This document shows positions 1 to 64,000 of a stretch of 64,000 bases of DNA, one piece after another; position 1 is the stretch's first letter, and each line of letters starts with the position of its first letter. Under the pieces are notes generated by a model. That model made no database searches, was not told the origin of the DNA, and saw only the letters and a program-made list of their open reading frames with translations. The position numbers and the translations under genes are program-made. The stretch covers positions 682,001 through 746,000 of the forward strand of contig JARKND010000005.1 in NCBI GenBank assembly GCA_029309925.1, in the 5' to 3' direction. The DNA is from Fulvivirgaceae bacterium JP3-4. Lineage in GTDB: Bacteria > Bacteroidota > Bacteroidia > Cytophagales > Cyclobacteriaceae.

Positions 1-879
1 TGCACCGATACTTGTAATCAGTGGAAAATTCAGTGAAGCGCTCACCCACTCCGTTGTAATCAGCGATTTATCTTTCAGTGAATCGAGTTCCGGCTTACGG
101 AAGCAGATCATTTTTGTCCGATCGTCAGAATATCGGATCTGCCACCACATCGTATTTCCTGAAAAGATCAGCGCATGTTTTCCACTATCCACAAAGCGAT
201 CAAAATTGGTACGACCAGCGCGCGTCCAGTACTCGCTGTGCCCGATGATCGCGAGAAGTTTTGCCGATGAAATATTTTCATAATGGTCCAGGTCCACATC
301 TGCCACATAACCTGTAGTAAAACCTGACTGGCGTTCAAACCACCCAAGGCAATATTGTGAGTAGGATTGCAGTTCGATGGGACGTTGAAATGAACCCTGG
401 CTTACGCCCGGAGAATAGAGATTTTTTCCACCGCTGAAACTATATGCGTTGGCCGTGTTTGACGGATAAACAACTATCACGTCAACTGGCTTTTTTGTCT
501 TAACTACAAAGGGAATTTTCTTCTCAATTAGGTAGATGCCGCTTTCAATGTCGGGCAGCGTAAACTCGCCCGTAACGGGATAGTTAAAGCCTTCCGTTGC
601 GCCTGTGTTCCACGGATACTTTGGGTGGAACGGCAGGGGCGATGCCACTGAAAAAACGGAGTCGCCATTCACGTTGAATATCGTCAGCCGGCAAATCTCA
701 AGGGGGCGCGATGCATGCAGGAACACCTGCATCTTTTCACCAGGGAAATATGAAACACGATCGGTGTAGCCTTCGGTCAGGTTTGGCGTGCAGGCTACGT
801 CCGGTAATTCGCTTTTTACTGAGCAGCCTGTGAAGATATGAATGATGAAAAAAATGCCCGCAAAGAACCTGCGCTTCAT
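1..879 (-). CDS. Lipoprotein with N,N-dimethylformamidase beta-subunit-like domain (partial, C-terminus off window)
   Basis: The frame is open from an ATG at 879 to the window edge, giving 293 codons without a stop. The N-terminus is a lipoprotein signal: MKRR, a hydrophobic stretch, then FTGC with Cys19 as the likely lipidated residue. The visible part has a beta-rich N-terminal region followed by a segment like the large-subunit domain of N,N-dimethylformamidase: a tyrosine- and asparagine-rich stretch (NAYSFSGGKNLYS), then LAIIGHSEYWT and HALIFSGNTMWWQIRY, the last being the family's typical glycine/tryptophan-rich block. Proteins of this group are mostly uncharacterised, and an amidase role is only inferred. 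It is divergent from the WbqC gene, with 53 nt between the start codons. Confidence 0.75.
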   Translation of the reverse strand, partial: MKRRFFAGIFFIIHIFTGCSVKSELPDVACTPNLTEGYTDRVSYFPGEKMQVFLHASRPLEICRLTIFNVNGDSVFSVASPLPFHPKYPWNTGATEGFNYPVTGEFTLPDIESGIYLIEKKIPFVVKTKKPVDVIVVYPSNTANAYSFSGGKNLYSPGVSQGSFQRPIELQSYSQYCLGWFERQSGFTTGYVADVDLDHYENISSAKLLAIIGHSEYWTRAGRTNFDRFVDSGKHALIFSGNTMWWQIRYSDDRTKMICFRKPELDSLKDKSLITTEWVSASLNFPLITSIGA

Positions 880-932
880 CAATGGGGTTTGTTGAATGAG
901 AAAACTAAGCAATAAATTGCGAAAAAATTTCA

Positions 933-1559
933 GTGCAGACCGTTCTTCTTGAATCTCAATATCTTCCTTCCATCGCATATTTTTCTGCTATCGGGGCAAG
1001 CACTGAACTGCTGATCGAAACCCATGAGAATTTTCAAAAGCAAACCTACCGCAACCGATGCTATATCAACACAAGTCAGGGCCCCATACCCCTGATAGTT
1101 CCGCTGTCGAATGCCGGTAGCAGGTCTGTCATCACCGAGGTTACAATCGACTATTCGCAACGCTGGATGAACAATCACTGGCGTGCTATTCAGTCGGGCT
1201 ACGGTAAGTCTCCCTTCTACGAATACTACGCAGACGACTTGCATGCGGTGCTTTTCACGAGATTTGACAGGTTATTTGAGCTTAATTCTGCGCTGCTGAC
1301 ATTATGTCTCAGGTGGTTAAAGCTTAAAGTTGCGGTCCGTGGAACATCGACCTTTGAAAAAAGCCCTCCACAACCGGTTTATGACCTACGTTCCACGATC
1401 TCACCGAAAAATCCGGAAGGCCTTTCGCAAATTTTCGAACCGGCCATATATCGACAGGTGTTTGGCAATAAGTTTGTACCAAACCTCAGTCTCATCGACC
1501 TGATTTTTTGCGAAGGACCGGGCGCGTGGGACATCGTACAAGCTTCCACTCGGAAATGA
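933..1559 (+). CDS. WbqC family protein
   Basis: A 208-aa protein of the WbqC-like family, recognised by the N-terminal LLESQYLPSIAYFS block, the following NRCYINTSQGPIPLIVPL segment, and the WRAIQSGYGKSPFYEYY motif near residues 88-104. The family is common in Bacteroidota and is named after a gene in O-antigen clusters, but its biochemical activity is not established. The start is GTG at 933: the frame has an upstream stop at 906 and no ATG before the conserved N-terminus. It is followed by clpC after 105 nt. No signal peptide or membrane segment is visible, so it is probably cytoplasmic. Confidence 0.8.
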   Translation: MQTVLLESQYLPSIAYFSAIGASTELLIETHENFQKQTYRNRCYINTSQGPIPLIVPLSNAGSRSVITEVTIDYSQRWMNNHWRAIQSGYGKSPFYEYYADDLHAVLFTRFDRLFELNSALLTLCLRWLKLKVAVRGTSTFEKSPPQPVYDLRSTISPKNPEGLSQIFEPAIYRQVFGNKFVPNLSLIDLIFCEGPGAWDIVQASTRK

Positions 1560-1612
1560 ACAATTCAAGGGCGGTCTGCGTTTCTAGGATAATTCTTAGT
1601 TTCTCTATAGTG

Positions 1613-1639
1613 TTGTACGGTAGAAAAACTTTACATTTA
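1613..1639 (+). promoter_or_regulatory. Possible clpC promoter
   Basis: TTG at 1613-1615 and TACATTTA at 1632-1639 resemble the -33 and TAnnTTTG -7 elements of the Bacteroidota primary sigma factor, with a spacer a little shorter (16 nt) than usual. They lie 26-52 nt before the clpC start codon. This rests on motif likeness only. Confidence 0.3.
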
Positions 1640-1664
1640 CCATATCTAATCATCTATTTTTTAC

Positions 1665-4238
1665 ATGGAAGCTAAATTTTCCAACCGCGTTAAAGAAGTG
1701 ATCTCACTTAGCAGGGAAGAAGCACTGCGCCTGGGCCATGATTACATTGGCACGGAGCACCTGTTGCTGGGAATGATTCGCGAAGGTGAAGGTGTTGCTG
1801 TAGGCGTTCTCAAGAAGCTGGGTGTACCACTCGAAGAACTCCGTGGAGAGATCGAAAAGATTTCGAAAGGGACGGCAACGCATGAGATAAAAAACCTCGC
1901 TAACATTCCACTGACGAAAGCATCTGAAAAAGTTCTGAAGATAACCTATCTCGAAGCTAAGATATTCAAGGCTCAGCTGATCGGCACGGAACATTTATTG
2001 CTTTCGATCCTGCGCGATGCAGATAACCTCGCAACGCAAATCTTAAATAAGTTTGACGTTAACTACGAGACAGTAAAAGAAATGCTGGAATACCAAAATG
2101 AAAGCCCGATGGCATCTTCGGATACGGATGATCCGGATGATGATTCTTCAAAGATTTTCGGCAGTGCTGGTTCAGGTGCCGGTGCCGGAAAAGAGAAGAA
2201 AGGAACAGAGAAATCACGTACGCCCGTGCTGGATAATTTCGGCCGGGATCTGACCCGACTGGCAGAAGACAACAAACTCGATCCTATCGTAGGACGGGAG
2301 AAAGAAATTGAGCGCGTAGCGCAAATCCTGTCCAGAAGAAAGAAAAACAACCCGATCCTTATTGGTGAACCTGGCGTAGGTAAAACGGCTATTGCCGAAG
2401 GTCTCGCGCTTCGCATTATTCAGAAGAAAGTGTCACGCGTATTGTTCGGCAAACGCGTGGTAACGCTTGATCTCGCTTCACTGGTAGCAGGTACAAAATA
2501 TCGCGGTCAGTTTGAAGAAAGAATGAAGGCCGTTATGAATGAACTCGAGAAGTCTCCGGATGTGATCCTGTTCATTGACGAATTGCATACGATCGTGGGC
2601 GCTGGTGGTGCTTCCGGTTCGCTGGATGCTTCCAACATGTTTAAGCCAGCACTTGCCCGCGGAGAGATCCAATGCATTGGCGCAACAACGCTCGATGAGT
2701 ACAGACAGTACATCGAAAAAGATGGCGCACTTGCAAGACGTTTCCAGATGGTGATGGTAGATTCTACTTCACCTGAAGAAACGATTCAGATCCTGGACAA
2801 CATCAAGGAGAAATACGAAGATCACCACCACGTAGTGTATACGAAAGAGGCGATCGAAGCGTGTGTGAAACTTTCTGACCGCTACATCAGCGACCGCTAT
2901 CTTCCGGACAAGGCGATTGACGTGCTCGATGAAGCGGGTGCGCGAGTGCACATCAATAACATCCACGTCCCTGAAGAGATCGTGAAATTTGAAGAGGCGA
3001 TCGAAGACGTGAAGAAGGAGAAGAACAGAGTTGTCAAGAGCCAGAAATACGAGGAAGCCGCTCAGTTGCGCGACCGCGAAAAGAAACTCATTGAACAACT
3101 TGACATCGCGAAAGCAAAGTGGGAAGAGAAAACGCGTACTGAAAAGTATACCGTAAACGAAGACAACGTTGCTGACGTGATTGCAATGATGACCGGCATT
3201 CCTACAAAACGTATCGCTCAGAAAGAAAGCAACAAGCTTCTCAACATGGGCGAGGAGTTAAGTGGAAAAGTGATCGGCCAGGAAGAAGCAATCAAGAAAC
3301 TGGTGAAAGCGATCCAGCGTACACGTGTTGGATTGAAGGATCCTAAAAAGCCTATTGGTTCATTTATCTTCCTCGGTCCTACCGGTGTCGGTAAAACCGA
3401 ATTGGCAAAAGTTCTTGCGACTTACCTGTTTGATAAAGACGATGCCCTGGTGCGTATCGACATGAGTGAATACATGGAGAAATTCTCTGTGTCACGCCTC
3501 GTAGGAGCGCCTCCGGGATACGTTGGATATGAAGAAGGTGGACAGCTTACTGAAAAAGTAAGACGCAAGCCTTACTCGGTGGTGTTGCTTGATGAAATTG
3601 AAAAAGCGCACCCTGATGTATTCAACATTCTGCTCCAGGTTTTGGATGACGGTATCCTCACAGATGGCCTCGGAAGACGTGTTGACTTCAGAAATACAAT
3701 CATCATCATGACATCAAACATTGGTGTTCGTGATTTGAAAGATTTCGGAACAGGCATCGGTTTCGCAAGCGCGGCAAAACGCGAGAGCGAAGAGGAGGCC
3801 ATGAAGTCTACAATTCAGAATGCTTTGAAGCGTGCCTTCAGTCCTGAGTTCCTGAACCGTCTTGACGATGTGATCGTGTTCAACTCGCTTCAGCGCGAGC
3901 ACATTCACAAGATCATCGACATTACGCTCAGAAAGCTTTTCGATCGCATTATCCAGATCGGCTACAATGTGGAGCTGACTGACAAGGCGAAAGATTTCCT
4001 CGCTGAGAAAGGCTACGATCAGCAATTCGGAGCTCGTCCGCTGAACCGCGCGATCCAGAAGTACCTGGAAGATCCGGTAGCGGAAGAAATTCTGAGGGGC
4101 GAAGTAGAGGAAGGGGGAACTATCCTAGCTGACTATGAAGGCAAGGGCGATGTTCTGACAATCAAAGTGAAAAAAGGAAAAGCCTCTAAAGAATCATCGA
4201 AAGACAAAGAGTCTTCGAAGGATAAAAAGGGAGAGTAA
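1665..4238 (+). CDS. clpC: ATP-dependent Clp protease ATP-binding subunit ClpC
   Basis: An 857-aa HSP100/Clp AAA+ unfoldase that would feed substrates to ClpP in the cytoplasm. It has two N-terminal Clp repeats (about residues 1-70 and 80-145), each with an IGTEHLLL motif. A disordered acidic/glycine-rich linker (150-185) follows, then the first AAA+ module with Walker A GEPGVGKT at 234-241 and Walker B ILFIDE. Next come an UVR-type coiled middle segment ([14 protein letters not shown], about 460) and the second AAA+ module with GPTGVGKT and [18 protein letters not shown]-type middle domains mark ClpC rather than ClpB. The last 20 residues are Lys/Ser-rich ([14 protein letters not shown]), a low-complexity tail beyond the usual ClpC end. 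The gene is monocistronic by position and ends before a hairpin terminator. Confidence 0.95.
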
Positions 4239-4259
4239 TTCAGTTCAACAATAATTAGA

Positions 4260-4287
4260 AGAGCCGGTCATTTGATCGGCTCTTTTT
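4260..4287 (+). terminator. Intrinsic terminator of clpC
   Basis: Stem GAGCCG (4261-4266) pairs with CGGCTC (4277-4282) around a 10-nt loop and is followed by five T. The flanking A4260/T4283 pair extends the stem. It lies 21 nt after the clpC stop codon. Confidence 0.8.
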
Positions 4288-4290
4288 GTT

Positions 4291-4380
4291 TAGCCACCAA
4301 GGCACCAGGACTCCAAGATGCACTAAGAGGTTATCGGCAAGTTCTTAGTGCATCTTCGTGCCTTGGTGTCTTGGTGGCTA
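4291..4380. repeat. Inverted 8/9-nt-unit repeat filling the clpC/hydrolase junction
   Basis: The sequence begins TAGCCACCAAGGCACC and ends with the near-complement GGTGTCTTGGTGGCTA. Inner parts (AGATGCACTAAGA and TCTTAGTGCATCT) are also complementary, so the 90 nt can fold into one long imperfect hairpin with a small apical loop. Each arm is built from degenerate 8-9-nt units such as CTTCGTGC, CTTGGTGT and CTTGGTGG. Relatives occur at 9915, 24613 and 54740. It lies between convergent genes, just after the clpC terminator and 6 nt from the hydrolase stop codon. Confidence 0.8.
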
Positions 4381-4386
4381 TAAAGC

Positions 4387-5781
4387 TTACTTCAATCGAG
4401 CTATTAGTTGTTCATAACGCTTATCGCCTCTCAACGAAGTCAGATCTGTGTCATTCTCAAACTGCGCCTTCGAAGTCATTCCCATATCAATGGATTTATT
4501 CAGCGCTGTAAATGCTTTATCCTTTTCATTGATCATCGCGTAACCACAGGCGAGATTGTAGTAATCGGTCGCATATGGATTCATCGTCACAATCTTCTCA
4601 AAAAACTTTACGCCTTCCTTGTGATCTTTCTTGTTGTACATCGTCATCCCGATAAAATAATACTGATCACGTGAAATTTTGCCGGTCTTTTCAGCGCGCT
4701 CGAAGTACTTTTTTGCATCAGCACTATTGCCTAAAAAATGTTCAACCTGGTATAGCGACACCAGCGCCTGCGTGTGCTCCGGCTCTTTTGCAACAATCTT
4801 CCGGAAGCCTTCTCTTGCTTCTTCATTCCGGTTGAGATTCTTGAAAAGATTCGCCTGCTGGAACAATGCCCCCGTTTCATCCGGGTTAGTTTTCAGGTAA
4901 TCAGTAAGAAGCGCCAGCGCAACTTCATCTTTATGGCCGTATTGTGCCTCCAGCACTTTTCTCCCAATGGAATTTTCCCATTTGTGAGGTGGAATCGGAT
5001 CAAGATGATTTTTCCAGAAGGATATTGTTTGCTTGATCATTCTTCGCGATTCATCATTATCTGCGAAAGCATCGAAACCGTGAATAAGGTTCGATCCCAT
5101 CGCGATTGTCCATGGTGCATTGTTCTCAAGAACTTTACTCCAAAGCCCCGAATAATTTGTTCGCTGCACATCGCCTTCGGAAACGACAAAAAATACAGGC
5201 AGATCTTTGCGATATCGTCCTTGAGGTGTGTTGCCATAATACAGCACGGCAGCCTTTATACCTGGGTAGGCATTTGATCCCATGAGGTATGCTGCAGATT
5301 GCCCGACATTCGCTGATGCTGCATAAACTCCGATGCGATCGGCATCTATGTGATGTTGTGCTCCATTATTCTTAAAATAACTAAAGAGGGCTGCAAGTGA
5401 TTCCTGCGTCCGTGTGCCATCGGTTTCCATTGATATGCCGATGTATCCTTCCGCTGCCATCAATCGTGGCCATGAAGAATAGATGCCCCAGTCTTTGACG
5501 GCCATATCACCAGGTCGTTCACCAATCCCGTTCAGGAAAACTATCGCAGGCCGCAGTTCGGAGGACGCAATTTGCGGAGGCAGGTACAGATCAAACCTGA
5601 GCGTTCCTTTTGAATCGGTCAGGTACGTGATGTTCTTTTTAACAGTCACATTCTTCGTCTCCGGATGCTGCAACACAACATCCCAGTGACGGCCATCAAA
5701 GATCGAAATTTCTTCTGCAGTCTGCTGGGCGAAGGCGAAACTGCCGAGCAGTAAAATGCTTAGGGTAATCGAAAGTCTCAT
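4387..5781 (-). CDS. Secreted alpha/beta-hydrolase (dienelactone-hydrolase-like) with C-terminal TPR repeats
   Basis: A 464-aa protein with a signal peptide ending near SFAFAQQ. Residues about 50-260 look like an alpha/beta hydrolase: LRFDLYLPP, RPAIVFLNGIG (oxyanion-loop strand) and DRIGVYAASANVGQSAAYL (nucleophile elbow). The elbow reads AASAN rather than the standard GxSxG. HGFDAF at about 235 could carry the catalytic histidine. Residues about 285-460 form TPR repeats, with patterns like GALFQQANLFKNLNRNEEA and ARKYFERA-type helices. The fusion suggests an exported hydrolase held in a complex through its TPR part. The substrate is unknown. It is convergent with clpC. Confidence 0.75.
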   Translation of the reverse strand: MRLSITLSILLLGSFAFAQQTAEEISIFDGRHWDVVLQHPETKNVTVKKNITYLTDSKGTLRFDLYLPPQIASSELRPAIVFLNGIGERPGDMAVKDWGIYSSWPRLMAAEGYIGISMETDGTRTQESLAALFSYFKNNGAQHHIDADRIGVYAASANVGQSAAYLMGSNAYPGIKAAVLYYGNTPQGRYRKDLPVFFVVSEGDVQRTNYSGLWSKVLENNAPWTIAMGSNLIHGFDAFADNDESRRMIKQTISFWKNHLDPIPPHKWENSIGRKVLEAQYGHKDEVALALLTDYLKTNPDETGALFQQANLFKNLNRNEEAREGFRKIVAKEPEHTQALVSLYQVEHFLGNSADAKKYFERAEKTGKISRDQYYFIGMTMYNKKDHKEGVKFFEKIVTMNPYATDYYNLACGYAMINEKDKAFTALNKSIDMGMTSKAQFENDTDLTSLRGDKRYEQLIARLK

Positions 5782-5866
5782 AAAGTCGAAGTTTTATTTG
5801 ACTTCAATCAACGCACGAAATGAATGAAATGCTCTGGTTCCGATAGGACAGGAGAAGAAAGGAGGC

Positions 5867-5960
5867 AAGATCCAAAGACCAAATCCCAAAAAACAATTCA
5901 AGCCTATTTCACAGCCTGGGCTTGAAACTTGGAGCTTGGATTTTGGATCTTGGACCTTGG
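5867..5960. repeat. Heptanucleotide-unit inverted repeat (H1)
   Basis: The left arm (5867-5901) is made of five 7-nt units of the form AARNNCC, for example AAGATCC and AAATCCC. The right arm (5926-5960) has five units of the form ANYTTGG, for example AACTTGG and ACCTTGG. The arms are roughly complementary and could pair across a 24-nt loop. The right arm ends directly next to the stop codon of the LytTR regulator gene (5961-5963). Confidence 0.8.
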
Positions 5961-6683
5961 CTAAAGACTCATCATATCCTTAAACTTCGCGGCCTGTCTT
6001 CGGGAAACTTCCACTTTGTCGCCACCTTTCAGGCGTACCATCAGGCCACCGTTGAACCACGGTTCGATGCCTTCTACCCAGCTGAGGTTTACAATATGTT
6101 TTCGGCTTGCGCGGAAGAAAGCGCGCTCGTCAAGTTTTTCATCGAGGGCGTTCAATGATTTGTGGATCATTGGCCGGTTGTTGTCGAAGTACACTTTGAT
6201 GTAGTTGCCATCCGATTCAAACATGCGCACGTTTGAAAGGCTGACAAACCAGCATCGGTCGCCATCCTTTACGAAAACCTGATCGTTGAGGCCGAGTTTT
6301 TTCTCACCGCCCTGCACGGCAACGGTTTTCGCGCGTTCCTTTTCTGACAGTTTTGAAATGGTTTCGGAGAGACGCTCAGCCTGGATCGGTTTCAGCAAAT
6401 AGTCGAGGGCGTTTACTTCGAACGCCTTGAGAGCAAACTCGTCATAGGCAGTAGTGAAAACAACCAGGGGCACCGAGTCGAGCATTTCGAGAAGTTGAAA
6501 GCCGGTTTTTCCCGGCATTTGAATATCAAGGAAGAGTAGGTCCGGATTCAACTCATTGACCATTTGCATGGCTTCATCAGCGTTCATCGCTTCGCCAACA
6601 ACTTCAATCATCGGATGGTCTTCAAGCAGTTTGATCAGTTCTTTTCTGGCCAAACGTTCATCATCCACGATTAATGCTCTCAT
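5961..6683 (-). CDS. LytTR-family response regulator
   Basis: A 240-aa two-component regulator. The N-terminal receiver domain (1-120) has the acidic pair D7/D8, the phospho-acceptor D53 in LLFLDIQMPG, and the conserved LKPI lysine near residue 98. The C-terminal LytTR DNA-binding domain (about 135-238) shows the typical FESDGNYIKVYF and FFRASRKHIVNL blocks. Family members bind direct repeats upstream of target operons after phosphorylation. Such genes usually sit beside a LytS/YpdA-type membrane kinase, but none is adjacent here, so the partner kinase must be encoded elsewhere. Confidence 0.92.
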   Translation of the reverse strand: MRALIVDDERLARKELIKLLEDHPMIEVVGEAMNADEAMQMVNELNPDLLFLDIQMPGKTGFQLLEMLDSVPLVVFTTAYDEFALKAFEVNALDYLLKPIQAERLSETISKLSEKERAKTVAVQGGEKKLGLNDQVFVKDGDRCWFVSLSNVRMFESDGNYIKVYFDNNRPMIHKSLNALDEKLDERAFFRASRKHIVNLSWVEGIEPWFNGGLMVRLKGGDKVEVSRRQAAKFKDMMSL

Positions 6684-6768
6684 AACAATTCCTGTTTACA
6701 ATTATCAAAATTAACCCAAATACGATTTTCGCCCCGTTTCAACAAAGGCCTTTTCCGCCAGCGGTCGG

Positions 6769-7017
6769 TCAGAGGTATTTGAACTGAAGCAAATATAAAA
6801 ACAAGATTCCGGTAGCAATCATCAGAATCCATGTGGTGATTACCAGTGGTTTCTTATACGCTAGCAGGCGGGGCTCAAACGTTGTTGCATTCAGTATGAA
6901 CGCAAGGCCGGCCGCACCATAGAGGCTGAACTCAAGCAGGTCGCCAACCACTGCCTGATAGATCGCGAAGGCCACAAATAGTCCGCCAAAAAGGTATTGT
7001 CTTCTGTATGAATTCAT
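6769..7017 (-). CDS. Small membrane protein downstream of uvrA
   Basis: An 82-aa protein with three hydrophobic stretches (about 9-25, 28-45 and 56-78) joined by short polar loops. It has no recognisable family. The start codon lies 1 nt after the uvrA stop, so it is very probably co-transcribed and translationally coupled with uvrA. A functional link to DNA repair is not supported by the sequence. Confidence 0.65.
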   Translation of the reverse strand: MNSYRRQYLFGGLFVAFAIYQAVVGDLLEFSLYGAAGLAFILNATTFEPRLLAYKKPLVITTWILMIATGILFLYLLQFKYL

Positions 7018-7018
7018 G

Positions 7019-9868
7019 CTAACCGAGTTCTGCTTTGAGGAATTTGCCAGTGAACGATGCGGGATTTTTTGCTACTTCTTCAGGCGTTCCCTTCGCCACG
7101 ATTTTTCCTCCCTTCGCTCCTCCTTCCGGACCAAGATCAATAATATAATCCGAAGACTTGATAACATCCATGTTGTGCTCGATCACCAGAACGGTGTTGC
7201 CTTTGTTCACCAGCTTCTGAAGCACATCGAGAAGGTGCGCGATATCTTGAAAGTGCAAACCTGTGGTCGGCTCATCGAGGATATAAAATGTTTTTCCAGT
7301 GTCCCGCTTAGAAAGTTCAGTCGCGAGTTTTACACGTTGTGCCTCGCCACCGGAAAGTGTCGTTGCGTGCTGACCGAGCGAAATATAATCAAGACCTACC
7401 TCTAGCAATGTTTGAATCTTCCGAAGGATCTTAGGCTGATTCTCGAAGAACGTGACAGCTTCTTCGACCGTCATGTCAAGCACATCAGAGATCGACTTGC
7501 CTTTAAAGCGAACTTCAAGTGTCTCGCGATTATAACGCTTGCCTTTACAGGTTTCGCAAGGCACGTAGATGTCTGGAAGGAATTCCATTTCGATCAAACG
7601 CAACCCGGCACCTTCGCAGGTTTCGCAGCGGCCACCTTTCACGTTGAATGAAAATCTTCCTGATTTGTATCCGCGGATTTTTGCTTCCGGCAATTGTGAA
7701 AACAGGTCGCGGATGTCTGTGAAAACACCGGTATAGGTTGCCGGATTCGAACGCGGAGTTCTTCCGATCGGTGACTGATCGACTTCAATTACTTTATCGA
7801 TAAGATCCAGCCCTTCGATGCTTTTATGTGTTAACGGCTCTGTACGCGAATTATAAAAATGTTTGTTAAGGATCGGGAACAACGTTTCGTGAATGAGTGT
7901 CGACTTCCCACTACCCGAAACGCCCGTAATACACGTCAGCGTCCCCAAAGGCACTTTCAGGTCGACATTTTTCAAATTGTTACCCGATGCGCCCGTAAGT
8001 TTCAGGCTCTCACCGCTTCCTTTTCTGCGTTCTTTCGAATAATTGATTCCAAGTTTGCCGCTAAGGTACTTGGCAGTGGTGCTGTTGTTCTTCAGGAATT
8101 TGTCAGGATCACCTTCAGCGACAACACTTCCTCCGTGTCTCCCGGCACCAGGCCCGATATCGATGATATAATCCGACTCGAGCATCATGTCTTTGTCGTG
8201 CTCGACAACAACTACCGAGTTTCCTAAATCGCGAAGGTCTTTCAGCGCTTTGATCAGTTTCACGTTGTCGCGCGCATGCAGGCCGATGCTCGGTTCGTCA
8301 AGAATGTATAACACACCGACAAGCTGCGTGCCGATCTGCGTAGCAAGGCGAATTCGCTGTGATTCACCACCACTCAATGTTCGGATGGGCCGATGCAGGT
8401 GGAGGTAGTCAAGTCCTACATCAAGCAAAAATCCGATACGCTTGCGAATCTCTTTTAATACCTCGGTAGCGATTACGCGCTGACGGTCATCAAGACGGTT
8501 TTCCAATCCTTCAAACCATCTTTGAAGATCATTGATGCCGAGCAGTGACAATTCCGAAATATTTTTGCCATCGATTTTAAAGTGCAGCGACTCTTTCTTC
8601 AATCTCGCTCCGTTGCACTCAGGACATGTTTTGATGATCGTAAAATCTTCAACCCAGTTCTTGATGGCTTCGGACCCTTCATCGCGCTGTTTCTCCAGAA
8701 AGTTGATGATACCCTCAAACTTCGTGTTCCACTCCGTGCCTGGATATTTTACAGATGCTACGCCTACCGGAACATCATCACCATAAAGCAGAACGTTGAT
8801 AACATCTTTGGGAATGCTTTTCAGTGGCGTGCTGAGGGTAAGTTTATATCGCTTGAGGATCGCCTCTATTTTTTTGAAGATCCAGATGTCGCGGTATTCG
8901 CCCAGCGGAAGGATGCCACCGCGGCTGATGCTTAGACTTTTATCGGGGATAACGGATTCTTCCGTGATCTCTTCAATTTGTCCGAGACCATTACATGTAG
9001 GACAAGCACCATAAGGAGAGTTGAATGAAAATGAGTTGGGGGCAGGCTCATCATATGACAGGCCGGTCTTCGGATCCATCAGGAATTTCGAAAAGTGATG
9101 AACTTTGTTGTTCTCCTCCATCACCATCATCACGCCTTTACCTTCCTTCAGCGACTTGTTGATTGACTGGCTGATGCGTGCACGGTCTTTTGGATCGGCA
9201 ATGATGCGGTCCATTACAATTTCAATATCGTGAATCTTGTAACGATCGACCTGCATCTTGGCAGTGATCTCCTGAACTTCACCATCCACGCGTACTTTCG
9301 TATAGCCTGATTTCCTGATTTGCTGGAACAACTCGCGATAATGACCCTTTCTTCCTTTGATCACCGGGGCGAGCAGAATGAGCTTCTTGCCTTTAAAGTT
9401 ATTTAATAGCGTATCGAGGATCTGATCTTCGGACTGGCGCACCATCTTGTCACCCGACAGGTATGAAAAAGCTTCTCCCGCTCTTGCATACAAGAGACGC
9501 ATGAAATCGTAGATCTCTGTTACAGTTCCGACAGTCGAGCGGGGGTTGCGTGATGTTGTCTTTTGTTCAATCGAGATTACAGGACTCAGTCCATTAATCT
9601 TGTCCACGTCCGGGCGCTCCAGGTTCCCCAGGAAACTTCTCGCATACGCGGAAAAGCTCTCCATATATCTGCGCTGTCCCTCTGCATAGATCGTATCAAA
9701 TGCAAGTGACGATTTGCCGCTTCCGCTGATTCCGGTAATGACCACCAGCTTATTGCGTGGAAAGGTTACGCTGATATTCTTAAGGTTGTGCTCGCGTGCA
9801 CCAACTACCTCTATATTTTCAAAGCCTGTATTATCGATGAATGTTTTTTCTGCTGATGCTTTGGCCAT
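7019..9868 (-). CDS. uvrA: Excinuclease ABC subunit A
   Basis: A 949-aa UvrA, the damage-sensing ATPase of nucleotide excision repair, which acts as a dimer with UvrB. There are two ABC ATPase modules: the first Walker [10 protein letters not shown], lies near residue 46, and the second, GVSGSGKST, near 645. Each has an ABC signature ([28 protein letters not shown]). The C-terminal zinc finger is intact, with CETC and CETC pairs spaced about 20 residues apart. The first half has CPTC and CPEC pairs. The length matches bacterial UvrA. An 82-aa membrane protein gene follows directly. Confidence 0.97.
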
Positions 9869-9914
9869 GGCCGGTAAATATACAAGTTATGATTTGACAA
9901 TGCGTGGCAATTTA

Positions 9915-9953
9915 TAGCCACCAAGGCACCAAGACGCGAAGGGCCACGAAGAA
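9915..9953. repeat. Single arm of the 8/9-nt repeat family
   Basis: TAGCCACCAAGGCACCAAG and the following GAAG-ended units match the left arm of the element at 4291-4380. No clear complementary right arm follows before the aldo/keto reductase gene, so this looks like a half-element. It lies in the 196-nt gap between uvrA and the aldo/keto reductase, which otherwise shows nothing I recognise. Confidence 0.6.
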
Positions 9954-10064
9954 ATCAAGATTCTTCTGACGGGCTGTGCGTTTGGTAACTCTGGACCACG
10001 CCAGAAGACATAACCGATAAAGAGACAGTAAAATTCCCTCTGTAAACACATTGTGAGTTATGCG

Positions 10065-10928
10065 CTATGCGACATCTCTTCCGGTGGCAGCTTTCAGCAT
10101 TTCGAACCAATCCTGTCTTTCAAGTGCTATCTCAACAGCCTTTGCACTTTCGATGATGCGCTCTGCCTGGGTTGTCCCGATGACAGGAAAAATATTTGCC
10201 GGATGGCGCATCAGCCAGGCGAGTGACAACTGGGTTTCAGTTGCGTTGTATTTTTCTTTCTTTGGCCACAATGGGCTTCCTGATGACATCAATTTTCCAC
10301 CACCCAAGGGTGACCAGGCCATCGGTGAGGTTTTATGTTTCTGTAAGACGTCAAGCGTTCCATCGAATAAACAGTCAAGCTTGCTGAGGGATAGCTCTAC
10401 CTGGTTTGTCACGAGCGGGAATGGGAGATAGCTTTGCAGCATCTCGAACTGTGTTGGAGTGAAATTCGACACACCGAAATGCAGCACCTTACCGTTTTGT
10501 TTTAACAGTCCAAAAGTTTCCGAGACTTCTTCTGCGTCCATGAGCGGGTCGGGTCGATGGATCAGGAGGAGATCAAGATAGTCGGTGCCAAGATTTTTCA
10601 GCGATGTGTCTACGGATGTCAGAATATGTTCCTTCGATGTGTCGTAATGCTTCACCCACGTGGAGGGCTGCTTTGACGAGAGCAGCTTGATTCCGCACTT
10701 CGTGATAAGCTGGATCTGCTGACGATTGATTGAGACTTTCTTCAGTGCATCACCGAAAAGTTTTTCGTTGTCGTAATCGCCATAGATATCAGCGTGATCG
10801 AACGAAGTGATGCCGGCATCAAGGCTTGTTCGAATAAGTTTTGCGACATCGACACTATTCCAGCGCCAGGCGCCTGCCACAATTTGTGACAGGGCCGGCC
10901 CTTTAAGATGAAGGTGTCTCTTCTCCAT
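10065..10928 (-). CDS. Aldo/keto reductase, YdhF-like
   Basis: A 287-aa NADPH-dependent oxidoreductase with the AKR barrel. The catalytic tetrad is visible: D44 and Y49 (FDHADIYGDY), K77 (LITKCGIK) and H124 (LLLIHRPDPLMD). The DHADIYG block, LLIHRPDPLMDAEEV and GKVLHFGVSNFTPTQFEML closely resemble E. coli YdhF, whose physiological substrate is unknown. It is cytoplasmic. It starts 1 nt after the stop of the NIPSNAP gene, forming a two-gene operon. Confidence 0.9.
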   Translation of the reverse strand: MEKRHLHLKGPALSQIVAGAWRWNSVDVAKLIRTSLDAGITSFDHADIYGDYDNEKLFGDALKKVSINRQQIQLITKCGIKLLSSKQPSTWVKHYDTSKEHILTSVDTSLKNLGTDYLDLLLIHRPDPLMDAEEVSETFGLLKQNGKVLHFGVSNFTPTQFEMLQSYLPFPLVTNQVELSLSKLDCLFDGTLDVLQKHKTSPMAWSPLGGGKLMSSGSPLWPKKEKYNATETQLSLAWLMRHPANIFPVIGTTQAERIIESAKAVEIALERQDWFEMLKAATGRDVA

Positions 10929-10929
10929 A

Positions 10930-11703
10930 TCAAACTTGCGAGTACGACAGCGGTTCGAGGAATGTCTTGTAAATTTTCGACACAGTGTTTGCGTATTGTG
11001 GATCTTTTACGATACGCTGCCAGTCCGGGTCTGGACCGAATGCCTTCCAAGCCTGATCCCGTTCTTCCATGTTTTTGAACGTCAGCATATACGTCAGGGC
11101 TGGCATGTTTGGTCCTGCAATGACTTCGCCAAAGAAAACCGGATTCAACTTCACGCGGGTAAAGATGGGAAACTCTTCATCGTTGAACATTTTGATCTTC
11201 CTTCTTACCGCATCTTCGCTATAGCCTTCGTATGTGCGCAGTTCAAAAATCCGCTGGCCGCTTGCGGCCGATATCATCTTCGGCAGACCATCGAAGGCGA
11301 TCATCAGCGATGAATGAAAGCGCGAATAGACCGCCTGCTCTACAGGGATCTTGTTGTATTCTGCGGCAGCCTCTGCAAATGCCTTATCTGTCTTCAAAGC
11401 ATTATTTACTTTCAGATAGTCGTTAAACGAAGCGTAGGGGATGAGGAGATAAAGTTTTGCCGGCTCCGATTTACTCATCTCCGAAAATGCTCCAACTTTT
11501 TTTACGCCAAGCCTGTTGAGTGCAGGGATCAACGCCTTGGACATAAAGTTGTCGAAGCCTGCCTGGCTGCGATTCATTTCATAAACACGCCACTCATAAA
11601 CTTCCTTGTCCTGTTGTTGCTGGGCAAAAGCTGGCGAAACAGCTGCAGCCGTGAGAGCAGATGTCGCCAATACTGATTTTTGAATAAACTTACGTCTTTC
11701 CAT
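10930..11703 (-). CDS. Exported NIPSNAP family protein
   Basis: A 257-aa protein with a twin-arginine-type signal (MERRKFIQKS, a hydrophobic alanine-rich core, and a likely cut after PAFA). Two NIPSNAP-like ferredoxin-fold domains follow: YEWRVYEMNRSQ at about 35 and FELRTYEGYSEDAVRRK at about 148. Each has the FxxRxY strand that marks the family, and the second includes KAFGPDPDWQRI. Bacterial NIPSNAP proteins are mostly uncharacterised. It is co-directional with the aldo/keto reductase, 1 nt apart. Confidence 0.85.
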   Translation of the reverse strand: MERRKFIQKSVLATSALTAAAVSPAFAQQQQDKEVYEWRVYEMNRSQAGFDNFMSKALIPALNRLGVKKVGAFSEMSKSEPAKLYLLIPYASFNDYLKVNNALKTDKAFAEAAAEYNKIPVEQAVYSRFHSSLMIAFDGLPKMISAASGQRIFELRTYEGYSEDAVRRKIKMFNDEEFPIFTRVKLNPVFFGEVIAGPNMPALTYMLTFKNMEERDQAWKAFGPDPDWQRIVKDPQYANTVSKIYKTFLEPLSYSQV

Positions 11704-11801
11704 TTGTTTAGAGTTGAGTTTCCAATTTATGCTTTGGCGGCCAGCGTTTGGAAATTTACTTCAGTTTTTATTTTGTGACCAAAATATCGGCAGCCGATAG
11801 C

Positions 11802-12128
11802 TTACTCGTTGTTGTAATCCTTTCGAATCGGGTAAAACACATCGATCACCTTGCAGTCTGTTATAGCCGTGGCGGTGTGTGGTACATTCGAGGGTATTAC
11901 CCCGACAACACCAGGCTCGAGGGTCTGCGTCTCGTTTCCGATGGTTAGCTGCAGTTTGCCGGAAATTACACTCACGGTCATTTCATTCACATGATGATGG
12001 ACGGGAATAGTAGATCCTTGTTTTATGTCCCAGTACGCGATCGTCATGTTCTCGCTGTGAACAAAGCGCCCGAAGAATCCCGGAGCAATTTCCTTTGGTT
12101 TGATGTCTGACAGTTTTACAAAGCTCAT
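11802..12128 (-). CDS. Cupin domain protein
   Basis: A 108-aa single-domain cupin. The first motif carries the metal-binding histidines (VHHHVNEMTVSVISG, about 44-58), and the second is GVIPSNVPHTATAI. The protein is small enough to be only the beta-barrel. The metal and substrate cannot be told from the sequence. The MFS carrier gene lies 7 nt upstream on the same strand, so the two are probably co-transcribed. Confidence 0.85.
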   Translation of the reverse strand: MSFVKLSDIKPKEIAPGFFGRFVHSENMTIAYWDIKQGSTIPVHHHVNEMTVSVISGKLQLTIGNETQTLEPGVVGVIPSNVPHTATAITDCKVIDVFYPIRKDYNNE

Positions 12129-12135
12129 AATGGTT

Positions 12136-13317
12136 TTACTTCGTTGACGTTGATAAAGTTTTTCTCATGACAAGACAACCGACTACCGGTCCAGGCAACA
12201 GGATCAGAAAAAGGTATTCGAACGAGATGATTGTTTTAAGAAATGCCAGCAGCTGAATGCTGATAATTGTGATCGCGAATCCAATGCACACTACCATTGT
12301 GATTGCAGACCCTCGCACATCGGCAGGGGCACTTCGGGCAACAAGCGCAGAAAATTGCGGTGAGTCTGCCGCCATTGTTACTCCCCAGAACAACATGATG
12401 AGGATAAATATCGCTGGTGGAAGGTGCCATAGAAAAGGTGAAATTAAACAGCAGCTGCCTGAGGAGAGCAATGCAAAGGTTGCGAGCGAAGAACTGCCAA
12501 TGCGCATTGATAAAATTCCACCGCCATAGCATCCGACAGCGCCTGCACCGATTGTTACAAACGCCAGGGCTGATGCGCTGAGTGTTACACTATTCACTTC
12601 AGCATAATATTCATAGATAAAAGGTATGAACGCCCACATCGCGTAAAGCTCCCACATATGTCCGAAGTAGCCTAGTGCGGGCGCTCGGAATTCGGGGACC
12701 GCAAAAGCTCTTGTAATTCCAAAGAATGAAAATGCCGATGCCGGTTTTCTAAATGGACCATCAGGAACAAACATGAATATGATGAGACCACCTGTCAAAC
12801 ACAACAGCGATACGACAACGATACTTATGTTGAGGTCCGGCAAATTCGGTATCAGTTTGAGTGAGTGCGGGAATGCAGTTCCGAGCACAAGCGCACCGAC
12901 AAGTGCACCGAGCCAGTGTCCGAGGCCTTGCTGATTCCAGTCAGCTGCGATCTTCATTCCAACGGGATAGATACCCGCAAGGGCGACACCGACCCCAAAC
13001 CGTGTAAGCAGGATGAGCGCGAACGATGATGCATCATAGAGCATGACGGCATTGATTGCACTCGCAAAAATGCTCGAGATAAAAAAGACTTTTGAAGGCG
13101 ATAGCCTGTCAGTAATTCCTGTAACCGCAAAGACCAGCGTACCGAGAATAAATCCCAATTGTGTGGACGATGTCAGGAAACCAAGTGAGCTTGAAGGTAA
13201 ACCATATTGCGCCTGAAGCTGCGGCAGAACAGCGTTTCCGGCAAACCAGACTGATGTTCCGCAAAACTGCGCGAACACAATCAGATAAAAGATCTTCTTA
13301 CTGCTGGTGGTTTTCAA
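12136..13317 (-). CDS. MFS transporter
   Basis: A 393-aa major facilitator with about 12 hydrophobic segments. The first helix begins IFYLIVFAQFCGTSVWFAGN. The helix 4-5 region has LLTRFGVGVALAGIYPVGMKI, where TRFGVG matches the MFS motif for the helix 4-5 turn. A second-half glycine-rich helix precedes the end. The substrate is unknown. It starts 295 nt from the divergent ECF sigma gene and is followed by the cupin gene. Confidence 0.85.
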   Translation of the reverse strand: MKTTSSKKIFYLIVFAQFCGTSVWFAGNAVLPQLQAQYGLPSSSLGFLTSSTQLGFILGTLVFAVTGITDRLSPSKVFFISSIFASAINAVMLYDASSFALILLTRFGVGVALAGIYPVGMKIAADWNQQGLGHWLGALVGALVLGTAFPHSLKLIPNLPDLNISIVVVSLLCLTGGLIIFMFVPDGPFRKPASAFSFFGITRAFAVPEFRAPALGYFGHMWELYAMWAFIPFIYEYYAEVNSVTLSASALAFVTIGAGAVGCYGGGILSMRIGSSSLATFALLSSGSCCLISPFLWHLPPAIFILIMLFWGVTMAADSPQFSALVARSAPADVRGSAITMVVCIGFAITIISIQLLAFLKTIISFEYLFLILLPGPVVGCLVMRKTLSTSTK

Positions 13318-13365
13318 AGTTGACTTTGTGGAAAGTACGGAAAATGTTGTTTGAAATGAAAGCAG

Positions 13366-13483
13366 TTGGTTATTGGCGGTTGGCTTTTGGCCTTGGCATC
13401 TTTCTGCGCTTACTCTGTTTGTCGTTCAGTTGATTAATAGCAATAGAGTTTACGGTTCACAGCCAACATCCAACACCTGAAGC
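13366..13483. repeat. Heptanucleotide-unit repeat (H2) between divergent genes
   Basis: The left arm (13366-13396) consists of TTGG-led units such as TTGGTTA, TTGGCGG and TTGGCTT, spaced 7 nt apart with one 6-nt step. The right arm (13463-13483) has CCAACAT, CCAACAC and CTGAAGC. The arms are partly complementary across about 65 nt. They lie in the 295-nt region between the MFS carrier and the ECF sigma gene. Confidence 0.65.
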
Positions 13484-13612
13484 CGCATGGCATTGAATAC
13501 TTGTTGATACAGGTATCGTTTTTGTACCTGAATTTAATTCGCAGCAGCGACTTTCCGGGAGAAATTTTTTAACTGTCGCCAGCTGCGCGTTTTTTACTAT
13601 TTTTACCGAATT

Positions 13613-14197
13613 ATGGAAGAAGTCATTCGCGAACAATATTCCGAGCGTGAAAAGCAAAGCATTTTCAATCAGGAGTTTATGCCTCATATTAACTCCATGT
13701 ACAATTTTGCCTACAGGTTAACGCTGGATTCCGATGATGCGAAGGATTTGCTTCAGGACACCTATTTAAAAGCATTTCGTTTTATAGATTCTTTTCAGAA
13801 AGGAACTAATGCTAAGGCCTGGCTGTTCCGAATTTTGAAAAACAGTTTCATTAATGACTACCGGAAGAAAAGCAAAGAACCTTCCAAGGTAGACTATCAG
13901 GAAGTAGAAAGTTATTATAACTCCGAAGATGTAGACCGGCAAATAACACCCGATCTGCGCGTGGAAGCGTTGCAGGATATGATCGGTGATGAAATTTCGG
14001 TCGCACTGAATTCCTTAGATGTAGACTTCAGAACGGTAATAATATTGTGTGATTTAGAAGGGTTTAAGTACGAAGAGATGGCGAAGATATTAGATATTCC
14101 GATCGGGACGGTGAGAAGCCGTCTGCACAGAGCCCGCAATCTTCTGAAGGAAAAGTTAAGTGAATACGCTAAGAAAATGGGTTATAAAAACGCATAA
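13613..14197 (+). CDS. ECF-type RNA polymerase sigma factor
   Basis: A 194-aa sigma-70 family protein of the extracytoplasmic-function group. Region 2 is visible (FAYRLTLDSDDAKDLLQDTY, then AWLFRILKNSFINDYRK, about 27-85), and region 4 is near the C-terminus (LEGFKYEEMAKILDIPIGTVRSRLHRAR, about 145-175) with a helix-turn-helix. There is no region 1 or 3. The next gene, 12 nt downstream, encodes a small zinc-type anti-sigma factor, the usual partner. Target promoters cannot be inferred. Confidence 0.93.
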   Translation: MEEVIREQYSEREKQSIFNQEFMPHINSMYNFAYRLTLDSDDAKDLLQDTYLKAFRFIDSFQKGTNAKAWLFRILKNSFINDYRKKSKEPSKVDYQEVESYYNSEDVDRQITPDLRVEALQDMIGDEISVALNSLDVDFRTVIILCDLEGFKYEEMAKILDIPIGTVRSRLHRARNLLKEKLSEYAKKMGYKNA

Positions 14198-14209
14198 TAC
14201 TACTACTAT

Positions 14210-14482
14210 ATGAACTCCCCGGACTTTAGTAAGATGAAAAAGGATTGTCAGAATCAACGAGAGTGTTTTGAAATTCTGCAGTCTATCATCGATGGTGAAG
14301 CCACACCTCAGCAGAAAGAGCATTTCATGAAAGAGCACCTTGAGCAGTGCATGCCATGCTACAAAAGCTACCACCTGGAGGTTGCCATCCGCGAACTTCT
14401 CAAAGCCAAGTGTTCACAACACGCACCACAGGAACTGGTTGAATCCATCCGCAAAAAAGTTATAGAAAATCTAGCGCAGTAA
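14210..14482 (+). CDS. Zinc-type (ZAS-like) anti-sigma factor, soluble
   Basis: A 90-aa protein with the HxxxCxxC signature of zinc-associated anti-sigma factors (HLEQCMPC, about residues 44-51) after an early Cys and an acidic helix (CFEILQSIIDGEATPQQ). It has no membrane segment, unlike many anti-sigma factors, so it should act in the cytoplasm, perhaps as a redox- or zinc-sensitive switch (inference from the family). It follows the sigma gene by 12 nt and ends exactly where gmk begins. Confidence 0.82.
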   Translation: MNSPDFSKMKKDCQNQRECFEILQSIIDGEATPQQKEHFMKEHLEQCMPCYKSYHLEVAIRELLKAKCSQHAPQELVESIRKKVIENLAQ

Positions 14483-15052
14483 ATGGCCGGAAAAGCGATT
14501 ATTTTTTCTGCGCCTTCAGGTTCTGGAAAAACTACAATTGTCAAGCATTTACTGAAGTCCAACGCTGATCTTGGATTCTCAATCTCCGCATCCACCCGCG
14601 ACAGACGTGGCCGCACCGAAAAGGATGGCCAGGATTATTATTTTCTTACACCCCTGGAGTTCAAAAAGAAAATCGATAACAACGAATTCGTTGAGTGGGA
14701 GGAAGTATACGAAGGAAATTTTTACGGCACACTCAAGTCAGAAGTGCAGCGCATCTGGGATTCCGGTAAGAACGTGATCTTCGATGTTGATGTGAAGGGA
14801 GGATTGAATCTCAAAAAATATTTCGGAGAAAAGGCGCTGTCCATCTTCGTGAAAGTTCCCTCAATCGAAATCCTGAAAGAGCGGTTACACGATCGCGGAA
14901 CAGAAACCCCCGAAAGTCTTTCCCGCAGACTTTTTAAAGCACAATTCGAAATGACCTTTCAGGATAAGTTTGATGTCGTGCTTGTGAATGAAAATCTGGA
15001 AAAGTCGTTAGCTGAAGCGCAACGGCTTTACGATTCGTTTAAATCCAAATAG
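14483..15052 (+). CDS. gmk: Guanylate kinase
   Basis: A 189-aa enzyme that phosphorylates GMP to GDP with ATP. The P-loop is APSGSGKTT (about 9-17). The GMP-binding region has [20 protein letters not shown] and [15 protein letters not shown]. The length is typical. The ATG directly follows the TAA of the anti-sigma gene (0 nt gap), so this essential enzyme is transcribed with a stress-type sigma module. It is convergent with the ferredoxin gene, 14 nt away. Confidence 0.95.
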
Positions 15053-15066
15053 CTTTTTAAATACCG

Positions 15067-15381
15067 CTAGGAATTATTGAGTCGCAGCACGACATCATTC
15101 AAGTCTTCGGTCACCTTGATTTGACATGCCAGTCGGCTGTTGCTTAAAACTACTGGAAGTGTGTCAAGCATATCTAATTCTGCATCAGTTCGGGGATTCA
15201 GTTTCCCGATGCCTTCCAGCACTTCGATATGACAGGTTGCACAGAGGGCCATCCCTCCACACGCAGCCTCGATCTCGTACTCAGAAGCTTTCAAAACTTC
15301 CATCAGATTTAAATTCATATCGGTTGGCACTTCAATTTCACGAAGCGCTCCGCTTGCTTCCTTCACATGAAACTTCACCAT
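15067..15381 (-). CDS. [2Fe-2S] ferredoxin, adrenodoxin-like
   Basis: A 104-aa electron carrier. The four cluster ligands are C41, C47, C50 and C86, in the C-x5-C-x2-C ... C pattern of adrenodoxin/ISC-type ferredoxins (CGGMALCATC). An acidic MLDTLP segment follows. The gene begins 2 nt after the stop of the ferredoxin-NADP reductase gene, which is its likely redox partner. Confidence 0.92.
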   Translation of the reverse strand: MVKFHVKEASGALREIEVPTDMNLNLMEVLKASEYEIEAACGGMALCATCHIEVLEGIGKLNPRTDAELDMLDTLPVVLSNSRLACQIKVTEDLNDVVLRLNNS

Positions 15382-15383
15382 AA

Positions 15384-16388
15384 TCAGAATGCATTAACAC
15401 CGTTCACGGTAGTGTACTTGAAACTCAACTTTTGATTCGGATAAACAAATTTGAAAGCGCTTTGCGCCATCAGCGCAGCCTCATGAAACCCGGAAAGAAT
15501 CAGTTTCAGTTTTCCCGGGTAGGTGTTGATGTCTCCGATAGCATAGATTCCTTCAACATTAGTTGAATAATCGAACGTATTTACTTCAATAGCATTCTTG
15601 TCGAGTTTTAGACCCCATTCGCTGATCGGGCCAAGTTTCGGACTCAATCCAAAGAGCGGTATCAGAAAATCAGCTTCGATGGTTTTTGTTTCATTCTTCT
15701 TGTCGACAAGCGAAATTGCTTTCAGATGGCCGTTGCCTGAAACTGCCTGAAGATTTGTATTCAACAGCAGGTCGATTTTTCCCGCTTCCGCCAAAGCGAA
15801 AACTTTTTCGGCAGAGTCAGGTGCACCGCGAAACGTTTCGTTCCGGTGAACAAGAGTCAGGTGTTTCGCAATTGAGGCGAGATGGATGGTCCAGTCAAGC
15901 GCTGAGTCGCCTCCGCCTGTAACTACAAGTCTCTTGTCTTTGAACTGATCAGGATTTTTGACAAAGTAGAGCACACCTTTTCCTTCGAAGCGATCAAGGT
16001 CTGCAATTTCCGGTTTGCGCGGCTCAAAGCATCCAAGACCACCCGCGATCACAATCACTTTGCATGTGATTGACGTGTTGTCTGAGGTCTTCACTTCAAA
16101 ACCTCCGTCTTCGTTCCTGATCACGTGCGTTACACGTTCTCCGAGGCTGAACGTTGGCTTAAATGGTTCTATCTGTTTGGCGAGATTGTCAATCAGCTCA
16201 TGCGCTTTTATTTCCGGGTAGCCTGGAATATCGTAGATGGGCTTCTTCGGATAGATTTCGGTGAGCTGGCCTCCGATCTGCGGAAGCACATCCACCAGGT
16301 GACAGCGCATCTTGAGAAGACCGGCTTCAAATACGGCAAACAGACCGACTGGTCCTGCACCGATTATACAAATGTCCGTTCGGATCAT
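15384..16388 (-). CDS. Ferredoxin--NADP reductase, thioredoxin-reductase-like (YumC type)
   Basis: A 334-aa FAD- and NADP-binding flavoprotein. The FAD-site GxGxxG is IIGAGPVG (9-15), the NADP-site motif is GGGDSALDW (158-166), and the C-terminal FAD block is GIYAIGDINTYPGKLKLIL. The CxxC redox pair of thioredoxin reductase is absent from the NADP domain, which points to a ferredoxin/flavodoxin reductase of the YumC class. It is in an operon with the [2Fe-2S] ferredoxin and preceded by a MarR gene. Two copies of GTTAGTACAA lie just upstream. Confidence 0.92.
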   Translation of the reverse strand: MIRTDICIIGAGPVGLFAVFEAGLLKMRCHLVDVLPQIGGQLTEIYPKKPIYDIPGYPEIKAHELIDNLAKQIEPFKPTFSLGERVTHVIRNEDGGFEVKTSDNTSITCKVIVIAGGLGCFEPRKPEIADLDRFEGKGVLYFVKNPDQFKDKRLVVTGGGDSALDWTIHLASIAKHLTLVHRNETFRGAPDSAEKVFALAEAGKIDLLLNTNLQAVSGNGHLKAISLVDKKNETKTIEADFLIPLFGLSPKLGPISEWGLKLDKNAIEVNTFDYSTNVEGIYAIGDINTYPGKLKLILSGFHEAALMAQSAFKFVYPNQKLSFKYTTVNGVNAF

Positions 16389-16404
16389 ATCGTTTAGCGA
16401 TAAG

Positions 16405-16436
16405 GTTAGTACAATAATAGTTAGTACAACAACTAA
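16405..16436 (-). promoter_or_regulatory. Candidate MarR operator upstream of the ferredoxin reductase gene
   Basis: GTTAGTACAA occurs at 16405-16414 and again at 16420-16429, 15 nt apart. The second copy is part of an inverted repeat, TTAGT-N6-ACTAA (16421-16436). A similar word, GTTAGTATGACAAC, begins at 16926, just upstream of marR itself. This suggests that one regulator acts at both places. It is a pattern-based inference. Confidence 0.45.
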
Positions 16437-16483
16437 TTAAATTAAACGATTCAAAAATTACAATGTTTTGAAAAAGGGGTGGA

Positions 16484-16915
16484 TTATTCGAGGTTTTTGT
16501 AGATGGTATTCAAAACCTTCCTGAAATGTTGAAAATCCTTTTCGGAGAGACCGTTCCACGCCTGCAGCCGGATGTCTGCAATTTTAGGCTTCAGCTGCTC
16601 GACCTTCTTCCTGCCGTCTTTCGTCAGCTCGATGCTGAAGCTCCTGCGGTCGGCCGGATTCGGTTTTCTGTCGACAAGCTTTTTATCGCATAGCAGGTCA
16701 ATGATGCGTGTGAGTGTGGGATTGTCTTTAAAAAGAAGCTCGGCCAGTTCGTTCTGCTTCATGGCTCCGCGCTCGTAGACATTTTTCATCACGAGCCACT
16801 GATCTACGGTCACAGGAAATTTTAACTCCTTGAAGCGCTGCTGCGCAAATTGTTTTACCCTGCGTGCAGTACGATCCAGGAGAAATGAATATTCGCCATA
16901 TGGCTCTTCATGCAT
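16484..16915 (-). CDS. MarR family transcriptional regulator
   Basis: A 143-aa winged-helix regulator. The helix-turn-helix lies around 50-75 (MKQNELAELLFKDNPTLTRIIDLL), and the wing follows with KKLVDRKPNPADRRSFSIELT, the DxR signature of the family. It likely acts as a dimer that responds to a small ligand or oxidation. It is upstream of the reductase-ferredoxin operon on the same strand and probably controls it and itself, given the shared GTTAGTA words upstream of both. Confidence 0.92.
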   Translation of the reverse strand: MHEEPYGEYSFLLDRTARRVKQFAQQRFKELKFPVTVDQWLVMKNVYERGAMKQNELAELLFKDNPTLTRIIDLLCDKKLVDRKPNPADRRSFSIELTKDGRKKVEQLKPKIADIRLQAWNGLSEKDFQHFRKVLNTIYKNLE

Positions 16916-16983
16916 GAATCCAATCGTTAGTATGACAACAAAGTAACAAAAAATTATGTGGAATGGTTAACCCCATGCGTGCT

Positions 16984-17065
16984 CAGGTCGCAGGTGCCAC
17001 CGATTCTAAGCAGTTGTATTTAGGACCAGAACCTGTAACCTGCGACTTGCAACCCGAAACTTGTC
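16984..17065. repeat. Heptanucleotide-unit inverted repeat (H3)
   Basis: The left arm has CAGGTCG and CAGGTGC (16984-16997). The right arm (17031-17065) has five 7-nt units of the form ACYYGNN, for example ACCTGTA, ACCTGCG and ACTTGCA. AGGTCGCAGGT on the left pairs with ACCTGCGACTT on the right. It lies between the divergent marR and MFS genes. The remainder of this 211-nt gap shows nothing else I recognise. Confidence 0.75.
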
Positions 17066-17126
17066 AACCGCCCGAACTTTCCCCCGGGCGCTCCCGTTTA
17101 AATCTTTTCATCGTAAAAGTTTCTAG

Positions 17127-18308
17127 ATGACAGCAACTCCGCGGATATTCGCCCCTCAGGATCTTAGCATGAGCGAACGTAAAAAGCACCGTTTCTTCCT
17201 TAGTGTATTCTTTTTTCTTTCAGGCTTCGCGTTTGCAAGCTGGGCGTCACGGATTCCAACCATCAAAACAAACTTTGCCCTGAACGATGCGGAGCTGGGT
17301 ACGATTCTGCTGTTTATGCCCATCACATCGATGATCGGTCTGCCGATCTCGGGTTGGCTGGTTTCACGGTACGACAGCCGGATTCCGCTTGCGGCTGCCT
17401 TTGTGATGCTGGGAATCTCAACGCTATTGATCGGATTCAGCGTCAGCGTTCCCATGCTCGTTTTCTCCATCTGCTTTTTTGCCTTTGCATTGCGCATGCT
17501 CAATATTTCGATGAACACTCAGGCGATCACACTTCAGAAAATGTATGAGAAGAGGATCAATGGCTCGTTTCATGGCTTGTGGAGTACAGGTGGAATTTTA
17601 GGGGTTGGGTTCTCAACGTTGCTTGTCGCACTGGGTGTCACCATGGACTATCACCTTCTCATCGTCTCTGTGTTGGTATTTATCGTCACTGCATTTTCCT
17701 ACGGCAGGTTGCTGAGGAACGACCGCGCACCCGCAGGGAATAAGTTTAAAGTCGGAAAGCCTGATCCAATGATCGTATCACTGGGGCTGCTCTTGTTCTT
17801 TGCGGCAATCTGTGAGGGCGGAATGTTCGACTGGAGTGGCATTTATTTCAAGGAGGTTGTTTCCGTTGAAATTTTCACCTGGGGATATCTGATGTTTATG
17901 ATATGCATGGCGATATCAAGATTCGCTTCTGATTCAGTCATTGAAAGCATCGGGATGCCAAAGACCTTTATGCTTAGTGCTGCGCTGATCACATTAGGCA
18001 TTGCCACGGCAGTGATCTTCCCCACCTTCTGGCCATCGCTGATCGGCTTCTGCCTGGTGGGGTTCGGTACTGCTGCAGTCATTCCGATGGTGTATCTCCT
18101 TGCGGGAACTTCGAAAAAATATTCACCGGGGATTGTGATTTCAATTATTGCAACCTATGGCATTGTCGGAATGCTGATAGGCCCTCCGTTGATTGGCTAC
18201 CTTTCACACGCATTTGACCTGCGCATCGCTTTTATTGCTTTCGCGATTTCGGGTCTGATGCTCATCCCGTTTTCAAAATTGTTCTTCGTTAAGCAGAAAC
18301 AGAGTTGA
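17127..18308 (+). CDS. MFS transporter (YbjJ-like)
   Basis: A 393-aa major facilitator with about 12 membrane segments. The first helix, FFLSVFFFLSGFAFASWASRIPTIK, has the ASWASRIPTIK sequence typical of the YbjJ/FucP-like branch. GSFHGLWSTGGILG lies in the middle. The substrate is unknown. An alternative start at 17169 (MSERKKHRFF) would remove 14 polar residues and fits the family's N-terminus equally well. The 3' end overlaps the 3' end of the convergent histidine kinase gene by 20 nt. Confidence 0.85.
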   Translation: MTATPRIFAPQDLSMSERKKHRFFLSVFFFLSGFAFASWASRIPTIKTNFALNDAELGTILLFMPITSMIGLPISGWLVSRYDSRIPLAAAFVMLGISTLLIGFSVSVPMLVFSICFFAFALRMLNISMNTQAITLQKMYEKRINGSFHGLWSTGGILGVGFSTLLVALGVTMDYHLLIVSVLVFIVTAFSYGRLLRNDRAPAGNKFKVGKPDPMIVSLGLLLFFAAICEGGMFDWSGIYFKEVVSVEIFTWGYLMFMICMAISRFASDSVIESIGMPKTFMLSAALITLGIATAVIFPTFWPSLIGFCLVGFGTAAVIPMVYLLAGTSKKYSPGIVISIIATYGIVGMLIGPPLIGYLSHAFDLRIAFIAFAISGLMLIPFSKLFFVKQKQS

Positions 18309-20538
18309 ATGGATCGTGTGTTCCGGATTTTCTTTCACGTATAGGAGCTTCGCTCGTTGCATTCTGAACGTTGATCTTTACAGGATTCATCGGCAGATAA
18401 ATCGTAAACGTTGAACCTTTTCCAGGTTCACTTGTGGCGGTAATGACACCTTGATGATGCTGGACAATCCTTCGGCAGATTGCCAGCCCGATGCCTGTGC
18501 CCTTAAATTCGGATTGTGGATGTAATCGTCTGAACACCTCGAACACATGTTCAGCGTATTGTTGTTCAAACCCGATCCCATTGTCAGTGACGCTGATCTT
18601 GTAATAATCCGAATCGTAATTGTAGACGGGGAAGAACTGATTCAACGCGAGTTCGCAAGTGATCGTGATGGCAGGGACATCAACCGAAAACTTGAGTGAA
18701 TTGCTGATGAGGTTCATGAACAGCTGCGCAAGCTGCAGGCTTGATCCATGAACAACCGGAAGTGAAGGATAGGTAATCGTAGCATTCTTACTGCTGATGA
18801 CAAGTTCCAGATCGGTTTCCACCTGCCGTAGTATCGCATTGAGGTCTACATTTTCTGCAGGTTCATTGTTCCGGTTGATGAGCGAGTAGTTGAGCACGTC
18901 CTGTATCAGGTTTGCCATGCGCTCTGCGGAGGAAAAGATCTTACCGAGGTACCCGACCGCGCGCTCCGGATCGTGCAGCGATTGGCCAGCCATCGTTGCG
19001 AATGTACGGATCTTCCGAAGGGGTTCGCGCATGTCATGGCTTGCCACATACGCAAACTGTTCCAGTGCTTGATTGCTGCGTTCGAGTTCGAGGTTGCGTT
19101 CGTGCAGTTTCTCCGATGCCACATGTATTGCCGTGACATCGTGATGGATCATCATTACAGCGTACACTTCGTCATTCGCCTTCAGTGGAATGAAGAATGA
19201 TTCAAAAAACTTGTCGAGCAATACCGAGTGATGCTTGAGGTTATAAACGGGGTTGCCTTTCAGTGCGTCTTCAAGTCCGCGGTGCGTGGCAGAGTTGTAG
19301 GCGGTAGGGAACACATCGAGCAGACGCTTTCCGATCATGTCTGGTGTCATTGCATAAACTTCTGCGGCCTTTCTGTTGAACGATATGAACTTTAACGCTG
19401 TGTCCAACACAGAAATAATGTCAACCGAATTATCCAGCAGCGTCTCTGCAAATTCCTTTCTTACCGTGAGTTCGGCATTCAGTTTCTCAAGCGCTTGCTG
19501 AGCCTCGATAACATGCGTGGTTTCATGGGCAATACACACAACCGAGTGCACCTGATTGTTTGCATCGAACAAAGGTATCGTCTGACTTTCAAAATAACGG
19601 CCAGGGCTGATGGCCTGATATTGGAGATTGCGCACGCGCTCACCCTTGAATGCTTTCTGTACATCGCGATATATAGGCGAGGACTCACGGTCGGGCCAGA
19701 CTTCGGGAAATGTTTTCCCAAGCACATCTGTGGCTTTTTTCCCAAGGTATATTTCACACTCGCGATTGAAGGAGATATACCGCTGATGTTTGTCATACAC
19801 CGCGATCAGCGACATGGATGAATCGAGGATTGCCTGATTGAAATCCTTCTGCCGCATCAGGTCGTGGTTTGTCTTCTGAAGCAATTCGTTTTTAGATGCG
19901 AGGTCGTGCTGGAGCAGATCCTTGATCTTGAATTCTCTGAGCAGATGCCACAATGTAAATGCAAGCAGCATGATTGTAAACAGCTTAACTGCCAGCATAA
20001 CCAGGGGCGTGATTGTCTGATATTCTGCTTGTTCTTTTTCGCGGGCATCGAGAAGCAATTCTTCTTCAGCAGTAATTGCTGAAATAGCAGCACCGATGTT
20101 TTCATTGCAGCGTTTGATCTGTTCTGCATTGCCACCGTAATGGGCAGTCTTCCCGCTAAGGTCATTCTCCATATACACGTGTCGTGTTTGAATCGTACTG
20201 TCGAGTTTGTCGATTCTGTTGCGTTGTGCGGGATTGTCACTGACAAGTTCCTTCAGTAACTTCACGGATAGCCTGATCTTCTCCTCTGCAGCCATCAGCC
20301 GATCAAAGTAGATGCTGTCACGCGTCAGGAGAAAAGTATGAAGTTGAGCATTTGCATCAAGCAGGTGAGCATACGTTTTTTGTAATTCAAGCTTAACAAC
20401 ATTCGTGTGGTTAACGCGTTCTGCGAGTCGATTTTGGTATTTGATTCGGTAGAATGAATAAAAGCTGCCAGCCACCAAAATGACAAACCCTATCAGAAAG
20501 AGTCGGAAAGAGGTCTTTGTAATTTTTTTAGACAGCAT
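18289..20538 (-). CDS. Membrane sensor histidine kinase with CHASE3 and two PAS domains
   Basis: A 749-aa kinase. Transmembrane helix 1 is near 13-30, followed by an extracytoplasmic CHASE3-like helical domain (about 35-175, with DNPAQRNRIDKLDSTIQTR). Helix 2 is near 180-198, then a coiled coil. PAS domain 1 is at about 235-345 (ISFNRECEIYLGKKATDVLG) and PAS 2 at about 360-475 (ISFNRKAAEVYAMTPDMIGK). HisKA has its phospho-acceptor His near residue 500 (VASHDMREPLRKI). HATPase_c shows the N box LFMNLISNSLKFS, the G1 box DNGIGF and G2 GTGIGLAICRRIV. No receiver domain is attached and no response regulator is adjacent, so the partner is elsewhere. Confidence 0.93.
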   Translation of the reverse strand: MLSKKITKTSFRLFLIGFVILVAGSFYSFYRIKYQNRLAERVNHTNVVKLELQKTYAHLLDANAQLHTFLLTRDSIYFDRLMAAEEKIRLSVKLLKELVSDNPAQRNRIDKLDSTIQTRHVYMENDLSGKTAHYGGNAEQIKRCNENIGAAISAITAEEELLLDAREKEQAEYQTITPLVMLAVKLFTIMLLAFTLWHLLREFKIKDLLQHDLASKNELLQKTNHDLMRQKDFNQAILDSSMSLIAVYDKHQRYISFNRECEIYLGKKATDVLGKTFPEVWPDRESSPIYRDVQKAFKGERVRNLQYQAISPGRYFESQTIPLFDANNQVHSVVCIAHETTHVIEAQQALEKLNAELTVRKEFAETLLDNSVDIISVLDTALKFISFNRKAAEVYAMTPDMIGKRLLDVFPTAYNSATHRGLEDALKGNPVYNLKHHSVLLDKFFESFFIPLKANDEVYAVMMIHHDVTAIHVASEKLHERNLELERSNQALEQFAYVASHDMREPLRKIRTFATMAGQSLHDPERAVGYLGKIFSSAERMANLIQDVLNYSLINRNNEPAENVDLNAILRQVETDLELVISSKNATITYPSLPVVHGSSLQLAQLFMNLISNSLKFSVDVPAITITCELALNQFFPVYNYDSDYYKISVTDNGIGFEQQYAEHVFEVFRRLHPQSEFKGTGIGLAICRRIVQHHQGVITATSEPGKGSTFTIYLPMNPVKINVQNATSEAPIRERKSGTHDPFNSVSA

Positions 20539-20669
20539 GGCGTGCAGTAATGCAGATTCTTATCACGAAAGGTAAAGATGCAATTCTGCTGTGCAATGGT
20601 TACGCAGAAAAAATCATAAAAAAGAAGATGCGAAACGACTTGTAAAAAATGGTGCCAGTAGCGGTGACG

Positions 20670-21161
20670 TTATTTGCTGTGGAGATGCTTTATCACTGTT
20701 TTGTCTGCCGGCATTTTATCGCAGAGACGGTCTTCCGGATCCAGCTCATTGAAGAGCGCTTCAATGTCGAGCGGTTTTGAAACTTCTTCTGCTCCTGGGC
20801 GCACCTCAGCAAAAATCTCAACATGGTTTCCCTCCGGATCAATCAGGTGTGTCGAGTGCCTGTTACCATGATCGAGTTGCTTATTGGCGTATTTTATAGT
20901 GCACAAACGTCCGATGACAATTGCCAGCTCGCGTCTGCCCGGAATGCGCATGCTGATTGACTTGTTGCCTTCAGCGGAAGCTTTCTTCGTCAGCAGAAGG
21001 AGGTTGATGTTACAACCACCGAGCCCCGCCTCGTAATCGTTCCGCCATTGAAGCTGCAGTCCCACAGCTTCAGTATAGAATTGAATCTGCTTGTCGAGGT
21101 CTTGCACCACGAACGTTGCAGCGTATTCCATACCCTCACTATTTATCGTTACAGCTTTCAT
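20670..21161 (-). CDS. VOC (glyoxalase/bleomycin resistance) family protein
   Basis: A 163-aa protein with one vicinal-oxygen-chelate fold pair. The first half starts with ATFVVQDLDKQIQFYTEAVGLQL, and the second has HGNRHSTHLIDPEGNHVEIFAE with the conserved metal-ligand Glu in HVEIF. The DPEGNHVE block resembles extradiol dioxygenase and CatE-type members. The substrate is unknown. The C-terminal 30 residues are charged and beyond the fold. A Crp-type regulator gene lies 76 nt upstream on the same strand. Confidence 0.8.
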   Translation of the reverse strand: MKAVTINSEGMEYAATFVVQDLDKQIQFYTEAVGLQLQWRNDYEAGLGGCNINLLLLTKKASAEGNKSISMRIPGRRELAIVIGRLCTIKYANKQLDHGNRHSTHLIDPEGNHVEIFAEVRPGAEEVSKPLDIEALFNELDPEDRLCDKMPADKTVIKHLHSK

Positions 21162-21237
21162 TTGTTTTACAATTTACCTATTTCTAATGCAAATTTCACA
21201 CTCGTGTCCCAGATACGCATTGATCCATGATAAGAAA

Positions 21238-21816
21238 TTACTGCGTGGCAAGTTCTTTTCTTATCCTGCTCAGAGACTCTGGCGTAACACCAAGATACGA
21301 TGCAATCATCTTTTGGGGCAGTCTCAATGCAAGCGGAGGATATGTCTTGATAAAAGAAAGATATCGCTCTTCGCCCGATGCACTGAGGTGACTCACCAGT
21401 CTTTTTTGAAACGAACGCAAACTGTTCATCTGAAGTTTCCGGTTCATTTCCAGTGCGGCCGGAACAATTTTATGGAATTCGTTCCAGCCCTGTTCATCCG
21501 TTTGCACGAATTCCGTGTCCTCAACGGCATCGATAAAATACATGGCGGGCTCGTGGTTGGAGAAACTCACCTGTTCGGAGATCCACCAGTTTTCAATCGC
21601 GAACTGAAGAATATGCTCTTTGCCTTTGTCATCAATGACATAACTTCGCAAACAGCCATTGGTAACGAAATAGGTGTATTGGCAAACCTCCCCGAGTTGC
21701 AGAAGGATCTTTCCCTTCTCAACTTTTTTAGTTCTAAAAAGTTGCTCAACCTTCTTCAGCTGTTCGTCAGTGATGGGAATTTTCTCCTTTAAATAGTCTG
21801 TGAATACGGAAAACAT
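21238..21816 (-). CDS. Crp/Fnr family regulator (cNMP-binding domain)
   Basis: A 192-aa protein with an N-terminal cyclic-nucleotide-binding-like barrel (FRTKKVEKGKILLQLGEVCQ to about residue 115) and a C-terminal helix-turn-helix (RLPQKMIASYLGVTPESLSRIRKEL, about 165-189). The PESLSRIRKEL recognition helix is common in Bacteroidota Crp-like proteins, which often lack the residues that bind cAMP. The signal is therefore unknown. It is followed by the VOC gene. Confidence 0.88.
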   Translation of the reverse strand: MFSVFTDYLKEKIPITDEQLKKVEQLFRTKKVEKGKILLQLGEVCQYTYFVTNGCLRSYVIDDKGKEHILQFAIENWWISEQVSFSNHEPAMYFIDAVEDTEFVQTDEQGWNEFHKIVPAALEMNRKLQMNSLRSFQKRLVSHLSASGEERYLSFIKTYPPLALRLPQKMIASYLGVTPESLSRIRKELATQ

Positions 21817-22160
21817 GCGGCCGTAAAAGTCGGGAATTATGCTTCACGCTGCAACCGATGAATGTTTCGCGTTTTGCTGAGAATGTTCAGCGTCTTCATG
21901 TATCGCTGCTCCAGGGCCGCATGGCCACTGGTATACTTCGTCCGGCCTGGACCGTATCCACACATGCCCATGCCAGGCCGAACATACCCTCAGGTCCTCC
22001 CGAAGTATACCGGAAAGATTCGAAATGCCGAGATTTCACGGTAAGGGCCAGGCTGACTACGTCTTATCCGAACCCATAGCTGACTGGAACCTTGAAGCTT
22101 GAAGCCTTTTCTTATCATACATCAATGCCCCGCCCTGCCCTTCGGCCTTACCTTTGATTC
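21817..22160. other. Intergenic region with nested palindrome and a short heptad run
   Basis: 344 nt between divergent genes. GGTATACTTCG (21930-21940) pairs with CGAAGTATACC (22001-22011), and inside it CGGCCTGG (21943-21950) pairs with CCAGGCCG (21973-21980). At 22087-22107 three 7-nt units follow: GAACCTT, GAAGCTT and GAAGCCT. A short open frame at 21858-22079 runs through the palindrome and has no protein-like features, so I do not call it a gene. Confidence 0.6.
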
Positions 22161-23048
22161 ATGAAACGCAAGCAGTTTGTTCAATTAGTGACAGCCGCAG
22201 CAGGTATGACAACATTATCAGGCTTTAAAAAATTTACGGATGATCTTAAAGAGCAGGACCAGAAGATGCCCGTGCTCTTCGTGGGTCATGGGTCTCCGAT
22301 GAATGCCATTGAAGATAATGAATTCAGCTTGCGGTGGCGCCAGATGGGGAAGGAGCTTCCGACACCATCGGCAGTGCTGGTTGTGTCTGCACACTGGCTC
22401 ACTCGCGGCACACATATTACCGCGATGAACAATCCGCAGACGGTTCACGACTTCGGTGGATTTCCGCGTGAACTGCATGAGGTAATCTATTCTGCACCGG
22501 GGAATCCTGAACTTGCAAAAGAGACCGCAGCATTGTTCAGCAAGACCACGGTTGGGCTGGATCACGACTGGGGTCTTGATCACGGAGCATGGTCGGTGAC
22601 GCGCCAAATGTTCCCCGAAGCAAACATTCCGGTATTGCAGCTGAGTATAGATTACAATAAGGCGCCTCAATATCATTACGATCTGGCAAAGGAATTAGCG
22701 GCTCTGCGTAAGAAGGGCGTTCTGATTCTGGCCAGCGGAAATATGGTGCATAACCTGCGCATGATCACGCTGCCTCCCGGTGCGCGCGACCTCAACACTG
22801 AGTTCGGCCTGGACTGGGCGCTTGAAATGAATACGATCTTTAAGGACAAGATCGGCAATGGCGATCACCCGGCGCTGATCAACTACGAGAAACTCCACAA
22901 AGCTGCGCTGCTGGCAGTGCCGACACCGGATCACTACTATCCGCTGTTATATGCACTCGCTTTGCGCGATAAAAATGAAACGCAATCTTTTTTCAACGAT
23001 AAGGCTGTAGCCGGATCGCTGACCATGACTTCGGTAAAAATTGGTTAA
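22161..23048 (+). CDS. ygiD: 4,5-DOPA dioxygenase extradiol (YgiD/DODA family)
   Basis: A 295-aa class III extradiol ring-cleavage dioxygenase. The core has the zinc/iron-site blocks FVGHGSPMNAIEDNEF (about 39-54), VVSAHWLTRGTHI, WGLDHGAWSVTRQMFPEA, and ILASGNMVHNLR near 195. Homologues such as E. coli YgiD open the ring of L-DOPA in vitro, but the natural substrate is not clear. The first 25 residues (MKRKQFVQLVTAAAG...) look like a Tat or Sec-like signal absent from YgiD, so this copy may be exported. It is followed by the YceI genes. Confidence 0.88.
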   Translation: MKRKQFVQLVTAAAGMTTLSGFKKFTDDLKEQDQKMPVLFVGHGSPMNAIEDNEFSLRWRQMGKELPTPSAVLVVSAHWLTRGTHITAMNNPQTVHDFGGFPRELHEVIYSAPGNPELAKETAALFSKTTVGLDHDWGLDHGAWSVTRQMFPEANIPVLQLSIDYNKAPQYHYDLAKELAALRKKGVLILASGNMVHNLRMITLPPGARDLNTEFGLDWALEMNTIFKDKIGNGDHPALINYEKLHKAALLAVPTPDHYYPLLYALALRDKNETQSFFNDKAVAGSLTMTSVKIG

Positions 23049-23081
23049 TAAAAATTTCAACACTATAAACATTCATTCAAA

Positions 23082-23612
23082 ATGAGCAAAACAAAATGGA
23101 CTCTTGATCCCGCACACAGTGAAGTGACGTTCAAGGTAAAACACATGATGATCACAAACGTGACCGGCCTGCTGACAGACTACACCATCGATGCCACAAC
23201 CGACACGGATGATTTTATCAATGCCGATATTAATTTCTCGGGCAAGCTTTCTTCGATCAACACCGGTAATGAGCAGCGCGATGCGCACCTTCGTTCAGCA
23301 GACTTCTTTGATGTCGACAAGAATAACGAAGTTACTTTCAAGTCAACTAAGGTTGAAAAAAGCGGTGGCGATCTCAAGCTTCATGGTAATCTGACAATTA
23401 AAGGAGTTACCAGGCCGATTGTACTCGATGTAGAATTCGGTGGAATCAACAAGGATCCCTGGGGAAATACAAAGGCGGGTTTCACCGTAACCGGAAAACT
23501 CAATCGCAAAGACTTCGGACTCAACTGGAACGCAGCGCTTGAGACCGGTGGCGTGCTGGTGAGTGATGATGTGAAGATCGCATCGGAGATCCAGCTCGTG
23601 AGAGCAGCGTAA
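23082..23612 (+). CDS. YceI family protein, cytoplasmic form
   Basis: A 176-aa protein that is a single YceI lipocalin-like barrel, the family that binds isoprenoid-type lipids. It begins directly with KTKWTLDPAHSEVTFKVKHMM, without a signal peptide. LHGNLTIKGVTRPIVLDVEFGG and KLNRKDFGLNWNAALETGG are the family's C-terminal blocks. A second, exported YceI gene lies 351 nt downstream. The paired YceI genes probably arose by duplication or serve two compartments. Confidence 0.92.
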   Translation: MSKTKWTLDPAHSEVTFKVKHMMITNVTGLLTDYTIDATTDTDDFINADINFSGKLSSINTGNEQRDAHLRSADFFDVDKNNEVTFKSTKVEKSGGDLKLHGNLTIKGVTRPIVLDVEFGGINKDPWGNTKAGFTVTGKLNRKDFGLNWNAALETGGVLVSDDVKIASEIQLVRAA

Positions 23613-23963
23613 GGGAGAGGCTGCAAGCTGCAAGCTGCAAGTCTTTGTAACAGCTGAGAAAGAAAGGCGGTCAGGTGGACGTAGAGGCCTTTCTCCGTGA
23701 AGCGTGCAGCGTGAGCCGTGAAGCCTGAATCGCAAACAAAAAATCCCATGTCACGATGGGATTTTTTGTTTCTGACCAGATCGCCTTTGCATTCCCTTCG
23801 CATTAGCTTGCAGCTTGTAGCCTGTAGCTTACAGCCTTCATTCACTACATCGTTTGCAGGAAAATATATTCCCCCTCGCGCTGCTTTCTTAACATTTGGT
23901 AAGAGAGAACTTATAATGTGGATGCACCTTTGTTCAACAATTGTAAACAATTCACACACAGAT
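23613..23963. repeat. Heptad-rich intergenic region (H5) between the two YceI genes
   Basis: Three heptad runs lie in 351 nt. Three identical GCTGCAA units are at 23620-23640. GTGAAGC-type units are at 23697-23731. Units TTGCAGC, TTGTAGC, CTGTAGC and TTACAGC are at 23808-23835. The first and third runs are complementary and enclose the second run and a hairpin terminator at 23738. The far end before the second YceI gene shows no further repeats. Confidence 0.75.
23738..23767. terminator. Bidirectional intrinsic terminator
   Basis: A perfect stem, AAAAAATCCCAT (23738-23749) with ATGGGATTTTTT (23756-23767), and a 6-nt loop. The T-run on both strands suits termination in either direction. It lies 126 nt after the first YceI gene. 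Confidence 0.8.
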
Positions 23964-24539
23964 ATGAGAAAAATTGCACTTATCCTTTTGGCAGCCGTTG
24001 CCATGTTTTCATTTGCAGAAGTTGCTTCTGTTTGGAAATCAGACAAAACGCATTCAAACCTGAAATTTGCTGTCACCCACCTGATGGTGTCTGAAGTTGA
24101 AGGTTCTTTCAAGAAGTTTGACATCAAGATGACATCTGCGAAAGACGATTTTTCAGATGCAGTGGTCGAGTTGACAGCTGACATAAAGTCAATTGACACT
24201 GAAAACACTCAGCGCGATGAGCATCTTCTCAAAGAAGATTTCCTCGATGCAGCGAAATACCCTACGTTCAGCTTCAAGAGCAAATCATTCAAAAAAATCG
24301 CAGACAAGAAATATGAGGTGAAAGGCGACCTGACACTTCATGGCGTGACTAAGGAAATTACGCTGGAAGCAATCCACAGAGGAACCGTGGAGAACCCAAT
24401 GCTTAAGAAGCCTGTAGCTGGTTTTAAAGTGAGCGGTACAATCAACAGAAAAGATTTCGGTGTAGGACCAACTTACGCAAGTGCAATGCTTAGCGATGAG
24501 GTGACCTTCACAGCAAACACTGAGTTTGTAAAAGAATAA
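23964..24539 (+). CDS. YceI family protein, exported form
   Basis: A 191-aa protein with a signal peptide (MRKIALILLAAVAMFSFAEV) and one YceI barrel: SDKTHSNLKFAVTHLMVSEV, then IDTENTQRDEHLLKEDFLDA, and KGDLTLHGVTKEITLEA. The frame is open to 23718, but that part is low-complexity repeat sequence. The ATG at 23964 begins the signal peptide and is the better start. It probably binds a lipid or isoprenoid in the periplasm. It is a paralogue of the gene just upstream. Confidence 0.92.
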   Translation: MRKIALILLAAVAMFSFAEVASVWKSDKTHSNLKFAVTHLMVSEVEGSFKKFDIKMTSAKDDFSDAVVELTADIKSIDTENTQRDEHLLKEDFLDAAKYPTFSFKSKSFKKIADKKYEVKGDLTLHGVTKEITLEAIHRGTVENPMLKKPVAGFKVSGTINRKDFGVGPTYASAMLSDEVTFTANTEFVKE

Positions 24540-24577
24540 TCAAGAGACTAAGAGGGGTTCATTTTAGTTAGTAGGAG

Positions 24578-24611
24578 CTGGCTCCTGGCGCAAGTCGGGA
24601 GCCAGTTTTTT
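24578..24611 (+). terminator. Intrinsic terminator after the exported YceI gene
   Basis: CTGGCTCC (24578-24585) pairs with GGAGCCAG (24598-24605) and is followed by six T. It lies 38 nt after the stop codon. Confidence 0.85.
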
Positions 24612-24612
24612 G

Positions 24613-24726
24613 TAGCCACAAGGCACCAGGACACGAAGCAACACGAAGAGCTTTGAGCTTGCTGACACCGATTAGGTTGAAATAAAATTCTTAGTGTTCC
24701 TTGGAGTTTTGGTGCATTAATGGCTA
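24613..24726. repeat. Inverted 8/9-nt-unit repeat
   Basis: Begins TAGCCACAAGGCACC with ACACGAAG-type units and ends with CTTAGTGTTCCTTGG ... TGGCTA, its imperfect complement. It has the same ends as the element at 4291-4380 but a longer and more divergent middle. It lies directly behind a hairpin terminator, as the 4291 copy does. Confidence 0.75.
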
Positions 24727-24762
24727 CTGCCTTTTGGCACGTTGTTTTAACTGCACGCAACC

Positions 24763-25002
24763 ATGAAGCAACGCGAAGTACAGGATCACAAGAATACAAA
24801 ATGGGTATGTGTAGAAGCTTTGTCAGGATTGTCTGACAATAGTTCGGAAGTTGCCGACAAGATCCAGGACAAGAATGGAAAAGTGCCGGTAGTATGTACG
24901 CCATCCGGTGGGGCGCAAACTGTGCGTATAAAAGTCAGCCCGGATTGGAATGAATCGCTGTCGGATGAAGAACTAGTGAGGGAAATAACCAATAATCAAT
25001 AA
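24763..25002 (+). CDS. Small conserved-looking protein of unknown function
   Basis: A 79-aa hydrophilic open frame. I do not recognise a family. The composition looks protein-like (TPSGGAQTVRIKV, then SLSDEELVREI), and no signal or membrane segment is present. The last residues, NNQ, are encoded by the left arm of a heptad repeat (24990-25017), as are the last residues of the convergent hemB on the other arm. An antisense frame over the same region is less protein-like. Confidence 0.55.
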   Translation: MKQREVQDHKNTKWVCVEALSGLSDNSSEVADKIQDKNGKVPVVCTPSGGAQTVRIKVSPDWNESLSDEELVREITNNQ

Positions 25003-25063
25003 TCAAATTCCAAACTGCGTTGTAGCGAATTTGAGATTTGATTATTGGTTATTGGAATTTGAC
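24990..25063. repeat. Heptanucleotide-unit inverted repeat (H6) shared with two gene ends
   Basis: The left arm (24990-25017) has CAATAAT twice, then CAAATTC and CAAACTG. The right arm (25029-25063) has ATTTGAG, ATTTGAT, TATTGGT, TATTGGA and ATTTGAC, all with a 7-nt step. The arms are complementary with an 11-nt loop. The left arm covers the stop of the small gene ending at 25002, and the right arm covers the stop of hemB at 25042. Confidence 0.85.
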
Positions 25064-26025
25064 CTCGCGAACTCTTTAGCAAAGTATGTCAGTATAACAT
25101 CCGCACCAGCACGTTTGATGCTGAGCAATGTCTCCTTCATCACGCGGTCACCGTCAAGCCATCCTTTCTGGGCTGCGGCCTTAATCATTGAATATTCTCC
25201 ACTCACATTGTACGCGGCAATGGGAAGATTTGAATTCGACTTCAACAGTTGAATAATGTCGAGGTATGCGAGCGCGGGTTTCACCATCAGGAAGTCTGCG
25301 CCTTCTTCTGTGTCCAATTCTGCCTCGATGAGCGCTTCACGTTTGTTAGCAGGATTCATCTGGTATGTTTTCTTGTCACCGAACTTTGGCGCAGAGTCTA
25401 ATGCATCGCGGAAAGGGTTGTAGAATCCGCTCGCATACTTTGCGGTGTAGCTCATGATGGAGACATCGGTGAATCCGTTTTTGTCAAGGAGGTTGCGGAT
25501 GTAGCCTACTCTTCCGTCCATCATGTCGGAAGGGCCGAGAATATCAATACCGGTTGCGGCCTGAGCCAGTGCCATCTTTCCGAGTATCTCAAGTGTTTCA
25601 TCATTGAGGATTTTCCCGTCCTGTACAAATCCATCATGCCCATCGGAGCTGTAAGGGTCCATGGCAACATCAGTCATCACGCAAGCTTCCGGAAAACGCT
25701 GCTTCACTTCTTTCAGAACTTTCAGGTAGAAGAAATTCTCATCGTAGCTTCTCGTTGCCGTCTTGTCCTTGTACTGATCCTCCACGGCAGGAAAAATATC
25801 GAAAGCTGTGATGCCCAGGGAAAGACATTCTTCAACCTCCTTCAGCATGAGATCGCCCGACAAGCGGAAAATTCCGGGCATACTGGAAACTTCAACCTTT
25901 TTGTTTCGGCCATCCAACAGAAATAAAGGAAAGATCAGGTCACTTGTTTTCACCTGTGTTTCCTCAACCATCGAACGTATGGCTTCTGACTTGCGGTTTC
26001 TTCTTGGTCGTCTGGTGTTTAACAT
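25042..26025 (-). CDS. hemB: Delta-aminolevulinic acid dehydratase (porphobilinogen synthase)
   Basis: Joins two 5-aminolevulinate molecules to porphobilinogen in tetrapyrrole synthesis. About 327 aa from the ATG at 26025 (MLNTRRPRRNRKS). A start 18 nt upstream is open but adds only MLSIHI. The two active-site lysines are in SYTAKYASGFYNPFRDA and MVKPALAYLDI. The metal loop reads DVAMDPYSSDGHDG, which matches the magnesium-type pattern (DxALDx(Y/F)x3G(H/Q)DG) and lacks the cysteines of zinc-dependent enzymes. The C-terminal SNSNNQ is encoded by a heptad repeat arm. Confidence 0.95.
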   Translation of the reverse strand: MLNTRRPRRNRKSEAIRSMVEETQVKTSDLIFPLFLLDGRNKKVEVSSMPGIFRLSGDLMLKEVEECLSLGITAFDIFPAVEDQYKDKTATRSYDENFFYLKVLKEVKQRFPEACVMTDVAMDPYSSDGHDGFVQDGKILNDETLEILGKMALAQAATGIDILGPSDMMDGRVGYIRNLLDKNGFTDVSIMSYTAKYASGFYNPFRDALDSAPKFGDKKTYQMNPANKREALIEAELDTEEGADFLMVKPALAYLDIIQLLKSNSNLPIAAYNVSGEYSMIKAAAQKGWLDGDRVMKETLLSIKRAGADVILTYFAKEFARSNSNNQ

Positions 26026-26058
26026 GATATGTATCGAAAGCAATTGGAGCCCGCAAAT

Positions 26059-26961
26059 CTACGAAACCTGGCGCATAAATATTCCTTCAAAGACTGCCGT
26101 GATTGTTATTGTGAGCATGGTAATTAAAAATAATGCAATCGTTGCGAGAAAAGATTTGAACATCGTCTTCCAGACAGCCTGACGATACAGATAATGCAAA
26201 GAAAACCCGATGTAAATGAGGAGGCCGGCAAACGCAATCGATCGTAATACGGCAAAGTCGATCGTAAAGATAAATGGAAGGAAGAAGACAACGCTGAGGA
26301 GGATGTAGGCAAACGACTGCAGGTGCATCACATAGATCAAATGATCGATATAAAACGATCGCCTTCTCAGGTACAGAATCTTGAAAATGAATGCGTACAC
26401 TGGCAGCAGAAAAAACGTCACGTACTTTAGATTTTTGAACACGTTATCGAAGCCATTCTGAATTGTTGCGAACCGTCTTTTTTCTCCGGCAATTTCATCG
26501 CGGAGTTCCTTTGCAGTCACCGTTTTGTTCAGCGTCTTAACAAAGACCTTAGCTGTGTCGGGTAATGTATCAACGCGCCTTTCTTCTTCGGGTGAGACGA
26601 TGGGTTCAATATTGACGATCGCATCTTTCAGGCGCTGGCCAAAACGATTGTAAAAGTACGAGGTGACCAGAACGAAAAGGATTGTGACAAAAAAGAACAG
26701 GCGGAGCGGAGGAATGTCTTGCATCCTTTTTCCTTCCCAGTACTCTTTGGTCAGGAATCCTGGCCTGGTAAACAGTGGAATTAAGCTTCTGAAGAATTTT
26801 GAGTCGAAGTGCAGGTAATCTGAAATGAAGTGCCCCACCATGTGGAAGAAGTTATCGCGCTGCACAACGTTCTCCTGACCGCAGTTCGCACAGAATTTGC
26901 CCTGTACTTCTGCCCCACAGTTAAGGCAGTTTTTTTCTTCGCGATATTTCTTGTGGCTCAT
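26059..26961 (-). CDS. DUF3667 family membrane protein with zinc ribbon
   Basis: A 300-aa protein. The N-terminus has a zinc ribbon with CxxC pairs at C12/C15 and C24/C27 (CLNCGAEVQGKFCANCG). A conserved amphipathic segment follows (HFISDYLHFDSKFFRSLIPL, then GKRMQDIPPLRLFFFVTILFVL). The C-terminal half has about four hydrophobic helices. This arrangement is characteristic of DUF3667, which is common in Bacteroidota and has no known function. It lies 33 nt upstream of hemB on the same strand. Confidence 0.85.
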   Translation of the reverse strand: MSHKKYREEKNCLNCGAEVQGKFCANCGQENVVQRDNFFHMVGHFISDYLHFDSKFFRSLIPLFTRPGFLTKEYWEGKRMQDIPPLRLFFFVTILFVLVTSYFYNRFGQRLKDAIVNIEPIVSPEEERRVDTLPDTAKVFVKTLNKTVTAKELRDEIAGEKRRFATIQNGFDNVFKNLKYVTFFLLPVYAFIFKILYLRRRSFYIDHLIYVMHLQSFAYILLSVVFFLPFIFTIDFAVLRSIAFAGLLIYIGFSLHYLYRQAVWKTMFKSFLATIALFLITMLTITITAVFEGIFMRQVS

Positions 26962-27023
26962 ATCCGTGGGGTTGGACTAAATAAGTCTCGGCTCGTTCGA
27001 TAAAATTACAAATCCGGAAGTGA

Positions 27024-27833
27024 CTAATCCGAATATTTATCCAGGATGTGCTGACTGATCACGCGATACATTTCCGCCAACTTTTCGTCATGTTTCAGGT
27101 ATTCGATGTGCTTGTCGAGGATCTCGAGGTCGCCACGTTTAGCGGGGCCGGTCTGCGCTTTCTCAGGGCCGATGGCCAGGCTTTTGTTGATCGTCTCAAC
27201 GATCAGCGGTTTCAGCAATTCCAGGTCAAGCCCCTTGTCTTCGAGAAGCTCCTGAGCGATTGTGATCATGTGATTTGAAAAATTTGACGCGAACACCGCA
27301 GCGATATGAAGTGATTTCCGGTGTTCCGAGCTGATCGTATATACTTTTTTGCTGATGGCTTTGCCCATCATCATCAGCACGCGTTCTGTCACATCGTTTT
27401 GACTTTCTACAAGGATGGGAATCTCCTTGAAGTCAACTTTTCGGTTTTTTGTAAATGTCTGAAGCGGGTAGAACACGCCAATATTTTCCGTGCCCGCATA
27501 TCCCAATACACTCATCGGCTGACTTCCGGAAGTGTGCACAATAATGGAGTCTGTGGGCAGGACAATATCCTGAGCGATGTCCTGGATGGCATCATCGTTA
27601 ACCGATATTATGAAAATCTTCGAAGGGCTTGCCGAAAAATCAAGCGAGGTTTTTACCTCTGCCTGGTAGAGCCGCTCTGCAAGCGCAGACGCATTTTTCT
27701 GATGTGCGCTATAAACTTCTTTCACCGCGAAATCGGTGTTGTCTAATGCCGGAGCCAGATGCCACGCAAGATTTCCCGATCCGATGAAGGAGACACTGGC
27801 GCCATTTTCATTAAAATGTTTCAGAAAGTTCAT
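27024..27833 (-). CDS. Rossmann-fold protein with DUF2520 domain
   Basis: A 269-aa protein. The N-terminal dinucleotide-binding fold begins VSFIGSGNLAWHLAPAL (GxGxxA pattern near 17-22), and IIVHTSGSQPMSVLGYAG precedes the DUF2520 helical domain (about 140-265) with AAVFASNFSNHMITIAQELL and TGPAKRGD. The fold is like that of NADP-dependent ketopantoate or F420-type reductases, but the reaction is unknown. It lies 75 nt after prmC on the same strand. Confidence 0.87.
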   Translation of the reverse strand: MNFLKHFNENGASVSFIGSGNLAWHLAPALDNTDFAVKEVYSAHQKNASALAERLYQAEVKTSLDFSASPSKIFIISVNDDAIQDIAQDIVLPTDSIIVHTSGSQPMSVLGYAGTENIGVFYPLQTFTKNRKVDFKEIPILVESQNDVTERVLMMMGKAISKKVYTISSEHRKSLHIAAVFASNFSNHMITIAQELLEDKGLDLELLKPLIVETINKSLAIGPEKAQTGPAKRGDLEILDKHIEYLKHDEKLAEMYRVISQHILDKYSD

Positions 27834-27908
27834 AAACGGTCAGATCCATTTGCTGCGAACATTCCACGATGAACGCGACTCAACGCAAGGTATGAACTCT
27901 GCTTCGAT

Positions 27909-28760
27909 TTATTTAGTCGCGACAACAATTCTGTCTTTCCCCGAAATGTCTTTCAGAATTTCTGCGGATTCATATCCAAAATTTTTAAATGTCGCAGCGG
28001 TTTCCTGGCCGAAGCGTTCATTGATTTCAACCGCTATAAATCCTTCCGGGGTAAGAAACTCTAAACCGGTTTTTGCAATCGCAGCGTAAAAAACCATCGG
28101 ATCGTTGTTTTCCACAAACAGTGCGATATGTGGTTCGAAATCGGTAACGTTCGGCTGCATCCGCGACATTTCTTCGAGCGGGATGTAGGGAGGGTTACTC
28201 ACAATCACGTCAAAAGGACCGAGTGAAAGCTCAGTCGTAAGGATGTCGTGCTCAAAGAAGTTTACCTTTGCGCCAAGCGTTTTCGCGTTTCGCGATGCTA
28301 CCTTCAATGCCGCCTTACTTTTGTCAAGAGCAAACACTGATGCCCCGGGAATCTCAAGAGCAAGTGTCACAGGGATGCACCCGCTGCCGGTCCCGATGTC
28401 AAGAATTCTCGGTTTGCGTTTTGATCCGCGACAGCGTTCAATAACAGCGTTCACAAGTTCTTCGGTTTCAGGTCGAGGGATAAGCACGGCCGGATCAACA
28501 TAGAACTTGCGACCGAAGAAATATGCTTCGTTCAGAATGTATTGAAGTGGCTCGTTGGCGTTCAGTCGCGCAGCGATCTCATGAAGTCGTTGACTTTCCT
28601 GTGGGCGAACATCCAGTGCCTTGTCGAGGAGTAGATCATTCCGCGAGATGTTCAGCACATTTTCAAAAACAATACTGCCGATGGCATTCAGATCTTCCTG
28701 CGTACTGTGGAAGCTGAGCTTCGAGATGAAATCGCGCAACAATTGTTTGGAATTGATCAT
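27909..28760 (-). CDS. prmC: Release factor glutamine methyltransferase PrmC
   Basis: A 283-aa SAM-dependent enzyme that methylates the GGQ glutamine of peptide-chain release factors. It has an N-terminal helical domain (1-75), the RPETE segment near 96-100, the SAM-binding loop DIGTGSG (121-127) and the substrate motif NPPY (189-192). The start codon is back to back with ribD on the other strand, so the two genes share an upstream region. Confidence 0.95.
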   Translation of the reverse strand: MINSKQLLRDFISKLSFHSTQEDLNAIGSIVFENVLNISRNDLLLDKALDVRPQESQRLHEIAARLNANEPLQYILNEAYFFGRKFYVDPAVLIPRPETEELVNAVIERCRGSKRKPRILDIGTGSGCIPVTLALEIPGASVFALDKSKAALKVASRNAKTLGAKVNFFEHDILTTELSLGPFDVIVSNPPYIPLEEMSRMQPNVTDFEPHIALFVENNDPMVFYAAIAKTGLEFLTPEGFIAVEINERFGQETAATFKNFGYESAEILKDISGKDRIVVATK

Positions 28761-28788
28761 GCCTTGTCAATCTTTGCAATATTGGAAA

Positions 28789-29829
28789 ATGGATCTTCAG
28801 CATCACCATCCGGAAAACATTTTTATGCAGCGCGCATTTGACCTTGCGCTGAACGGTGCCGGCTACGTGAGTCCCAATCCGCTCGTGGGTTGTGTCATTG
28901 TGCATAAGGGCACGATCATCGGTGAAGGCTATCACAAGAAATTCGGAGAGGCGCATGCCGAAGTCAACGCGGTGAATTCCGTTGGCGACAAATCCTTGCT
29001 GAGAGAGAGCACTGTGTACGTAACGCTTGAGCCATGCTCACATTTTGGCAAGACACCACCGTGCGCTGATCTGCTGGTCAGGCACGAGGTCAGGAAAGTG
29101 GTGATCGCGAATGTCGACTCCAATCCACTTGTTGGCGGAAAAGGAATCGCCAGGTTGAAAGCTGCAAGCATTGAAGTTGTCACCGGAGTGATGGAGGGGG
29201 AAGGACGAAACCTGAACAAACGTTTTTTTACATTCATCGAGCAAAAGCGTCCTTACATCATCCTTAAATGGGCACAGACATCGGATGGATTTATTGCGCG
29301 ATCAGATTTTGATTCGAAGTGGATCAGTAACGACCTGTCGCGACAACTGGTGCACCGGTGGCGGGCCGAGGAGGCGGCAATCCTTGTCGGGAAAAACACT
29401 GCGCTGTACGATGATCCGCAGCTGAACGTAAGACACTGGACAGGACCGGATCCCGTGCGCCTGATCCTCGATCGAAATCTTTCATTGCCATCTCATTTGA
29501 AAATTTTCACTGATCAGCGAAGGACAATCGTCTACAACCTTCACAAGACAGTGAGCGAAGGAAATGTTGAGTATGTAAAACTTGATAATGACTCGTTTAT
29601 TCAAGGTCTGCTTCAGAATCTCTATGAAAGAGGATTACAGTCCGTGATCATCGAAGGCGGCTCGAAAACACTCAGTGAATTTATTGAAACAAATCTATGG
29701 GATGAGGTCAGGGTGTTCACATCACCCACTCGCTTTGGTTCGGGAATCGCTGCTCCAAAAATTTCAGGCAGAATCGTTTCCGAAGAGAATATCGACACAG
29801 ATGTATTGAGAACCTACCAGCGAAGTTGA
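28789..29829 (+). CDS. ribD: Bifunctional diaminohydroxyphosphoribosylaminopyrimidine deaminase / reductase RibD
   Basis: Carries out the second and third steps of riboflavin synthesis. 346 aa from the ATG at 28789. The frame is open to 28621, but that part lies over prmC, and conservation starts at about FMQRAFDLALNGAGYVSPNP. The deaminase zinc ligands are H56 (HAE), C83 and C92 (PCSHFGKTPPC). The reductase domain (about 150-345) has RPYIILKWAQTSDGF and SVIIEGGSKTLSEFI. An alternative ATG at 28759 would overlap the prmC start codon by two nt. Confidence 0.94.
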   Translation: MDLQHHHPENIFMQRAFDLALNGAGYVSPNPLVGCVIVHKGTIIGEGYHKKFGEAHAEVNAVNSVGDKSLLRESTVYVTLEPCSHFGKTPPCADLLVRHEVRKVVIANVDSNPLVGGKGIARLKAASIEVVTGVMEGEGRNLNKRFFTFIEQKRPYIILKWAQTSDGFIARSDFDSKWISNDLSRQLVHRWRAEEAAILVGKNTALYDDPQLNVRHWTGPDPVRLILDRNLSLPSHLKIFTDQRRTIVYNLHKTVSEGNVEYVKLDNDSFIQGLLQNLYERGLQSVIIEGGSKTLSEFIETNLWDEVRVFTSPTRFGSGIAAPKISGRIVSEENIDTDVLRTYQRS

Positions 29830-29874
29830 GCTAAAAAATTCCAAATTGCATTTTAACTACCTTAGTTTCAAAAT

Positions 29875-29925
29875 TACTCCGCGCTCTCCGCGAACTCTCT
29901 CCGTGAGCTCCGCGGTGTGGATTTA
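29875..29925. repeat. 8/9-nt-unit repeat between ribD and cupin gene
   Basis: Units such as CTCCGCGCT and CTCCGCGAA, then CTCCGTGAG and CTCCGCGGT, about 9 nt each. It belongs by composition to the GCGGAG-type group seen at 43421, 44191 and 48219. It ends about 10 nt before the cupin start codon, in the 103-nt gap between ribD and the cupin gene. Confidence 0.6.
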
Positions 29926-29932
29926 ATATTTT

Positions 29933-30292
29933 ATGGAAAAAGTCGTTATCACAGAAAAGTTAAGCCAGTTCTCCGATCACTGGAATCCGCGGATCGTTGG
30001 CGAACTCAACGGTCAGCATGTTAAGGCAGTGAAATTACTCGGAGAATTCGTGTGGCACCACCACGATGAAGAAGACGAATTGTTCCTGGTGATCAAAGGC
30101 CAGCTCGCCATGGAGTTCCGCGACAAGACCGTAACTGTCAACCCGGGAGAATTCATCATCGTGCCGCGGAAAGTTGAACATCGTCCCGTGGCGAAAGAGG
30201 AAGTCCATATCCTGCTCTTTGAGCCTGCGGGTACGTTGAACACGGGAAACGTTGAAAATGAAAGGACGAAAAAGAATTTACAGAGAATTTAA
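29933..30292 (+). CDS. Cupin domain protein
   Basis: A 119-aa single cupin barrel. Motif 1 has metal-ligand residues in WHHHDEEDELFLVIKGQL (about 41-58), and motif 2 is PRKVEHRPVA. The HHHDEEDELF form is typical of a group often annotated as mannose-6-phosphate isomerase-like cupins, but the activity is unknown. The 3' end overlaps a convergent gene by 4 nt. Confidence 0.88.
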   Translation: MEKVVITEKLSQFSDHWNPRIVGELNGQHVKAVKLLGEFVWHHHDEEDELFLVIKGQLAMEFRDKTVTVNPGEFIIVPRKVEHRPVAKEEVHILLFEPAGTLNTGNVENERTKKNLQRI

Positions 30293-30612
30293 GACTTGAA
30301 GTCGTTCAGGGGGCGTACATCGTAATGAAAATGTGGCTGGAAACCCTGGAATGGCGCATCGATCTCAAATTGCATGATTACAGACAGATCCGGTAAATTG
30401 ATCAGCTTGTTATTTCGCTCGTCATTCAGCATTGCGCCCTTTTCGGTGACCAAAACAACCCTCATGTAATTGACAACCCACATTTCACCCAGCAACCTGT
30501 AACGCAGGCAGATATCCGGCCTTTTTTCACGCATGTCCGTCAGCAACCGCTTCAGTTCAAGCACTGAAATCAGGTTTTTGTTGGTTTCCAATATGTTCTC
30601 GGCACTTCTCAT
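30289..30612 (-). CDS. Hypothetical protein
   Basis: A 107-aa frame that I do not recognise. It looks like a small soluble alpha/beta protein: a helical N-terminus (LISVLELKRLLTDMREK), then strand-like segments (MWVVNYMRVVLVTEKGAML) and a C-terminus with FQPHFHYDV. Amino-acid composition is ordinary and no signal is visible. The tail-to-tail overlap of 4 nt with the cupin gene and the absence of a better frame support it modestly. The 223 nt upstream show no repeats or clear sites. Confidence 0.6.
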   Translation of the reverse strand: MRSAENILETNKNLISVLELKRLLTDMREKRPDICLRYRLLGEMWVVNYMRVVLVTEKGAMLNDERNNKLINLPDLSVIMQFEIDAPFQGFQPHFHYDVRPLNDFKS

Positions 30613-30835
30613 GTATCATTCAGGGTTATGGAAACGGCCAGGTCGATCAAAGCCTTTTTTAAAGGCCATATTTTTTCTAAGGGGAAAACAACACCAGCAG
30701 TAAAAACTCATGCCATAGCGGCTGTATCGTTTTACTTATATGATAAATCTCAAAATCGGCCGGTTTGGCTAAAATAATCCCCAACCTGAGGCGCAGATTT
30801 GTCGTAAATTGCATCAGGTCTTAAATATTTTTTTC

Positions 30836-31318
30836 ATGGCTGAGGAGCTTCTTGTTTCAACATCATCCGATAAAAAAGAAAAGTACAATACGCTTATCCC
30901 GCAGGTTGAGGCACTGACCAGTGGCGAGCCTGATCTCATTGCGAACCTTTCAAACATTGCTGCAGCGCTGCGGCAGACGATGGGATTTTTCTGGGTTGGA
31001 TTTTACCTCGTGAAAAATAATCAGCTTGTACTGGGACCGTTTCAGGGTCCCATAGCCTGTACACGTATCGACTTTGGAAAAGGTGTTTGTGGAGCATCAT
31101 GGAAAGAAAAGCGCACGATCCTGGTCCCCAATGTAGATGAGTTTCCGGGACACATTGCGTGCAGCTCAGCCTCGAAATCGGAAATTGTGTTACCAGCGTT
31201 TAAAAACGGAGAAGTTGCGCTCGTACTGGATGTTGACAGTGACCGCCTCAACGACTTTGATCACAACGACCAGGTTGCGCTCGAAAAAGTAATGCGCCAC
31301 ATCGAAAAACTTCTATAA
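30836..31318 (+). CDS. msrC: Free methionine-(R)-sulfoxide reductase, GAF type
   Basis: A 160-aa GAF-domain enzyme that reduces free methionine-R-sulfoxide. Cysteines C75, C85 and C109 (GPIACTRIDFGKGVCG, GHIACSSASKSEIVLP) have the same spacing as the three catalytic Cys of E. coli YebR (84, 94, 118). The frame is open to 30809, but the ATG at 30836 (MAEELLVSTS) fits the family N-terminus. It is followed after 6 nt by the MutS-like gene, so both are probably one operon. Confidence 0.93.
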   Translation: MAEELLVSTSSDKKEKYNTLIPQVEALTSGEPDLIANLSNIAAALRQTMGFFWVGFYLVKNNQLVLGPFQGPIACTRIDFGKGVCGASWKEKRTILVPNVDEFPGHIACSSASKSEIVLPAFKNGEVALVLDVDSDRLNDFDHNDQVALEKVMRHIEKLL

Positions 31319-31324
31319 CACTTC

Positions 31325-33115
31325 TTGATGTCGTCTAACGAACTCGCAGCCTTTTACGCAAAAAGGAAAGATGCCTTTTCCAGTCAGCTCGCGGACACAA
31401 CATCGCAGATCAATGTGATCTCGAACATCAGGCTTGGAATCGCCATAGTTTTTATCCTGCTGTTGTATTATGGTCTTCGCTACGATTCCGGATTTCTGAT
31501 CGTCTTGCCTGCACTGGTCGCGCTATTCGTTTTTCTTGTTCGAAAACATGCGGTGTTGTTCGATCTGAAAGTTCATCAGCAAAACCTCGTCAGGATCAAT
31601 GAAGAGGAGCTAAATGTTTTGAAGGGCGATACATCACAGCTAGACAGCGGGGCCGGGTTTGTTGATCCACACCATCCATACTCGCACGATCTCGATATTT
31701 TTGGCGCTGGCTCATTGTATCAGCATCTGAACCGCGCCAATACTATCATCGGCAGGAAAAAATTTGCCGATCGGCTATCTTCTCCACTTCAGTCAGCGGA
31801 TTCAATCCTTTCAAACCAGGAAGCAATTCGCGAAATGTCTTCGATGGCCGACTTCCGTCAGGATTTCCAGGCTGCGGGCAAAGAGATAGATGAAAAGCCG
31901 CAGGATCGCGAACAGCTTGTGGCATGGCTTAAGCATGCTCCTTTCCTTTACGGGAAAAAAAGCTATAAAATCATTTTGGTTGTCGTTCCGGTTGTGACGC
32001 TGGTGCTCCTGATAGCGGCATTTTTCGACATCCGTTTCCGCCCGTTTGTAATTCTGATGGCAATTTTTCAGTGGGGATTTCTTGGACTCCATGTCAAGAA
32101 GGTAAATGCATTCCACGACTACATCAGTCGCAAGAAAAATATACTGCAGAAATATGCGCAGCTGCTGCATTATGTTCAGAAGGAAAAATTCGAGTCACAG
32201 CTTCTGAAAGACCATTGGGAAAAAGCGCAGCATGCCCACGTTAAAGTCAGGAAGCTGGCGTCACTCGTGTATGCGCTCGATGCGCGCATGAATGCGATGA
32301 CCTCAATTTTTACAAACAGTTTGCTGCTGTATGATCTTCAATGCATTTACCGGCTCGAAAAGTGGAAAGAAGAGAATTCACATAATCTGGAAATGTGGCT
32401 GGACACAGTGAGCGATATAGAAGTATTGAACGGCTTCAGCACTTTTCACTTCAATCATCAGTGGTTCAGCTTCCCGCAGATACATGATCAGCTCAGCATT
32501 TCGGCAAAGGAGCTAGGTCATCCGCTGATCAAACCAGAAGAATGCGTGGCCAATGATTTCTCCATCGGCAACGGGCCAACGGTGTTGATCGTCACGGGTG
32601 CCAACATGGCTGGCAAAAGCACTTTCCTCAGGACAATCGGTATTAATTTGATTCTTGCGTTAAACGGAGCCTCGGTAAGTGCGAAGCGTTTTGCATGCCC
32701 GGTGATCAATCTGAGAACCGGTATGCGCACCGCGGATTCCCTGAAGGACCATCAATCTTATTTCTATGCAGAGCTCGATCGACTCAAAGGCATCATGGAT
32801 GAGTTGAGACGTGATGTTCCGCTGCTGATCCTGCTCGATGAAATCCTGAAAGGAACGAACTCGACCGACAAGCAGGCCGGCTCCATTGCGCTGGTGAAGC
32901 AACTTCTCCCACATCCATGCCTTGCAATCATTGCCACGCACGATCTCGCGCTGGGCAACCTCGAAACCGAATATCCCGGTAAGGTTAAGAACTATTGTTT
33001 TGAAGCAAACATTGAAAATGACCAGTTGTCTTTCGACTACAAGTTGAAACAAGGGCTTGCTACCAAAATGAATGCAACCTTTTTAATGAAGAAAATGGGC
33101 ATCATCCCTTCCTAA
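31325..33115 (+). CDS. Membrane-anchored MutS-family ATPase
   Basis: A 596-aa protein. The N-terminal part has two hydrophobic segments (about 36-75) and a second pair near 213-255. A helical lever region and a MutS-type ATPase follow. Walker A is TGANMAGKSTFLRTIG near 425-440, Walker B is LLILLDEILKGTNSTDKQ, and IIATHDLALG follows. The N-terminal mismatch-binding domains of MutS are absent. Such proteins are found in Bacteroidota and are annotated as MutS-like, but a repair role is unproven. The membrane segments argue against a classical role in mismatch repair. Confidence 0.85.
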   Translation: MMSSNELAAFYAKRKDAFSSQLADTTSQINVISNIRLGIAIVFILLLYYGLRYDSGFLIVLPALVALFVFLVRKHAVLFDLKVHQQNLVRINEEELNVLKGDTSQLDSGAGFVDPHHPYSHDLDIFGAGSLYQHLNRANTIIGRKKFADRLSSPLQSADSILSNQEAIREMSSMADFRQDFQAAGKEIDEKPQDREQLVAWLKHAPFLYGKKSYKIILVVVPVVTLVLLIAAFFDIRFRPFVILMAIFQWGFLGLHVKKVNAFHDYISRKKNILQKYAQLLHYVQKEKFESQLLKDHWEKAQHAHVKVRKLASLVYALDARMNAMTSIFTNSLLLYDLQCIYRLEKWKEENSHNLEMWLDTVSDIEVLNGFSTFHFNHQWFSFPQIHDQLSISAKELGHPLIKPEECVANDFSIGNGPTVLIVTGANMAGKSTFLRTIGINLILALNGASVSAKRFACPVINLRTGMRTADSLKDHQSYFYAELDRLKGIMDELRRDVPLLILLDEILKGTNSTDKQAGSIALVKQLLPHPCLAIIATHDLALGNLETEYPGKVKNYCFEANIENDQLSFDYKLKQGLATKMNATFLMKKMGIIPS

Positions 33116-33155
33116 CTTTCAATTGAATCAGTAAATTGTTTTCATAAGCAATCTT

Positions 33156-33842
33156 ATGAAAACACTTTTCGCCTGCGCTTTTTGCTTCTACTTTACCGCA
33201 ACATTTTCACAAACAGACAGAGAGAAATTTGTAGGACGCTGGGTAAGCAGCGATACCGGTTATGAAATGGAGTGCAACTTCAAAGCCGATGGCAGTGGCG
33301 TTGTGGATGGTGATGTTGTGAAGTGGTCGGCAAGTGGTGGCAAACTCACCGTAGAGCTTGACGGTGACAAACAGGTTTACAACTACACATTTAACGCAAA
33401 TGGATTCCGCGTTTCCGGTGGTGACCTCGAGATGCCATTGAATTTTCGCAAAGCGGGCAGCAACAATGCTTCAGCGCAGAACAATCAGAATTCAAACGCA
33501 GGTGGAAAGAAGGTTGATCAATCCCTTGTCGGGAAATGGTGTTATGTGAACGTCACCTCGAACTATAGCAGCAGTGCGGAGGAATGCATCACGATCAATT
33601 CAAACGGGACGTACGAGTATTATTCGGAGCGCTCCACAAGCGGAAGCAATGGAAGTACCGCATCTCAGAACTCAGACACCGGCACGTGGTGGATTGAAGG
33701 CAATCGCGTTTATTATCGGTCTCAGTCGCAAGGCGAGGGCTCCTATGAACTTGTAAAACAGAATCATCCGAAGACAGGCGATCCGATGATCGTGCTTGAC
33801 GGAACAGCATACGTCACCTACTACAAAAAATCACCCTGGTAA
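33156..33842 (+). CDS. Secreted beta-rich protein of unknown function
   Basis: A 228-aa protein with a signal peptide (MKTLFACAFCFYFTATFSQ). Two beta-rich halves are visible, each starting with a VGRW/VGKW block (VGRWVSSDTGYEM; LVGKWCYVNVT) as in lipocalin-like domains. An Asn/Ser/Gly-rich linker separates them (about 104-125). The second half has a serine-rich loop (SGSNGSTASQNSDTGTWWIEG). The function is unknown. It precedes the HisC-like gene by 3 nt, suggesting co-transcription. Confidence 0.7.
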   Translation: MKTLFACAFCFYFTATFSQTDREKFVGRWVSSDTGYEMECNFKADGSGVVDGDVVKWSASGGKLTVELDGDKQVYNYTFNANGFRVSGGDLEMPLNFRKAGSNNASAQNNQNSNAGGKKVDQSLVGKWCYVNVTSNYSSSAEECITINSNGTYEYYSERSTSGSNGSTASQNSDTGTWWIEGNRVYYRSQSQGEGSYELVKQNHPKTGDPMIVLDGTAYVTYYKKSPW

Positions 33843-33845
33843 TTT

Positions 33846-34985
33846 ATGAACGCAAGAAGAGAATGGCTTAAGACCACACTGGCACTCGCAGCAGGTTTGC
33901 CGCTTGGCGCAGGCATGGCGAACCAATTGATGGCTGCTCCAATGAGTGAAGCAGAAAAGAATTTTTTCGGCAGGAGCCCTTTGTTGCCACCGATGAAGAT
34001 TCGTCTGGGGTCAAATGAAAATCCATATGGCCCATCCGAAAAAGCAAGGCAGGCTATTCAGCAGGCGCTGTCAGAAGGAAACCGATATCCATTCCAGGTT
34101 GTAAATGATTTTAAAGAAACACTGGCAGCGCATGAAGGTGTGACTGCCGATCACATTCTTGTAGGTGCCGGCTCGGGCGATTTGCTTTGCGCGACCGGTG
34201 CAGCATTTTCACTCGAGGGCGGAAGAATTCTTTCGGGCTTCCCGACATTTCCCATGCTGATGAATTACGCGGAGGTTTTTAAAACTACCTGGGATAAAGT
34301 AAACGTTAATGATGAGCTTGTCTATGATTACGAAGCGGTAGCGGGACAGATCAAACCAGACACGCGACTCGTGTTTATATGCAATCCGAATAATCCAACC
34401 GGAACACTTGTCAATCCGGGTGTGGTCAAGTCGTTTACAGAAGAGGTTTCGAAAAAAGTTACCGTGTTCTCCGATGAGGCATATCTGGAATTTCTCCAAC
34501 CATCACAGCAAGTGTCGATGATTGATTTCGTAAAAAAGGGCGCCAATGTGATCGTGTCAAGAACGTTCTCAAAAATACACGGGCTCGCAGGGCTGCGCAT
34601 CGGCTATATTGTTGCGAAGCCAGACATTATTCGGAAGATTCAGCGCAATCATCCGGGGATACCGAATAATCAGCTTGCGATTGCCGCAGCGAAGGCAAGC
34701 CTGGGCGATAAGGATTTTATGGATATGTCACGCAGGAAAAACGCAGAAGCCCGCAAGATCCTGACTGACTATCTCGACAAGAAAGGTTACTTCTACGGAA
34801 AGTCGCACACGAACTTTGTCATGTTCGATTCAAAATCTGACGCACAGGGAAAACTGAGCCAGCTTGCCCAGCAGGGTATCGCTATCCGCGTGTGGGATTA
34901 TAAGGGAATGCAGTGGTTGAGGGTGAGCGTGGGGACTAGTGAGGAAATGAAGGCGTTTGTTAAAGCGTTTGACCAGATAGCTTGA
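33846..34985 (+). CDS. Exported HisC-like PLP aminotransferase
   Basis: A 379-aa class I/II aminotransferase resembling histidinol-phosphate aminotransferase: LGSNENPYGPS near 55, FICNPNNPTGTLV, and the PLP lysine in SRTFSKIHGLAGLRIGY near residue 242. Unlike HisC it starts with a twin-arginine signal (MNARREWLKTTLALAAG, with an alanine-rich core) and a mature part after QLMAAP. It is therefore probably a periplasmic PLP enzyme and not the histidine pathway HisC. The substrate is unknown. It begins 3 nt after the secreted-protein gene. Confidence 0.85.
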   Translation: MNARREWLKTTLALAAGLPLGAGMANQLMAAPMSEAEKNFFGRSPLLPPMKIRLGSNENPYGPSEKARQAIQQALSEGNRYPFQVVNDFKETLAAHEGVTADHILVGAGSGDLLCATGAAFSLEGGRILSGFPTFPMLMNYAEVFKTTWDKVNVNDELVYDYEAVAGQIKPDTRLVFICNPNNPTGTLVNPGVVKSFTEEVSKKVTVFSDEAYLEFLQPSQQVSMIDFVKKGANVIVSRTFSKIHGLAGLRIGYIVAKPDIIRKIQRNHPGIPNNQLAIAAAKASLGDKDFMDMSRRKNAEARKILTDYLDKKGYFYGKSHTNFVMFDSKSDAQGKLSQLAQQGIAIRVWDYKGMQWLRVSVGTSEEMKAFVKAFDQIA

Positions 34986-34986
34986 T

Positions 34987-35119
34987 TTTAGATTTAAGAA
35001 TTTAGAATTAAGATTTTTGGAGTAGCGTTGAATTTGAATATTGACCAACAACTTCGGAAACGGAATCATCCCAGCTACACGACTCTAAAAATCTAAAATC
35101 TCAAATCTAAAATCTTAAA
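34987..35119. repeat. Heptanucleotide-unit inverted repeat (H7) filling a convergent junction
   Basis: The left arm (34987-35014) has units of the form TTWAGAW, for example TTTAGAT and TTAAGAA. The right arm (35084-35119) has units such as TCTAAAA, TCTCAAA and TCTTAAA, mostly at 7-nt steps with one extra A. The left arm begins 1 nt after the aminotransferase stop codon, and the right arm ends 4 nt before the cysteine desulfurase stop codon. The two arms are complementary across about 70 nt. Confidence 0.8.
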
Positions 35120-35123
35120 TTCT

Positions 35124-36260
35124 TTACACCGTAACCTTATAAAACTCCGCCAGCTTATTCACAGCAAAGTCTATATCGTCAGGCGTATTGTATTTGCTGA
35201 ACGAAAATCTCACAGCACCACGTTTTGATCCCGGGTACAGCGCGCCCAGCACATGAGAGCCTGTAGTCGCTCCGCTTGAGCACGCGCTTCCACCGGAAGC
35301 AGAAATGCCAGACAAGTCTAGGTTGAACAACAGCATGTCACTTTCGTCTGATTCGGGGAGACTTACATTCAAGACTGTGTAAAGACTCTTTTTCAGATTA
35401 GCAGAATCTCCGTTGAAGGTTACGCCAGGGATCTGATCTTTCAGTTTTTCGATCATGCGGCTTTTAAGTCCCTCAATGTAATGCACATGCTCATCCATAT
35501 CGCGATAAGCAATTTCAAGTGCTTTCGCCAGTCCGATAATGCCATAGACATTTTCAGTTCCACCGCGCATGTTGCGTTCCTGTGCGCCACCGTGTATAAA
35601 AGCGTGAATTTTTTTGTCCTTGCGGATAAACATAAAACCAGAACCTTTCGGCCCATGAAACTTATGTCCGGCAGCCGCCATACCGCACACTTGCAATACC
35701 TTCATGTCGTGCTTGTAGTGGCCCACTGTCTGAACCGTATCGGAATGCAGGAAAGCATTGTTCGCGGCACACATATCGCCAACATATTTCAGATCGAGCA
35801 AGTTTCCGATCTCATTATTGGCATGCATCAACGAAACCAGAGAAGACGGATATTTTTTCAGCAACTGTTCCAGGTGCGCAACATCGACATGGCCCTTCGA
35901 ATCGAGGTTTACCATGTGAACGTTCACGCCTGACTTGCCCATCAGCTCCACTGTGTGTGTTACCGCGTGATGTTCGATGGGTGAAGAGATAATGTTTTTA
36001 ATATTGTAGGTAGCAACAGCACTGCGAATAATCGCGTTGTCAGCTTCAGTTCCGCCCGATGTAAAAATGATTTCGCCAGGAGTGCAGTTTAAAAGTTCGG
36101 CAACTTTTTTACGCGCAGATTCGATGGCAGCCCTCACCTTTCGACCATGCGAATGGGTTGACGATGGGTTCCCGAAATCTTCCATCATAAAGGGCTTCAT
36201 AGCCTCAAATACTTCGGGATCAAGGGGTGTAGTAGCTGCGTTGTCCAGATAAACTCTCAT
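35124..36260 (-). CDS. Cysteine desulfurase (NifS/IscS family)
   Basis: A 378-aa PLP enzyme that takes sulfur from cysteine for iron-sulfur cluster and thiolation pathways. The N-terminal YLDNAATTPLDP is the typical start. ITSGGTEADN-type and IEHHAVTHTV blocks follow. The PLP lysine is in AAAGHKFHGPKGSGF near residue 200, and the catalytic cysteine is in GSACSSG near 325. The active-site loop form GSACSSGATTGSHVL fits the NifS/IscS group. No iscU is next to it. It is convergent with the HisC-like gene. Confidence 0.93.
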   Translation of the reverse strand: MRVYLDNAATTPLDPEVFEAMKPFMMEDFGNPSSTHSHGRKVRAAIESARKKVAELLNCTPGEIIFTSGGTEADNAIIRSAVATYNIKNIISSPIEHHAVTHTVELMGKSGVNVHMVNLDSKGHVDVAHLEQLLKKYPSSLVSLMHANNEIGNLLDLKYVGDMCAANNAFLHSDTVQTVGHYKHDMKVLQVCGMAAAGHKFHGPKGSGFMFIRKDKKIHAFIHGGAQERNMRGGTENVYGIIGLAKALEIAYRDMDEHVHYIEGLKSRMIEKLKDQIPGVTFNGDSANLKKSLYTVLNVSLPESDESDMLLFNLDLSGISASGGSACSSGATTGSHVLGALYPGSKRGAVRFSFSKYNTPDDIDFAVNKLAEFYKVTV

Positions 36261-36278
36261 CTCACATCAATAATTTTA

Positions 36279-36286
36279 CAAAGGTA
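36279..36286 (-). promoter_or_regulatory. Possible -7 element of the cysteine desulfurase gene
   Basis: On the minus strand this reads TACCTTTG, matching TAnnTTTG, about 20 nt before the start codon at 36260. No convincing -33 element is seen at the usual distance. A 12-nt palindrome, CTTTTTAAAAAG, lies just upstream and recurs just before mazG. Confidence 0.35.
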
Positions 36287-36379
36287 GCAACTTTTTAAAA
36301 AGTGGTGGTCACTCGCGCGAAAACGGGGGATCTTAGAAAAAGACATAGGAACACCAATACGACTTATCTTACTAACCGA

Positions 36380-37786
36380 TCAATTCGCCCGCAGCTTCTC
36401 CGCGATGATTTCCTTGATGTCGGTCATGATCTTCTTCGCGAGGTTGTCGGCTTTCGTTTCCATATCCGATTCAGCATAGATGCGAATGATCGGCTCCGTA
36501 TTCGACTTGCGGAGGTGAACCCATTCCTTGTCGAACTCGATACGAACTCCATCAACAGTATTGATCGGCTGCTTTTTATATTTCTTCATCACGTAGTCAA
36601 GAATCTTGTCCACATTGATGTCACGTGTGAGCTCAATCTTGTTCTTGGAAATGAAATAATTCGGGTACTTCATGCGCAGACGAAGCGCAGTGAGGTTGGA
36701 TTTTGCCAGGTGCGTCAGAAATAATGCAATCCCGACAAGGGCATCACGACCGTAGTGCAGGTCAGGGTAAATGATCCCACCGTTTCCTTCACCACCGATC
36801 ACCGCATCTGTGTTTTTCATCATCGCCACCACGTGAACTTCACCCACGGCCGATGCTGAATATTTTCCGCCAGCCTTTTCGGTAATATCCTGTAAAGCTC
36901 GCGTGCTTGAGAGATTTGAAACGGTGTTGCCGTTTTTTTTCGGACCGTTGTTCAGTACATAATCCGCGACAGCGACAAGCGTATATTCTTCTCCGAACGG
37001 TGAGCCATCTTCGCACACCATCGCAAGACGATCTACATCAGGATCGACAACAATTCCCAGATCATATTTTCCTTTGACTATCTCGCGGGAGATGTCAGTC
37101 AGGTGTTCAGGCAGTGGCTCCGGGTTGTGTGGAAAATGTCCGGTAGGTTCACAATACAGTTCCTTGACAGAAACACCCATCGCCTTCAGCAGCTTCGGCA
37201 CGGCAATTCCACCGGTTGAATTTACAGCGTCTACAACAATGTTGAATCCGCGCTTGCGAACCGCTTCAACATCTACCAGGGGAAGTTTGAGAATTTCCTC
37301 GATGTGCTTCGAGATGTAACCATCTTTTTTCTGATAGTGGCCCAGCTTTGTCACCTGCGCAAATTCGAAGTCTTCGTTTTCGGCTATTTCCAGGACTTGC
37401 TTTCCATCATCCCCGGAAATGAACTCGCCTTTTTCGTTGAGAAGTTTTAAGGCGTTCCACTGGATAGGGTTGTGGCTAGCTGTCAGGATGATCCCGCCAT
37501 CCGCTTTTTCCCACACCACAGCCATTTCTACAGTAGGCGTTGTTGACAGGCCGAGGTCAATCACGTCAATGCCCAAACCTTGTAAGGTCGATGTCACGAG
37601 AGAACTTACCATCTCGCCAGACAAGCGGGCATCGCGTCCGATGATGATTTTGGCAGTAGCATTTCTCTTTTTGATCCACGAGCCGTAAGCGGCTGCAAAT
37701 TTCACAATATCAACAGGTGTGAGGTTGTCGCCAGTGCCGCCACCGATCGTGCCTCTGATTCCAGAAATCGATTTAATTAATGCCAC
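36380..37786 (-). CDS. glmM: Phosphoglucosamine mutase (GlmM-like phosphohexomutase)
   Basis: A 468-aa alpha-D-phosphohexomutase that would isomerise glucosamine-6-phosphate to the 1-phosphate for peptidoglycan precursors. The active serine is in GGIILTASHNPIQWNALK near residue 102. The metal site is DPDVDRLAMV near 245, and the sugar-binding loop GGEGNGGIIYPDL lies near 335. The C-terminal phosphate loop has RKSNTEPIIRIYAES. The SNTEP loop and overall form fit the Bacteroidota GlmM-type. A phosphomannomutase role cannot be fully excluded. Confidence 0.88.
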   Translation of the reverse strand: MALIKSISGIRGTIGGGTGDNLTPVDIVKFAAAYGSWIKKRNATAKIIIGRDARLSGEMVSSLVTSTLQGLGIDVIDLGLSTTPTVEMAVVWEKADGGIILTASHNPIQWNALKLLNEKGEFISGDDGKQVLEIAENEDFEFAQVTKLGHYQKKDGYISKHIEEILKLPLVDVEAVRKRGFNIVVDAVNSTGGIAVPKLLKAMGVSVKELYCEPTGHFPHNPEPLPEHLTDISREIVKGKYDLGIVVDPDVDRLAMVCEDGSPFGEEYTLVAVADYVLNNGPKKNGNTVSNLSSTRALQDITEKAGGKYSASAVGEVHVVAMMKNTDAVIGGEGNGGIIYPDLHYGRDALVGIALFLTHLAKSNLTALRLRMKYPNYFISKNKIELTRDINVDKILDYVMKKYKKQPINTVDGVRIEFDKEWVHLRKSNTEPIIRIYAESDMETKADNLAKKIMTDIKEIIAEKLRAN

Positions 37787-37910
37787 GAGTCTTTTTATTA
37801 AAGTGGCGCAAATTTAACAGCTTTTGCTCCACAGGGCTGAAAGTCAAATGCATTTTATTTGCTACGCCAACAGTTCGATTTGAGTACCTTTCGGCAACTT
37901 TTTAAAAAGC

Positions 37911-38723
37911 ATGGCAAAACCCGTTTCAGCACCCGATTTAAGAAGAAAAGAAAAACTGGAAGCCTTCGACAGGCTGCTTACCATCATGGACGAACTCCGG
38001 GAAAATTGTCCGTGGGATAAGAAACAAACGCTTGAGACGCTTCGTCACCTCACCATCGAAGAAACCTACGAGCTCTCAGATTCGATACTGGAAGGGAACC
38101 TGGGCGAGATCAAAAAGGAACTGGGCGACCTCATGCTGCACATGGTCTTTTATGCCCGAATTGCTCAGGAGAAAAAAGCCTTTGACGTTGCAGACGTACT
38201 CAACGCCATTTGCGACAAACTTATCGAGCGTCATCCGCATATCTATGGCGATGTTGTTGCCAATGACGAAGAAACAGTGAAAGCGAATTGGGAGAAAATA
38301 AAGCTGAAGACCGGTAACAAGTCAGTGCTTGAAGGGGTGCCGAAATCATTGCCGGCATTGGTGAAGGCCATCCGCATCCAGGACAAAGCACGCGGTGTCG
38401 GCTTCGACTGGGAGAAAAAAGAACAGGTCTGGGAAAAGGTTGAGGAGGAGATGCAGGAGTTTAAAAAAGAATTCAATGCCGAAAAGAACGAAGCGATCAA
38501 TAAAGAGAAAGCGATGGCCGAATTCGGTGACTTGCTCTTTTCACTTGTGAACTACGCCCGCTTCATCGACATCGACCCTGAAGAAGCACTCGAACGCACC
38601 AATAAAAAATTCATCAGACGTTTTCAATACCTCGAAAGTGCATCTGCGAAAGACGGAAAGGTGCTTGGCGAGATGTCTCTCGCAGAGATGGACGTGTATT
38701 GGAATCAGGCAAAAAAACTCTAA
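37911..38723 (+). CDS. mazG: Nucleoside triphosphate pyrophosphohydrolase MazG
   Basis: A 270-aa tandem MazG enzyme that hydrolyses NTPs to NMP and pyrophosphate. The first MazG domain has LRENCPWDKKQTLETLRHL and the metal-ligand EETYE with ELGDLMLHMVFYARIAQ. The second domain has WEKVEEEMQEFKKEF and EFGDLLFSLVNYARF. The C-terminal block LERTNKKFIRRFQYLE is typical. The length matches E. coli MazG. The start is preceded by GGCAACTTTTTAAAAAGC. Confidence 0.95.
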   Translation: MAKPVSAPDLRRKEKLEAFDRLLTIMDELRENCPWDKKQTLETLRHLTIEETYELSDSILEGNLGEIKKELGDLMLHMVFYARIAQEKKAFDVADVLNAICDKLIERHPHIYGDVVANDEETVKANWEKIKLKTGNKSVLEGVPKSLPALVKAIRIQDKARGVGFDWEKKEQVWEKVEEEMQEFKKEFNAEKNEAINKEKAMAEFGDLLFSLVNYARFIDIDPEEALERTNKKFIRRFQYLESASAKDGKVLGEMSLAEMDVYWNQAKKL

Positions 38724-38773
38724 ACGGTACAAACTTTTTTATTTTTATTTTTGACGCGACTTGAAAGAACAGG

Positions 38774-40963
38774 ATGGCGAAAAATAACCGGACAATCATT
38801 TTTTACATTATCCTCATCCTGGTTTTCGGTGGGTTAATGTATTTGATTACGGTCCGCGGTCAGGAGCTCGAGTCACTGCGAGAGGTTGATTCACAAACCA
38901 TCACTGAATCAACGCCCGCGTTCCAATTATTTCAGGACGCTTTTCATCACAATCTCATTCATCCGCTCGCCATTCTATTGTTGCAGATTGCTTCGATAAT
39001 TATCGTTTCGCGAATCTTTGGATTTATCTTTAACAAAATTGGCCAGCCAACGGTAATCGGTGAGATCGTTGCAGGTATCGTCCTCGGGCCTTCGGTAGTA
39101 GGACTGCTCTTTCCTGAATTTTCAATTTTTCTTTTCCCAAAAGAATCACTGCCGAATCTTCAATTCCTGAGTCAGGTCGGTTTGATCCTGTTCATGTTTG
39201 TGATCGGCATGGAGCTCGATCTGAAAGTTCTGAGAAACCAGGCACACGATGCTGTTGTGATCAGTCACGCCAGCATCATCATCCCGTATTTCCTTGGAAT
39301 GGGTCTGGCCTATTACCTGTACGATCAGTTTGCTCCGGGAAATATTGGCTTCACTCCGTTCGCGCTATTCATGGGTATCGCGATGAGCATTACCGCGTTT
39401 CCGGTGCTGGCACGGGTGATCCAGGAACGAGATCTCACCAAGACCCGGCTCGGCAGCATTGCCATCACGTGTGCAGCAGCGGATGATGTAACAGCCTGGT
39501 GTATCCTTGCTGCGGTGATCGCGATCGTCAAAGCCGGAACATTTACAAGCGCCTTGTTCACGATCGGGTTATCAATCGCTTATGTGTCGCTCATGATCTT
39601 TGTAGTGCAGCCGTTTCTGAAGAAGATCGGTCGCGTTTACTCCCATCGCGAAACGATGAGCAAAACCATCGTGGCATTTTCTTTCCTCATATTGTTAGCT
39701 TCAGCATATCTCGCGGAGATCATCGGAATTCACGCCTTGTTTGGCGCGTTTCTCGCGGGTGTGATCATGCCCCCTAACTTCGACTTTAGAAGAATCCTGA
39801 CGGAAAAAATTGAAGATGTAAGTCTCGTACTTCTGCTGCCATTATTCTTTGTATTCACCGGCTTGCGTACGCAGATCGGATTGCTGAACGAAACGCACTT
39901 GTGGGTTGTATGCGGTGTGATTATCCTCACTGCCGTTGCTGGAAAATTTGGTGGCAGTGCACTCGCTGCGAAAATTGTCGGGCAATCGTGGAAGGAAAGT
40001 TTGTCCATCGGTGCGCTGATGAATACGCGGGGGTTAATGGAGCTGATCGTGCTAAATATCGGCTACGACCTGGGTGTGCTCACGCCTGAAGTTTTTGCAA
40101 TGATGGTGATCATGGCATTGGTGACAACCTTTATGACTGGCCCGGCACTCGACCTGATCAACTACGTATTTCCTGAGAAAGATGAGTCTGGCGTAGTGAA
40201 AACGGATTCCGGCCTTTTCAAAATTCTAATCTCTTTCGGTCCTGCTATTAAGGGAAAAAAATTGCTGAGACTAGCCGATCAGCTCACGCATAAAAAGCAC
40301 AATGCTGATATCACTGCCTTCCACCTGACGCCAAGCTCAGACATCAATCCCAAGGAAGCAAAGGAATATGAGCGCGAAAGTTTTCGCCTGGTGAAACATG
40401 AAGCAGAAAACCTCGGCATCAAGATCCGGACACTCTACCGCGCCACGCATGACATCAACAAGGAAATCACAGGGGAAGTGGCGAAAGGCAAATACGATCT
40501 GCTGCTCGTGGGAAGCTCTCACTCGATCTTCAGCGGTGATGCTGTTGGTGGCAAGGTGAGGACATTCCTCGAGGATGCGCGCTGCCACGTTGGCGTTTTG
40601 GTTGACCGTGACTTTGAAGTAGCCGACCGCATTCTTGTGCACCTGCAGGATATCCACGACCTGTTCCTCATCTCGTTTGCCGAGCGATTCATCGCTAACA
40701 ACAACGCGAAAGTCACCCTTTCTGACCCGAACAGGTTAATCAAATCGAACACCATTTTCTCGATGGCTGTCGAAAAGATCAGGAACGAAAACAAAGACTC
40801 CATCACCATCCACGAAACTCACACGCTTTCGCAGGAATTCCTGAACGAATTCAACCTCGTGGTGGTGAGCTATTCGGACTGGAGAGATCTCACCAAATCA
40901 CGGCAGAATTGGCTGCCCTACACACCGTCAGTGCTTATTCTCAAGTCTCAGGTCGAGCAATAG
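38774..40963 (+). CDS. Monovalent cation:proton antiporter-2 (KefB-like) with C-terminal USP-type domain
   Basis: A 729-aa membrane carrier. An extra N-terminal helix (IIFYIILILVFGGLMYLI) precedes an extracytoplasmic segment of about 50 residues. The CPA2 Na+/H+ exchanger domain of about 12 helices follows (IGQPTVIGEIVAGIVLGPS; MNTRGLMELIVLNIG). The C-terminal 270 residues resemble universal stress protein folds (YDLLLVGSSHSIFSGDAVGG) and may gate the carrier. No TrkA-N domain is present, unlike KefB/KefC. Ion specificity is unknown. Confidence 0.88.
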   Translation: MAKNNRTIIFYIILILVFGGLMYLITVRGQELESLREVDSQTITESTPAFQLFQDAFHHNLIHPLAILLLQIASIIIVSRIFGFIFNKIGQPTVIGEIVAGIVLGPSVVGLLFPEFSIFLFPKESLPNLQFLSQVGLILFMFVIGMELDLKVLRNQAHDAVVISHASIIIPYFLGMGLAYYLYDQFAPGNIGFTPFALFMGIAMSITAFPVLARVIQERDLTKTRLGSIAITCAAADDVTAWCILAAVIAIVKAGTFTSALFTIGLSIAYVSLMIFVVQPFLKKIGRVYSHRETMSKTIVAFSFLILLASAYLAEIIGIHALFGAFLAGVIMPPNFDFRRILTEKIEDVSLVLLLPLFFVFTGLRTQIGLLNETHLWVVCGVIILTAVAGKFGGSALAAKIVGQSWKESLSIGALMNTRGLMELIVLNIGYDLGVLTPEVFAMMVIMALVTTFMTGPALDLINYVFPEKDESGVVKTDSGLFKILISFGPAIKGKKLLRLADQLTHKKHNADITAFHLTPSSDINPKEAKEYERESFRLVKHEAENLGIKIRTLYRATHDINKEITGEVAKGKYDLLLVGSSHSIFSGDAVGGKVRTFLEDARCHVGVLVDRDFEVADRILVHLQDIHDLFLISFAERFIANNNAKVTLSDPNRLIKSNTIFSMAVEKIRNENKDSITIHETHTLSQEFLNEFNLVVVSYSDWRDLTKSRQNWLPYTPSVLILKSQVEQ

Positions 40964-41035
40964 ACTAACGGCCGTTCCGCCCAAATTTTTTTACGTGCTG
41001 GTACGGAAAGCGCTGTTAAAATATGATCGCACGCT

Positions 41036-41043
41036 TATCTTTG
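41036..41043 (+). promoter_or_regulatory. Possible glyS -7 element
   Basis: TATCTTTG matches the TAnnTTTG element of Bacteroidota promoters, 7 nt before the glyS start codon. The upstream -33 element is not clear. The same octamer precedes ileS. Confidence 0.35.
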
Positions 41044-41050
41044 TCCCCCT

Positions 41051-42595
41051 ATGGCTAATGTAGAAGACAACCTGTTCAAGAATGTTATCTCGCACGCGAA
41101 GGAGTACGGCTTTATTTTTCCCTCCAGTGAGATCTATGATGGTTTGAGTGCTGTTTATGATTACGGTCAGAACGGTGCCGAACTCAAGAACAATATCAAG
41201 GAATACTGGTGGAAATTTATGACACTGCTCCACGATAACATTGTCGGGATTGATGCAGCGATTTTTATGCATCCGACAACGTGGAAAGCTTCCGGCCACG
41301 TGGATGCATTCAATGACCCGATGGTCGACAACAAAGACTCGAAGAAACGCTACCGTGCCGATGTGCTGGTGGAGGATGCCATTGCCAAAATGGAAGAGAA
41401 AATTGACAAGGAAGTTGAAAAGGCAGCGAAACGTTTTGGCGAGAGCTTTAACGCGGAAATGTTCAAATCGACCAATCCACGCGTTCTCGAATATCAGAAG
41501 AAAATTGATGAGGCAAACCAGCGCATGAAGGATGCGCTCGGCAGTGGCGATATGGCTGCAATGAAGCAGCTCATCATCGACCTGGAAATTACCGACCCGA
41601 TCAGCGGAACGAAGAACTGGACAGATGTTCGGCAGTTCAACCTCATGTTCTCGACTGAGATCGGTTCTGTGGCAGAGGAAGCGAACAAAATTTATTTGCG
41701 CCCGGAAACGGCACAGGGAATTTTTGTGAACTTCCTCAACGTGCAGAAGACGGGAAGAATGAAGATTCCTTTCGGGATTGCGCAGATCGGCAAGGCTTTC
41801 CGGAATGAGATCGTTGCCCGTCAATTCATTTTTCGCATGCGTGAGTTTGAACAGATGGAGATGCAGTTTTTCGTGAAGCCGGGTGAGGAGATGAAGTGGT
41901 ACGAGTTCTGGAAAGCAAAGCGATTGAAGTGGCACCTCGCACTGGGCCTCGGTACGGAAAATTATCGTTACCACGACCACCTGAACCTTGCGCACTACGC
42001 CAATGCAGCCTGTGATATTCAGTTCAATTTCCCAATGGGCTTCAAAGAGCTTGAAGGCATTCACTCGCGCACCGACTTCGATCTGAAGAGTCACGAAAAG
42101 TATTCAGGCAAGAAACTCCAGTATTTCGATTCTGAGGATAACCAGAATTTCATTCCATACGTAGTTGAAACTTCCGTAGGACTGGATCGCTGCTTCCTGG
42201 CAATTCTTTCGAAATCTTATAAGGAAGAAAAGCTTGACGATGGCAGTGAGCGTGTTGTGTTGCGTCTACCGGCACCGTTGGCACCGCACAAAGTGGCCAT
42301 CCTGCCGTTGACGAAGAAAGATGGACTTCCGGAGAAAGCGATGGAGATCATGAATGAATTGAAGTACGACCTGCGTTGTTTCTACGAAGAAAAAGACGCG
42401 ATCGGAAAAAGATATCGCAGACAGGACGCGATTGGCACGCCATACTGTATTACGATCGACCATCAAACCCTTGAAGACAATACGGTTACCATTCGCGACC
42501 GCGACAGTATGAAACAGGAGCGTGTGAAGATTGCGGACGTGAAAGGGAAACTCATCGATGCCTGCTCCATTAATAACCTGCTGCGGAAAATTTAA
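41051..42595 (+). CDS. glyS: Glycyl-tRNA synthetase (dimeric, eukaryote-like type)
   Basis: A 514-aa class II synthetase of the alpha2 type. SHAKEYGFIFPSSEIYDGL and YDYGQNGAELKNNIK near the N-terminus mark the class. Motif 2 is FRNEIVARQFIFRMREFEQMEMQ. IPYVVETSVGLDRCFLAIL is motif 3. The C-terminal anticodon-binding domain contains LAPHKVAILPLTKKDGLPEKA. This single-chain form replaces the GlyQ/GlyS heterotetramer, and no glyQ is nearby. Confidence 0.96.
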   Translation: MANVEDNLFKNVISHAKEYGFIFPSSEIYDGLSAVYDYGQNGAELKNNIKEYWWKFMTLLHDNIVGIDAAIFMHPTTWKASGHVDAFNDPMVDNKDSKKRYRADVLVEDAIAKMEEKIDKEVEKAAKRFGESFNAEMFKSTNPRVLEYQKKIDEANQRMKDALGSGDMAAMKQLIIDLEITDPISGTKNWTDVRQFNLMFSTEIGSVAEEANKIYLRPETAQGIFVNFLNVQKTGRMKIPFGIAQIGKAFRNEIVARQFIFRMREFEQMEMQFFVKPGEEMKWYEFWKAKRLKWHLALGLGTENYRYHDHLNLAHYANAACDIQFNFPMGFKELEGIHSRTDFDLKSHEKYSGKKLQYFDSEDNQNFIPYVVETSVGLDRCFLAILSKSYKEEKLDDGSERVVLRLPAPLAPHKVAILPLTKKDGLPEKAMEIMNELKYDLRCFYEEKDAIGKRYRRQDAIGTPYCITIDHQTLEDNTVTIRDRDSMKQERVKIADVKGKLIDACSINNLLRKI

Positions 42596-42598
42596 GCC

Positions 42599-43408
42599 AT
42601 GATCGCCCTCATTATTTTTTCGGGGGTGGTCATTGTTGCCTTTTTTTACTACCGTGAAGAAATAGGACAGGGTTACACGTATGCCGGAAGGCAGGCTGCA
42701 CCGGTGAAGTCATTGGTACTTCCCGTACCACAACGCTACAAGGAGATTCTCCTTAAGTATTTTCCCTACTATCAAATGCTTTCCGCGGAAAATAAAGGAA
42801 AATTTGAGAAGAAGGTTGTGAGGTTCATTTACGGGAAGCAGTTCATTCCCCGACAGGTCGATGAAGTAACGGTGGAGGCCAAAGTGCTGATAGCCGCATC
42901 AGCCGTGCAACTCACCTTTGGCTTGCCGAATGTTTACCTCAGTTTTTTCCGGAGGATTCTCGTCTATCCGAATGATTATTATTCGTCAATCACAAAGCGA
43001 TATCACAAAGGAGAAGTGAATCCTCGTTTTGGAGTGATCGTGTTGTCGTGGCAAAGCTTTGTCGATGGATATATTTATCCTAATGATTCAAAGAATCTCG
43101 GCCTGCACGAAATGGCTCACGCGTTGCGTTTCGAAAGCCTGATCCGCAGTGAAGAGTATCCGCCTTTTGAATCGGAGCTGCTCGAGCAGTTTGACGACTA
43201 TGCGCATCGCGTTTGCAATGATCCCGAATTTGCAACGCAGACTTTTTTCCGACCGTACGCCTGCACCGATGAGCATGAATTTTTCAGCGTGGCGGTTGAA
43301 AATTTTTTCGAACGATCAGAGCTGTTCAAGGCGGAAATGTCCGAGTTGTATGCAATCCTTGTGCGACTGCTGGGACAGGATCCGATTTTATTGAAAGTGG
43401 GTGCCTAA
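42599..43408 (+). CDS. MtfA-like zinc peptidase
   Basis: A 269-aa protein with an N-terminal membrane helix (IALIIFSGVVIVAFFYY) and a C-terminal metallopeptidase domain. The zinc motif is HEMAH near 169-173 (LGLHEMAHALRFE). The FFRRILVYPNDYYS block before it, and the C-terminal ENFFERSELF with its acidic ligand, match MtfA/M90-type proteins. E. coli MtfA acts as a peptidase and binds the Mlc repressor, but that role is not implied here. It starts 3 nt after glyS. Confidence 0.87.
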   Translation: MIALIIFSGVVIVAFFYYREEIGQGYTYAGRQAAPVKSLVLPVPQRYKEILLKYFPYYQMLSAENKGKFEKKVVRFIYGKQFIPRQVDEVTVEAKVLIAASAVQLTFGLPNVYLSFFRRILVYPNDYYSSITKRYHKGEVNPRFGVIVLSWQSFVDGYIYPNDSKNLGLHEMAHALRFESLIRSEEYPPFESELLEQFDDYAHRVCNDPEFATQTFFRPYACTDEHEFFSVAVENFFERSELFKAEMSELYAILVRLLGQDPILLKVGA

Positions 43409-43417
43409 GAGCAACGG

Positions 43418-43571
43418 TTTTCAACGCGGAGGCGCGGAGATGCGGAGTTCGCAGAGAAATGCAGACTTTGAAAGACAATAAAATAATCATTGCGAGCTTT
43501 GCAACGCTGCGTCTCCCGATGCGAAGACGATCGGGATCTTCGATTTGCGTTAAAAAAAATCGTTTCTTGCG
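43418..43571 (+). repeat. Copy 1 of a structured ~150-bp repeat upstream of the scramblase-like gene
   Basis: Begins TTTTCAACGCGGAGG, with GCGGAG-type units and GCAGAGAAATGCAGACTTTG, and ends with CGGGATCTTCGATTTGCGTT and TTTCTTGCGAC. The first and last parts (AACGCGGAG; ATTTGCGTT) are roughly complementary. The internal hairpin CCCGAT (43515-43520) with ATCGGG (43530-43535) is clear. Copy 2 lies at 44187-44340 in the same orientation. Confidence 0.85.
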
Positions 43572-43588
43572 ACAAACCCTAACTTACA

Positions 43589-44179
43589 ATGAACCCTGTA
43601 CTTAACCGAAACCTCTTCTTCGTAAAAGAACACGTTGGCTTTTTCAAGGCATCAAGCAACTTCGACATCTATGATCCTCAAACACAACAAGTGATAATGC
43701 AATGCCGTGAGGAACGCCTTGGATTTTTTACAAAGATGTTCAGGTTCACAGACTACAAACGGATGACGCCTTTTGAGATCGACATCAAAACACCAACGGG
43801 TCAACAAATCGTCACAGTGAAACGCGGTGTTTCATTTTGGTTGTCTACTGTTGAGGTGCTTGATCACAACAATGTCCTCATCGGGAAATTCAAGCAGAAA
43901 TTCTTCTCAATCGGAGGTAAGTTTGAAATACTGGATGCGCAGGAGCGGTCGCTGTGCATGCTAAAAGGCAAGCTGCTCGGTTGGGATTTTAAATTCATTT
44001 CTTCAGACAACAAGGAATTTGCATCAGTGACGAAAAAATGGTCTGGCTTCGGAAAAGAGTTTTTCACGTCTGCCGACAATTATGTTCTGCAAATCAGTCC
44101 CGAGGTTCCCGAAAATCATCCTTTAAGACAATTGATCCTCGCTGCCGTGATGTGCATCGACTTCGTGTTGAAGGAGTAG
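43589..44179 (+). CDS. LURP-one-related / scramblase-like protein
   Basis: A 196-aa protein with the tubby-like beta-barrel of the LURP-one/scramblase group: FDIYDPQTQQVIMQCREE, FEIDIKTPTGQQIVTVKR, VLIGKFKQKFFSIGGKFEILDAQ, then a hydrophobic C-terminal helix (LILAAVMCIDFVLKE) that may insert in the membrane. The YxxY-type repeated strand pattern is clear, but the function is unknown. It is bracketed by the two copies of the ~150-bp repeat. Confidence 0.8.
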   Translation: MNPVLNRNLFFVKEHVGFFKASSNFDIYDPQTQQVIMQCREERLGFFTKMFRFTDYKRMTPFEIDIKTPTGQQIVTVKRGVSFWLSTVEVLDHNNVLIGKFKQKFFSIGGKFEILDAQERSLCMLKGKLLGWDFKFISSDNKEFASVTKKWSGFGKEFFTSADNYVLQISPEVPENHPLRQLILAAVMCIDFVLKE

Positions 44180-44186
44180 CGCTCAG

Positions 44187-44340
44187 TTTTCAACGCAAAG
44201 CGCGAAGATGCGGAGTTCGCAGAGAAATGCAGACTTTGAAAAGGCATTAGAATAATCTTTGCGAACTTTGCAGCGCTGCGGCTCCGGATGCGAAAACGAT
44301 CGGGATCTTCGATTTGCGTTGAAAAAATTGTTTTCTTGCG
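44187..44340 (+). repeat. Copy 2 of the ~150-bp structured repeat upstream of dGTPase
   Basis: Closely matches the copy at 43418-43571 over its whole length, with changes concentrated near GCGAA/GCGGA words and the AATAATC middle. The ends, AACGCAAA (44192) and TTTGCGTT (44313), are complementary. It ends 3 nt before the dGTPase start codon, so it forms the whole leader of that gene. Confidence 0.85.
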
Positions 44341-44343
44341 CCA

Positions 44344-45672
44344 ATGAACTGGAGCACGCTTCTTTCCTCGAAACGGTATAATCAAAAAGTCGAATCCGGC
44401 ACGCAGCTGTCACGCAGTGCTTTCGATCAGGATTACGATCGTATCATTTTCTCGCATCCATTCAGAAGGCTCCAGGACAAAACACAAGTTCATCCTTTGC
44501 CCGAGCAGGATTTCGTTCACACACGACTCACGCACAGTCTCGAGGTCTCCAGTGTTGGCCGTTCACTGGGCAAGAGCGTTGGTGAGACCATCCTTCAACG
44601 ACATCCGGAGCTTTCAAAGTCGTTTTCACTCTTTGATTTCGGAGCAATTGTGGCAGCGGCATCCCTCGCTCACGACCTCGGCAATCCTCCCTTCGGACAT
44701 GCCGGTGAAGACGCCATATCGGATTTCTTTAAAGATCACACTGACGGTGTAAAGTTCAGAAGTCAGGTGAATGATTCGCAGTGGGAAGATCTGATCAAGT
44801 TCGAAGGCAATGCACAGGGCTTTCGGATACTCAATAAAAATCAGTACGGCCTTAAACTTGCCTATGCAACGCTGGGTGCGTTCACCAAATATCCCTGCCC
44901 TGCGCTCTTCAGCGAGCGCGACAAGCATAAGCGGAGCCAGAAGAAGTTTGGGTTCTTTGAATCGGAAAAGAAAATCTTCCAGGAAATTGCAAGTGAACTT
45001 CAACTGGTTCAAACACATCAGTCAAGCTGGCAACGGCATCCGCTGGCATTTCTGGTCGAGGCTGCCGATGACATCTGCTACAGCATCATCGACCTCGAGG
45101 ACGGCTGCAGCCTCGGCCTAGTGTCTTACGAAGATGCGAGAGAACTTTTTGAAGGCGTTCTCACAAAGAACAAATCGAAACTGGGAAAACTCGATCAGCT
45201 TAAAACGCTGGCTGAAAAAATCGGCTTCTTGCGGGCGCTGGCCATTGGAGATCTGATGCACGAATGCACCACGCTTTTTCTCGATCATGAGAAGGACATC
45301 CTGGCCGGGAAATTTGACCAGGCATTAGCTGACGAATGTCCTTCCAAAGGCGGCCTGAAAGCGATTATCAACCTCTCTGTTGAAAAAATTTACCGTGCAC
45401 GAACGGTGGTGGAAATTGAGGCAACTGGTCACGAAGTGTTGCCAGGACTGCTCGAGGAATTTACAAAGGCGGGCAGCTCGCTGCTGGCAAAGACACGATC
45501 GCGCAAATACGAAAACCTGCAGAAGCTGATTCCGGAAGACATCTCAGATGCCATCCTTTCTTCTCCTTCTGATCACTACAACATGCTTCGGAATATCATT
45601 GATTTTGTCTCAGGAATGACCGACCGCCATGCACTCTCACTCTATCGAAAAATCAAGGGCATCAGCTTTTAA
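44344..45672 (+). CDS. dgt: Deoxyguanosinetriphosphate triphosphohydrolase (dGTPase)
   Basis: A 442-aa HD-domain enzyme that cleaves dNTPs to nucleoside and triphosphate. FSHPFRRLQDKTQV and FVHTRLTHSLEVSSVGRSLG (first metal His) are followed by the HD motif SLAHDLGNPPFGHAGE near 107-120, and DICYSIIDLEDG near 245. The length and motif order match the dGTPase family. The start ATG is 3 nt after a repeated leader element. Confidence 0.93.
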   Translation: MNWSTLLSSKRYNQKVESGTQLSRSAFDQDYDRIIFSHPFRRLQDKTQVHPLPEQDFVHTRLTHSLEVSSVGRSLGKSVGETILQRHPELSKSFSLFDFGAIVAAASLAHDLGNPPFGHAGEDAISDFFKDHTDGVKFRSQVNDSQWEDLIKFEGNAQGFRILNKNQYGLKLAYATLGAFTKYPCPALFSERDKHKRSQKKFGFFESEKKIFQEIASELQLVQTHQSSWQRHPLAFLVEAADDICYSIIDLEDGCSLGLVSYEDARELFEGVLTKNKSKLGKLDQLKTLAEKIGFLRALAIGDLMHECTTLFLDHEKDILAGKFDQALADECPSKGGLKAIINLSVEKIYRARTVVEIEATGHEVLPGLLEEFTKAGSSLLAKTRSRKYENLQKLIPEDISDAILSSPSDHYNMLRNIIDFVSGMTDRHALSLYRKIKGISF

Positions 45673-45701
45673 CCGGTAGGCAGTCTTCCGGTCAAAATTG
45701 T

Positions 45702-45709
45702 TAGCTTTG
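45702..45709 (+). promoter_or_regulatory. Possible -7 element of the RND gene
   Basis: TAGCTTTG matches TAnnTTTG and lies 23 nt before the RND exporter start codon. No -33 element is evident. Confidence 0.35.
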
Positions 45710-45732
45710 CGGTTCTAAACGCAGACCGGCTC

Positions 45733-48168
45733 ATGTGGAATAGAATCGCCCAGTTCATCATTCAGAATCGCCTAGCTTTAATTCTCGTTATCGGTGTCAT
45801 CACGCTCTTCATGGGTTACCACGCCTCGCGGGTTCAGATGAGCTATGACTTCGCAAGAACGGTACCGCTGAACGACCCTGATCAGATTGCCCTGCAGCAA
45901 TTCCGGAAACAGTTTGGTGAAGACGGCAATATCATCGCCATCGGATTAAAGGATTCTGCGATCTACGAGCAGAAAAATTTTGAAGCCTATCGCACCCTCG
46001 CCAGAAATTTAAAACAGATCAGTGGCGTAAGCGAGGTTATTTCGCTGCCGGTGCTGAAGATCATCTTAAAAGACACGGCCAACTCAAGATTTTATCTCGC
46101 CAATATCTTTCCCGACAAGGTTAATTCAGAGAAAGCTTTTGACAGCCTGCTGAAAACGGTCCGCAGCCAGCGCTTCTACATGGGACAACTGGTCAACGAG
46201 ACAAACGGTGCTACGATGACCATCGTCACGGTGAATAAGGATGTGATGAATTCGTCACTGCGCGAGGCGCTAACGGCATCGCTGGTGGCCGAAGGGGAGG
46301 CGTTTGAAAAAGCCACCAATATCAAGCTTCACTATGCCGGACTTCCTTTCATCCGGACGCAGGTGGCCAACCAGGTGAAGAAAGAAATGTCGATGTTCCT
46401 GTACGCTTCAGCGATCATCACCGGGTTGATCATGTTCGTTTTCTTCCGCTCGTTCAGGGCCGTGTTGTTCTCGATGATCATCATCGGCATTGTGGTGGTC
46501 TGGACACTCGGAACGCTGTCGCTGTTCGGCTATAAGATCACGCTTCTCAGCGGATTGATTCCGCCCGTGATTGTAACCATCGGCATTACGAATGCCATCT
46601 ACCTGCTGAACAAGTATCACCTCGAGTTCATCAAGACGAAAGACAAATATGAAGCGATAACCATCGTAGTGAAGAAGATGGGTCTGGCGACATTCCTGAC
46701 CAATTTGACTGTAGCGATTGGTTTTCTCACGCTGCTGGCAACGGATATCATTATTCTTCGGGAATTTGGTGTTGTCGCGGGTATCAATATCATGGCGCTG
46801 TTCTTTGTGAGCCTGGTGATGATTCCGTCCATTTTTTCATGGCTTCCGGTACCCAACACGCGTCACCTGCGGCACCTGAACTTTAAGTTCATGAACAGCT
46901 TTCTGCGTGTGATCGACCTGCTCGTACACCGACAGCGTGTAGCCATCTACGTTGGCTCTATGGTCCTGGCGGTCCTGTCAGTGTATGGAATGATGCAATT
47001 GAGATCCGTGTCATTCATGGTAGACGATGTGCCTGAAGACAGCGAGATCAAAAAAGACCTGCATTTCTTTGAGGCAAATTTCAGCGGCATCATGCCACTC
47101 GAAATGGTCGTAGAGTTCAAGACAAAGAAGCGCAGACCGATCCTCGATCCAGACAATCTCAAAAAAATTGAACAGTTTGAAACATACCTTGATTCACTTC
47201 CACATGTTTCGAAGCCTTTGTCACTGATCAGTTTTGTAAAGGCATCGAAGCAGGCTTTTTACAACAACAACCCCGACCGCTACACGCTGCCCACGCGCAG
47301 TGAAGCGGGATTCATTCTGCGGTACATGAAAGGCCAGAGCGATAACAGCGGGCTGTTTAAGTCGTTTGTCGACTCCACATTTTCAAAACTCCGGATCTCG
47401 TGCCAGATCGCTGACATCGGTTCGGTAAAACTCGATTCGCTTGTCAACTATTCGATCGAGCCGAAGATGAAGCAGATATTTGCGACCGAAGGCAAGGACA
47501 CCATCAACACTGCGATCACAGGCTCCACAAAGATTTTCATCAAAGGAAACAAATTTCTGATCGCCAACCTTCAGGAAAGCCTGATCCTTGCGTTCATCCT
47601 GATCACCATTTCAATGGCAGCGCTTTTCGCCAATGTAAGAATGATCGTCATCTCGCTTATCCCGAATCTGCTCGCGCTGATGATCACCGCTGGCCTAATG
47701 GGATATTTTGACATTCCGCTGAAGGCGAGTACCGCATTGATTTTTAGTATTACTTTCGGAATTTCTGTTGACAACTCGATCCGCTTCCTGGCCAAATACC
47801 GCCAGGAAATTTTGGCGAATAACTTCTTCATTCCGCTTGCTGTCACAGACAGCATCATGGAAACGGGCAAGAGCATTATCTATACTTCGATCGTTCTCTT
47901 TGCAGGCTTCATTATTTTCGCATTCTCGGATTTCGGTGGAACGATTGCGCTGGGTTTGCTCACATCCACTACTCTGGTGATCTCGATGTTCACAAATCTG
48001 ATCCTGCTTCCGGCTTTGATCATGACTTTTGACAAACCAAAAAGAAAGAAAGGCGAGCACTTGCTCATCGATGAGCTTCATCCGAACTTCTACAGCGAAC
48101 ATGAGGATGAAGAGATCGATCTCGACAAGATCAAGATTCACAGCAGGAATGCTTCTTCTGCAGAATAA
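45733..48168 (+). CDS. RND-superfamily (MMPL-like) transporter
   Basis: An 811-aa membrane protein built as two halves. Each half has one helix, a large extracytoplasmic domain and about five helices: helix 1 at residues about 12-30, and the group near 215-390 with YLLNKYHLEF and ITNAIYLL. The second half begins near 400 (VAIYVGSMVLAVLSVYG) and has SITFGISVDNSIRFLAKYRQ near 680, the RND-type proton-relay helix. The C-terminal tail is acidic (EHEDEEIDLDK). It belongs to the MMPL/HpnN-like group, whose members move lipids. The substrate is unknown. Confidence 0.85.
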   Translation: MWNRIAQFIIQNRLALILVIGVITLFMGYHASRVQMSYDFARTVPLNDPDQIALQQFRKQFGEDGNIIAIGLKDSAIYEQKNFEAYRTLARNLKQISGVSEVISLPVLKIILKDTANSRFYLANIFPDKVNSEKAFDSLLKTVRSQRFYMGQLVNETNGATMTIVTVNKDVMNSSLREALTASLVAEGEAFEKATNIKLHYAGLPFIRTQVANQVKKEMSMFLYASAIITGLIMFVFFRSFRAVLFSMIIIGIVVVWTLGTLSLFGYKITLLSGLIPPVIVTIGITNAIYLLNKYHLEFIKTKDKYEAITIVVKKMGLATFLTNLTVAIGFLTLLATDIIILREFGVVAGINIMALFFVSLVMIPSIFSWLPVPNTRHLRHLNFKFMNSFLRVIDLLVHRQRVAIYVGSMVLAVLSVYGMMQLRSVSFMVDDVPEDSEIKKDLHFFEANFSGIMPLEMVVEFKTKKRRPILDPDNLKKIEQFETYLDSLPHVSKPLSLISFVKASKQAFYNNNPDRYTLPTRSEAGFILRYMKGQSDNSGLFKSFVDSTFSKLRISCQIADIGSVKLDSLVNYSIEPKMKQIFATEGKDTINTAITGSTKIFIKGNKFLIANLQESLILAFILITISMAALFANVRMIVISLIPNLLALMITAGLMGYFDIPLKASTALIFSITFGISVDNSIRFLAKYRQEILANNFFIPLAVTDSIMETGKSIIYTSIVLFAGFIIFAFSDFGGTIALGLLTSTTLVISMFTNLILLPALIMTFDKPKRKKGEHLLIDELHPNFYSEHEDEEIDLDKIKIHSRNASSAE

Positions 48169-48801
48169 ATACCAAATCCACACCGCGGATCATCGATGCC
48201 GATCGTCTCGCATCGGCAGCACGCAGAGGAGGCGCGGAGAAGCGCGGAGATTTTTTAAATGCAAATGTCATTCAATCCAGTGCTTAGCGCCAGTACGCCT
48301 TCCTCCTCATTCATGGCGGAATCGCAAAAACTGCAAAGAGACCCCTCGCGCTACGCCTTCTGTCGCACTTGCATTTAAAATATCCTCTTTTCGATTTCCA
48401 ATAAAGTTCGCACCAACGTTATCCAAGCGTTAGCGCGACTACGCCCACCTCTGCGTCCTTGGCGGAAACGCACAACCGATCAGGCATCGCATAACGCAAA
48501 TCCCGTGGTTGCCACAAGGTGAGCCCTGCGTGCATTTAAAAAATATCCTCTGCGGTAAAAGTGCATTCCGATGTTTTTCCTTTAAAGTTCGTACGAACGC
48601 CATCCAAGCGTAAGCGCGACTACGCCTTCGTTCGCGCTCTTGGCGGAATCGCACAAACTCCAAACTGACCAAAGGGCTATAATCTCATAGCGCAGCACGT
48701 TCTGTCGCATGTGCATTTAAAGTATCCTCTGCGGTAAAACTCCATTTCAAAAGTCGCTCCCCGTCCTTATCTTTGCCCCCTTATTATACTTTTCTCAGGC
48801 C
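48169..48801 (+). repeat. Repeat array upstream of ileS
   Basis: 633 nt without a gene. A hairpin GCCGAT/ATCGGC (48198-48217) and GCGGAG units (48219-48252) come first. Then about three copies of a longer unit follow, marked by GCATTTAAA at 48371, 48532 and 48713 (steps of 161 and 181 nt), each followed by TATCCTC and, in the last two, TGCGGTAAAA. Inside each are GCGCGACTACGCC and TTGGCGGAA. A partial earlier copy starts near 48289. The last copy ends near 48740, where the ileS promoter motif begins. Confidence 0.8.
48745..48775 (+). promoter_or_regulatory. Likely ileS promoter
   Basis: TTTC at 48745-48748, then a 19-nt spacer and TATCTTTG at 48768-48775. This fits the TTTG-N19-TAnnTTTG layout of Bacteroidota promoters with one mismatch. 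It lies 26 nt before the start codon. Confidence 0.5.
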
Positions 48802-51800
48802 ATGGCCAGCAACTACAAGGAATACAGGGATTTGAACTTTGCGAAGATCGCGGAAGAGATGCTCGAATTTTGGAAAAAGGAGCAGATTTTCGAGAAGTCC
48901 GTAAGCAATCGGGAGGGCGCAGAGTCCTTCACCTTCTACGAAGGTCCCCCGTCTGCCAACGGAACGCCCGGTATTCACCATGTTATGGCCCGTACTGTTA
49001 AAGACATCTTCTGCCGCTTCAAAACGCTGGAAGGCTACCAGGTTAAACGTAAAGGTGGCTGGGATACCCACGGTCTGCCGGTTGAACTACAGGTGGAGAA
49101 ACTGCTCGGCATTACAAAGGATGATATCGGTAAGAAGTTCTCCATCGAGGAATACAACAACAAGTGCCGTGAAACGGTGATGATGTATAAGGATCAATGG
49201 GATGACCTGACAACGAAGATGGGTTACTGGGTCGACCTGAAAAATCCCTATATCACGTACGAGAAAGAATACATCGAATCACTGTGGTGGATTTTGAAGC
49301 AGTTCTATGACAAAGGATTGTTGTACAAGGGGTACACTATCCAGCCTTATTCACCTTCGGATGGAACAGGTCTCAGCTCACACGAATTGAATCAGCCAGG
49401 CTGTTACAAAGAAGTGAAAGACACTTCGATTGTTGCGCAGTTCAAGGTGAAGAGGGACTCGAAATCAGAATTTCTTTTCGCGAATGCCCACAGCGATGCT
49501 TTCATCCTTGCATGGACAACCACACCGTGGACGCTTCCGTCAAACACAGCGCTTGCAGTTGGAGAAAAAATTAAATACGTCCTTGTCAACACCTTTAACC
49601 CCTACACTTTCAAACCCGTAAGTGTGGTGATAGCAAAAGATCTTGTCGGAAAATATTTCGCTGAGAAGAACAAAGACCTTAGCATTGAAAACTACAAGCC
49701 GGGCGATAAGGCAATTCCCTACAAGGTTGTGGCGGAGTTCACCGGAAAAGAACTTGTTGGTGTTCGTTATGAGCAGTTGATGCCGTACCTCCAGCCGCTT
49801 ACTGATGCTGACAAAGCATTCCAGGTTGTTGCCGGAGATTTTGTGACAACGGAAGATGGTACTGGCGTTGTGCATACCTCACCAACTTTCGGTGCAGACG
49901 ACTTCCGCGTTGCAAAGCAAAACGGAATTCCTGCCCTTACGCTGAAGGATGAAGCGGGCAACGAAGTTCCTACAGTCGACAAGAAAGGAAAATTCGTTTC
50001 ACCGATCGGAGAAAAACTAAAAGAAGGCGTTGCAAAGTTTAAGATCAAAACGCACAAGCCTCTTGGTGCCGATGATTTTTATGTGAAGAATTATACCGAT
50101 GAAGATGAGAGCCACCCGGACTACAAAACAACGGATGTCATCATCTCGATCATACTGAAAGAAGAGAACAAAGCCTTTGACGTTCGGAAGTACGAGCACA
50201 CGTACCCGCACTCCTGGCGAACAGACAAGCCTGTGTTGTATTATCCGCTCGATGCATGGTTCATCAAGACAACCGCATTAAAAGATAAGATGGTGGAGCT
50301 TAACAAGACCATCAACTGGAAACCTGAGTCGACAGGTACAGGTCGCTTTGGAAACTGGCTCGAGAATCTTGTTGATTGGAATCTTTCGCGTTCACGCTAT
50401 TGGGGAACGCCACTTCCCATCTGGAGGACGAAGGACGGCAGAGAAGAAATTTGTATCGGCTCACTGGAGCAACTGAATAAGGAAATCGAAAAGTCCATCG
50501 CCAAAGGATTGATGAAAAAATCTCCGGTTGAAAAAGGAGATCTTCACAGGCCTTATGTGGATGATGTGATCCTGGTAAGTGCATCCGGGCAACCCATGTA
50601 CCGCGAAACAGACCTCATCGATGTGTGGTTTGATTCTGGTGCAATGCCGTACGCGCAATGGCATTATCCGTTTGAAAACGCCACCGTCTTTGAACAAAAT
50701 TACCCGGCTGACTTTATCGCAGAAGGTGTTGACCAGACGCGCGGGTGGTTCTTCACCCTTCATGCCATCGCAGTAATGCTGAGTGAATCCAGCGATGTAA
50801 TCAAAGCTGTGAACAAAAAGGTTGGCAACGGTGGTGTTGCGTTTAAGAACGTGATCTCCAACGGCCTGGTGCTCGACAAAGACGGAAACAAGATGTCGAA
50901 GCGTAAGGGCAATGTGGTGAATCCGTTCGAAGCGTTGTCAACGTATGGCGCTGACGTTGTGCGTTGGTATATGATCGAAAATGCTCCGCCATGGGATAAC
51001 CTGAAATTCGATTTTGACGGCATCGTGGAAACACAACGCAGGTTCTTTGGAACGTTGCTGAATACCTACTCATTCTTTGCCTTGTACGCCAACATAGACG
51101 GCTTTGTGAAGGATGAAATGAATCTCGGTGACGAAAAGCATCTTACCAATCTCGATCGCTGGATCCTCTCAAAGCTCCAGACGCTGACACAGGAGGTAAC
51201 GAAGGCGTACGAGGAGTATGAACCAACGAAGGCAGCCCGTGCTATTCAGAATTTTGTGAATGATCATCTTTCAAACTGGTATGTTCGTCTTAACAGAAAA
51301 CGTTTCTGGAAAGGTGAGATGACGCAGGACAAAAAGGCCGCATATGAAACACTTTATGAATGTATCATGGTGACGGCACAGCTGATGTCGCCTGTCGCAC
51401 CGTTCTTCAGCGACTGGCTGTATAAAAACCTGACAGATAACATTCGTGCAGCTGCGATCAAAAACAATACTCCGCTTCGTTTTGCGTCTATCCATCTGAC
51501 TGACCTGACCAAGCCGGAAACAAACCGCATCGAAGAAGATCTCGAGAAGTCTATGGACTATGCGCAACGCATTTGTTCGCTCGTTCACTCGATCCGTAAA
51601 AACAGTAAGATCAAAGTTCGCACACCGCTGAAGAAAATCCTTTTGCCCGTTGTGGATGACTCGTTTGCCACTCGCATAAAAACAGTGGAGGAAATCATTC
51701 TTGCCGAGGTGAACGTTAAAGCAATTGAATATATTGACGACACGTCCGGTATCGTGGTGAAGAAGGTGAAGCCTAATCTTCCGAAGCTTGGAAAGCAATA

Positions 51801-52272
51801 CGGTCCGAAAATGAAGGAAGTCTCGGCTGTCATCGCATCGATGACAAAAGAAGAAATCGCAGCAATTGAAAAAACCGGTAAACTTTCCAAGGGTGGATTT
51901 GATCTTAGCGTAGAAGACGTGCTGATCAGCTCTGAGGATATTCCGGGCTGGGCTGTGGCAACGGAAGGTGGAATTACCGTGGCATTGGATATCAACATCA
52001 CCGATGACCTCAAACGCGAAGGTATCGCCCGCGACTTTGTGAACCGTGTGCAAAACATGCGCAAAGACATGGGTCTGGAAGTGCTCGATAAGATCGGAAT
52101 TGAAGTTGAAAAAGATGGCGAGGTCGTAACGGCTGCGCTAACAGAATTCAAGGAATACATCAGCGTGGAGACGCAGGCGCTTTCACTCGAACTGAAAGAG
52201 AAAGTTGCCGGTGCATCCGATGTTGACATGGATGAGTTTCAGCTCAAGGTTAAAATAAGTGTTAAAAAATAG
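48802..52272 (+). CDS. ileS: Isoleucyl-tRNA synthetase, type 2 with GIHH signature
   Basis: An 1156-aa class I synthetase that charges tRNA-Ile. The first ATP-binding signature reads GIHH (57-60, in ANGTPGIHHVMA) instead of HIGH, and the KMSKR loop is near 698 (KMSKRKGNVVNPF). The CP1 editing domain has AWTTTPWTLPSN near 235. The long C-terminal region and the GxHH signature fit the eukaryote-like IleRS2 group common in Bacteroidota. IleRS2 enzymes, and especially GxHH versions, have been linked to mupirocin resistance. lspA follows after 37 nt. Confidence 0.96.
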   Translation: MASNYKEYRDLNFAKIAEEMLEFWKKEQIFEKSVSNREGAESFTFYEGPPSANGTPGIHHVMARTVKDIFCRFKTLEGYQVKRKGGWDTHGLPVELQVEKLLGITKDDIGKKFSIEEYNNKCRETVMMYKDQWDDLTTKMGYWVDLKNPYITYEKEYIESLWWILKQFYDKGLLYKGYTIQPYSPSDGTGLSSHELNQPGCYKEVKDTSIVAQFKVKRDSKSEFLFANAHSDAFILAWTTTPWTLPSNTALAVGEKIKYVLVNTFNPYTFKPVSVVIAKDLVGKYFAEKNKDLSIENYKPGDKAIPYKVVAEFTGKELVGVRYEQLMPYLQPLTDADKAFQVVAGDFVTTEDGTGVVHTSPTFGADDFRVAKQNGIPALTLKDEAGNEVPTVDKKGKFVSPIGEKLKEGVAKFKIKTHKPLGADDFYVKNYTDEDESHPDYKTTDVIISIILKEENKAFDVRKYEHTYPHSWRTDKPVLYYPLDAWFIKTTALKDKMVELNKTINWKPESTGTGRFGNWLENLVDWNLSRSRYWGTPLPIWRTKDGREEICIGSLEQLNKEIEKSIAKGLMKKSPVEKGDLHRPYVDDVILVSASGQPMYRETDLIDVWFDSGAMPYAQWHYPFENATVFEQNYPADFIAEGVDQTRGWFFTLHAIAVMLSESSDVIKAVNKKVGNGGVAFKNVISNGLVLDKDGNKMSKRKGNVVNPFEALSTYGADVVRWYMIENAPPWDNLKFDFDGIVETQRRFFGTLLNTYSFFALYANIDGFVKDEMNLGDEKHLTNLDRWILSKLQTLTQEVTKAYEEYEPTKAARAIQNFVNDHLSNWYVRLNRKRFWKGEMTQDKKAAYETLYECIMVTAQLMSPVAPFFSDWLYKNLTDNIRAAAIKNNTPLRFASIHLTDLTKPETNRIEEDLEKSMDYAQRICSLVHSIRKNSKIKVRTPLKKILLPVVDDSFATRIKTVEEIILAEVNVKAIEYIDDTSGIVVKKVKPNLPKLGKQYGPKMKEVSAVIASMTKEEIAAIEKTGKLSKGGFDLSVEDVLISSEDIPGWAVATEGGITVALDINITDDLKREGIARDFVNRVQNMRKDMGLEVLDKIGIEVEKDGEVVTAALTEFKEYISVETQALSLELKEKVAGASDVDMDEFQLKVKISVKK

Positions 52273-52274
52273 GC

Positions 52275-52298
52275 GGATTGTCACGCAATCCATTTTTT
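52275..52298 (+). terminator. Terminator-like hairpin between ileS and lspA
   Basis: GGATTG (52275-52280) pairs with CAATCC (52286-52291) around a 5-nt loop, followed by A and six T. It is short and may only attenuate, since lspA starts 11 nt later. Confidence 0.5.
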
Positions 52299-52309
52299 GA
52301 GAGTCGCAG

Positions 52310-53014
52310 ATGAAGGTCTACAAATATTTCATGATCGCTTTAATCGTCATTATCATCGACCAGACAACTAAGCTGCTGGTGCATGAGCATATGTATCTCC
52401 ATCAGGAAATCAACGTGCTTGGCGACTGGTTTCGTCTGCATTACCTGCTCAATCCAGGCATGGCATTCGGCATCCGCTGGAACAACGAGTTTGGTAAACT
52501 TGCACTCACGGTTTTCCGCATCGGTGCGATGTTTGGCATCGCCTACTACCTCTGGAAAATGGCCACGAAAGAGGCTCACACCGGCTTCCTCTGGTGCATG
52601 GCGCTCATTCTCGGTGGTGCCGTTGGGAATGTGATTGACAGCACGTTCTACGGTGTGCTGTTAAACAACCATCCTGTAGGATCTCCGACTCCCTGGTTTC
52701 ATGGACAAGTGATCGACATGCTCTTCTTTCCTATTTTTGAGTTTTATGTGCCTGAGTGGGTGCCTTTCAAAGGAGGAGAATACTTCCTTTTCTTCAGTCC
52801 GGTGTTCAACATCGCAGATTCATCAATCTTCGTTGGAGTTGTAATTATCCTGATCTGGCAGCGGAAGTTTTTCAAGGTCCACCACGATGATCATGAGGAA
52901 GCGCACTCGGATAGCGCTGCTTTATCCTCTGCCCGCACGGATCAGGGCATTATTGCACCCGAATCAAGTGCGCCAGCAACTGAAACCCCTAAGGATTCTG
53001 AATCACCGTCCTGA
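52310..53014 (+). CDS. lspA: Lipoprotein signal peptidase (signal peptidase II) with C-terminal extension
   Basis: A 234-aa aspartic protease of the inner membrane that cuts prolipoproteins. Four hydrophobic helices are visible. Conserved blocks are IIDQTTKLLV, LNPGMAFGI, GGAVGNVIDS (catalytic Asp near 109) and NIADSSIFVG (second Asp near 172). An insertion between the catalytic blocks is common in Bacteroidota. The last 40 or so residues are a polar, acidic, Ser/Pro-rich tail (HHDDHEEAHSD and beyond) that looks disordered. It follows ileS closely. Confidence 0.93.
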   Translation: MKVYKYFMIALIVIIIDQTTKLLVHEHMYLHQEINVLGDWFRLHYLLNPGMAFGIRWNNEFGKLALTVFRIGAMFGIAYYLWKMATKEAHTGFLWCMALILGGAVGNVIDSTFYGVLLNNHPVGSPTPWFHGQVIDMLFFPIFEFYVPEWVPFKGGEYFLFFSPVFNIADSSIFVGVVIILIWQRKFFKVHHDDHEEAHSDSAALSSARTDQGIIAPESSAPATETPKDSESPS

Positions 53015-53074
53015 ACCCAAACGCGGTACGCTTTTTCCGTTCACAACAAAATATTGATTCTTGGAAAACGGTCG

Positions 53075-53105
53075 TTAGCCAAATTCATTATTCTTCTTAC
53101 TTTTA
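53075..53105 (+). promoter_or_regulatory. Possible promoter of the amino acid permease gene
   Basis: TTAG at 53075-53078 and TACTTTTA at 53098-53105 with a 19-nt spacer resemble the Bacteroidota -33 and -7 elements, with one mismatch each. They lie about 50 nt before the start codon. Confidence 0.4.
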
Positions 53106-53154
53106 GGGATTAAAGTTCTTAAACCTATTAGTTAAAACCTTAACCTGGAAGATA

Positions 53155-54675
53155 ATGAGTTTGTTTATTAAGAAACCTTTGGCCCAGTTGATCGCGCAAG
53201 CTGGTGATGCTGATAAAGGGCTGAAGCGAACGCTTGGTGCCGGAAACCTCGTGGCGCTCGGTATCGGTGCCATCATCGGTGCGGGGCTCTTCGTGCGTAC
53301 CGCTGCCGCTGCCGGAGAAGTGGCGGGTCCTGCCGTTGTTGTTTCATTTATCATTGCTGCTGTTGGTTGCGCTTTCGCGGGATTGTGTTACGCGGAGTTC
53401 GCTTCCATGATTCCGATCGCGGGTAGCGCATACACCTACGCTTATGCAACCATGGGCGAACTTGTTGCCTGGATCATCGGATGGGCCCTTGTTCTTGAAT
53501 ATGCGCTCGGTGCCGCGACTGTTTCAATTGCCTGGAGTGAATACCTTAATAACTTGCTCGGAGGTGCAATACCGTTCTCGTTCAGTCACTCACCATTTGA
53601 ATACCTGGTGAGCAGAAGCATCAACGGTGTGATGACAAACGTATCGACTGAAGAAATTCTTGCAGGAGATACCATCGTCTCTCAGGGAATTATCAATGCA
53701 CCCGCTCTTCTCATCCTGTTGATCCTGACACTTGTGCTGATCAAAGGAACCTCTGAATCTGCTGGTCTGAACGCGGTTATCGTTTTTGTTAAAGTGACGA
53801 TCGTATTGATCTTCATCGCTCTCGGATGGAGCTTTATCAATCCTGACAACTATACGCCTTTTACAATTCCTGAGGGAACACCTGGCCACGAGGAAGCGCG
53901 TGAGCACGGATGGCTTGGTGTGCTGGGTGGCGCAGGTATCGTGTTCTTTGCATTCATTGGCTTCGATGCCGTATCGACTGCAGCGCAGGAAGCAAAGAAT
54001 CCAAAGCGCGACATGCCAATCGGTATCCTCGGTTCACTGGTAGTCTGTACCATCCTTTATGTGTTGTTCTCTTATGTACTGACCGGTATCGCAAACTGGC
54101 AGGAGTTTAAGACTGTCGGAAAAGAAGCTTCTGTAGCATATGCCATCAAAACCTATATGCAAGGTTACGGATGGCTCGAGAAGGGAATCAGTATTGCCAT
54201 CCTTGCCGGGTTCTCTTCCGTGATCCTCGCGATGTTGTTCGGACAGTCACGCGTCTTCTACTCGATGTCAAAAGACGGATTGATTCCAAAAGTGTTTGCA
54301 GAACTTCATCCAAAGTTCCGTACGCCATACAAGTCTAATATGATCCTGTTTGTGTTTGTTGGTTTGTTTGCCGGCTTTGTTCCGGGCAGCATGGCTGGTG
54401 ACCTGACAAGTATCGGAACACTCTTCGCCTTCGTGCTTGTGTGCGTTGGAGTGTGGATCATGCGTGTGAAGAATCCTGAAATTCCGCGCGCATTCAAGAC
54501 GCCACTCGTTCCGCTTGTGCCGATCCTCGGTATCCTCGTCTGCTCAGCAATGATCGCATACCTTGATCCGACAACAATCCAGGTGGCAGTGATCTGGATG
54601 ATCCTCGGTCTTGTGATCTATTTCACTTACAGCAAGAACAGAAGTAACCTGCGCAACGGCAGAAACGATTCATAA
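53155..54675 (+). CDS. APC-family amino acid permease (cationic amino acid transporter-like)
   Basis: A 506-aa carrier with about 12-13 hydrophobic helices. LGAGNLVALGIGAIIGAGLFVRT near 26-48 is the unwound helix 1 substrate-binding region. GFDAVSTAAQEAKNPKRDMPIGI near 268 is typical of the CAT branch, as are FCYAEFASMIPIAGSAYTYAYAT-type residues near 80. It probably imports basic or other amino acids. The substrate is not certain. It is convergent with ccmF. Confidence 0.93.
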   Translation: MSLFIKKPLAQLIAQAGDADKGLKRTLGAGNLVALGIGAIIGAGLFVRTAAAAGEVAGPAVVVSFIIAAVGCAFAGLCYAEFASMIPIAGSAYTYAYATMGELVAWIIGWALVLEYALGAATVSIAWSEYLNNLLGGAIPFSFSHSPFEYLVSRSINGVMTNVSTEEILAGDTIVSQGIINAPALLILLILTLVLIKGTSESAGLNAVIVFVKVTIVLIFIALGWSFINPDNYTPFTIPEGTPGHEEAREHGWLGVLGGAGIVFFAFIGFDAVSTAAQEAKNPKRDMPIGILGSLVVCTILYVLFSYVLTGIANWQEFKTVGKEASVAYAIKTYMQGYGWLEKGISIAILAGFSSVILAMLFGQSRVFYSMSKDGLIPKVFAELHPKFRTPYKSNMILFVFVGLFAGFVPGSMAGDLTSIGTLFAFVLVCVGVWIMRVKNPEIPRAFKTPLVPLVPILGILVCSAMIAYLDPTTIQVAVIWMILGLVIYFTYSKNRSNLRNGRNDS

Positions 54676-54696
54676 GAATTTTATACCCAAAGCTTT

Positions 54697-54726
54697 AAAA
54701 GCCCCGGCAGCGATGTCGTGGCTTTT
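54697..54726 (+). terminator. Intrinsic terminator after the permease gene
   Basis: AAAAGCC (54697-54703) pairs with GGCTTTT (54720-54726), with further T. The loop is 16 nt. It lies 21 nt after the stop codon. Confidence 0.7.
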
Positions 54727-54739
54727 TGTTTGGTACTTT

Positions 54740-54831
54740 TTAGCCACCAGCGCGAAAAACGCGGGATCTTCGACAAGACACCAGGACTTTCCCGGCTCCT
54801 GGCCACCCGGCCGACCCGGCTCCCCGGCCAC
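54740..54831. repeat. 8/9-nt repeat remnant and GC-rich 24-nt tandem before ccmF
   Basis: TAGCCACCAGCGCG resembles the left ends at 4291 and 9915, and GCGGGATCTTCGA resembles the repeats at 43418 and 44187. It is followed by a very GC-rich tract with CCCGGCTCC at 54791 and again at 54815, a 24-nt step, each followed by CGGCCAC- or TGGCCAC-type sequence. This fills the space up to the ccmF stop codon. Confidence 0.6.
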
Positions 54832-57384
54832 CTACTCCAACCCCTTCTCCTTCATCTTCTGAAACTCTCTGATCCTTCTTACCATCGCAATGGTGAATCC
54901 CGTCATAAGGACCAGTGTCCCAATCCAGAGAACATTGATGAACGGTTTTTCAAATGCTTTCAAAACGATCCAGTCTTTCTGGCGTGTGTTGATGCCTATT
55001 GTGAACTGCCCAGTCTCCGGATGAATGTTCATTAGCGTTAAGCGCACACCAAGGTCTTTTATCTCATGAGGAATGCGTCCGACCATTCGGTTGCGGATGA
55101 TGAAGATGGGTTCAGCAACATAATCTTTGTATTCGCCTTTTACGCTGATCGTGGCTTGGACAGCAACGTCCGCTGAGTCAAGGCTGACACTGCCAACCTT
55201 GAAAATTCGTTCAACATTTTCCAATACACACACATAATCGTTGGCAAAGAATTCCTGCTTTGCATTTATCTTAAGCTCTTCTGTTTTGCTCCACTCAATT
55301 TCTTCCGATGGTGTTCTCGATACAACGTGAGCGTAAAGGTCCTTCGTCACATCGCGTTTGATGTCGGGTGATGCAGCATTGCCCATGGTTGGGTTGTCCT
55401 GAATGCGTGGATAGAGTGTGTGAGTTTTTCCCTTGGCATTCGTCAGCACGATTTCAAAGTATTTGTTCTCCGGGAAGATTTCAAACGTGTCTTTTGCTTT
55501 GTAGAGCACTTCGTTGTCGTAGAGAATATCCTCTTTTGCCACTACACGGTACGGATCATCCGTTTGTTCAACGTCATCCATGCTTACGTAGCCGGCTTTG
55601 TTGCGCGGCTCGAGGCGCTCGCCACGGTATTCAATTTTATAGTTGGCCATCGTTCGTGGTTCGTTGACGAAAAGCAAAAGATTTTCGCGGTTGAATTCGT
55701 CACTCACTTCGCGGGAGATGAGCATACCTGTGTTGTTGAGTGACACAACTTTTGAGTAGCCGGATGAGAACATGATTCCCACCAGCATCATTCCCACTCC
55801 TATGTGCGCAACGGCTCCGCCTGAGAGGGTCGGGCTTGATTTCAGCAACGACATGAGAATCTTGGCATTTGCCACAATCGTAAATAAACCTGCCAGCAGG
55901 ATGGTGAGGTGTGGAAGTTTTTTGATGGAGTCGCTTCCTTCGGTAAAGATCATGAACTGAAGCACGATGAGGAAGATCACGGCTGTAATAATCAAGGGTG
56001 TCATCAGTTCCTTTACCAATACTTTTGCATCGACCTTCTTCCACCAGAAGAACTGGCCAATGGCTGAAAGCAACGCTACGCCTACTGCAAACCACAGCTG
56101 GAACTTTGTGTAATAGCCAACCTGGTCAGCAGGAGGTGCCATATTGGAGGCGATTCCAAATGATTTTACAATCGAGTTCCACACAGGAATAGAGGTCGGC
56201 ATCAGTACCTGAAAGCCCATGAGGCAAAGCACCAGCGTGCCGACAAAAATCCAGAACTCACGCGAGTAGGTTGAAACTTCCTTTTCGCTCGTAGGAATTT
56301 CTTTCCAACGGAAAATTGAAAGTGCAACTGCGATCAGGAGGAAGAAAAGCAAGTACAGCAATAGCTGGCCTGACAAGCCGAGATCCGTGAAAGAGTGAAC
56401 CGAAGACTCCCCTAAAATTCCGCTTCGTGTGAGGAAGGTCGAGTACAGGATCAATACAAAAACAGAAATAACGAGAATGATCGATGCCTTTAAGGCAGTC
56501 TCGCTGTTCTTGTAGGTGATCATGGTGTGGATCGCGGCAACAAGTATCAGCCATGGTACATACACTGCATTTTCAACCGGATCCCAGTTCCAATAGCCAC
56601 CGAAGTTTAGTGTCTCGTACGCCCAGTATCCGCCCATAAGAATACCAAGTCCCAGGATCGCACCTCCGAAGAGAGCCCACGGGAGGGCTGGGCGCACCCA
56701 GTCCCGGTAACGCCTGAGCCAGAGGCCGGCAATGCAAAACGAGAATGGCACTAATGTCGCAGCGAAGCCAAGGAAAAGTGTAGGAGGATGAATCACCATC
56801 CAGTAGTTCTGCAGCAGTGGGTTGAGACCCGTTCCATCATTTGGAATGAATTCAGGATTTGATTTGAAGATCGGAGCCTGCTGCATGACATCGCGCAACA
56901 AAATAAAAGGAGAGCTTCCTATTCTGAATTCTGTATAAGGCAATACTATGCCAAGGATCATTGAGCCGAGGAACGCCTGCACCATGGCAAAGACCGTCAT
57001 CACGGGACCTTCCCAGAACCTGTTAGTATGGATCAGAACAATTCCGAGCAGCGCATGCCAGAACATCCACAGGAGGAAACTTCCTTCCTGTCCATTCCAG
57101 AAAGTGGATAGCAGGTAGTGGCCAGGTAGTTTTTTATCGGAGTAGCTATACGCGTAGTGATATTCGAAGTAATGATTGGCAATAATGATGAAGAGGGTGA
57201 CGCAGATTCCCAGCACGGAAAAAGCATGGGCATAGAATGCAACCCTGCCGTTGAGCACCCACTGTTGTTTTGTATCGAGCGCCTCCGTAATCGTGGCTTT
57301 GAAGTAAGAGAAAGCCGTGACCAACGAAGCGATGAAAGCGGTGATAACAAAAAAGTGACCGAGGTCACCAATGAAATAATGCAT
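54832..57384 (-). CDS. ccmF: Cytochrome c assembly protein CcmF-like (haem lyase component)
   Basis: About 850 aa from the ATG at 57384 (MHYFIGDLGHFF). A start 30 nt upstream is open, but it adds only a short non-hydrophobic leader. About 15 membrane helices are visible. The tryptophan-rich haem-handling signature reads GGYWNWDPVENAVYVPW near 255. Conserved histidines flank it (VIHPPTLFLG). CcmF transfers haem from CcmE to apocytochrome c in the periplasm. It is the last gene of the ccmB-C-D-E-F run. Confidence 0.92.
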   Translation of the reverse strand: MHYFIGDLGHFFVITAFIASLVTAFSYFKATITEALDTKQQWVLNGRVAFYAHAFSVLGICVTLFIIIANHYFEYHYAYSYSDKKLPGHYLLSTFWNGQEGSFLLWMFWHALLGIVLIHTNRFWEGPVMTVFAMVQAFLGSMILGIVLPYTEFRIGSSPFILLRDVMQQAPIFKSNPEFIPNDGTGLNPLLQNYWMVIHPPTLFLGFAATLVPFSFCIAGLWLRRYRDWVRPALPWALFGGAILGLGILMGGYWAYETLNFGGYWNWDPVENAVYVPWLILVAAIHTMITYKNSETALKASIILVISVFVLILYSTFLTRSGILGESSVHSFTDLGLSGQLLLYLLFFLLIAVALSIFRWKEIPTSEKEVSTYSREFWIFVGTLVLCLMGFQVLMPTSIPVWNSIVKSFGIASNMAPPADQVGYYTKFQLWFAVGVALLSAIGQFFWWKKVDAKVLVKELMTPLIITAVIFLIVLQFMIFTEGSDSIKKLPHLTILLAGLFTIVANAKILMSLLKSSPTLSGGAVAHIGVGMMLVGIMFSSGYSKVVSLNNTGMLISREVSDEFNRENLLLFVNEPRTMANYKIEYRGERLEPRNKAGYVSMDDVEQTDDPYRVVAKEDILYDNEVLYKAKDTFEIFPENKYFEIVLTNAKGKTHTLYPRIQDNPTMGNAASPDIKRDVTKDLYAHVVSRTPSEEIEWSKTEELKINAKQEFFANDYVCVLENVERIFKVGSVSLDSADVAVQATISVKGEYKDYVAEPIFIIRNRMVGRIPHEIKDLGVRLTLMNIHPETGQFTIGINTRQKDWIVLKAFEKPFINVLWIGTLVLMTGFTIAMVRRIREFQKMKEKGLE

Positions 57385-57434
57385 ATCGATATATGATTTT
57401 GCGGAGACGTACATTTATACGTCTCTGATACATT

Positions 57435-57839
57435 TTAAACGTTAACCTTCTCTTCCTGGTATTTTGAAGGGCACTTTAACAAAATCTTGGTGGCGTGAAA
57501 TTGCTCACCTTCATAACTTCCGATCACAACTACTTTTTCTGACTTGGTGAAATCTGCAGGCATAGGCTCGTTGTAGGTGACCGTTTGTTCCTTGCCATTG
57601 TCGTCAATCATAATGAACGAAAACGAAACGCGGTCCGCGCCTGTCTGAATGCCTATCACATTGCCTTGCGCATCTTTCTTCAAAACGCCTACAACGTGGA
57701 TGTCCTTTTTTGCCCCATTTGATGCGAGCTTATACGCTTCTGAAAAGCTGACGTAGCTGCTCGCGTCATCCGCTGTGCTGATCAGAATGCCCACTGCTGC
57801 AGCGATGACAACCAGGATAAGAATGTGCGACTTCTTCAT
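57435..57839 (-). CDS. ccmE: Cytochrome c maturation protein CcmE, CxxxY variant
   Basis: A 134-aa membrane-anchored haem chaperone. One N-terminal helix (HILILVVIAAAVGILI) is followed by an OB-fold (KDIHVVGVLKKDAQGNVIGI, then FTKSEKVVVIGSYEGEQFHATKILLKC). The haem-binding residue of most CcmE proteins is a His in HxxxY. Here the site reads LKCPSKYQ, that is CxxxY. This matches the variant System I described in archaea and some bacteria. It lies between ccmD and ccmF. Confidence 0.93.
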   Translation of the reverse strand: MKKSHILILVVIAAAVGILISTADDASSYVSFSEAYKLASNGAKKDIHVVGVLKKDAQGNVIGIQTGADRVSFSFIMIDDNGKEQTVTYNEPMPADFTKSEKVVVIGSYEGEQFHATKILLKCPSKYQEEKVNV

Positions 57840-57884
57840 CTTTCAGTTTTTTTGTCTTTCAGGTATCCGGAAACAAGAACGAAT

Positions 57885-58121
57885 TTACACACCTTTTGGT
57901 TTGCTGGTTCTATTAAGTTGTTCCTCGAGCTTTGATAGTTTTTTGTCTGTCATGAATAAGTATACAACCAGCCCGATGAGCACGATCAGAATGATTCCCA
58001 CCACTACATAAATCTTGCCGCTGGCGCGCATTCCATCTGCCATCTCGGCATCCTGAGCAATTGCAGTCTGACTGACAATTAATGTAAGAAACAGGCAAAC
58101 CAGTTTAGATACTCTTTTCAT
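57885..58121 (-). CDS. ccmD: CcmD family protein
   Basis: About 78 aa from the ATG at 58121 (MKRVSKLVCLFLTLIVSQTAIAQ). A signal-like first helix is followed by a second helix (IYVVVGIILIVLIGLVVYLFM) and a charged tail (DKKLSKLEEQLNR). The frame is open further, but that part overlaps ccmC. CcmD proteins are small membrane partners of CcmABC haem export. The start overlaps the ccmC end by 17 nt. Confidence 0.75.
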   Translation of the reverse strand: MKRVSKLVCLFLTLIVSQTAIAQDAEMADGMRASGKIYVVVGIILIVLIGLVVYLFMTDKKLSKLEEQLNRTSKPKGV

Positions 58122-58782
58122 ATTCCAGATCAGATAATTGGTCTTGTATTTTTCTATAGCGAATGCGCTGCGAAGCGATCCATACACCAACAAGAATCCA
58201 GGCGATCACCGCGGGGTAGAAGATCAACCGCATGCGATTGTCGAGGTCGTACATGTTAAAGCCGGGATTTCCACCGCTGCCCGGATGCATAGAGCTTGTC
58301 ATGCGGGGTATGATAAAGATCAGCGGGATCATCGCGGCAAAAGCGAAGATGTTATACACTGCACTCAGCCGTGCCTTTTGTTCCTGATTTTCGAGAGAAC
58401 CCCGTAAAACGAAATATGCCATGTAAACGAGCAGGGCAATCGCTGCGCCATTTTGTTTTGGGTCGCCATGCCATGGACTTCCCCAGGCGTAGTTTGCCCA
58501 CAGCATTCCGGTGAGCATGCCGAGGATACCGAACACCAAACCTACGTTTGCGTACTCAACAGCTTTGCGGTCGGTGTCAACGGTCGGGTTGCGCAGGTAG
58601 ATGACCGAATGATAAACGGAAACGAGAAAAAGCGCGCACATTCCAAACCACATCGGTACGTGGAAGTAAAGTGCCCTGATGGTTTCATTCAGTATATGAA
58701 GACGCGGTACATCGCCAAGCATTCCGGCCAGGTGCACGTAGAATAGCAGGATAACAGCGACAACTTTTAGCCAGGTTTTCAT
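58105..58782 (-). CDS. ccmC: Haem exporter CcmC-like protein (CcsA family)
   Basis: A 225-aa protein with six membrane helices. The signature region reads LWANYAWGSPWHGDPKQNGA, a form of the tryptophan-rich WWD segment with fewer Trp than classical CcmC. His residues in the periplasmic loops (FHVPMWFGMCALFLVSVYHSV) fit the haem ligands. CcmC loads haem onto CcmE. It overlaps ccmD at its 3' end and is preceded by ccmB 28 nt upstream. Confidence 0.9.
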   Translation of the reverse strand: MKTWLKVVAVILLFYVHLAGMLGDVPRLHILNETIRALYFHVPMWFGMCALFLVSVYHSVIYLRNPTVDTDRKAVEYANVGLVFGILGMLTGMLWANYAWGSPWHGDPKQNGAAIALLVYMAYFVLRGSLENQEQKARLSAVYNIFAFAAMIPLIFIIPRMTSSMHPGSGGNPGFNMYDLDNRMRLIFYPAVIAWILVGVWIASQRIRYRKIQDQLSDLEYEKSI

Positions 58783-58810
58783 AGTAGCGGGCGAGTGAGT
58801 ATCGGGGCCC

Positions 58811-59476
58811 TTAGCTCCGCCAAATATACGGGAACAAGAGGTATGCGAGCCCGGAAAGAATACAATTTATTGCCACCAGGTTGAACAATTCATCATAGCT
58901 GACCGAGGGATCCAGTCCATCAAGCACGTTCTTGGTGATGCGTATCGCCATGAGGAGAATGCTGATGAGCAGCGGGAAGCTGAGCACTGCCATGAGAATG
59001 TTGCTGTTGTTTGCCTTTGACGAAATGCCGGAGATGAGGCTGAGTGATGAGGCGAAACCGATTGAGGTTAGGAAGAGTGTGGTGAGGAAAATCGTCTGAT
59101 CCTGAATAGGATTATCGATAAAGAGTTCGAATAAAAGGTAGCCTGCAAGGGAGAGTACAAAACACAATACCGTGTTGTACAGAATTTTCGAAACAATAAT
59201 TGCCTGTGGCGAGGCGATGCTGTAATAATATATTGAAATGCCTTTATTTTCTCCGATAAAACTTTTTGCGACCGAATTGATGACGGAAAACAGGATGACA
59301 AGCCAGAACAGTGCCGACCACGTTGCTTCAGAAATTGATGATTGTCTGAGGCTGAAAGTGAGGTAGCAGATGAAAATCAGGCTGAGAAGATAAAGCCCGA
59401 GCCCGGAGATAACTGATTTTCTCCGCAGCTCGAGCTTAAATTCTTTGATGAATAATATCTTGATGGATTGAAGCAA
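58811..59476 (-). CDS. ccmB: Haem exporter membrane subunit CcmB
   Basis: A 221-aa membrane protein with six helices. FIKEFKLELRRKSVISGLGLYLLS at the N-terminus is typical, and ITKNVLDGLDPSVSYDELFNL lies near the C-terminus. In System I, CcmB pairs with the ATPase CcmA and acts on haem release from CcmC to CcmE. No ccmA is in the window. It begins 3 nt after the Wzz-like gene, so the two are probably co-transcribed. Confidence 0.92.
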   Translation of the reverse strand: MLQSIKILFIKEFKLELRRKSVISGLGLYLLSLIFICYLTFSLRQSSISEATWSALFWLVILFSVINSVAKSFIGENKGISIYYYSIASPQAIIVSKILYNTVLCFVLSLAGYLLFELFIDNPIQDQTIFLTTLFLTSIGFASSLSLISGISSKANNSNILMAVLSFPLLISILLMAIRITKNVLDGLDPSVSYDELFNLVAINCILSGLAYLLFPYIWRS

Positions 59477-59479
59477 TAA

Positions 59480-60508
59480 TTACTTCGATTTGGTGTCAAT
59501 CTTAGCGAGCATGGCGTCAAATTTCCAGGCACCGATGATGAGGTAGCCGATGATGATGGAGACGAAGAATGCAATAGCAAGAATCTGGAATAAGCTTGCA
59601 CTCTCAGGTTCTTTAAATGTAGTGAAGCCATCAACAACTTCGAAATCGGGATTGATATAAAGTCTTCTTTCTGTCTCTAGAAGCTCTCGGTTAATTTCTA
59701 AGCTCTGTGTGTAAATTTCCATCGGATTTGATAGCTGCTCGTCACTGAGAATGACGTTGTTCGAACCACGGCTTGTCTTTCCAAACGTTTGATAGTTTTG
59801 CAGCAAGACCTTCTTGAGGCTGTCAAGACGTTTAGCGTCCGCATTTAAGCTGTTTCTTTGTTTTGTCAAATTTTCCTTAGCAATTTCTACCCTCTTCTTA
59901 ATGTAGCTATTTTCGAGAAAATATTTGACGATTGCTTTTTCCAACGGTTTAACAATTTCGGGATCATATACTTGAACCGATATTTCGTACGCATTCTTAT
60001 TTTCGATTTCCAACTTTGTCATAACCTTCTCGACAAGATCCTTTTTGTCAGCAACCACATTGTTTAATTGCGTACGCAAAACCTCCATCTCTACGACTTC
60101 ATCCTCAGATACGAAGGGTTCGAATTCAAAACGCTGGATGTTTTTCGCGGTTTCCAAATCTATGCCGAGCACCTCTGATAACCCTTCACGTTCAGTTTCT
60201 TCGCACAAAAGATTCAACTTATCTATGGTATTGTCTAGGATCTGAGTATTTAGGTAGTCGCAGCTTAACACCATTGTGGTTTTGTAAAATTTCTTTTTCA
60301 ATAGTTCGGAATAGATTGCTCCTAATGTTAAGCCACCGATGATTACACCCGCGAAAAACAAACGGTTATTGAAAAAAATATTGCGGAGACTCGCTAAGAA
60401 ATACAAGATCGAGCTGCCCACTCTGTTAAAAAACCGGCCAATTGCATTGAACACTTGTGTCAGATCTATTTCGTCTGATTGCCGGGGTGGAGTGTCGCGA
60501 TTTTCCAT
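59480..60508 (-). CDS. Wzz-type chain-length determinant-like protein
   Basis: A 342-aa protein with two membrane helices, near 47-66 (NNRLFFAGVIIGGLTLGAIY) and near 310-333 (LFQILAIAFFVSIIIGYLII), and a long coiled periplasmic region between them. The form is that of polysaccharide co-polymerases (Wzz). There is no tyrosine kinase domain. It is divergent from a polysaccharide locus and lies 3 nt upstream of ccmB on the same strand, an unusual junction of two functions. Confidence 0.82.
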   Translation of the reverse strand: MENRDTPPRQSDEIDLTQVFNAIGRFFNRVGSSILYFLASLRNIFFNNRLFFAGVIIGGLTLGAIYSELLKKKFYKTTMVLSCDYLNTQILDNTIDKLNLLCEETEREGLSEVLGIDLETAKNIQRFEFEPFVSEDEVVEMEVLRTQLNNVVADKKDLVEKVMTKLEIENKNAYEISVQVYDPEIVKPLEKAIVKYFLENSYIKKRVEIAKENLTKQRNSLNADAKRLDSLKKVLLQNYQTFGKTSRGSNNVILSDEQLSNPMEIYTQSLEINRELLETERRLYINPDFEVVDGFTTFKEPESASLFQILAIAFFVSIIIGYLIIGAWKFDAMLAKIDTKSK

Positions 60509-60556
60509 TATTTAGTTTTAAGGTCGCAAATTTAACATAGTTGTGATCAAAGTTCA

Positions 60557-60564
60557 TATTTTTG
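60557..60564 (+). promoter_or_regulatory. Possible -7 element of the polysaccharide operon
   Basis: TATTTTTG matches TAnnTTTG, 31 nt before the start of the nucleotide-sugar dehydrogenase gene. A TTTA at 60531-60534 lies 22 nt upstream as a weak -33 candidate. The Wzz-like gene diverges from the same region. Confidence 0.4.
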
Positions 60565-60595
60565 CATCCTTCTTTGATCTTAAAAACCTGTCTAA

Positions 60596-61846
60596 ATGGC
60601 TGAAATAGGGATAATTGGGCTAGGGTATGTGGGTCTACCGCTTGCTGTCGAATTTGGTAAAACGGAAAACGTAGTTGGCTTCGACATTAATAAAGATCGC
60701 ATAAACGAGTTGGCGAAAGGCAACGACCGCACATTGGAGGTCAGTTCGGAAGAGTTACGAGCGTCCTCCGGGCTTAGGTTTACCTCTGATATCGAATCGC
60801 TTAGAAAAGTAAGATACTTTATTGTAACCGTCCCAACCCCTGTTGATGAATTCAAAACTCCGGACCTTCGTCCGCTCAAGAGCGCCAGCAAGACCGTTGG
60901 GTCAGTTTTGAAGAAAGGAGATATCGTTATCTATGAGTCTACAGTTTACCCAGGTTGTACTGAAGAAGTATGCGTTCCTGTGCTTGAGAAGGTCAGCGGT
61001 TTGAAGTTTAACATCGATTTTTTTTGCGGGTATTCGCCAGAGCGGATTAACCCCGGAGACAAACTTCATCGGGTTTCAACTATTAAAAAGGTCACTAGTG
61101 GCAGCACGCCAGAAATAGCAGAAGAGGTTGACGAGCTTTACAAAAAAATTGTTGTTGCAGGAACTCATAAAGCATCTTCTATCAAAGTTGCTGAGGCAGC
61201 CAAGGTAATTGAAAACTGTCAGCGAGACGTAAACATTGCTTTTGTAAATGAGCTTGCGCTCATTTTCGATAAAATGGGAATAGATACGCATGATGTTCTT
61301 GAAGCTGCCGGAACAAAATGGAACTTTCTTCCTTTCCGCCCCGGATTGGTTGGAGGGCACTGTATCGGTGTAGATCCATACTATCTCACATATAAGGCAG
61401 AAAGCTTAGGCTACCACCCCGAGGTAATTCTTTCAGGCCGAAGAATAAACGACAATATGGGAGTCTATATCGCCAATGCGGTAATCAAATTAATGTCGAA
61501 GCATGAGCTACCAATTCACAAGGCAAAGGTGCTGGTGCTTGGCATAACATTTAAAGAGAATTGCCCAGACATACGCAACAGTCGAGCGGTGGATGTGATT
61601 ACTGAGTTAAAAAGTTTTGGAACTGCAGTTGATATTTATGACCCTCATGCCGATGAGGGAGAGGTTCGTCACGAATACAACCTGGATCTCATCGCGCAGC
61701 CAAAGGAAATTTATGATGCGATTATCCTAACGGTAAGCCACAAAGAGTTCTTAAATCTAAATTGGGAGGCGCTTAGGCATTCTAAGACTGTAGTGTATGA
61801 CGTGAAAGCAATTCTTGATAAGTCGCTGATTACAGCAAGGTTATGA
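60596..61846 (+). CDS. Nucleotide-sugar 6-dehydrogenase (WecC/TviB type)
   Basis: A 416-aa UDP-sugar dehydrogenase that oxidises a UDP-N-acetylhexosamine to its uronic acid in two NAD-dependent steps. The NAD site is IGLGYVGLPLAVEFG (6-20), and the catalytic cysteine lies near 257 in GGHCIGVDPYYLTYKAE. TVPTPVDEFKTPDL and YESTVYPGCTEEV match the TviB/WbpO branch. The stop overlaps the galE start (ATGA). Together the three genes suggest synthesis of an activated aminosugar for capsule or O-antigen. Confidence 0.92.
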   Translation: MAEIGIIGLGYVGLPLAVEFGKTENVVGFDINKDRINELAKGNDRTLEVSSEELRASSGLRFTSDIESLRKVRYFIVTVPTPVDEFKTPDLRPLKSASKTVGSVLKKGDIVIYESTVYPGCTEEVCVPVLEKVSGLKFNIDFFCGYSPERINPGDKLHRVSTIKKVTSGSTPEIAEEVDELYKKIVVAGTHKASSIKVAEAAKVIENCQRDVNIAFVNELALIFDKMGIDTHDVLEAAGTKWNFLPFRPGLVGGHCIGVDPYYLTYKAESLGYHPEVILSGRRINDNMGVYIANAVIKLMSKHELPIHKAKVLVLGITFKENCPDIRNSRAVDVITELKSFGTAVDIYDPHADEGEVRHEYNLDLIAQPKEIYDAIILTVSHKEFLNLNWEALRHSKTVVYDVKAILDKSLITARL

Positions 61847-62868
61847 TGGAAAGAAAAAAAGTCTTAGTAACGGGAGCAGCCGGATATATTGGGGCTCACA
61901 CAGTGGTTGAGTTGTTCAATTCAGGCTACGAGCCGGTGATGATTGATAATTTTTCCAAAAGCGACAAAACCTTACTGTCAGGCATTCGGGCAATTACAGG
62001 TAAAGATTTCAAGTTTTACGAAGGTGATTGTAATGACAATATCTTTTTGGAAAACGTTTTATCGCAAGAACGAGAATTGTCTTGCATTCTACATTTTGCC
62101 GCATTCAAATCCGTGGGCGAGTCGGTGGCTCAACCATTGATGTATTATAAAAACAACGTGGGCTCCTTGATAACCTTGTTGGAGGTGATGAAAAAATTCA
62201 ATCAAAACAAATTGATTTTTTCTTCTTCCTGCACTGTCTACGGCCAGCCCGATTCTATTCCTGTCAATGAGAGCGCACCTTTTAAGAGAGCCGAGTCGCC
62301 TTATGGCGCAACCAAACAAATGTGCGAGCGGATACTGGAGGACGTGGTCGGGAATGGTTTTAAAATCATTTCTTTGAGATATTTCAACCCGATAGGCGCA
62401 CACCCTTCTGCACAACTGGGTGAATTGCCTGTGGGAGCACCTAATAATCTTGTCCCTTACATTACTCAAACAGCGGCCAAGGTCCGAAATAAATTAACTG
62501 TTTTTGGAAATGACTATAACACTCCGGATGGATCATGCATCCGGGATTTTATTCATGTGGTTGACCTTGCTGTAGCCCATGTTCGTGCGATGGAATTTTT
62601 GGATCGTGCCCAGTCTCCAACCCTGTTGGAAACCTTTAACCTCGGAACCGGGGTTGGCGTTTCTGTCCTTGAGCTTGTTAATGAATTTAAGAAAGTTACC
62701 AACGTTGAAGTGCCATTTACAATCGGACCACGCAGGCCAGGCGATGTTGAAAAGGTATATGGCGATCCGACAAAAGCAAACAAATTGCTCGATTGGAAAA
62801 CAAAATATTCAATTCAGGATTCTTTGCTTCATGCTTGGCAGTGGGAAAAGAAAATCAGGGGCATTTGA
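61843..62868 (+). CDS. galE: UDP-glucose 4-epimerase-like (GalE)
   Basis: A 341-aa short-chain-dehydrogenase-type epimerase. The NAD loop is GAAGYIGAHT (11-20). The catalytic Tyr and Lys are in SPYGATKQM near 154-158. The substrate block is SSCTVYGQPDSIPV. FNLGTGVGVSVLELVNEF and RRPGDVEKVYGDP near the end are typical of GalE. An ATG 3 nt later is also possible. It could act on UDP-GlcNAc or UDP-Glc. It overlaps the dehydrogenase gene by 4 nt and is followed by the aminotransferase. Confidence 0.93.
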   Translation: MMERKKVLVTGAAGYIGAHTVVELFNSGYEPVMIDNFSKSDKTLLSGIRAITGKDFKFYEGDCNDNIFLENVLSQERELSCILHFAAFKSVGESVAQPLMYYKNNVGSLITLLEVMKKFNQNKLIFSSSCTVYGQPDSIPVNESAPFKRAESPYGATKQMCERILEDVVGNGFKIISLRYFNPIGAHPSAQLGELPVGAPNNLVPYITQTAAKVRNKLTVFGNDYNTPDGSCIRDFIHVVDLAVAHVRAMEFLDRAQSPTLLETFNLGTGVGVSVLELVNEFKKVTNVEVPFTIGPRRPGDVEKVYGDPTKANKLLDWKTKYSIQDSLLHAWQWEKKIRGI

Positions 62869-62877
62869 ATTTACCAT

Positions 62878-64000
62878 ATGAGTTCAATTAAAATGGTTGA
62901 TCTGCATGGTCAGTATCTGAAAATCAAGGAAGACATCGACTATGCCATTGAAAAGGTTCTCACTTCAACTGACTTCATCCAGGGGGAAGATGTTAAACAA
63001 TTTACAAAGTCCTTATCGGAATTTATTGGAGGCGCATACACCGTGACCTGCGCAAATGGCACGGATGCTTTACAAATTGCAATGATGGCGCTTGGCCTTC
63101 AGCGGGGTGATGAAGTTATTTTGCCGGTCCACACTTATGTGGCCACAGCCGAAGTAATTGCACTATTGGGATTGACACCTGTATTTGTTGATGTAATTGA
63201 AGATACTTTCACCATTGATGTAAGTCAGCTTGCCCATAAGATTACCTCCAGGACGAAAGCAATCGTTCCTGTCCATCTGTATGGCCAGTGCGCAGAAATG
63301 GAGCCGATTACAAAAATTGCGAGGCAGCATAACTTTTATATAATTGAAGACGCAGCGCAATCTTTGAATGCGATTTATCGCTTTTCTGATGGTACACAAC
63401 GAGCCGCGGGTACCATTGGAGATATTGGTACCACCTCTTTTTTTCCATCTAAAAACCTTGGCTGTTATGGGGATGGAGGAGCTATGTTCACAAACAATCA
63501 AGACGTGGCTGATCTGCTCCGTATGATCGCTAATCACGGCCAGCGTGTAAAATATCATCATGAAGTAGTTGGCGTTAATAGCAGACTTGATACTTTGCAA
63601 GCCGCAATTCTCAACGTAAAACTGAGGCACATCAATGATTACACCGAGAAACGGCAGGCGGTAGCAGCAAGCTATGATGAATTGCTGAGAGAATTGAGTG
63701 AGATTGTTGTTCCCGCCCGAGCATGGTATTCAACACACGTTTTTCATCAGTACACCATCAAAGCTCCGAGGCGTGATGACTTGAAAAAATACCTTGAGAG
63801 AAAGGGAGTACCAACGATGATTTACTATCCGGTTCCGCTTCATCTGCAGAAAGCCTATCAGAATTTTGCGTATCCAAAGGGATCGTTTCCCGTAACAGAA
63901 AAACTTTCGGGAACAGTTTTGTCGCTTCCTATTCACACCGAGATGACAAATGGTGAAGTTGAATTCATTGCCAGTTGCATAAAGGAGTTTTATGGCAAAC
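62878..64000 (+). CDS. DegT/DnrJ/EryC1/StrS sugar aminotransferase (partial, C-terminus off window)
   Basis: The frame runs from the ATG at 62878 to the window edge, 374 codons, which is nearly the full family length. The N-terminus has MVDLHGQYLKIKEDI and FIQGEDVKQFT. The cofactor phosphate loop is TCANGTDALQIAM, and the sugar-site segment is PVHTYVATAEV. The PLP lysine lies in FFPSKNLGCYGDGG near residue 193. Such enzymes add an amino group to a nucleotide-linked keto sugar. It sits 9 nt after galE, in the same operon. Confidence 0.93.
   Translation, partial: MSSIKMVDLHGQYLKIKEDIDYAIEKVLTSTDFIQGEDVKQFTKSLSEFIGGAYTVTCANGTDALQIAMMALGLQRGDEVILPVHTYVATAEVIALLGLTPVFVDVIEDTFTIDVSQLAHKITSRTKAIVPVHLYGQCAEMEPITKIARQHNFYIIEDAAQSLNAIYRFSDGTQRAAGTIGDIGTTSFFPSKNLGCYGDGGAMFTNNQDVADLLRMIANHGQRVKYHHEVVGVNSRLDTLQAAILNVKLRHINDYTEKRQAVAASYDELLRELSEIVVPARAWYSTHVFHQYTIKAPRRDDLKKYLERKGVPTMIYYPVPLHLQKAYQNFAYPKGSFPVTEKLSGTVLSLPIHTEMTNGEVEFIASCIKEFYGK

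Follow-up and report, generated by a model that had tools for sequence, protein, structure and literature searches.

The window, a 64,000-nt stretch of the genome of Fulvivirgaceae bacterium JP3-4, carries in its intergenic gaps arrays of degenerate 7-nt units, often arranged as inverted arms (Table 1). The seven loci noted in a sequence-only reading were tested singly with 300 dinucleotide shuffles each, the lowest attainable P being 0.003. This value was reached for the lag-7 signal at 5866-5960, 22087, 23620, 24990 and 34987; the loci 13366 (P 0.013) and 16984 (P 0.023) gave a weaker signal. It was also reached for the complementary arms at 5866/5929, 23610/23805, 24984/25027 and 34985/35077. 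The arms 16984/17038 gave P 0.02, the arms 13365/13459 were not significant (P 0.11) and none were found at 22087 (P 0.77). The complementary second run announced for six of the seven loci is thus strong in four and nominal in one, the last two loci being unsupported.

Table 1. Heptamer and octamer features of the window
Feature	Position	Arms or array	Strand	Support
Octamer-class hairpin, CTTCGTGCCTTGGTGTCTTGGTGGCT, convergent gap	4292..4379	array 4354-4379	.	arm score 16
Heptamer hairpin, unit YTTGGAN	5866..5960	arms 5866-5889, 5929-5952; array 5921-5960	.	P 0.003 (lag 7 and arms)
Weak heptamer run, TTGGNNN	13365..13474	run 13365-13391; possible arm 13459-13474	.	lag-7 P 0.013, arms P 0.11
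Weak degenerate hairpin	16984..17065	arms 16984-16995, 17038-17049	.	lag-7 P 0.023, arms P 0.02
Lone array CTTGAAG, no partner arm found	22084..22105		.	lag-7 P 0.003, arms P 0.77
Heptamer hairpin, GCTGCAA / GCTTGYA	23610..23835	arms 23610-23636, 23805-23831	.	P 0.003 (lag 7 and arms)
Heptamer hairpin, TCAATAA / TTGATTA	24984..25055	arms 24984-25010, 25027-25053	.	P 0.003 (lag 7 and arms)
Heptamer hairpin, ATTTTAG / AAAATCT	34985..35120	arms 34985-35028, 35077-35120	.	P 0.003 (lag 7 and arms)
Octamer array, CGCGGAGG	43425..43447	single arm	.	score 10

The hairpin 5866..5960 lies behind the stop of the gene 5961-6683 (-), its right arm being flush with the end of that ORF, and the hairpin 34985..35120 fills the gap 34986-35123 between convergent genes. 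The second arm of the hairpin 24984..25055 runs into the end of the ORF 25042-26043 (-), which encodes HemB according to a Pfam ALAD match over residues 11-327 of 333. Two further features lie in the spacer of the hairpin 23610..23835, an array at 23696-23729 and, at about 23738-23768, a hairpin resembling a terminator. The lone array 22084..22105 belongs to the GCTTGMA family of this genome, an exact 15-mer being among the family places listed. No Rfam match above the gathering score was obtained in the window. An octamer class coexists with the heptamers (4292-4379 and 43425-43447); it was overlooked by the sequence-only reading, as were the position behind stop codons and the unit families common to different loci.

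Intergenic self-matches at lags 2 to 30 were counted over 864 kb of the genome of the window. Lag 7 came first (78 versus 0.0 in shuffles) and lag 8 second (25 versus 0.6), harmonics appeared at lags 14/21/28 and 16/24, and each remaining lag gave at most 4. In the coding DNA of the same 864 kb, lag 7 gave merely 6 matches versus 1 in shuffles. At the lower threshold, 6 lag-7 segments were counted in the 34 intergenic gaps of the window (6446 bp), where shuffles gave 0.08; the next threshold up left 5 versus 0.02. The claimed heptamer periodicity is therefore real and larger than first noted. It was to be abandoned if either the period or the complementary arms did not exceed expectation genome-wide; over the 864 kb both are in excess. 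A reverse-complement arm was found within 400 bp of 80 of the 124 arrays, versus 1 of 124 with shuffled flanks. The polarity of the arms is fixed: in 108 of the 111 well-matching locus pairs of this genome, left arm matches left arm.

Array-bearing gaps of this genome were 24 of 61 convergent, 49 of 239 tandem, 9 of 77 divergent and 2 of 3 of unknown context. Between tandem genes, 27 of 30 hairpins begin no more than 28 nt behind the stop codon of the upstream gene. For the tandem hairpins having at least 30 free positions, placement near the stop was observed in 16 of 18 cases versus 5.4 expected. Genes were called with a custom ORF-scoring script rather than a published caller, and for 8 of the 30 hairpins between tandem genes there is overlap with a downstream ORF called by this script, so that some gap limits are uncertain.

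Unit sequences were then compared between loci. The statement that the sequence differs completely from one locus to another holds roughly inside the window and fails across the genome, where unit families are shared: CTTGAAGCTTGAAGC occurs within 2 mismatches at 282 places of the own genome versus 35 for the reversed control, and CTTGATTCTTGATTC at 326 places versus 14 in G475, one of two sister Mucilaginibacter genomes (G345 and G475). The period and the foldback do recur with unrelated units, within the genome and across Bacteroidota. The further claim that they alone are kept is contradicted by arms that form sequence families and share their unit order beyond what unit permutation yields. 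With 40 unit permutations, exact matches of at least 24 nt were found for 16 of 70 arrays in G345 (permuted mean 6.5, maximum 11), 12 of 66 in G475 (5.0, 8) and 8 of 48 in G002 (2.8, 7). Among the 125 arrays of the own genome, unit order did no better than permutation at this length (5 versus 4.9); for matches of at least 17 nt the count was 66 of 125 versus a permuted mean of 55.6 (maximum 64).

The clearest case is family X, a 28-nt arm made of four units in fixed order. G345 has 54 places with this arm and G475 has 48, and the control gave no hit. Both arms are present at all 16 places chosen as pairs, and 3 of 4 places chosen as lone arms have a second arm with 3 to 4 mismatches. Arm ends, flank repeats and pairing were tested on 17 elements, L260 and L262 (orthologues of L256 and L252) and L266 (no left arm) being set aside. 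The ends of the arms are sharp: in 14 of the 17 elements the flanks add no further pair to the stem, and in the other 3 they lengthen it by 1 nt. The elements have no target-site duplication: direct flank repeats of 2 nt occur in 2 of 17 (1.9 expected), a repeat of 5 nt occurs in 1 (0.13 expected), and none is of 6 nt or more. Family X copies surround mostly unrelated spacers, whose likeness, where present, comes from nested arrays, short words common to several spacers beside the arms, and orthologues. Spacers of the own genome are likewise mostly unrelated: of 43 loops compared, 3 pairs of loci showed a weak match.

Homologous gaps were compared between the two sister Mucilaginibacter species, excluding gaps longer than 1500 nt or with weak flanks. 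Fifteen of the 53 array-bearing gaps are no longer alignable. Turnover is not universal: where both species have arrays in an aligned gap (24 cases), the array strings are identical in 11. Near G345:C11:279,900, a single arm differs: on the right, G345 carries an 8-mer array where G475 carries the exact family X 28-mer. In the 110 nt before it, which comprise the left arm and the spacer, 3 positions differ between the two species, and the right arm may have changed in either of them. Among 11 one-sided insertions, none amounted to the clean arrival of a heptamer element at an empty site; a heptamer array is contained in just one of them (A11 103271), which is not clean. Whole-unit indels account for 9 of 52 indels in arms versus 4 of 70 elsewhere (P 0.07), and one octamer hairpin shows gaps of 8, 7 and 16 nt. 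Hypermutation of the arms was rejected, 108 of 1621 arm positions differing versus 315 of 5471 others (P 0.19).

On a broader scale, 12 of 50 genomes sampled at about 21 kb each were array-positive. Within one genus, the congener G002 has 36 arrays in 220 kb and the congener G001 has 0 in 100 kb; none were found in 100 kb of G009 or in 40 kb of G012. Arrays lie scattered closely behind genes in many Bacteroidota; the genomes examined have their own array sets, and sister species differ at a fair share of the sites.

From these observations we consider it somewhat probable that the arrays are the ends of dispersed, REPIN-like miniature inverted-repeat elements whose arms spread by copying. In such an element, a mostly locus-specific spacer would be flanked by two inverted arms of about 20-80 nt, each a series of some three to eleven degenerate 7-mers (or 8-mers). 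One genome can host many families, whose copies have the arm in common but mostly not the spacer; the clearest case shows a common unit order as well. The elements would sit mainly directly after stop codons, presumably the least harmful insertion sites. The arms may spread by short copying events, either template switching or ectopic conversion, primed by common unit words and possibly aided by some enzyme; polymerase slippage favouring 7-nt steps may lengthen a hairpin arm and so give rise to a new family, and effects on RNA 3' ends would be secondary. Against this reading stand the missing clean gains, the unit order of the own genome at 24 nt, the lack of a mobilising gene among the enzymes searched, the better own-arm pairing of some hairpin groups, the strong folding, the array strings identical in both sister species and the words common to several family X spacers. 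A bolder version, which we regard as tentative, is that of a mobile class defined by its geometry of inverted 7- or 8-nt arrays and not by sequence, in which arms of about 30 nt and not whole elements are copied, families arise and give way rapidly to others, and a driver other than a RAYT is present or absent within one genus.

A functional hairpin at the RNA 3' end, as proposed in the sequence-only reading, is in our view unlikely. Selection would keep a foldback that ends or protects transcripts, and slippage would give rise to the arrays, repeated units being able to pair in numerous registers. The location of the arrays behind stops and in convergent gaps fits this idea, and so does the fold: hairpins of up to 260 nt fold much better than shuffles (median z -5.3, z below -2 in 47 of 50), as is expected under RNA function too. 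The ratio of G-U to A-C mismatches points the same way in tandem loci (28:17) but not in convergent (17:24) or divergent (9:8) ones. Of 28 strongly diverged sister gaps of up to 400 nt, 11 contain a hairpin in each species, with arms that are unrelated, versus a hairpin rate of 32% over all 234 gaps; this number is about the 10.9 predicted by chance from 18/28 and 17/28. Against the idea, pairing is not kept locus by locus in 5 of the 7 groups tested. In family X, 439 Watson-Crick pairs were counted with the own partner versus 439.8 with permuted partners (17 elements), and in the own-genome groups of 8, 5, 4 and 3 hairpins the own arm did not pair better than those of other loci. Own-arm pairing was better in a mixed group of 18 (P < 0.001), in a group of 6 (P 0.0175) and in all 44 grouped own-genome hairpins together (P < 0.001); the own arm outscores every other locus's arm in 14 of 53 hairpins, a count restricted to arms scoring at least 12 and, for coding arrays, to those scoring at least 14. 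Loops acting as native terminators were rejected, terminator-like inner hairpins occurring in 1 of 47 spacers versus 0.6 expected. Finally, an RNA role leaves unexplained the near-identical arms at many places, and the array-free 100 kb of G001 also argues against it.

REPINs proper, moved by a genome-encoded RAYT (Y1 transposase), are improbable. Their architecture, their location and the missing target duplication are alike (PMC3116915 and PMC3733652). Y1_Tnp matches were obtained in 8 of the 8 genomes first searched, and strong ones paralleled array presence, being found in the array-bearing G000, G002, G345 and G475 and not in the array-free G001 and G009. This co-occurrence, which the sequence-only reading had suggested checking, was positive on these 6 genomes of known array status and vanished on 50 genomes (those with the longest loci among 80 named genomes). 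Strong Y1_Tnp matches were present in 8 of 12 array-positive versus 25 of 38 array-negative genomes, a coarse test since array status was drawn from about 21 kb per genome; 4 of the 12 have no Y1_Tnp at E <= 1e-15. Other observations weaken the link as well: G012, with the strongest Y1 match of the first search, is array-free in the 40 kb sampled; Aquirufa (G516) lacks a strong Y1_Tnp match despite its three arrays; arrays lie near 2 of 10 Y1 loci versus about 1.9 estimated from densities; and direct reading of the 28-nt family X arm revealed neither a GTAG nor a CGTC tag. The enzyme search, directed at Y1_Tnp, yielded no mobilising gene.

Slightly less probable still is terminal synthesis by a telomerase- or retron-like polymerase adding templated units at both 3' ends of a break. 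It would account for inverted arms around unrelated spacers and for a constant period of 7-8 nt with changing, degenerate units, but only copying or a long template could produce numerous copies whose units keep one order along 28 nt; the shared unit order makes the unit-copying polymerase of the sequence-only reading less likely. Plain slippage, by which each locus would expand its own chance 7-mer without dispersal, is consistent with the whole-unit indels, the octamer-hairpin gaps, the finding that in most genomes heptanucleotides outnumber all other repeat classes, and a polymerase-contact idea (Mrazek 2007, as cited in PMC4679880), but as sole cause it is refuted by the 28-mer arm at 54 and 48 places, and genome-wide unit families and inverted arms of the same family leave it hardly credible.

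If the dispersed-element reading is right, many intergenic hairpins of Bacteroidota would reflect the turnover of tiny elements, in which shape and period are kept and sequence is exchanged, and not regulatory design. They would allow the origin and replacement of repeat families to be measured by comparing sister species, and the on/off contrast inside one genus would make it feasible to search for the responsible gene. Caution is called for before such 3' hairpins are read as conserved terminators, and arms can extend into the ends of coding genes.

Heptamer tandem repeats are known in cyanobacteria as STRR. Among the literature matches listed, all open-licence PMC papers, no description of the present arrays was found. 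TAACTGA repeats (PMC4679880) are likewise heptameric and intergenic and occur in Beggiatoaceae, Cyanobacteria and five Bacteroidetes. In two of these five, direct repeats of other heptamers share the gaps, with close relatives devoid of them, and in another Bacteroidetes genome one repeat set lies directly behind a stop codon. That repeat is direct with one fixed unit, mostly just upstream of starts in Beggiatoaceae, whereas here identical direct tandem units are replaced by degenerate units of many sequences in inverted arms behind stop codons. BrickBuilt of Porphyromonas gingivalis (PMC4596501) is also a Bacteroidota miniature inverted-repeat element with tandem repeats. It is a MITE with an internal 23-nt tandem repeat and short IS-like inverted ends; here the tandem repeats form the arms and the inside is mostly unique. 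The target-site duplication (family X) and shared internal sequence of DDE-transposon MITEs were not observed. Compared with REPINs, the arms here are arrays of 7- or 8-nt units with many families per genome, spacers are mostly unrelated and of variable length, family X is without the compensatory pairing reported as common in the REPIN paper, and no association with a RAYT-type gene emerged in our coarse test. REPINs and REP doublets of Pseudomonas and others nevertheless offer a close likeness: as described in PMC3116915 and PMC3733652, REPINs are numerous, dispersed, hairpin-forming pairs of inverted repeats around a less conserved spacer, and REPs lie mostly behind genes, with several types per genome, as the arrays do here.

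Intergenic DNA was scanned, with shuffles as controls, for segments that match themselves at a lag of 2-30 nt; the scan covered 864 kb of the 5.8 Mb genome, made up of the window (C5:682001-746000), 400 kb from contig C1 and 200 kb each from C4 and C5. The sequence-only reading had proposed an excess of 7-nt periodicity throughout the genome, and consistently 78 segments were found at lag 7 versus 0.0 in shuffles. At lag 8 there were 25 versus 0.6, and harmonics of both lags were also present. Coding DNA of the sample contained 6 lag-7 segments, and the E. coli K-12 control (150 kb) no lag-7 or lag-8 segments. The arrays are tandem runs of degenerate units which, named by eye, include the heptamer families GCTTGMA, ACCTTGA, ATCTTGG, ATTTTAG, GCCTAAT and ACGAATG and the octamer families GTTGATAC, GTGCTCAT and CATTGGCA. 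The proposed excess of complementary arms was likewise recovered: a reverse-complement arm (score of at least 12, within 400 bp) accompanies 80 of the 124 non-coding arrays versus 1 with shuffled flanks, and 31 have a direct copy nearby. For seven window loci that reading had claimed a 7-nt period, with complementary arms in six; against dinucleotide shuffles the period is clear in five and weak in two, and the arms are clear in four, nominal in one and absent in two.

Arrays paired with a reverse-complement arm around a spacer form 53 non-redundant hairpins in this sample, and the spacer length ranges from 1 to 325 nt (median 51). Thirty lie between tandem genes, 18 between convergent and 5 between divergent ones. 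Among the tandem hairpins, 27 of 30 begin at most 28 nt past the upstream stop; where at least 30 positions were free, 16 of 18 do so versus 5.4 under uniform placement. Several of the hairpins between convergent genes reach the stop codon on either side, and the 136 unfiltered arrays overlap an ORF partially in 12 cases and almost wholly in 10. Predicted RNA folding is strong (z < -2 in 47 of 50 hairpins, median -5.3). In the window, a heptamer arm extends into the end of the reading frame for HemB. Homologue matches reach residues 326-329 in the three closest, which among the matches listed (80 loci, possibly leaving out records of the window's own genome) are Pseudochryseolinea flava, Chryseolinea sp. 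and Dawidia soli, and residues 331-333 in a few others.

Coordinates of individual features in the window and in the compared genomes
Feature	Location	Description
HemB hairpin	window 24984-25055	heptamer hairpin, one arm of which encodes the final residues of HemB (frame of 333 aa)
Octamer-like hairpin	window, about 24620-24712	CACAAGGCACCAGGACACGAAG and roughly complementary CTTAGTGTTCCTTGGAGTTTTGGTGC around a spacer; under array threshold (by eye)
Another dispersed repeat	window 21947-21994	48-bp stretch; a single contig of a congener (G001:C120) carries three copies, 85-88% identical
L142	G345:C4:69784-70125	Y1-transposase gene beside GGCTTTAGCC-type hairpins, absent at the same place in G475; RAYT/REP-like arrangement beside heptamer elements
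Gap A11 79897	near G345:C11:279,900; right arm G475:C34:104736	right arm differs between species
L144-L146	G345:C4, about 112611, 126781, 143512	second hairpin-element class
L221-L238	G475, gap A11 90528	second hairpin-element class

Arm pairing is mostly not locus-specific. The own arm outscores those of all other loci in 14 of the 53 hairpins, and permuting partners within groups of 8, 5, 4 and 3 revealed no own-partner preference (P 0.93, 0.15, 0.21 and 1.0). Own partners were preferred in a group of 6 (P 0.0175), in a further group of mixed composition (18 hairpins, P < 0.001, an effect that subfamilies may inflate) and over all 44 hairpins (P < 0.001). Families show polarity, left arm fitting left arm better than right in 108 of the 111 locus pairs whose arms match well.

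Two sister-species Mucilaginibacter genomes, G345 and G475, from the genus of locus L082 (in G475), are 93.3% identical over 432 kb. Their family X is built on one 28-mer of four units in fixed order, found with at most 2 mismatches at 54 places in G345, 48 in G475 and none in the window's own genome (reversed control 0). Twenty places were fetched, 16 as visible pairs and 4 as lone arms, and for three of the latter a second arm, carrying 3-4 mismatches, was found as well. Arms end abruptly and no target duplication was found in the flanks. The spacers (53-126 nt) are mostly unrelated, likeness being confined to two orthologue pairs, a nested TTGRYTC array common to five, a few nested X words and short degenerate words immediately inside the arms. 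Eleven of 17 elements lie within 30 nt of the stop of an open stretch of at least 35 codons, and own partners form 439 Watson-Crick pairs versus 439.8 when permuted.

Arrays occupy 53 of 273 usable orthologous gaps: 24 aligned with arrays in both species (strings identical in 11), 14 aligned with an array above threshold in one, and 15 unalignable. Gaps of at least 60 nt had diverged in 15 of 51 with arrays versus 26 of 164 without (P 0.04). Three orthologous gaps carry family X (GTTCATR) in one species and a different family (GWCCATR) in the other; by eye, the heptamer hairpin of one species has an unrelated hairpin as its counterpart in the sister species at several gaps. At A11 79897, the 110 nt before the right arm, comprising left arm and spacer, differ at 3 positions. 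For the right arm, G345 has an octamer array and G475 an exact copy of the 28-mer (ATGAACTATGAACCATCAACTATGAACT), one of at least 11 such copies in that genome. Both versions open with ATGAACT and close with AACT, therefore short shared words could have primed copying. The mismatched arms of G475 suggest that it carries the changed version. From this one clear case and the shared unit order we infer the mode of arm copying. A second class, with CCCCGGTAGGGAGG- and CCTCTCC-type arms, also differs at aligned sites, and AT-rich direct repeats (TTTAA, TAATTTAA) border its element at two sites.

Intergenic DNA around HemB was surveyed at 80 named loci (233 kb), all Bacteroidota, the phylum covered besides the E. 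coli control. Segments exceeded shuffles at lags 7 (29 versus 2.4), 8 (17 versus 1.4) and 9 (10 versus 2.2), and arrays of 7- or 8-nt period, with varied units, occur at 23 of the loci. In 220 kb of one congener (G002) there are 36 lag-7 arrays, built from units unlike those of the window's genome (GTTGCCR, AAGGAGT, GTACGAG); another (G001) showed no lag-7 arrays in 100 kb, and no arrays turned up in 100 kb of a member of the window's family (G009) or in 40 kb of G012.

A known preference of bacterial slippage for heptamers, as cited in PMC4679880, may underlie the 7-nt step. The suggestion that a RAYT-like gene accompanies the arrays was not upheld: 8 of 12 array-positive versus 25 of 38 array-negative genomes contain a strong match (E at most 1e-15) to Y1_Tnp, the profile of RAYT-type (Y1) transposases, status being judged on about 21 kb each. 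The link hinted at by the first eight genomes did not hold in this wider set. The array elements differ from REPINs, paired inverted REP elements, in that no RAYT link was seen in this coarse genome comparison, the GTAG or CGTC tag is missing from the one family inspected for it (X) and the most tightly tested family shows no stem compensation; we therefore call them only REPIN-like. They have the REPIN architecture in common, and work like a REPIN-type dispersed element.
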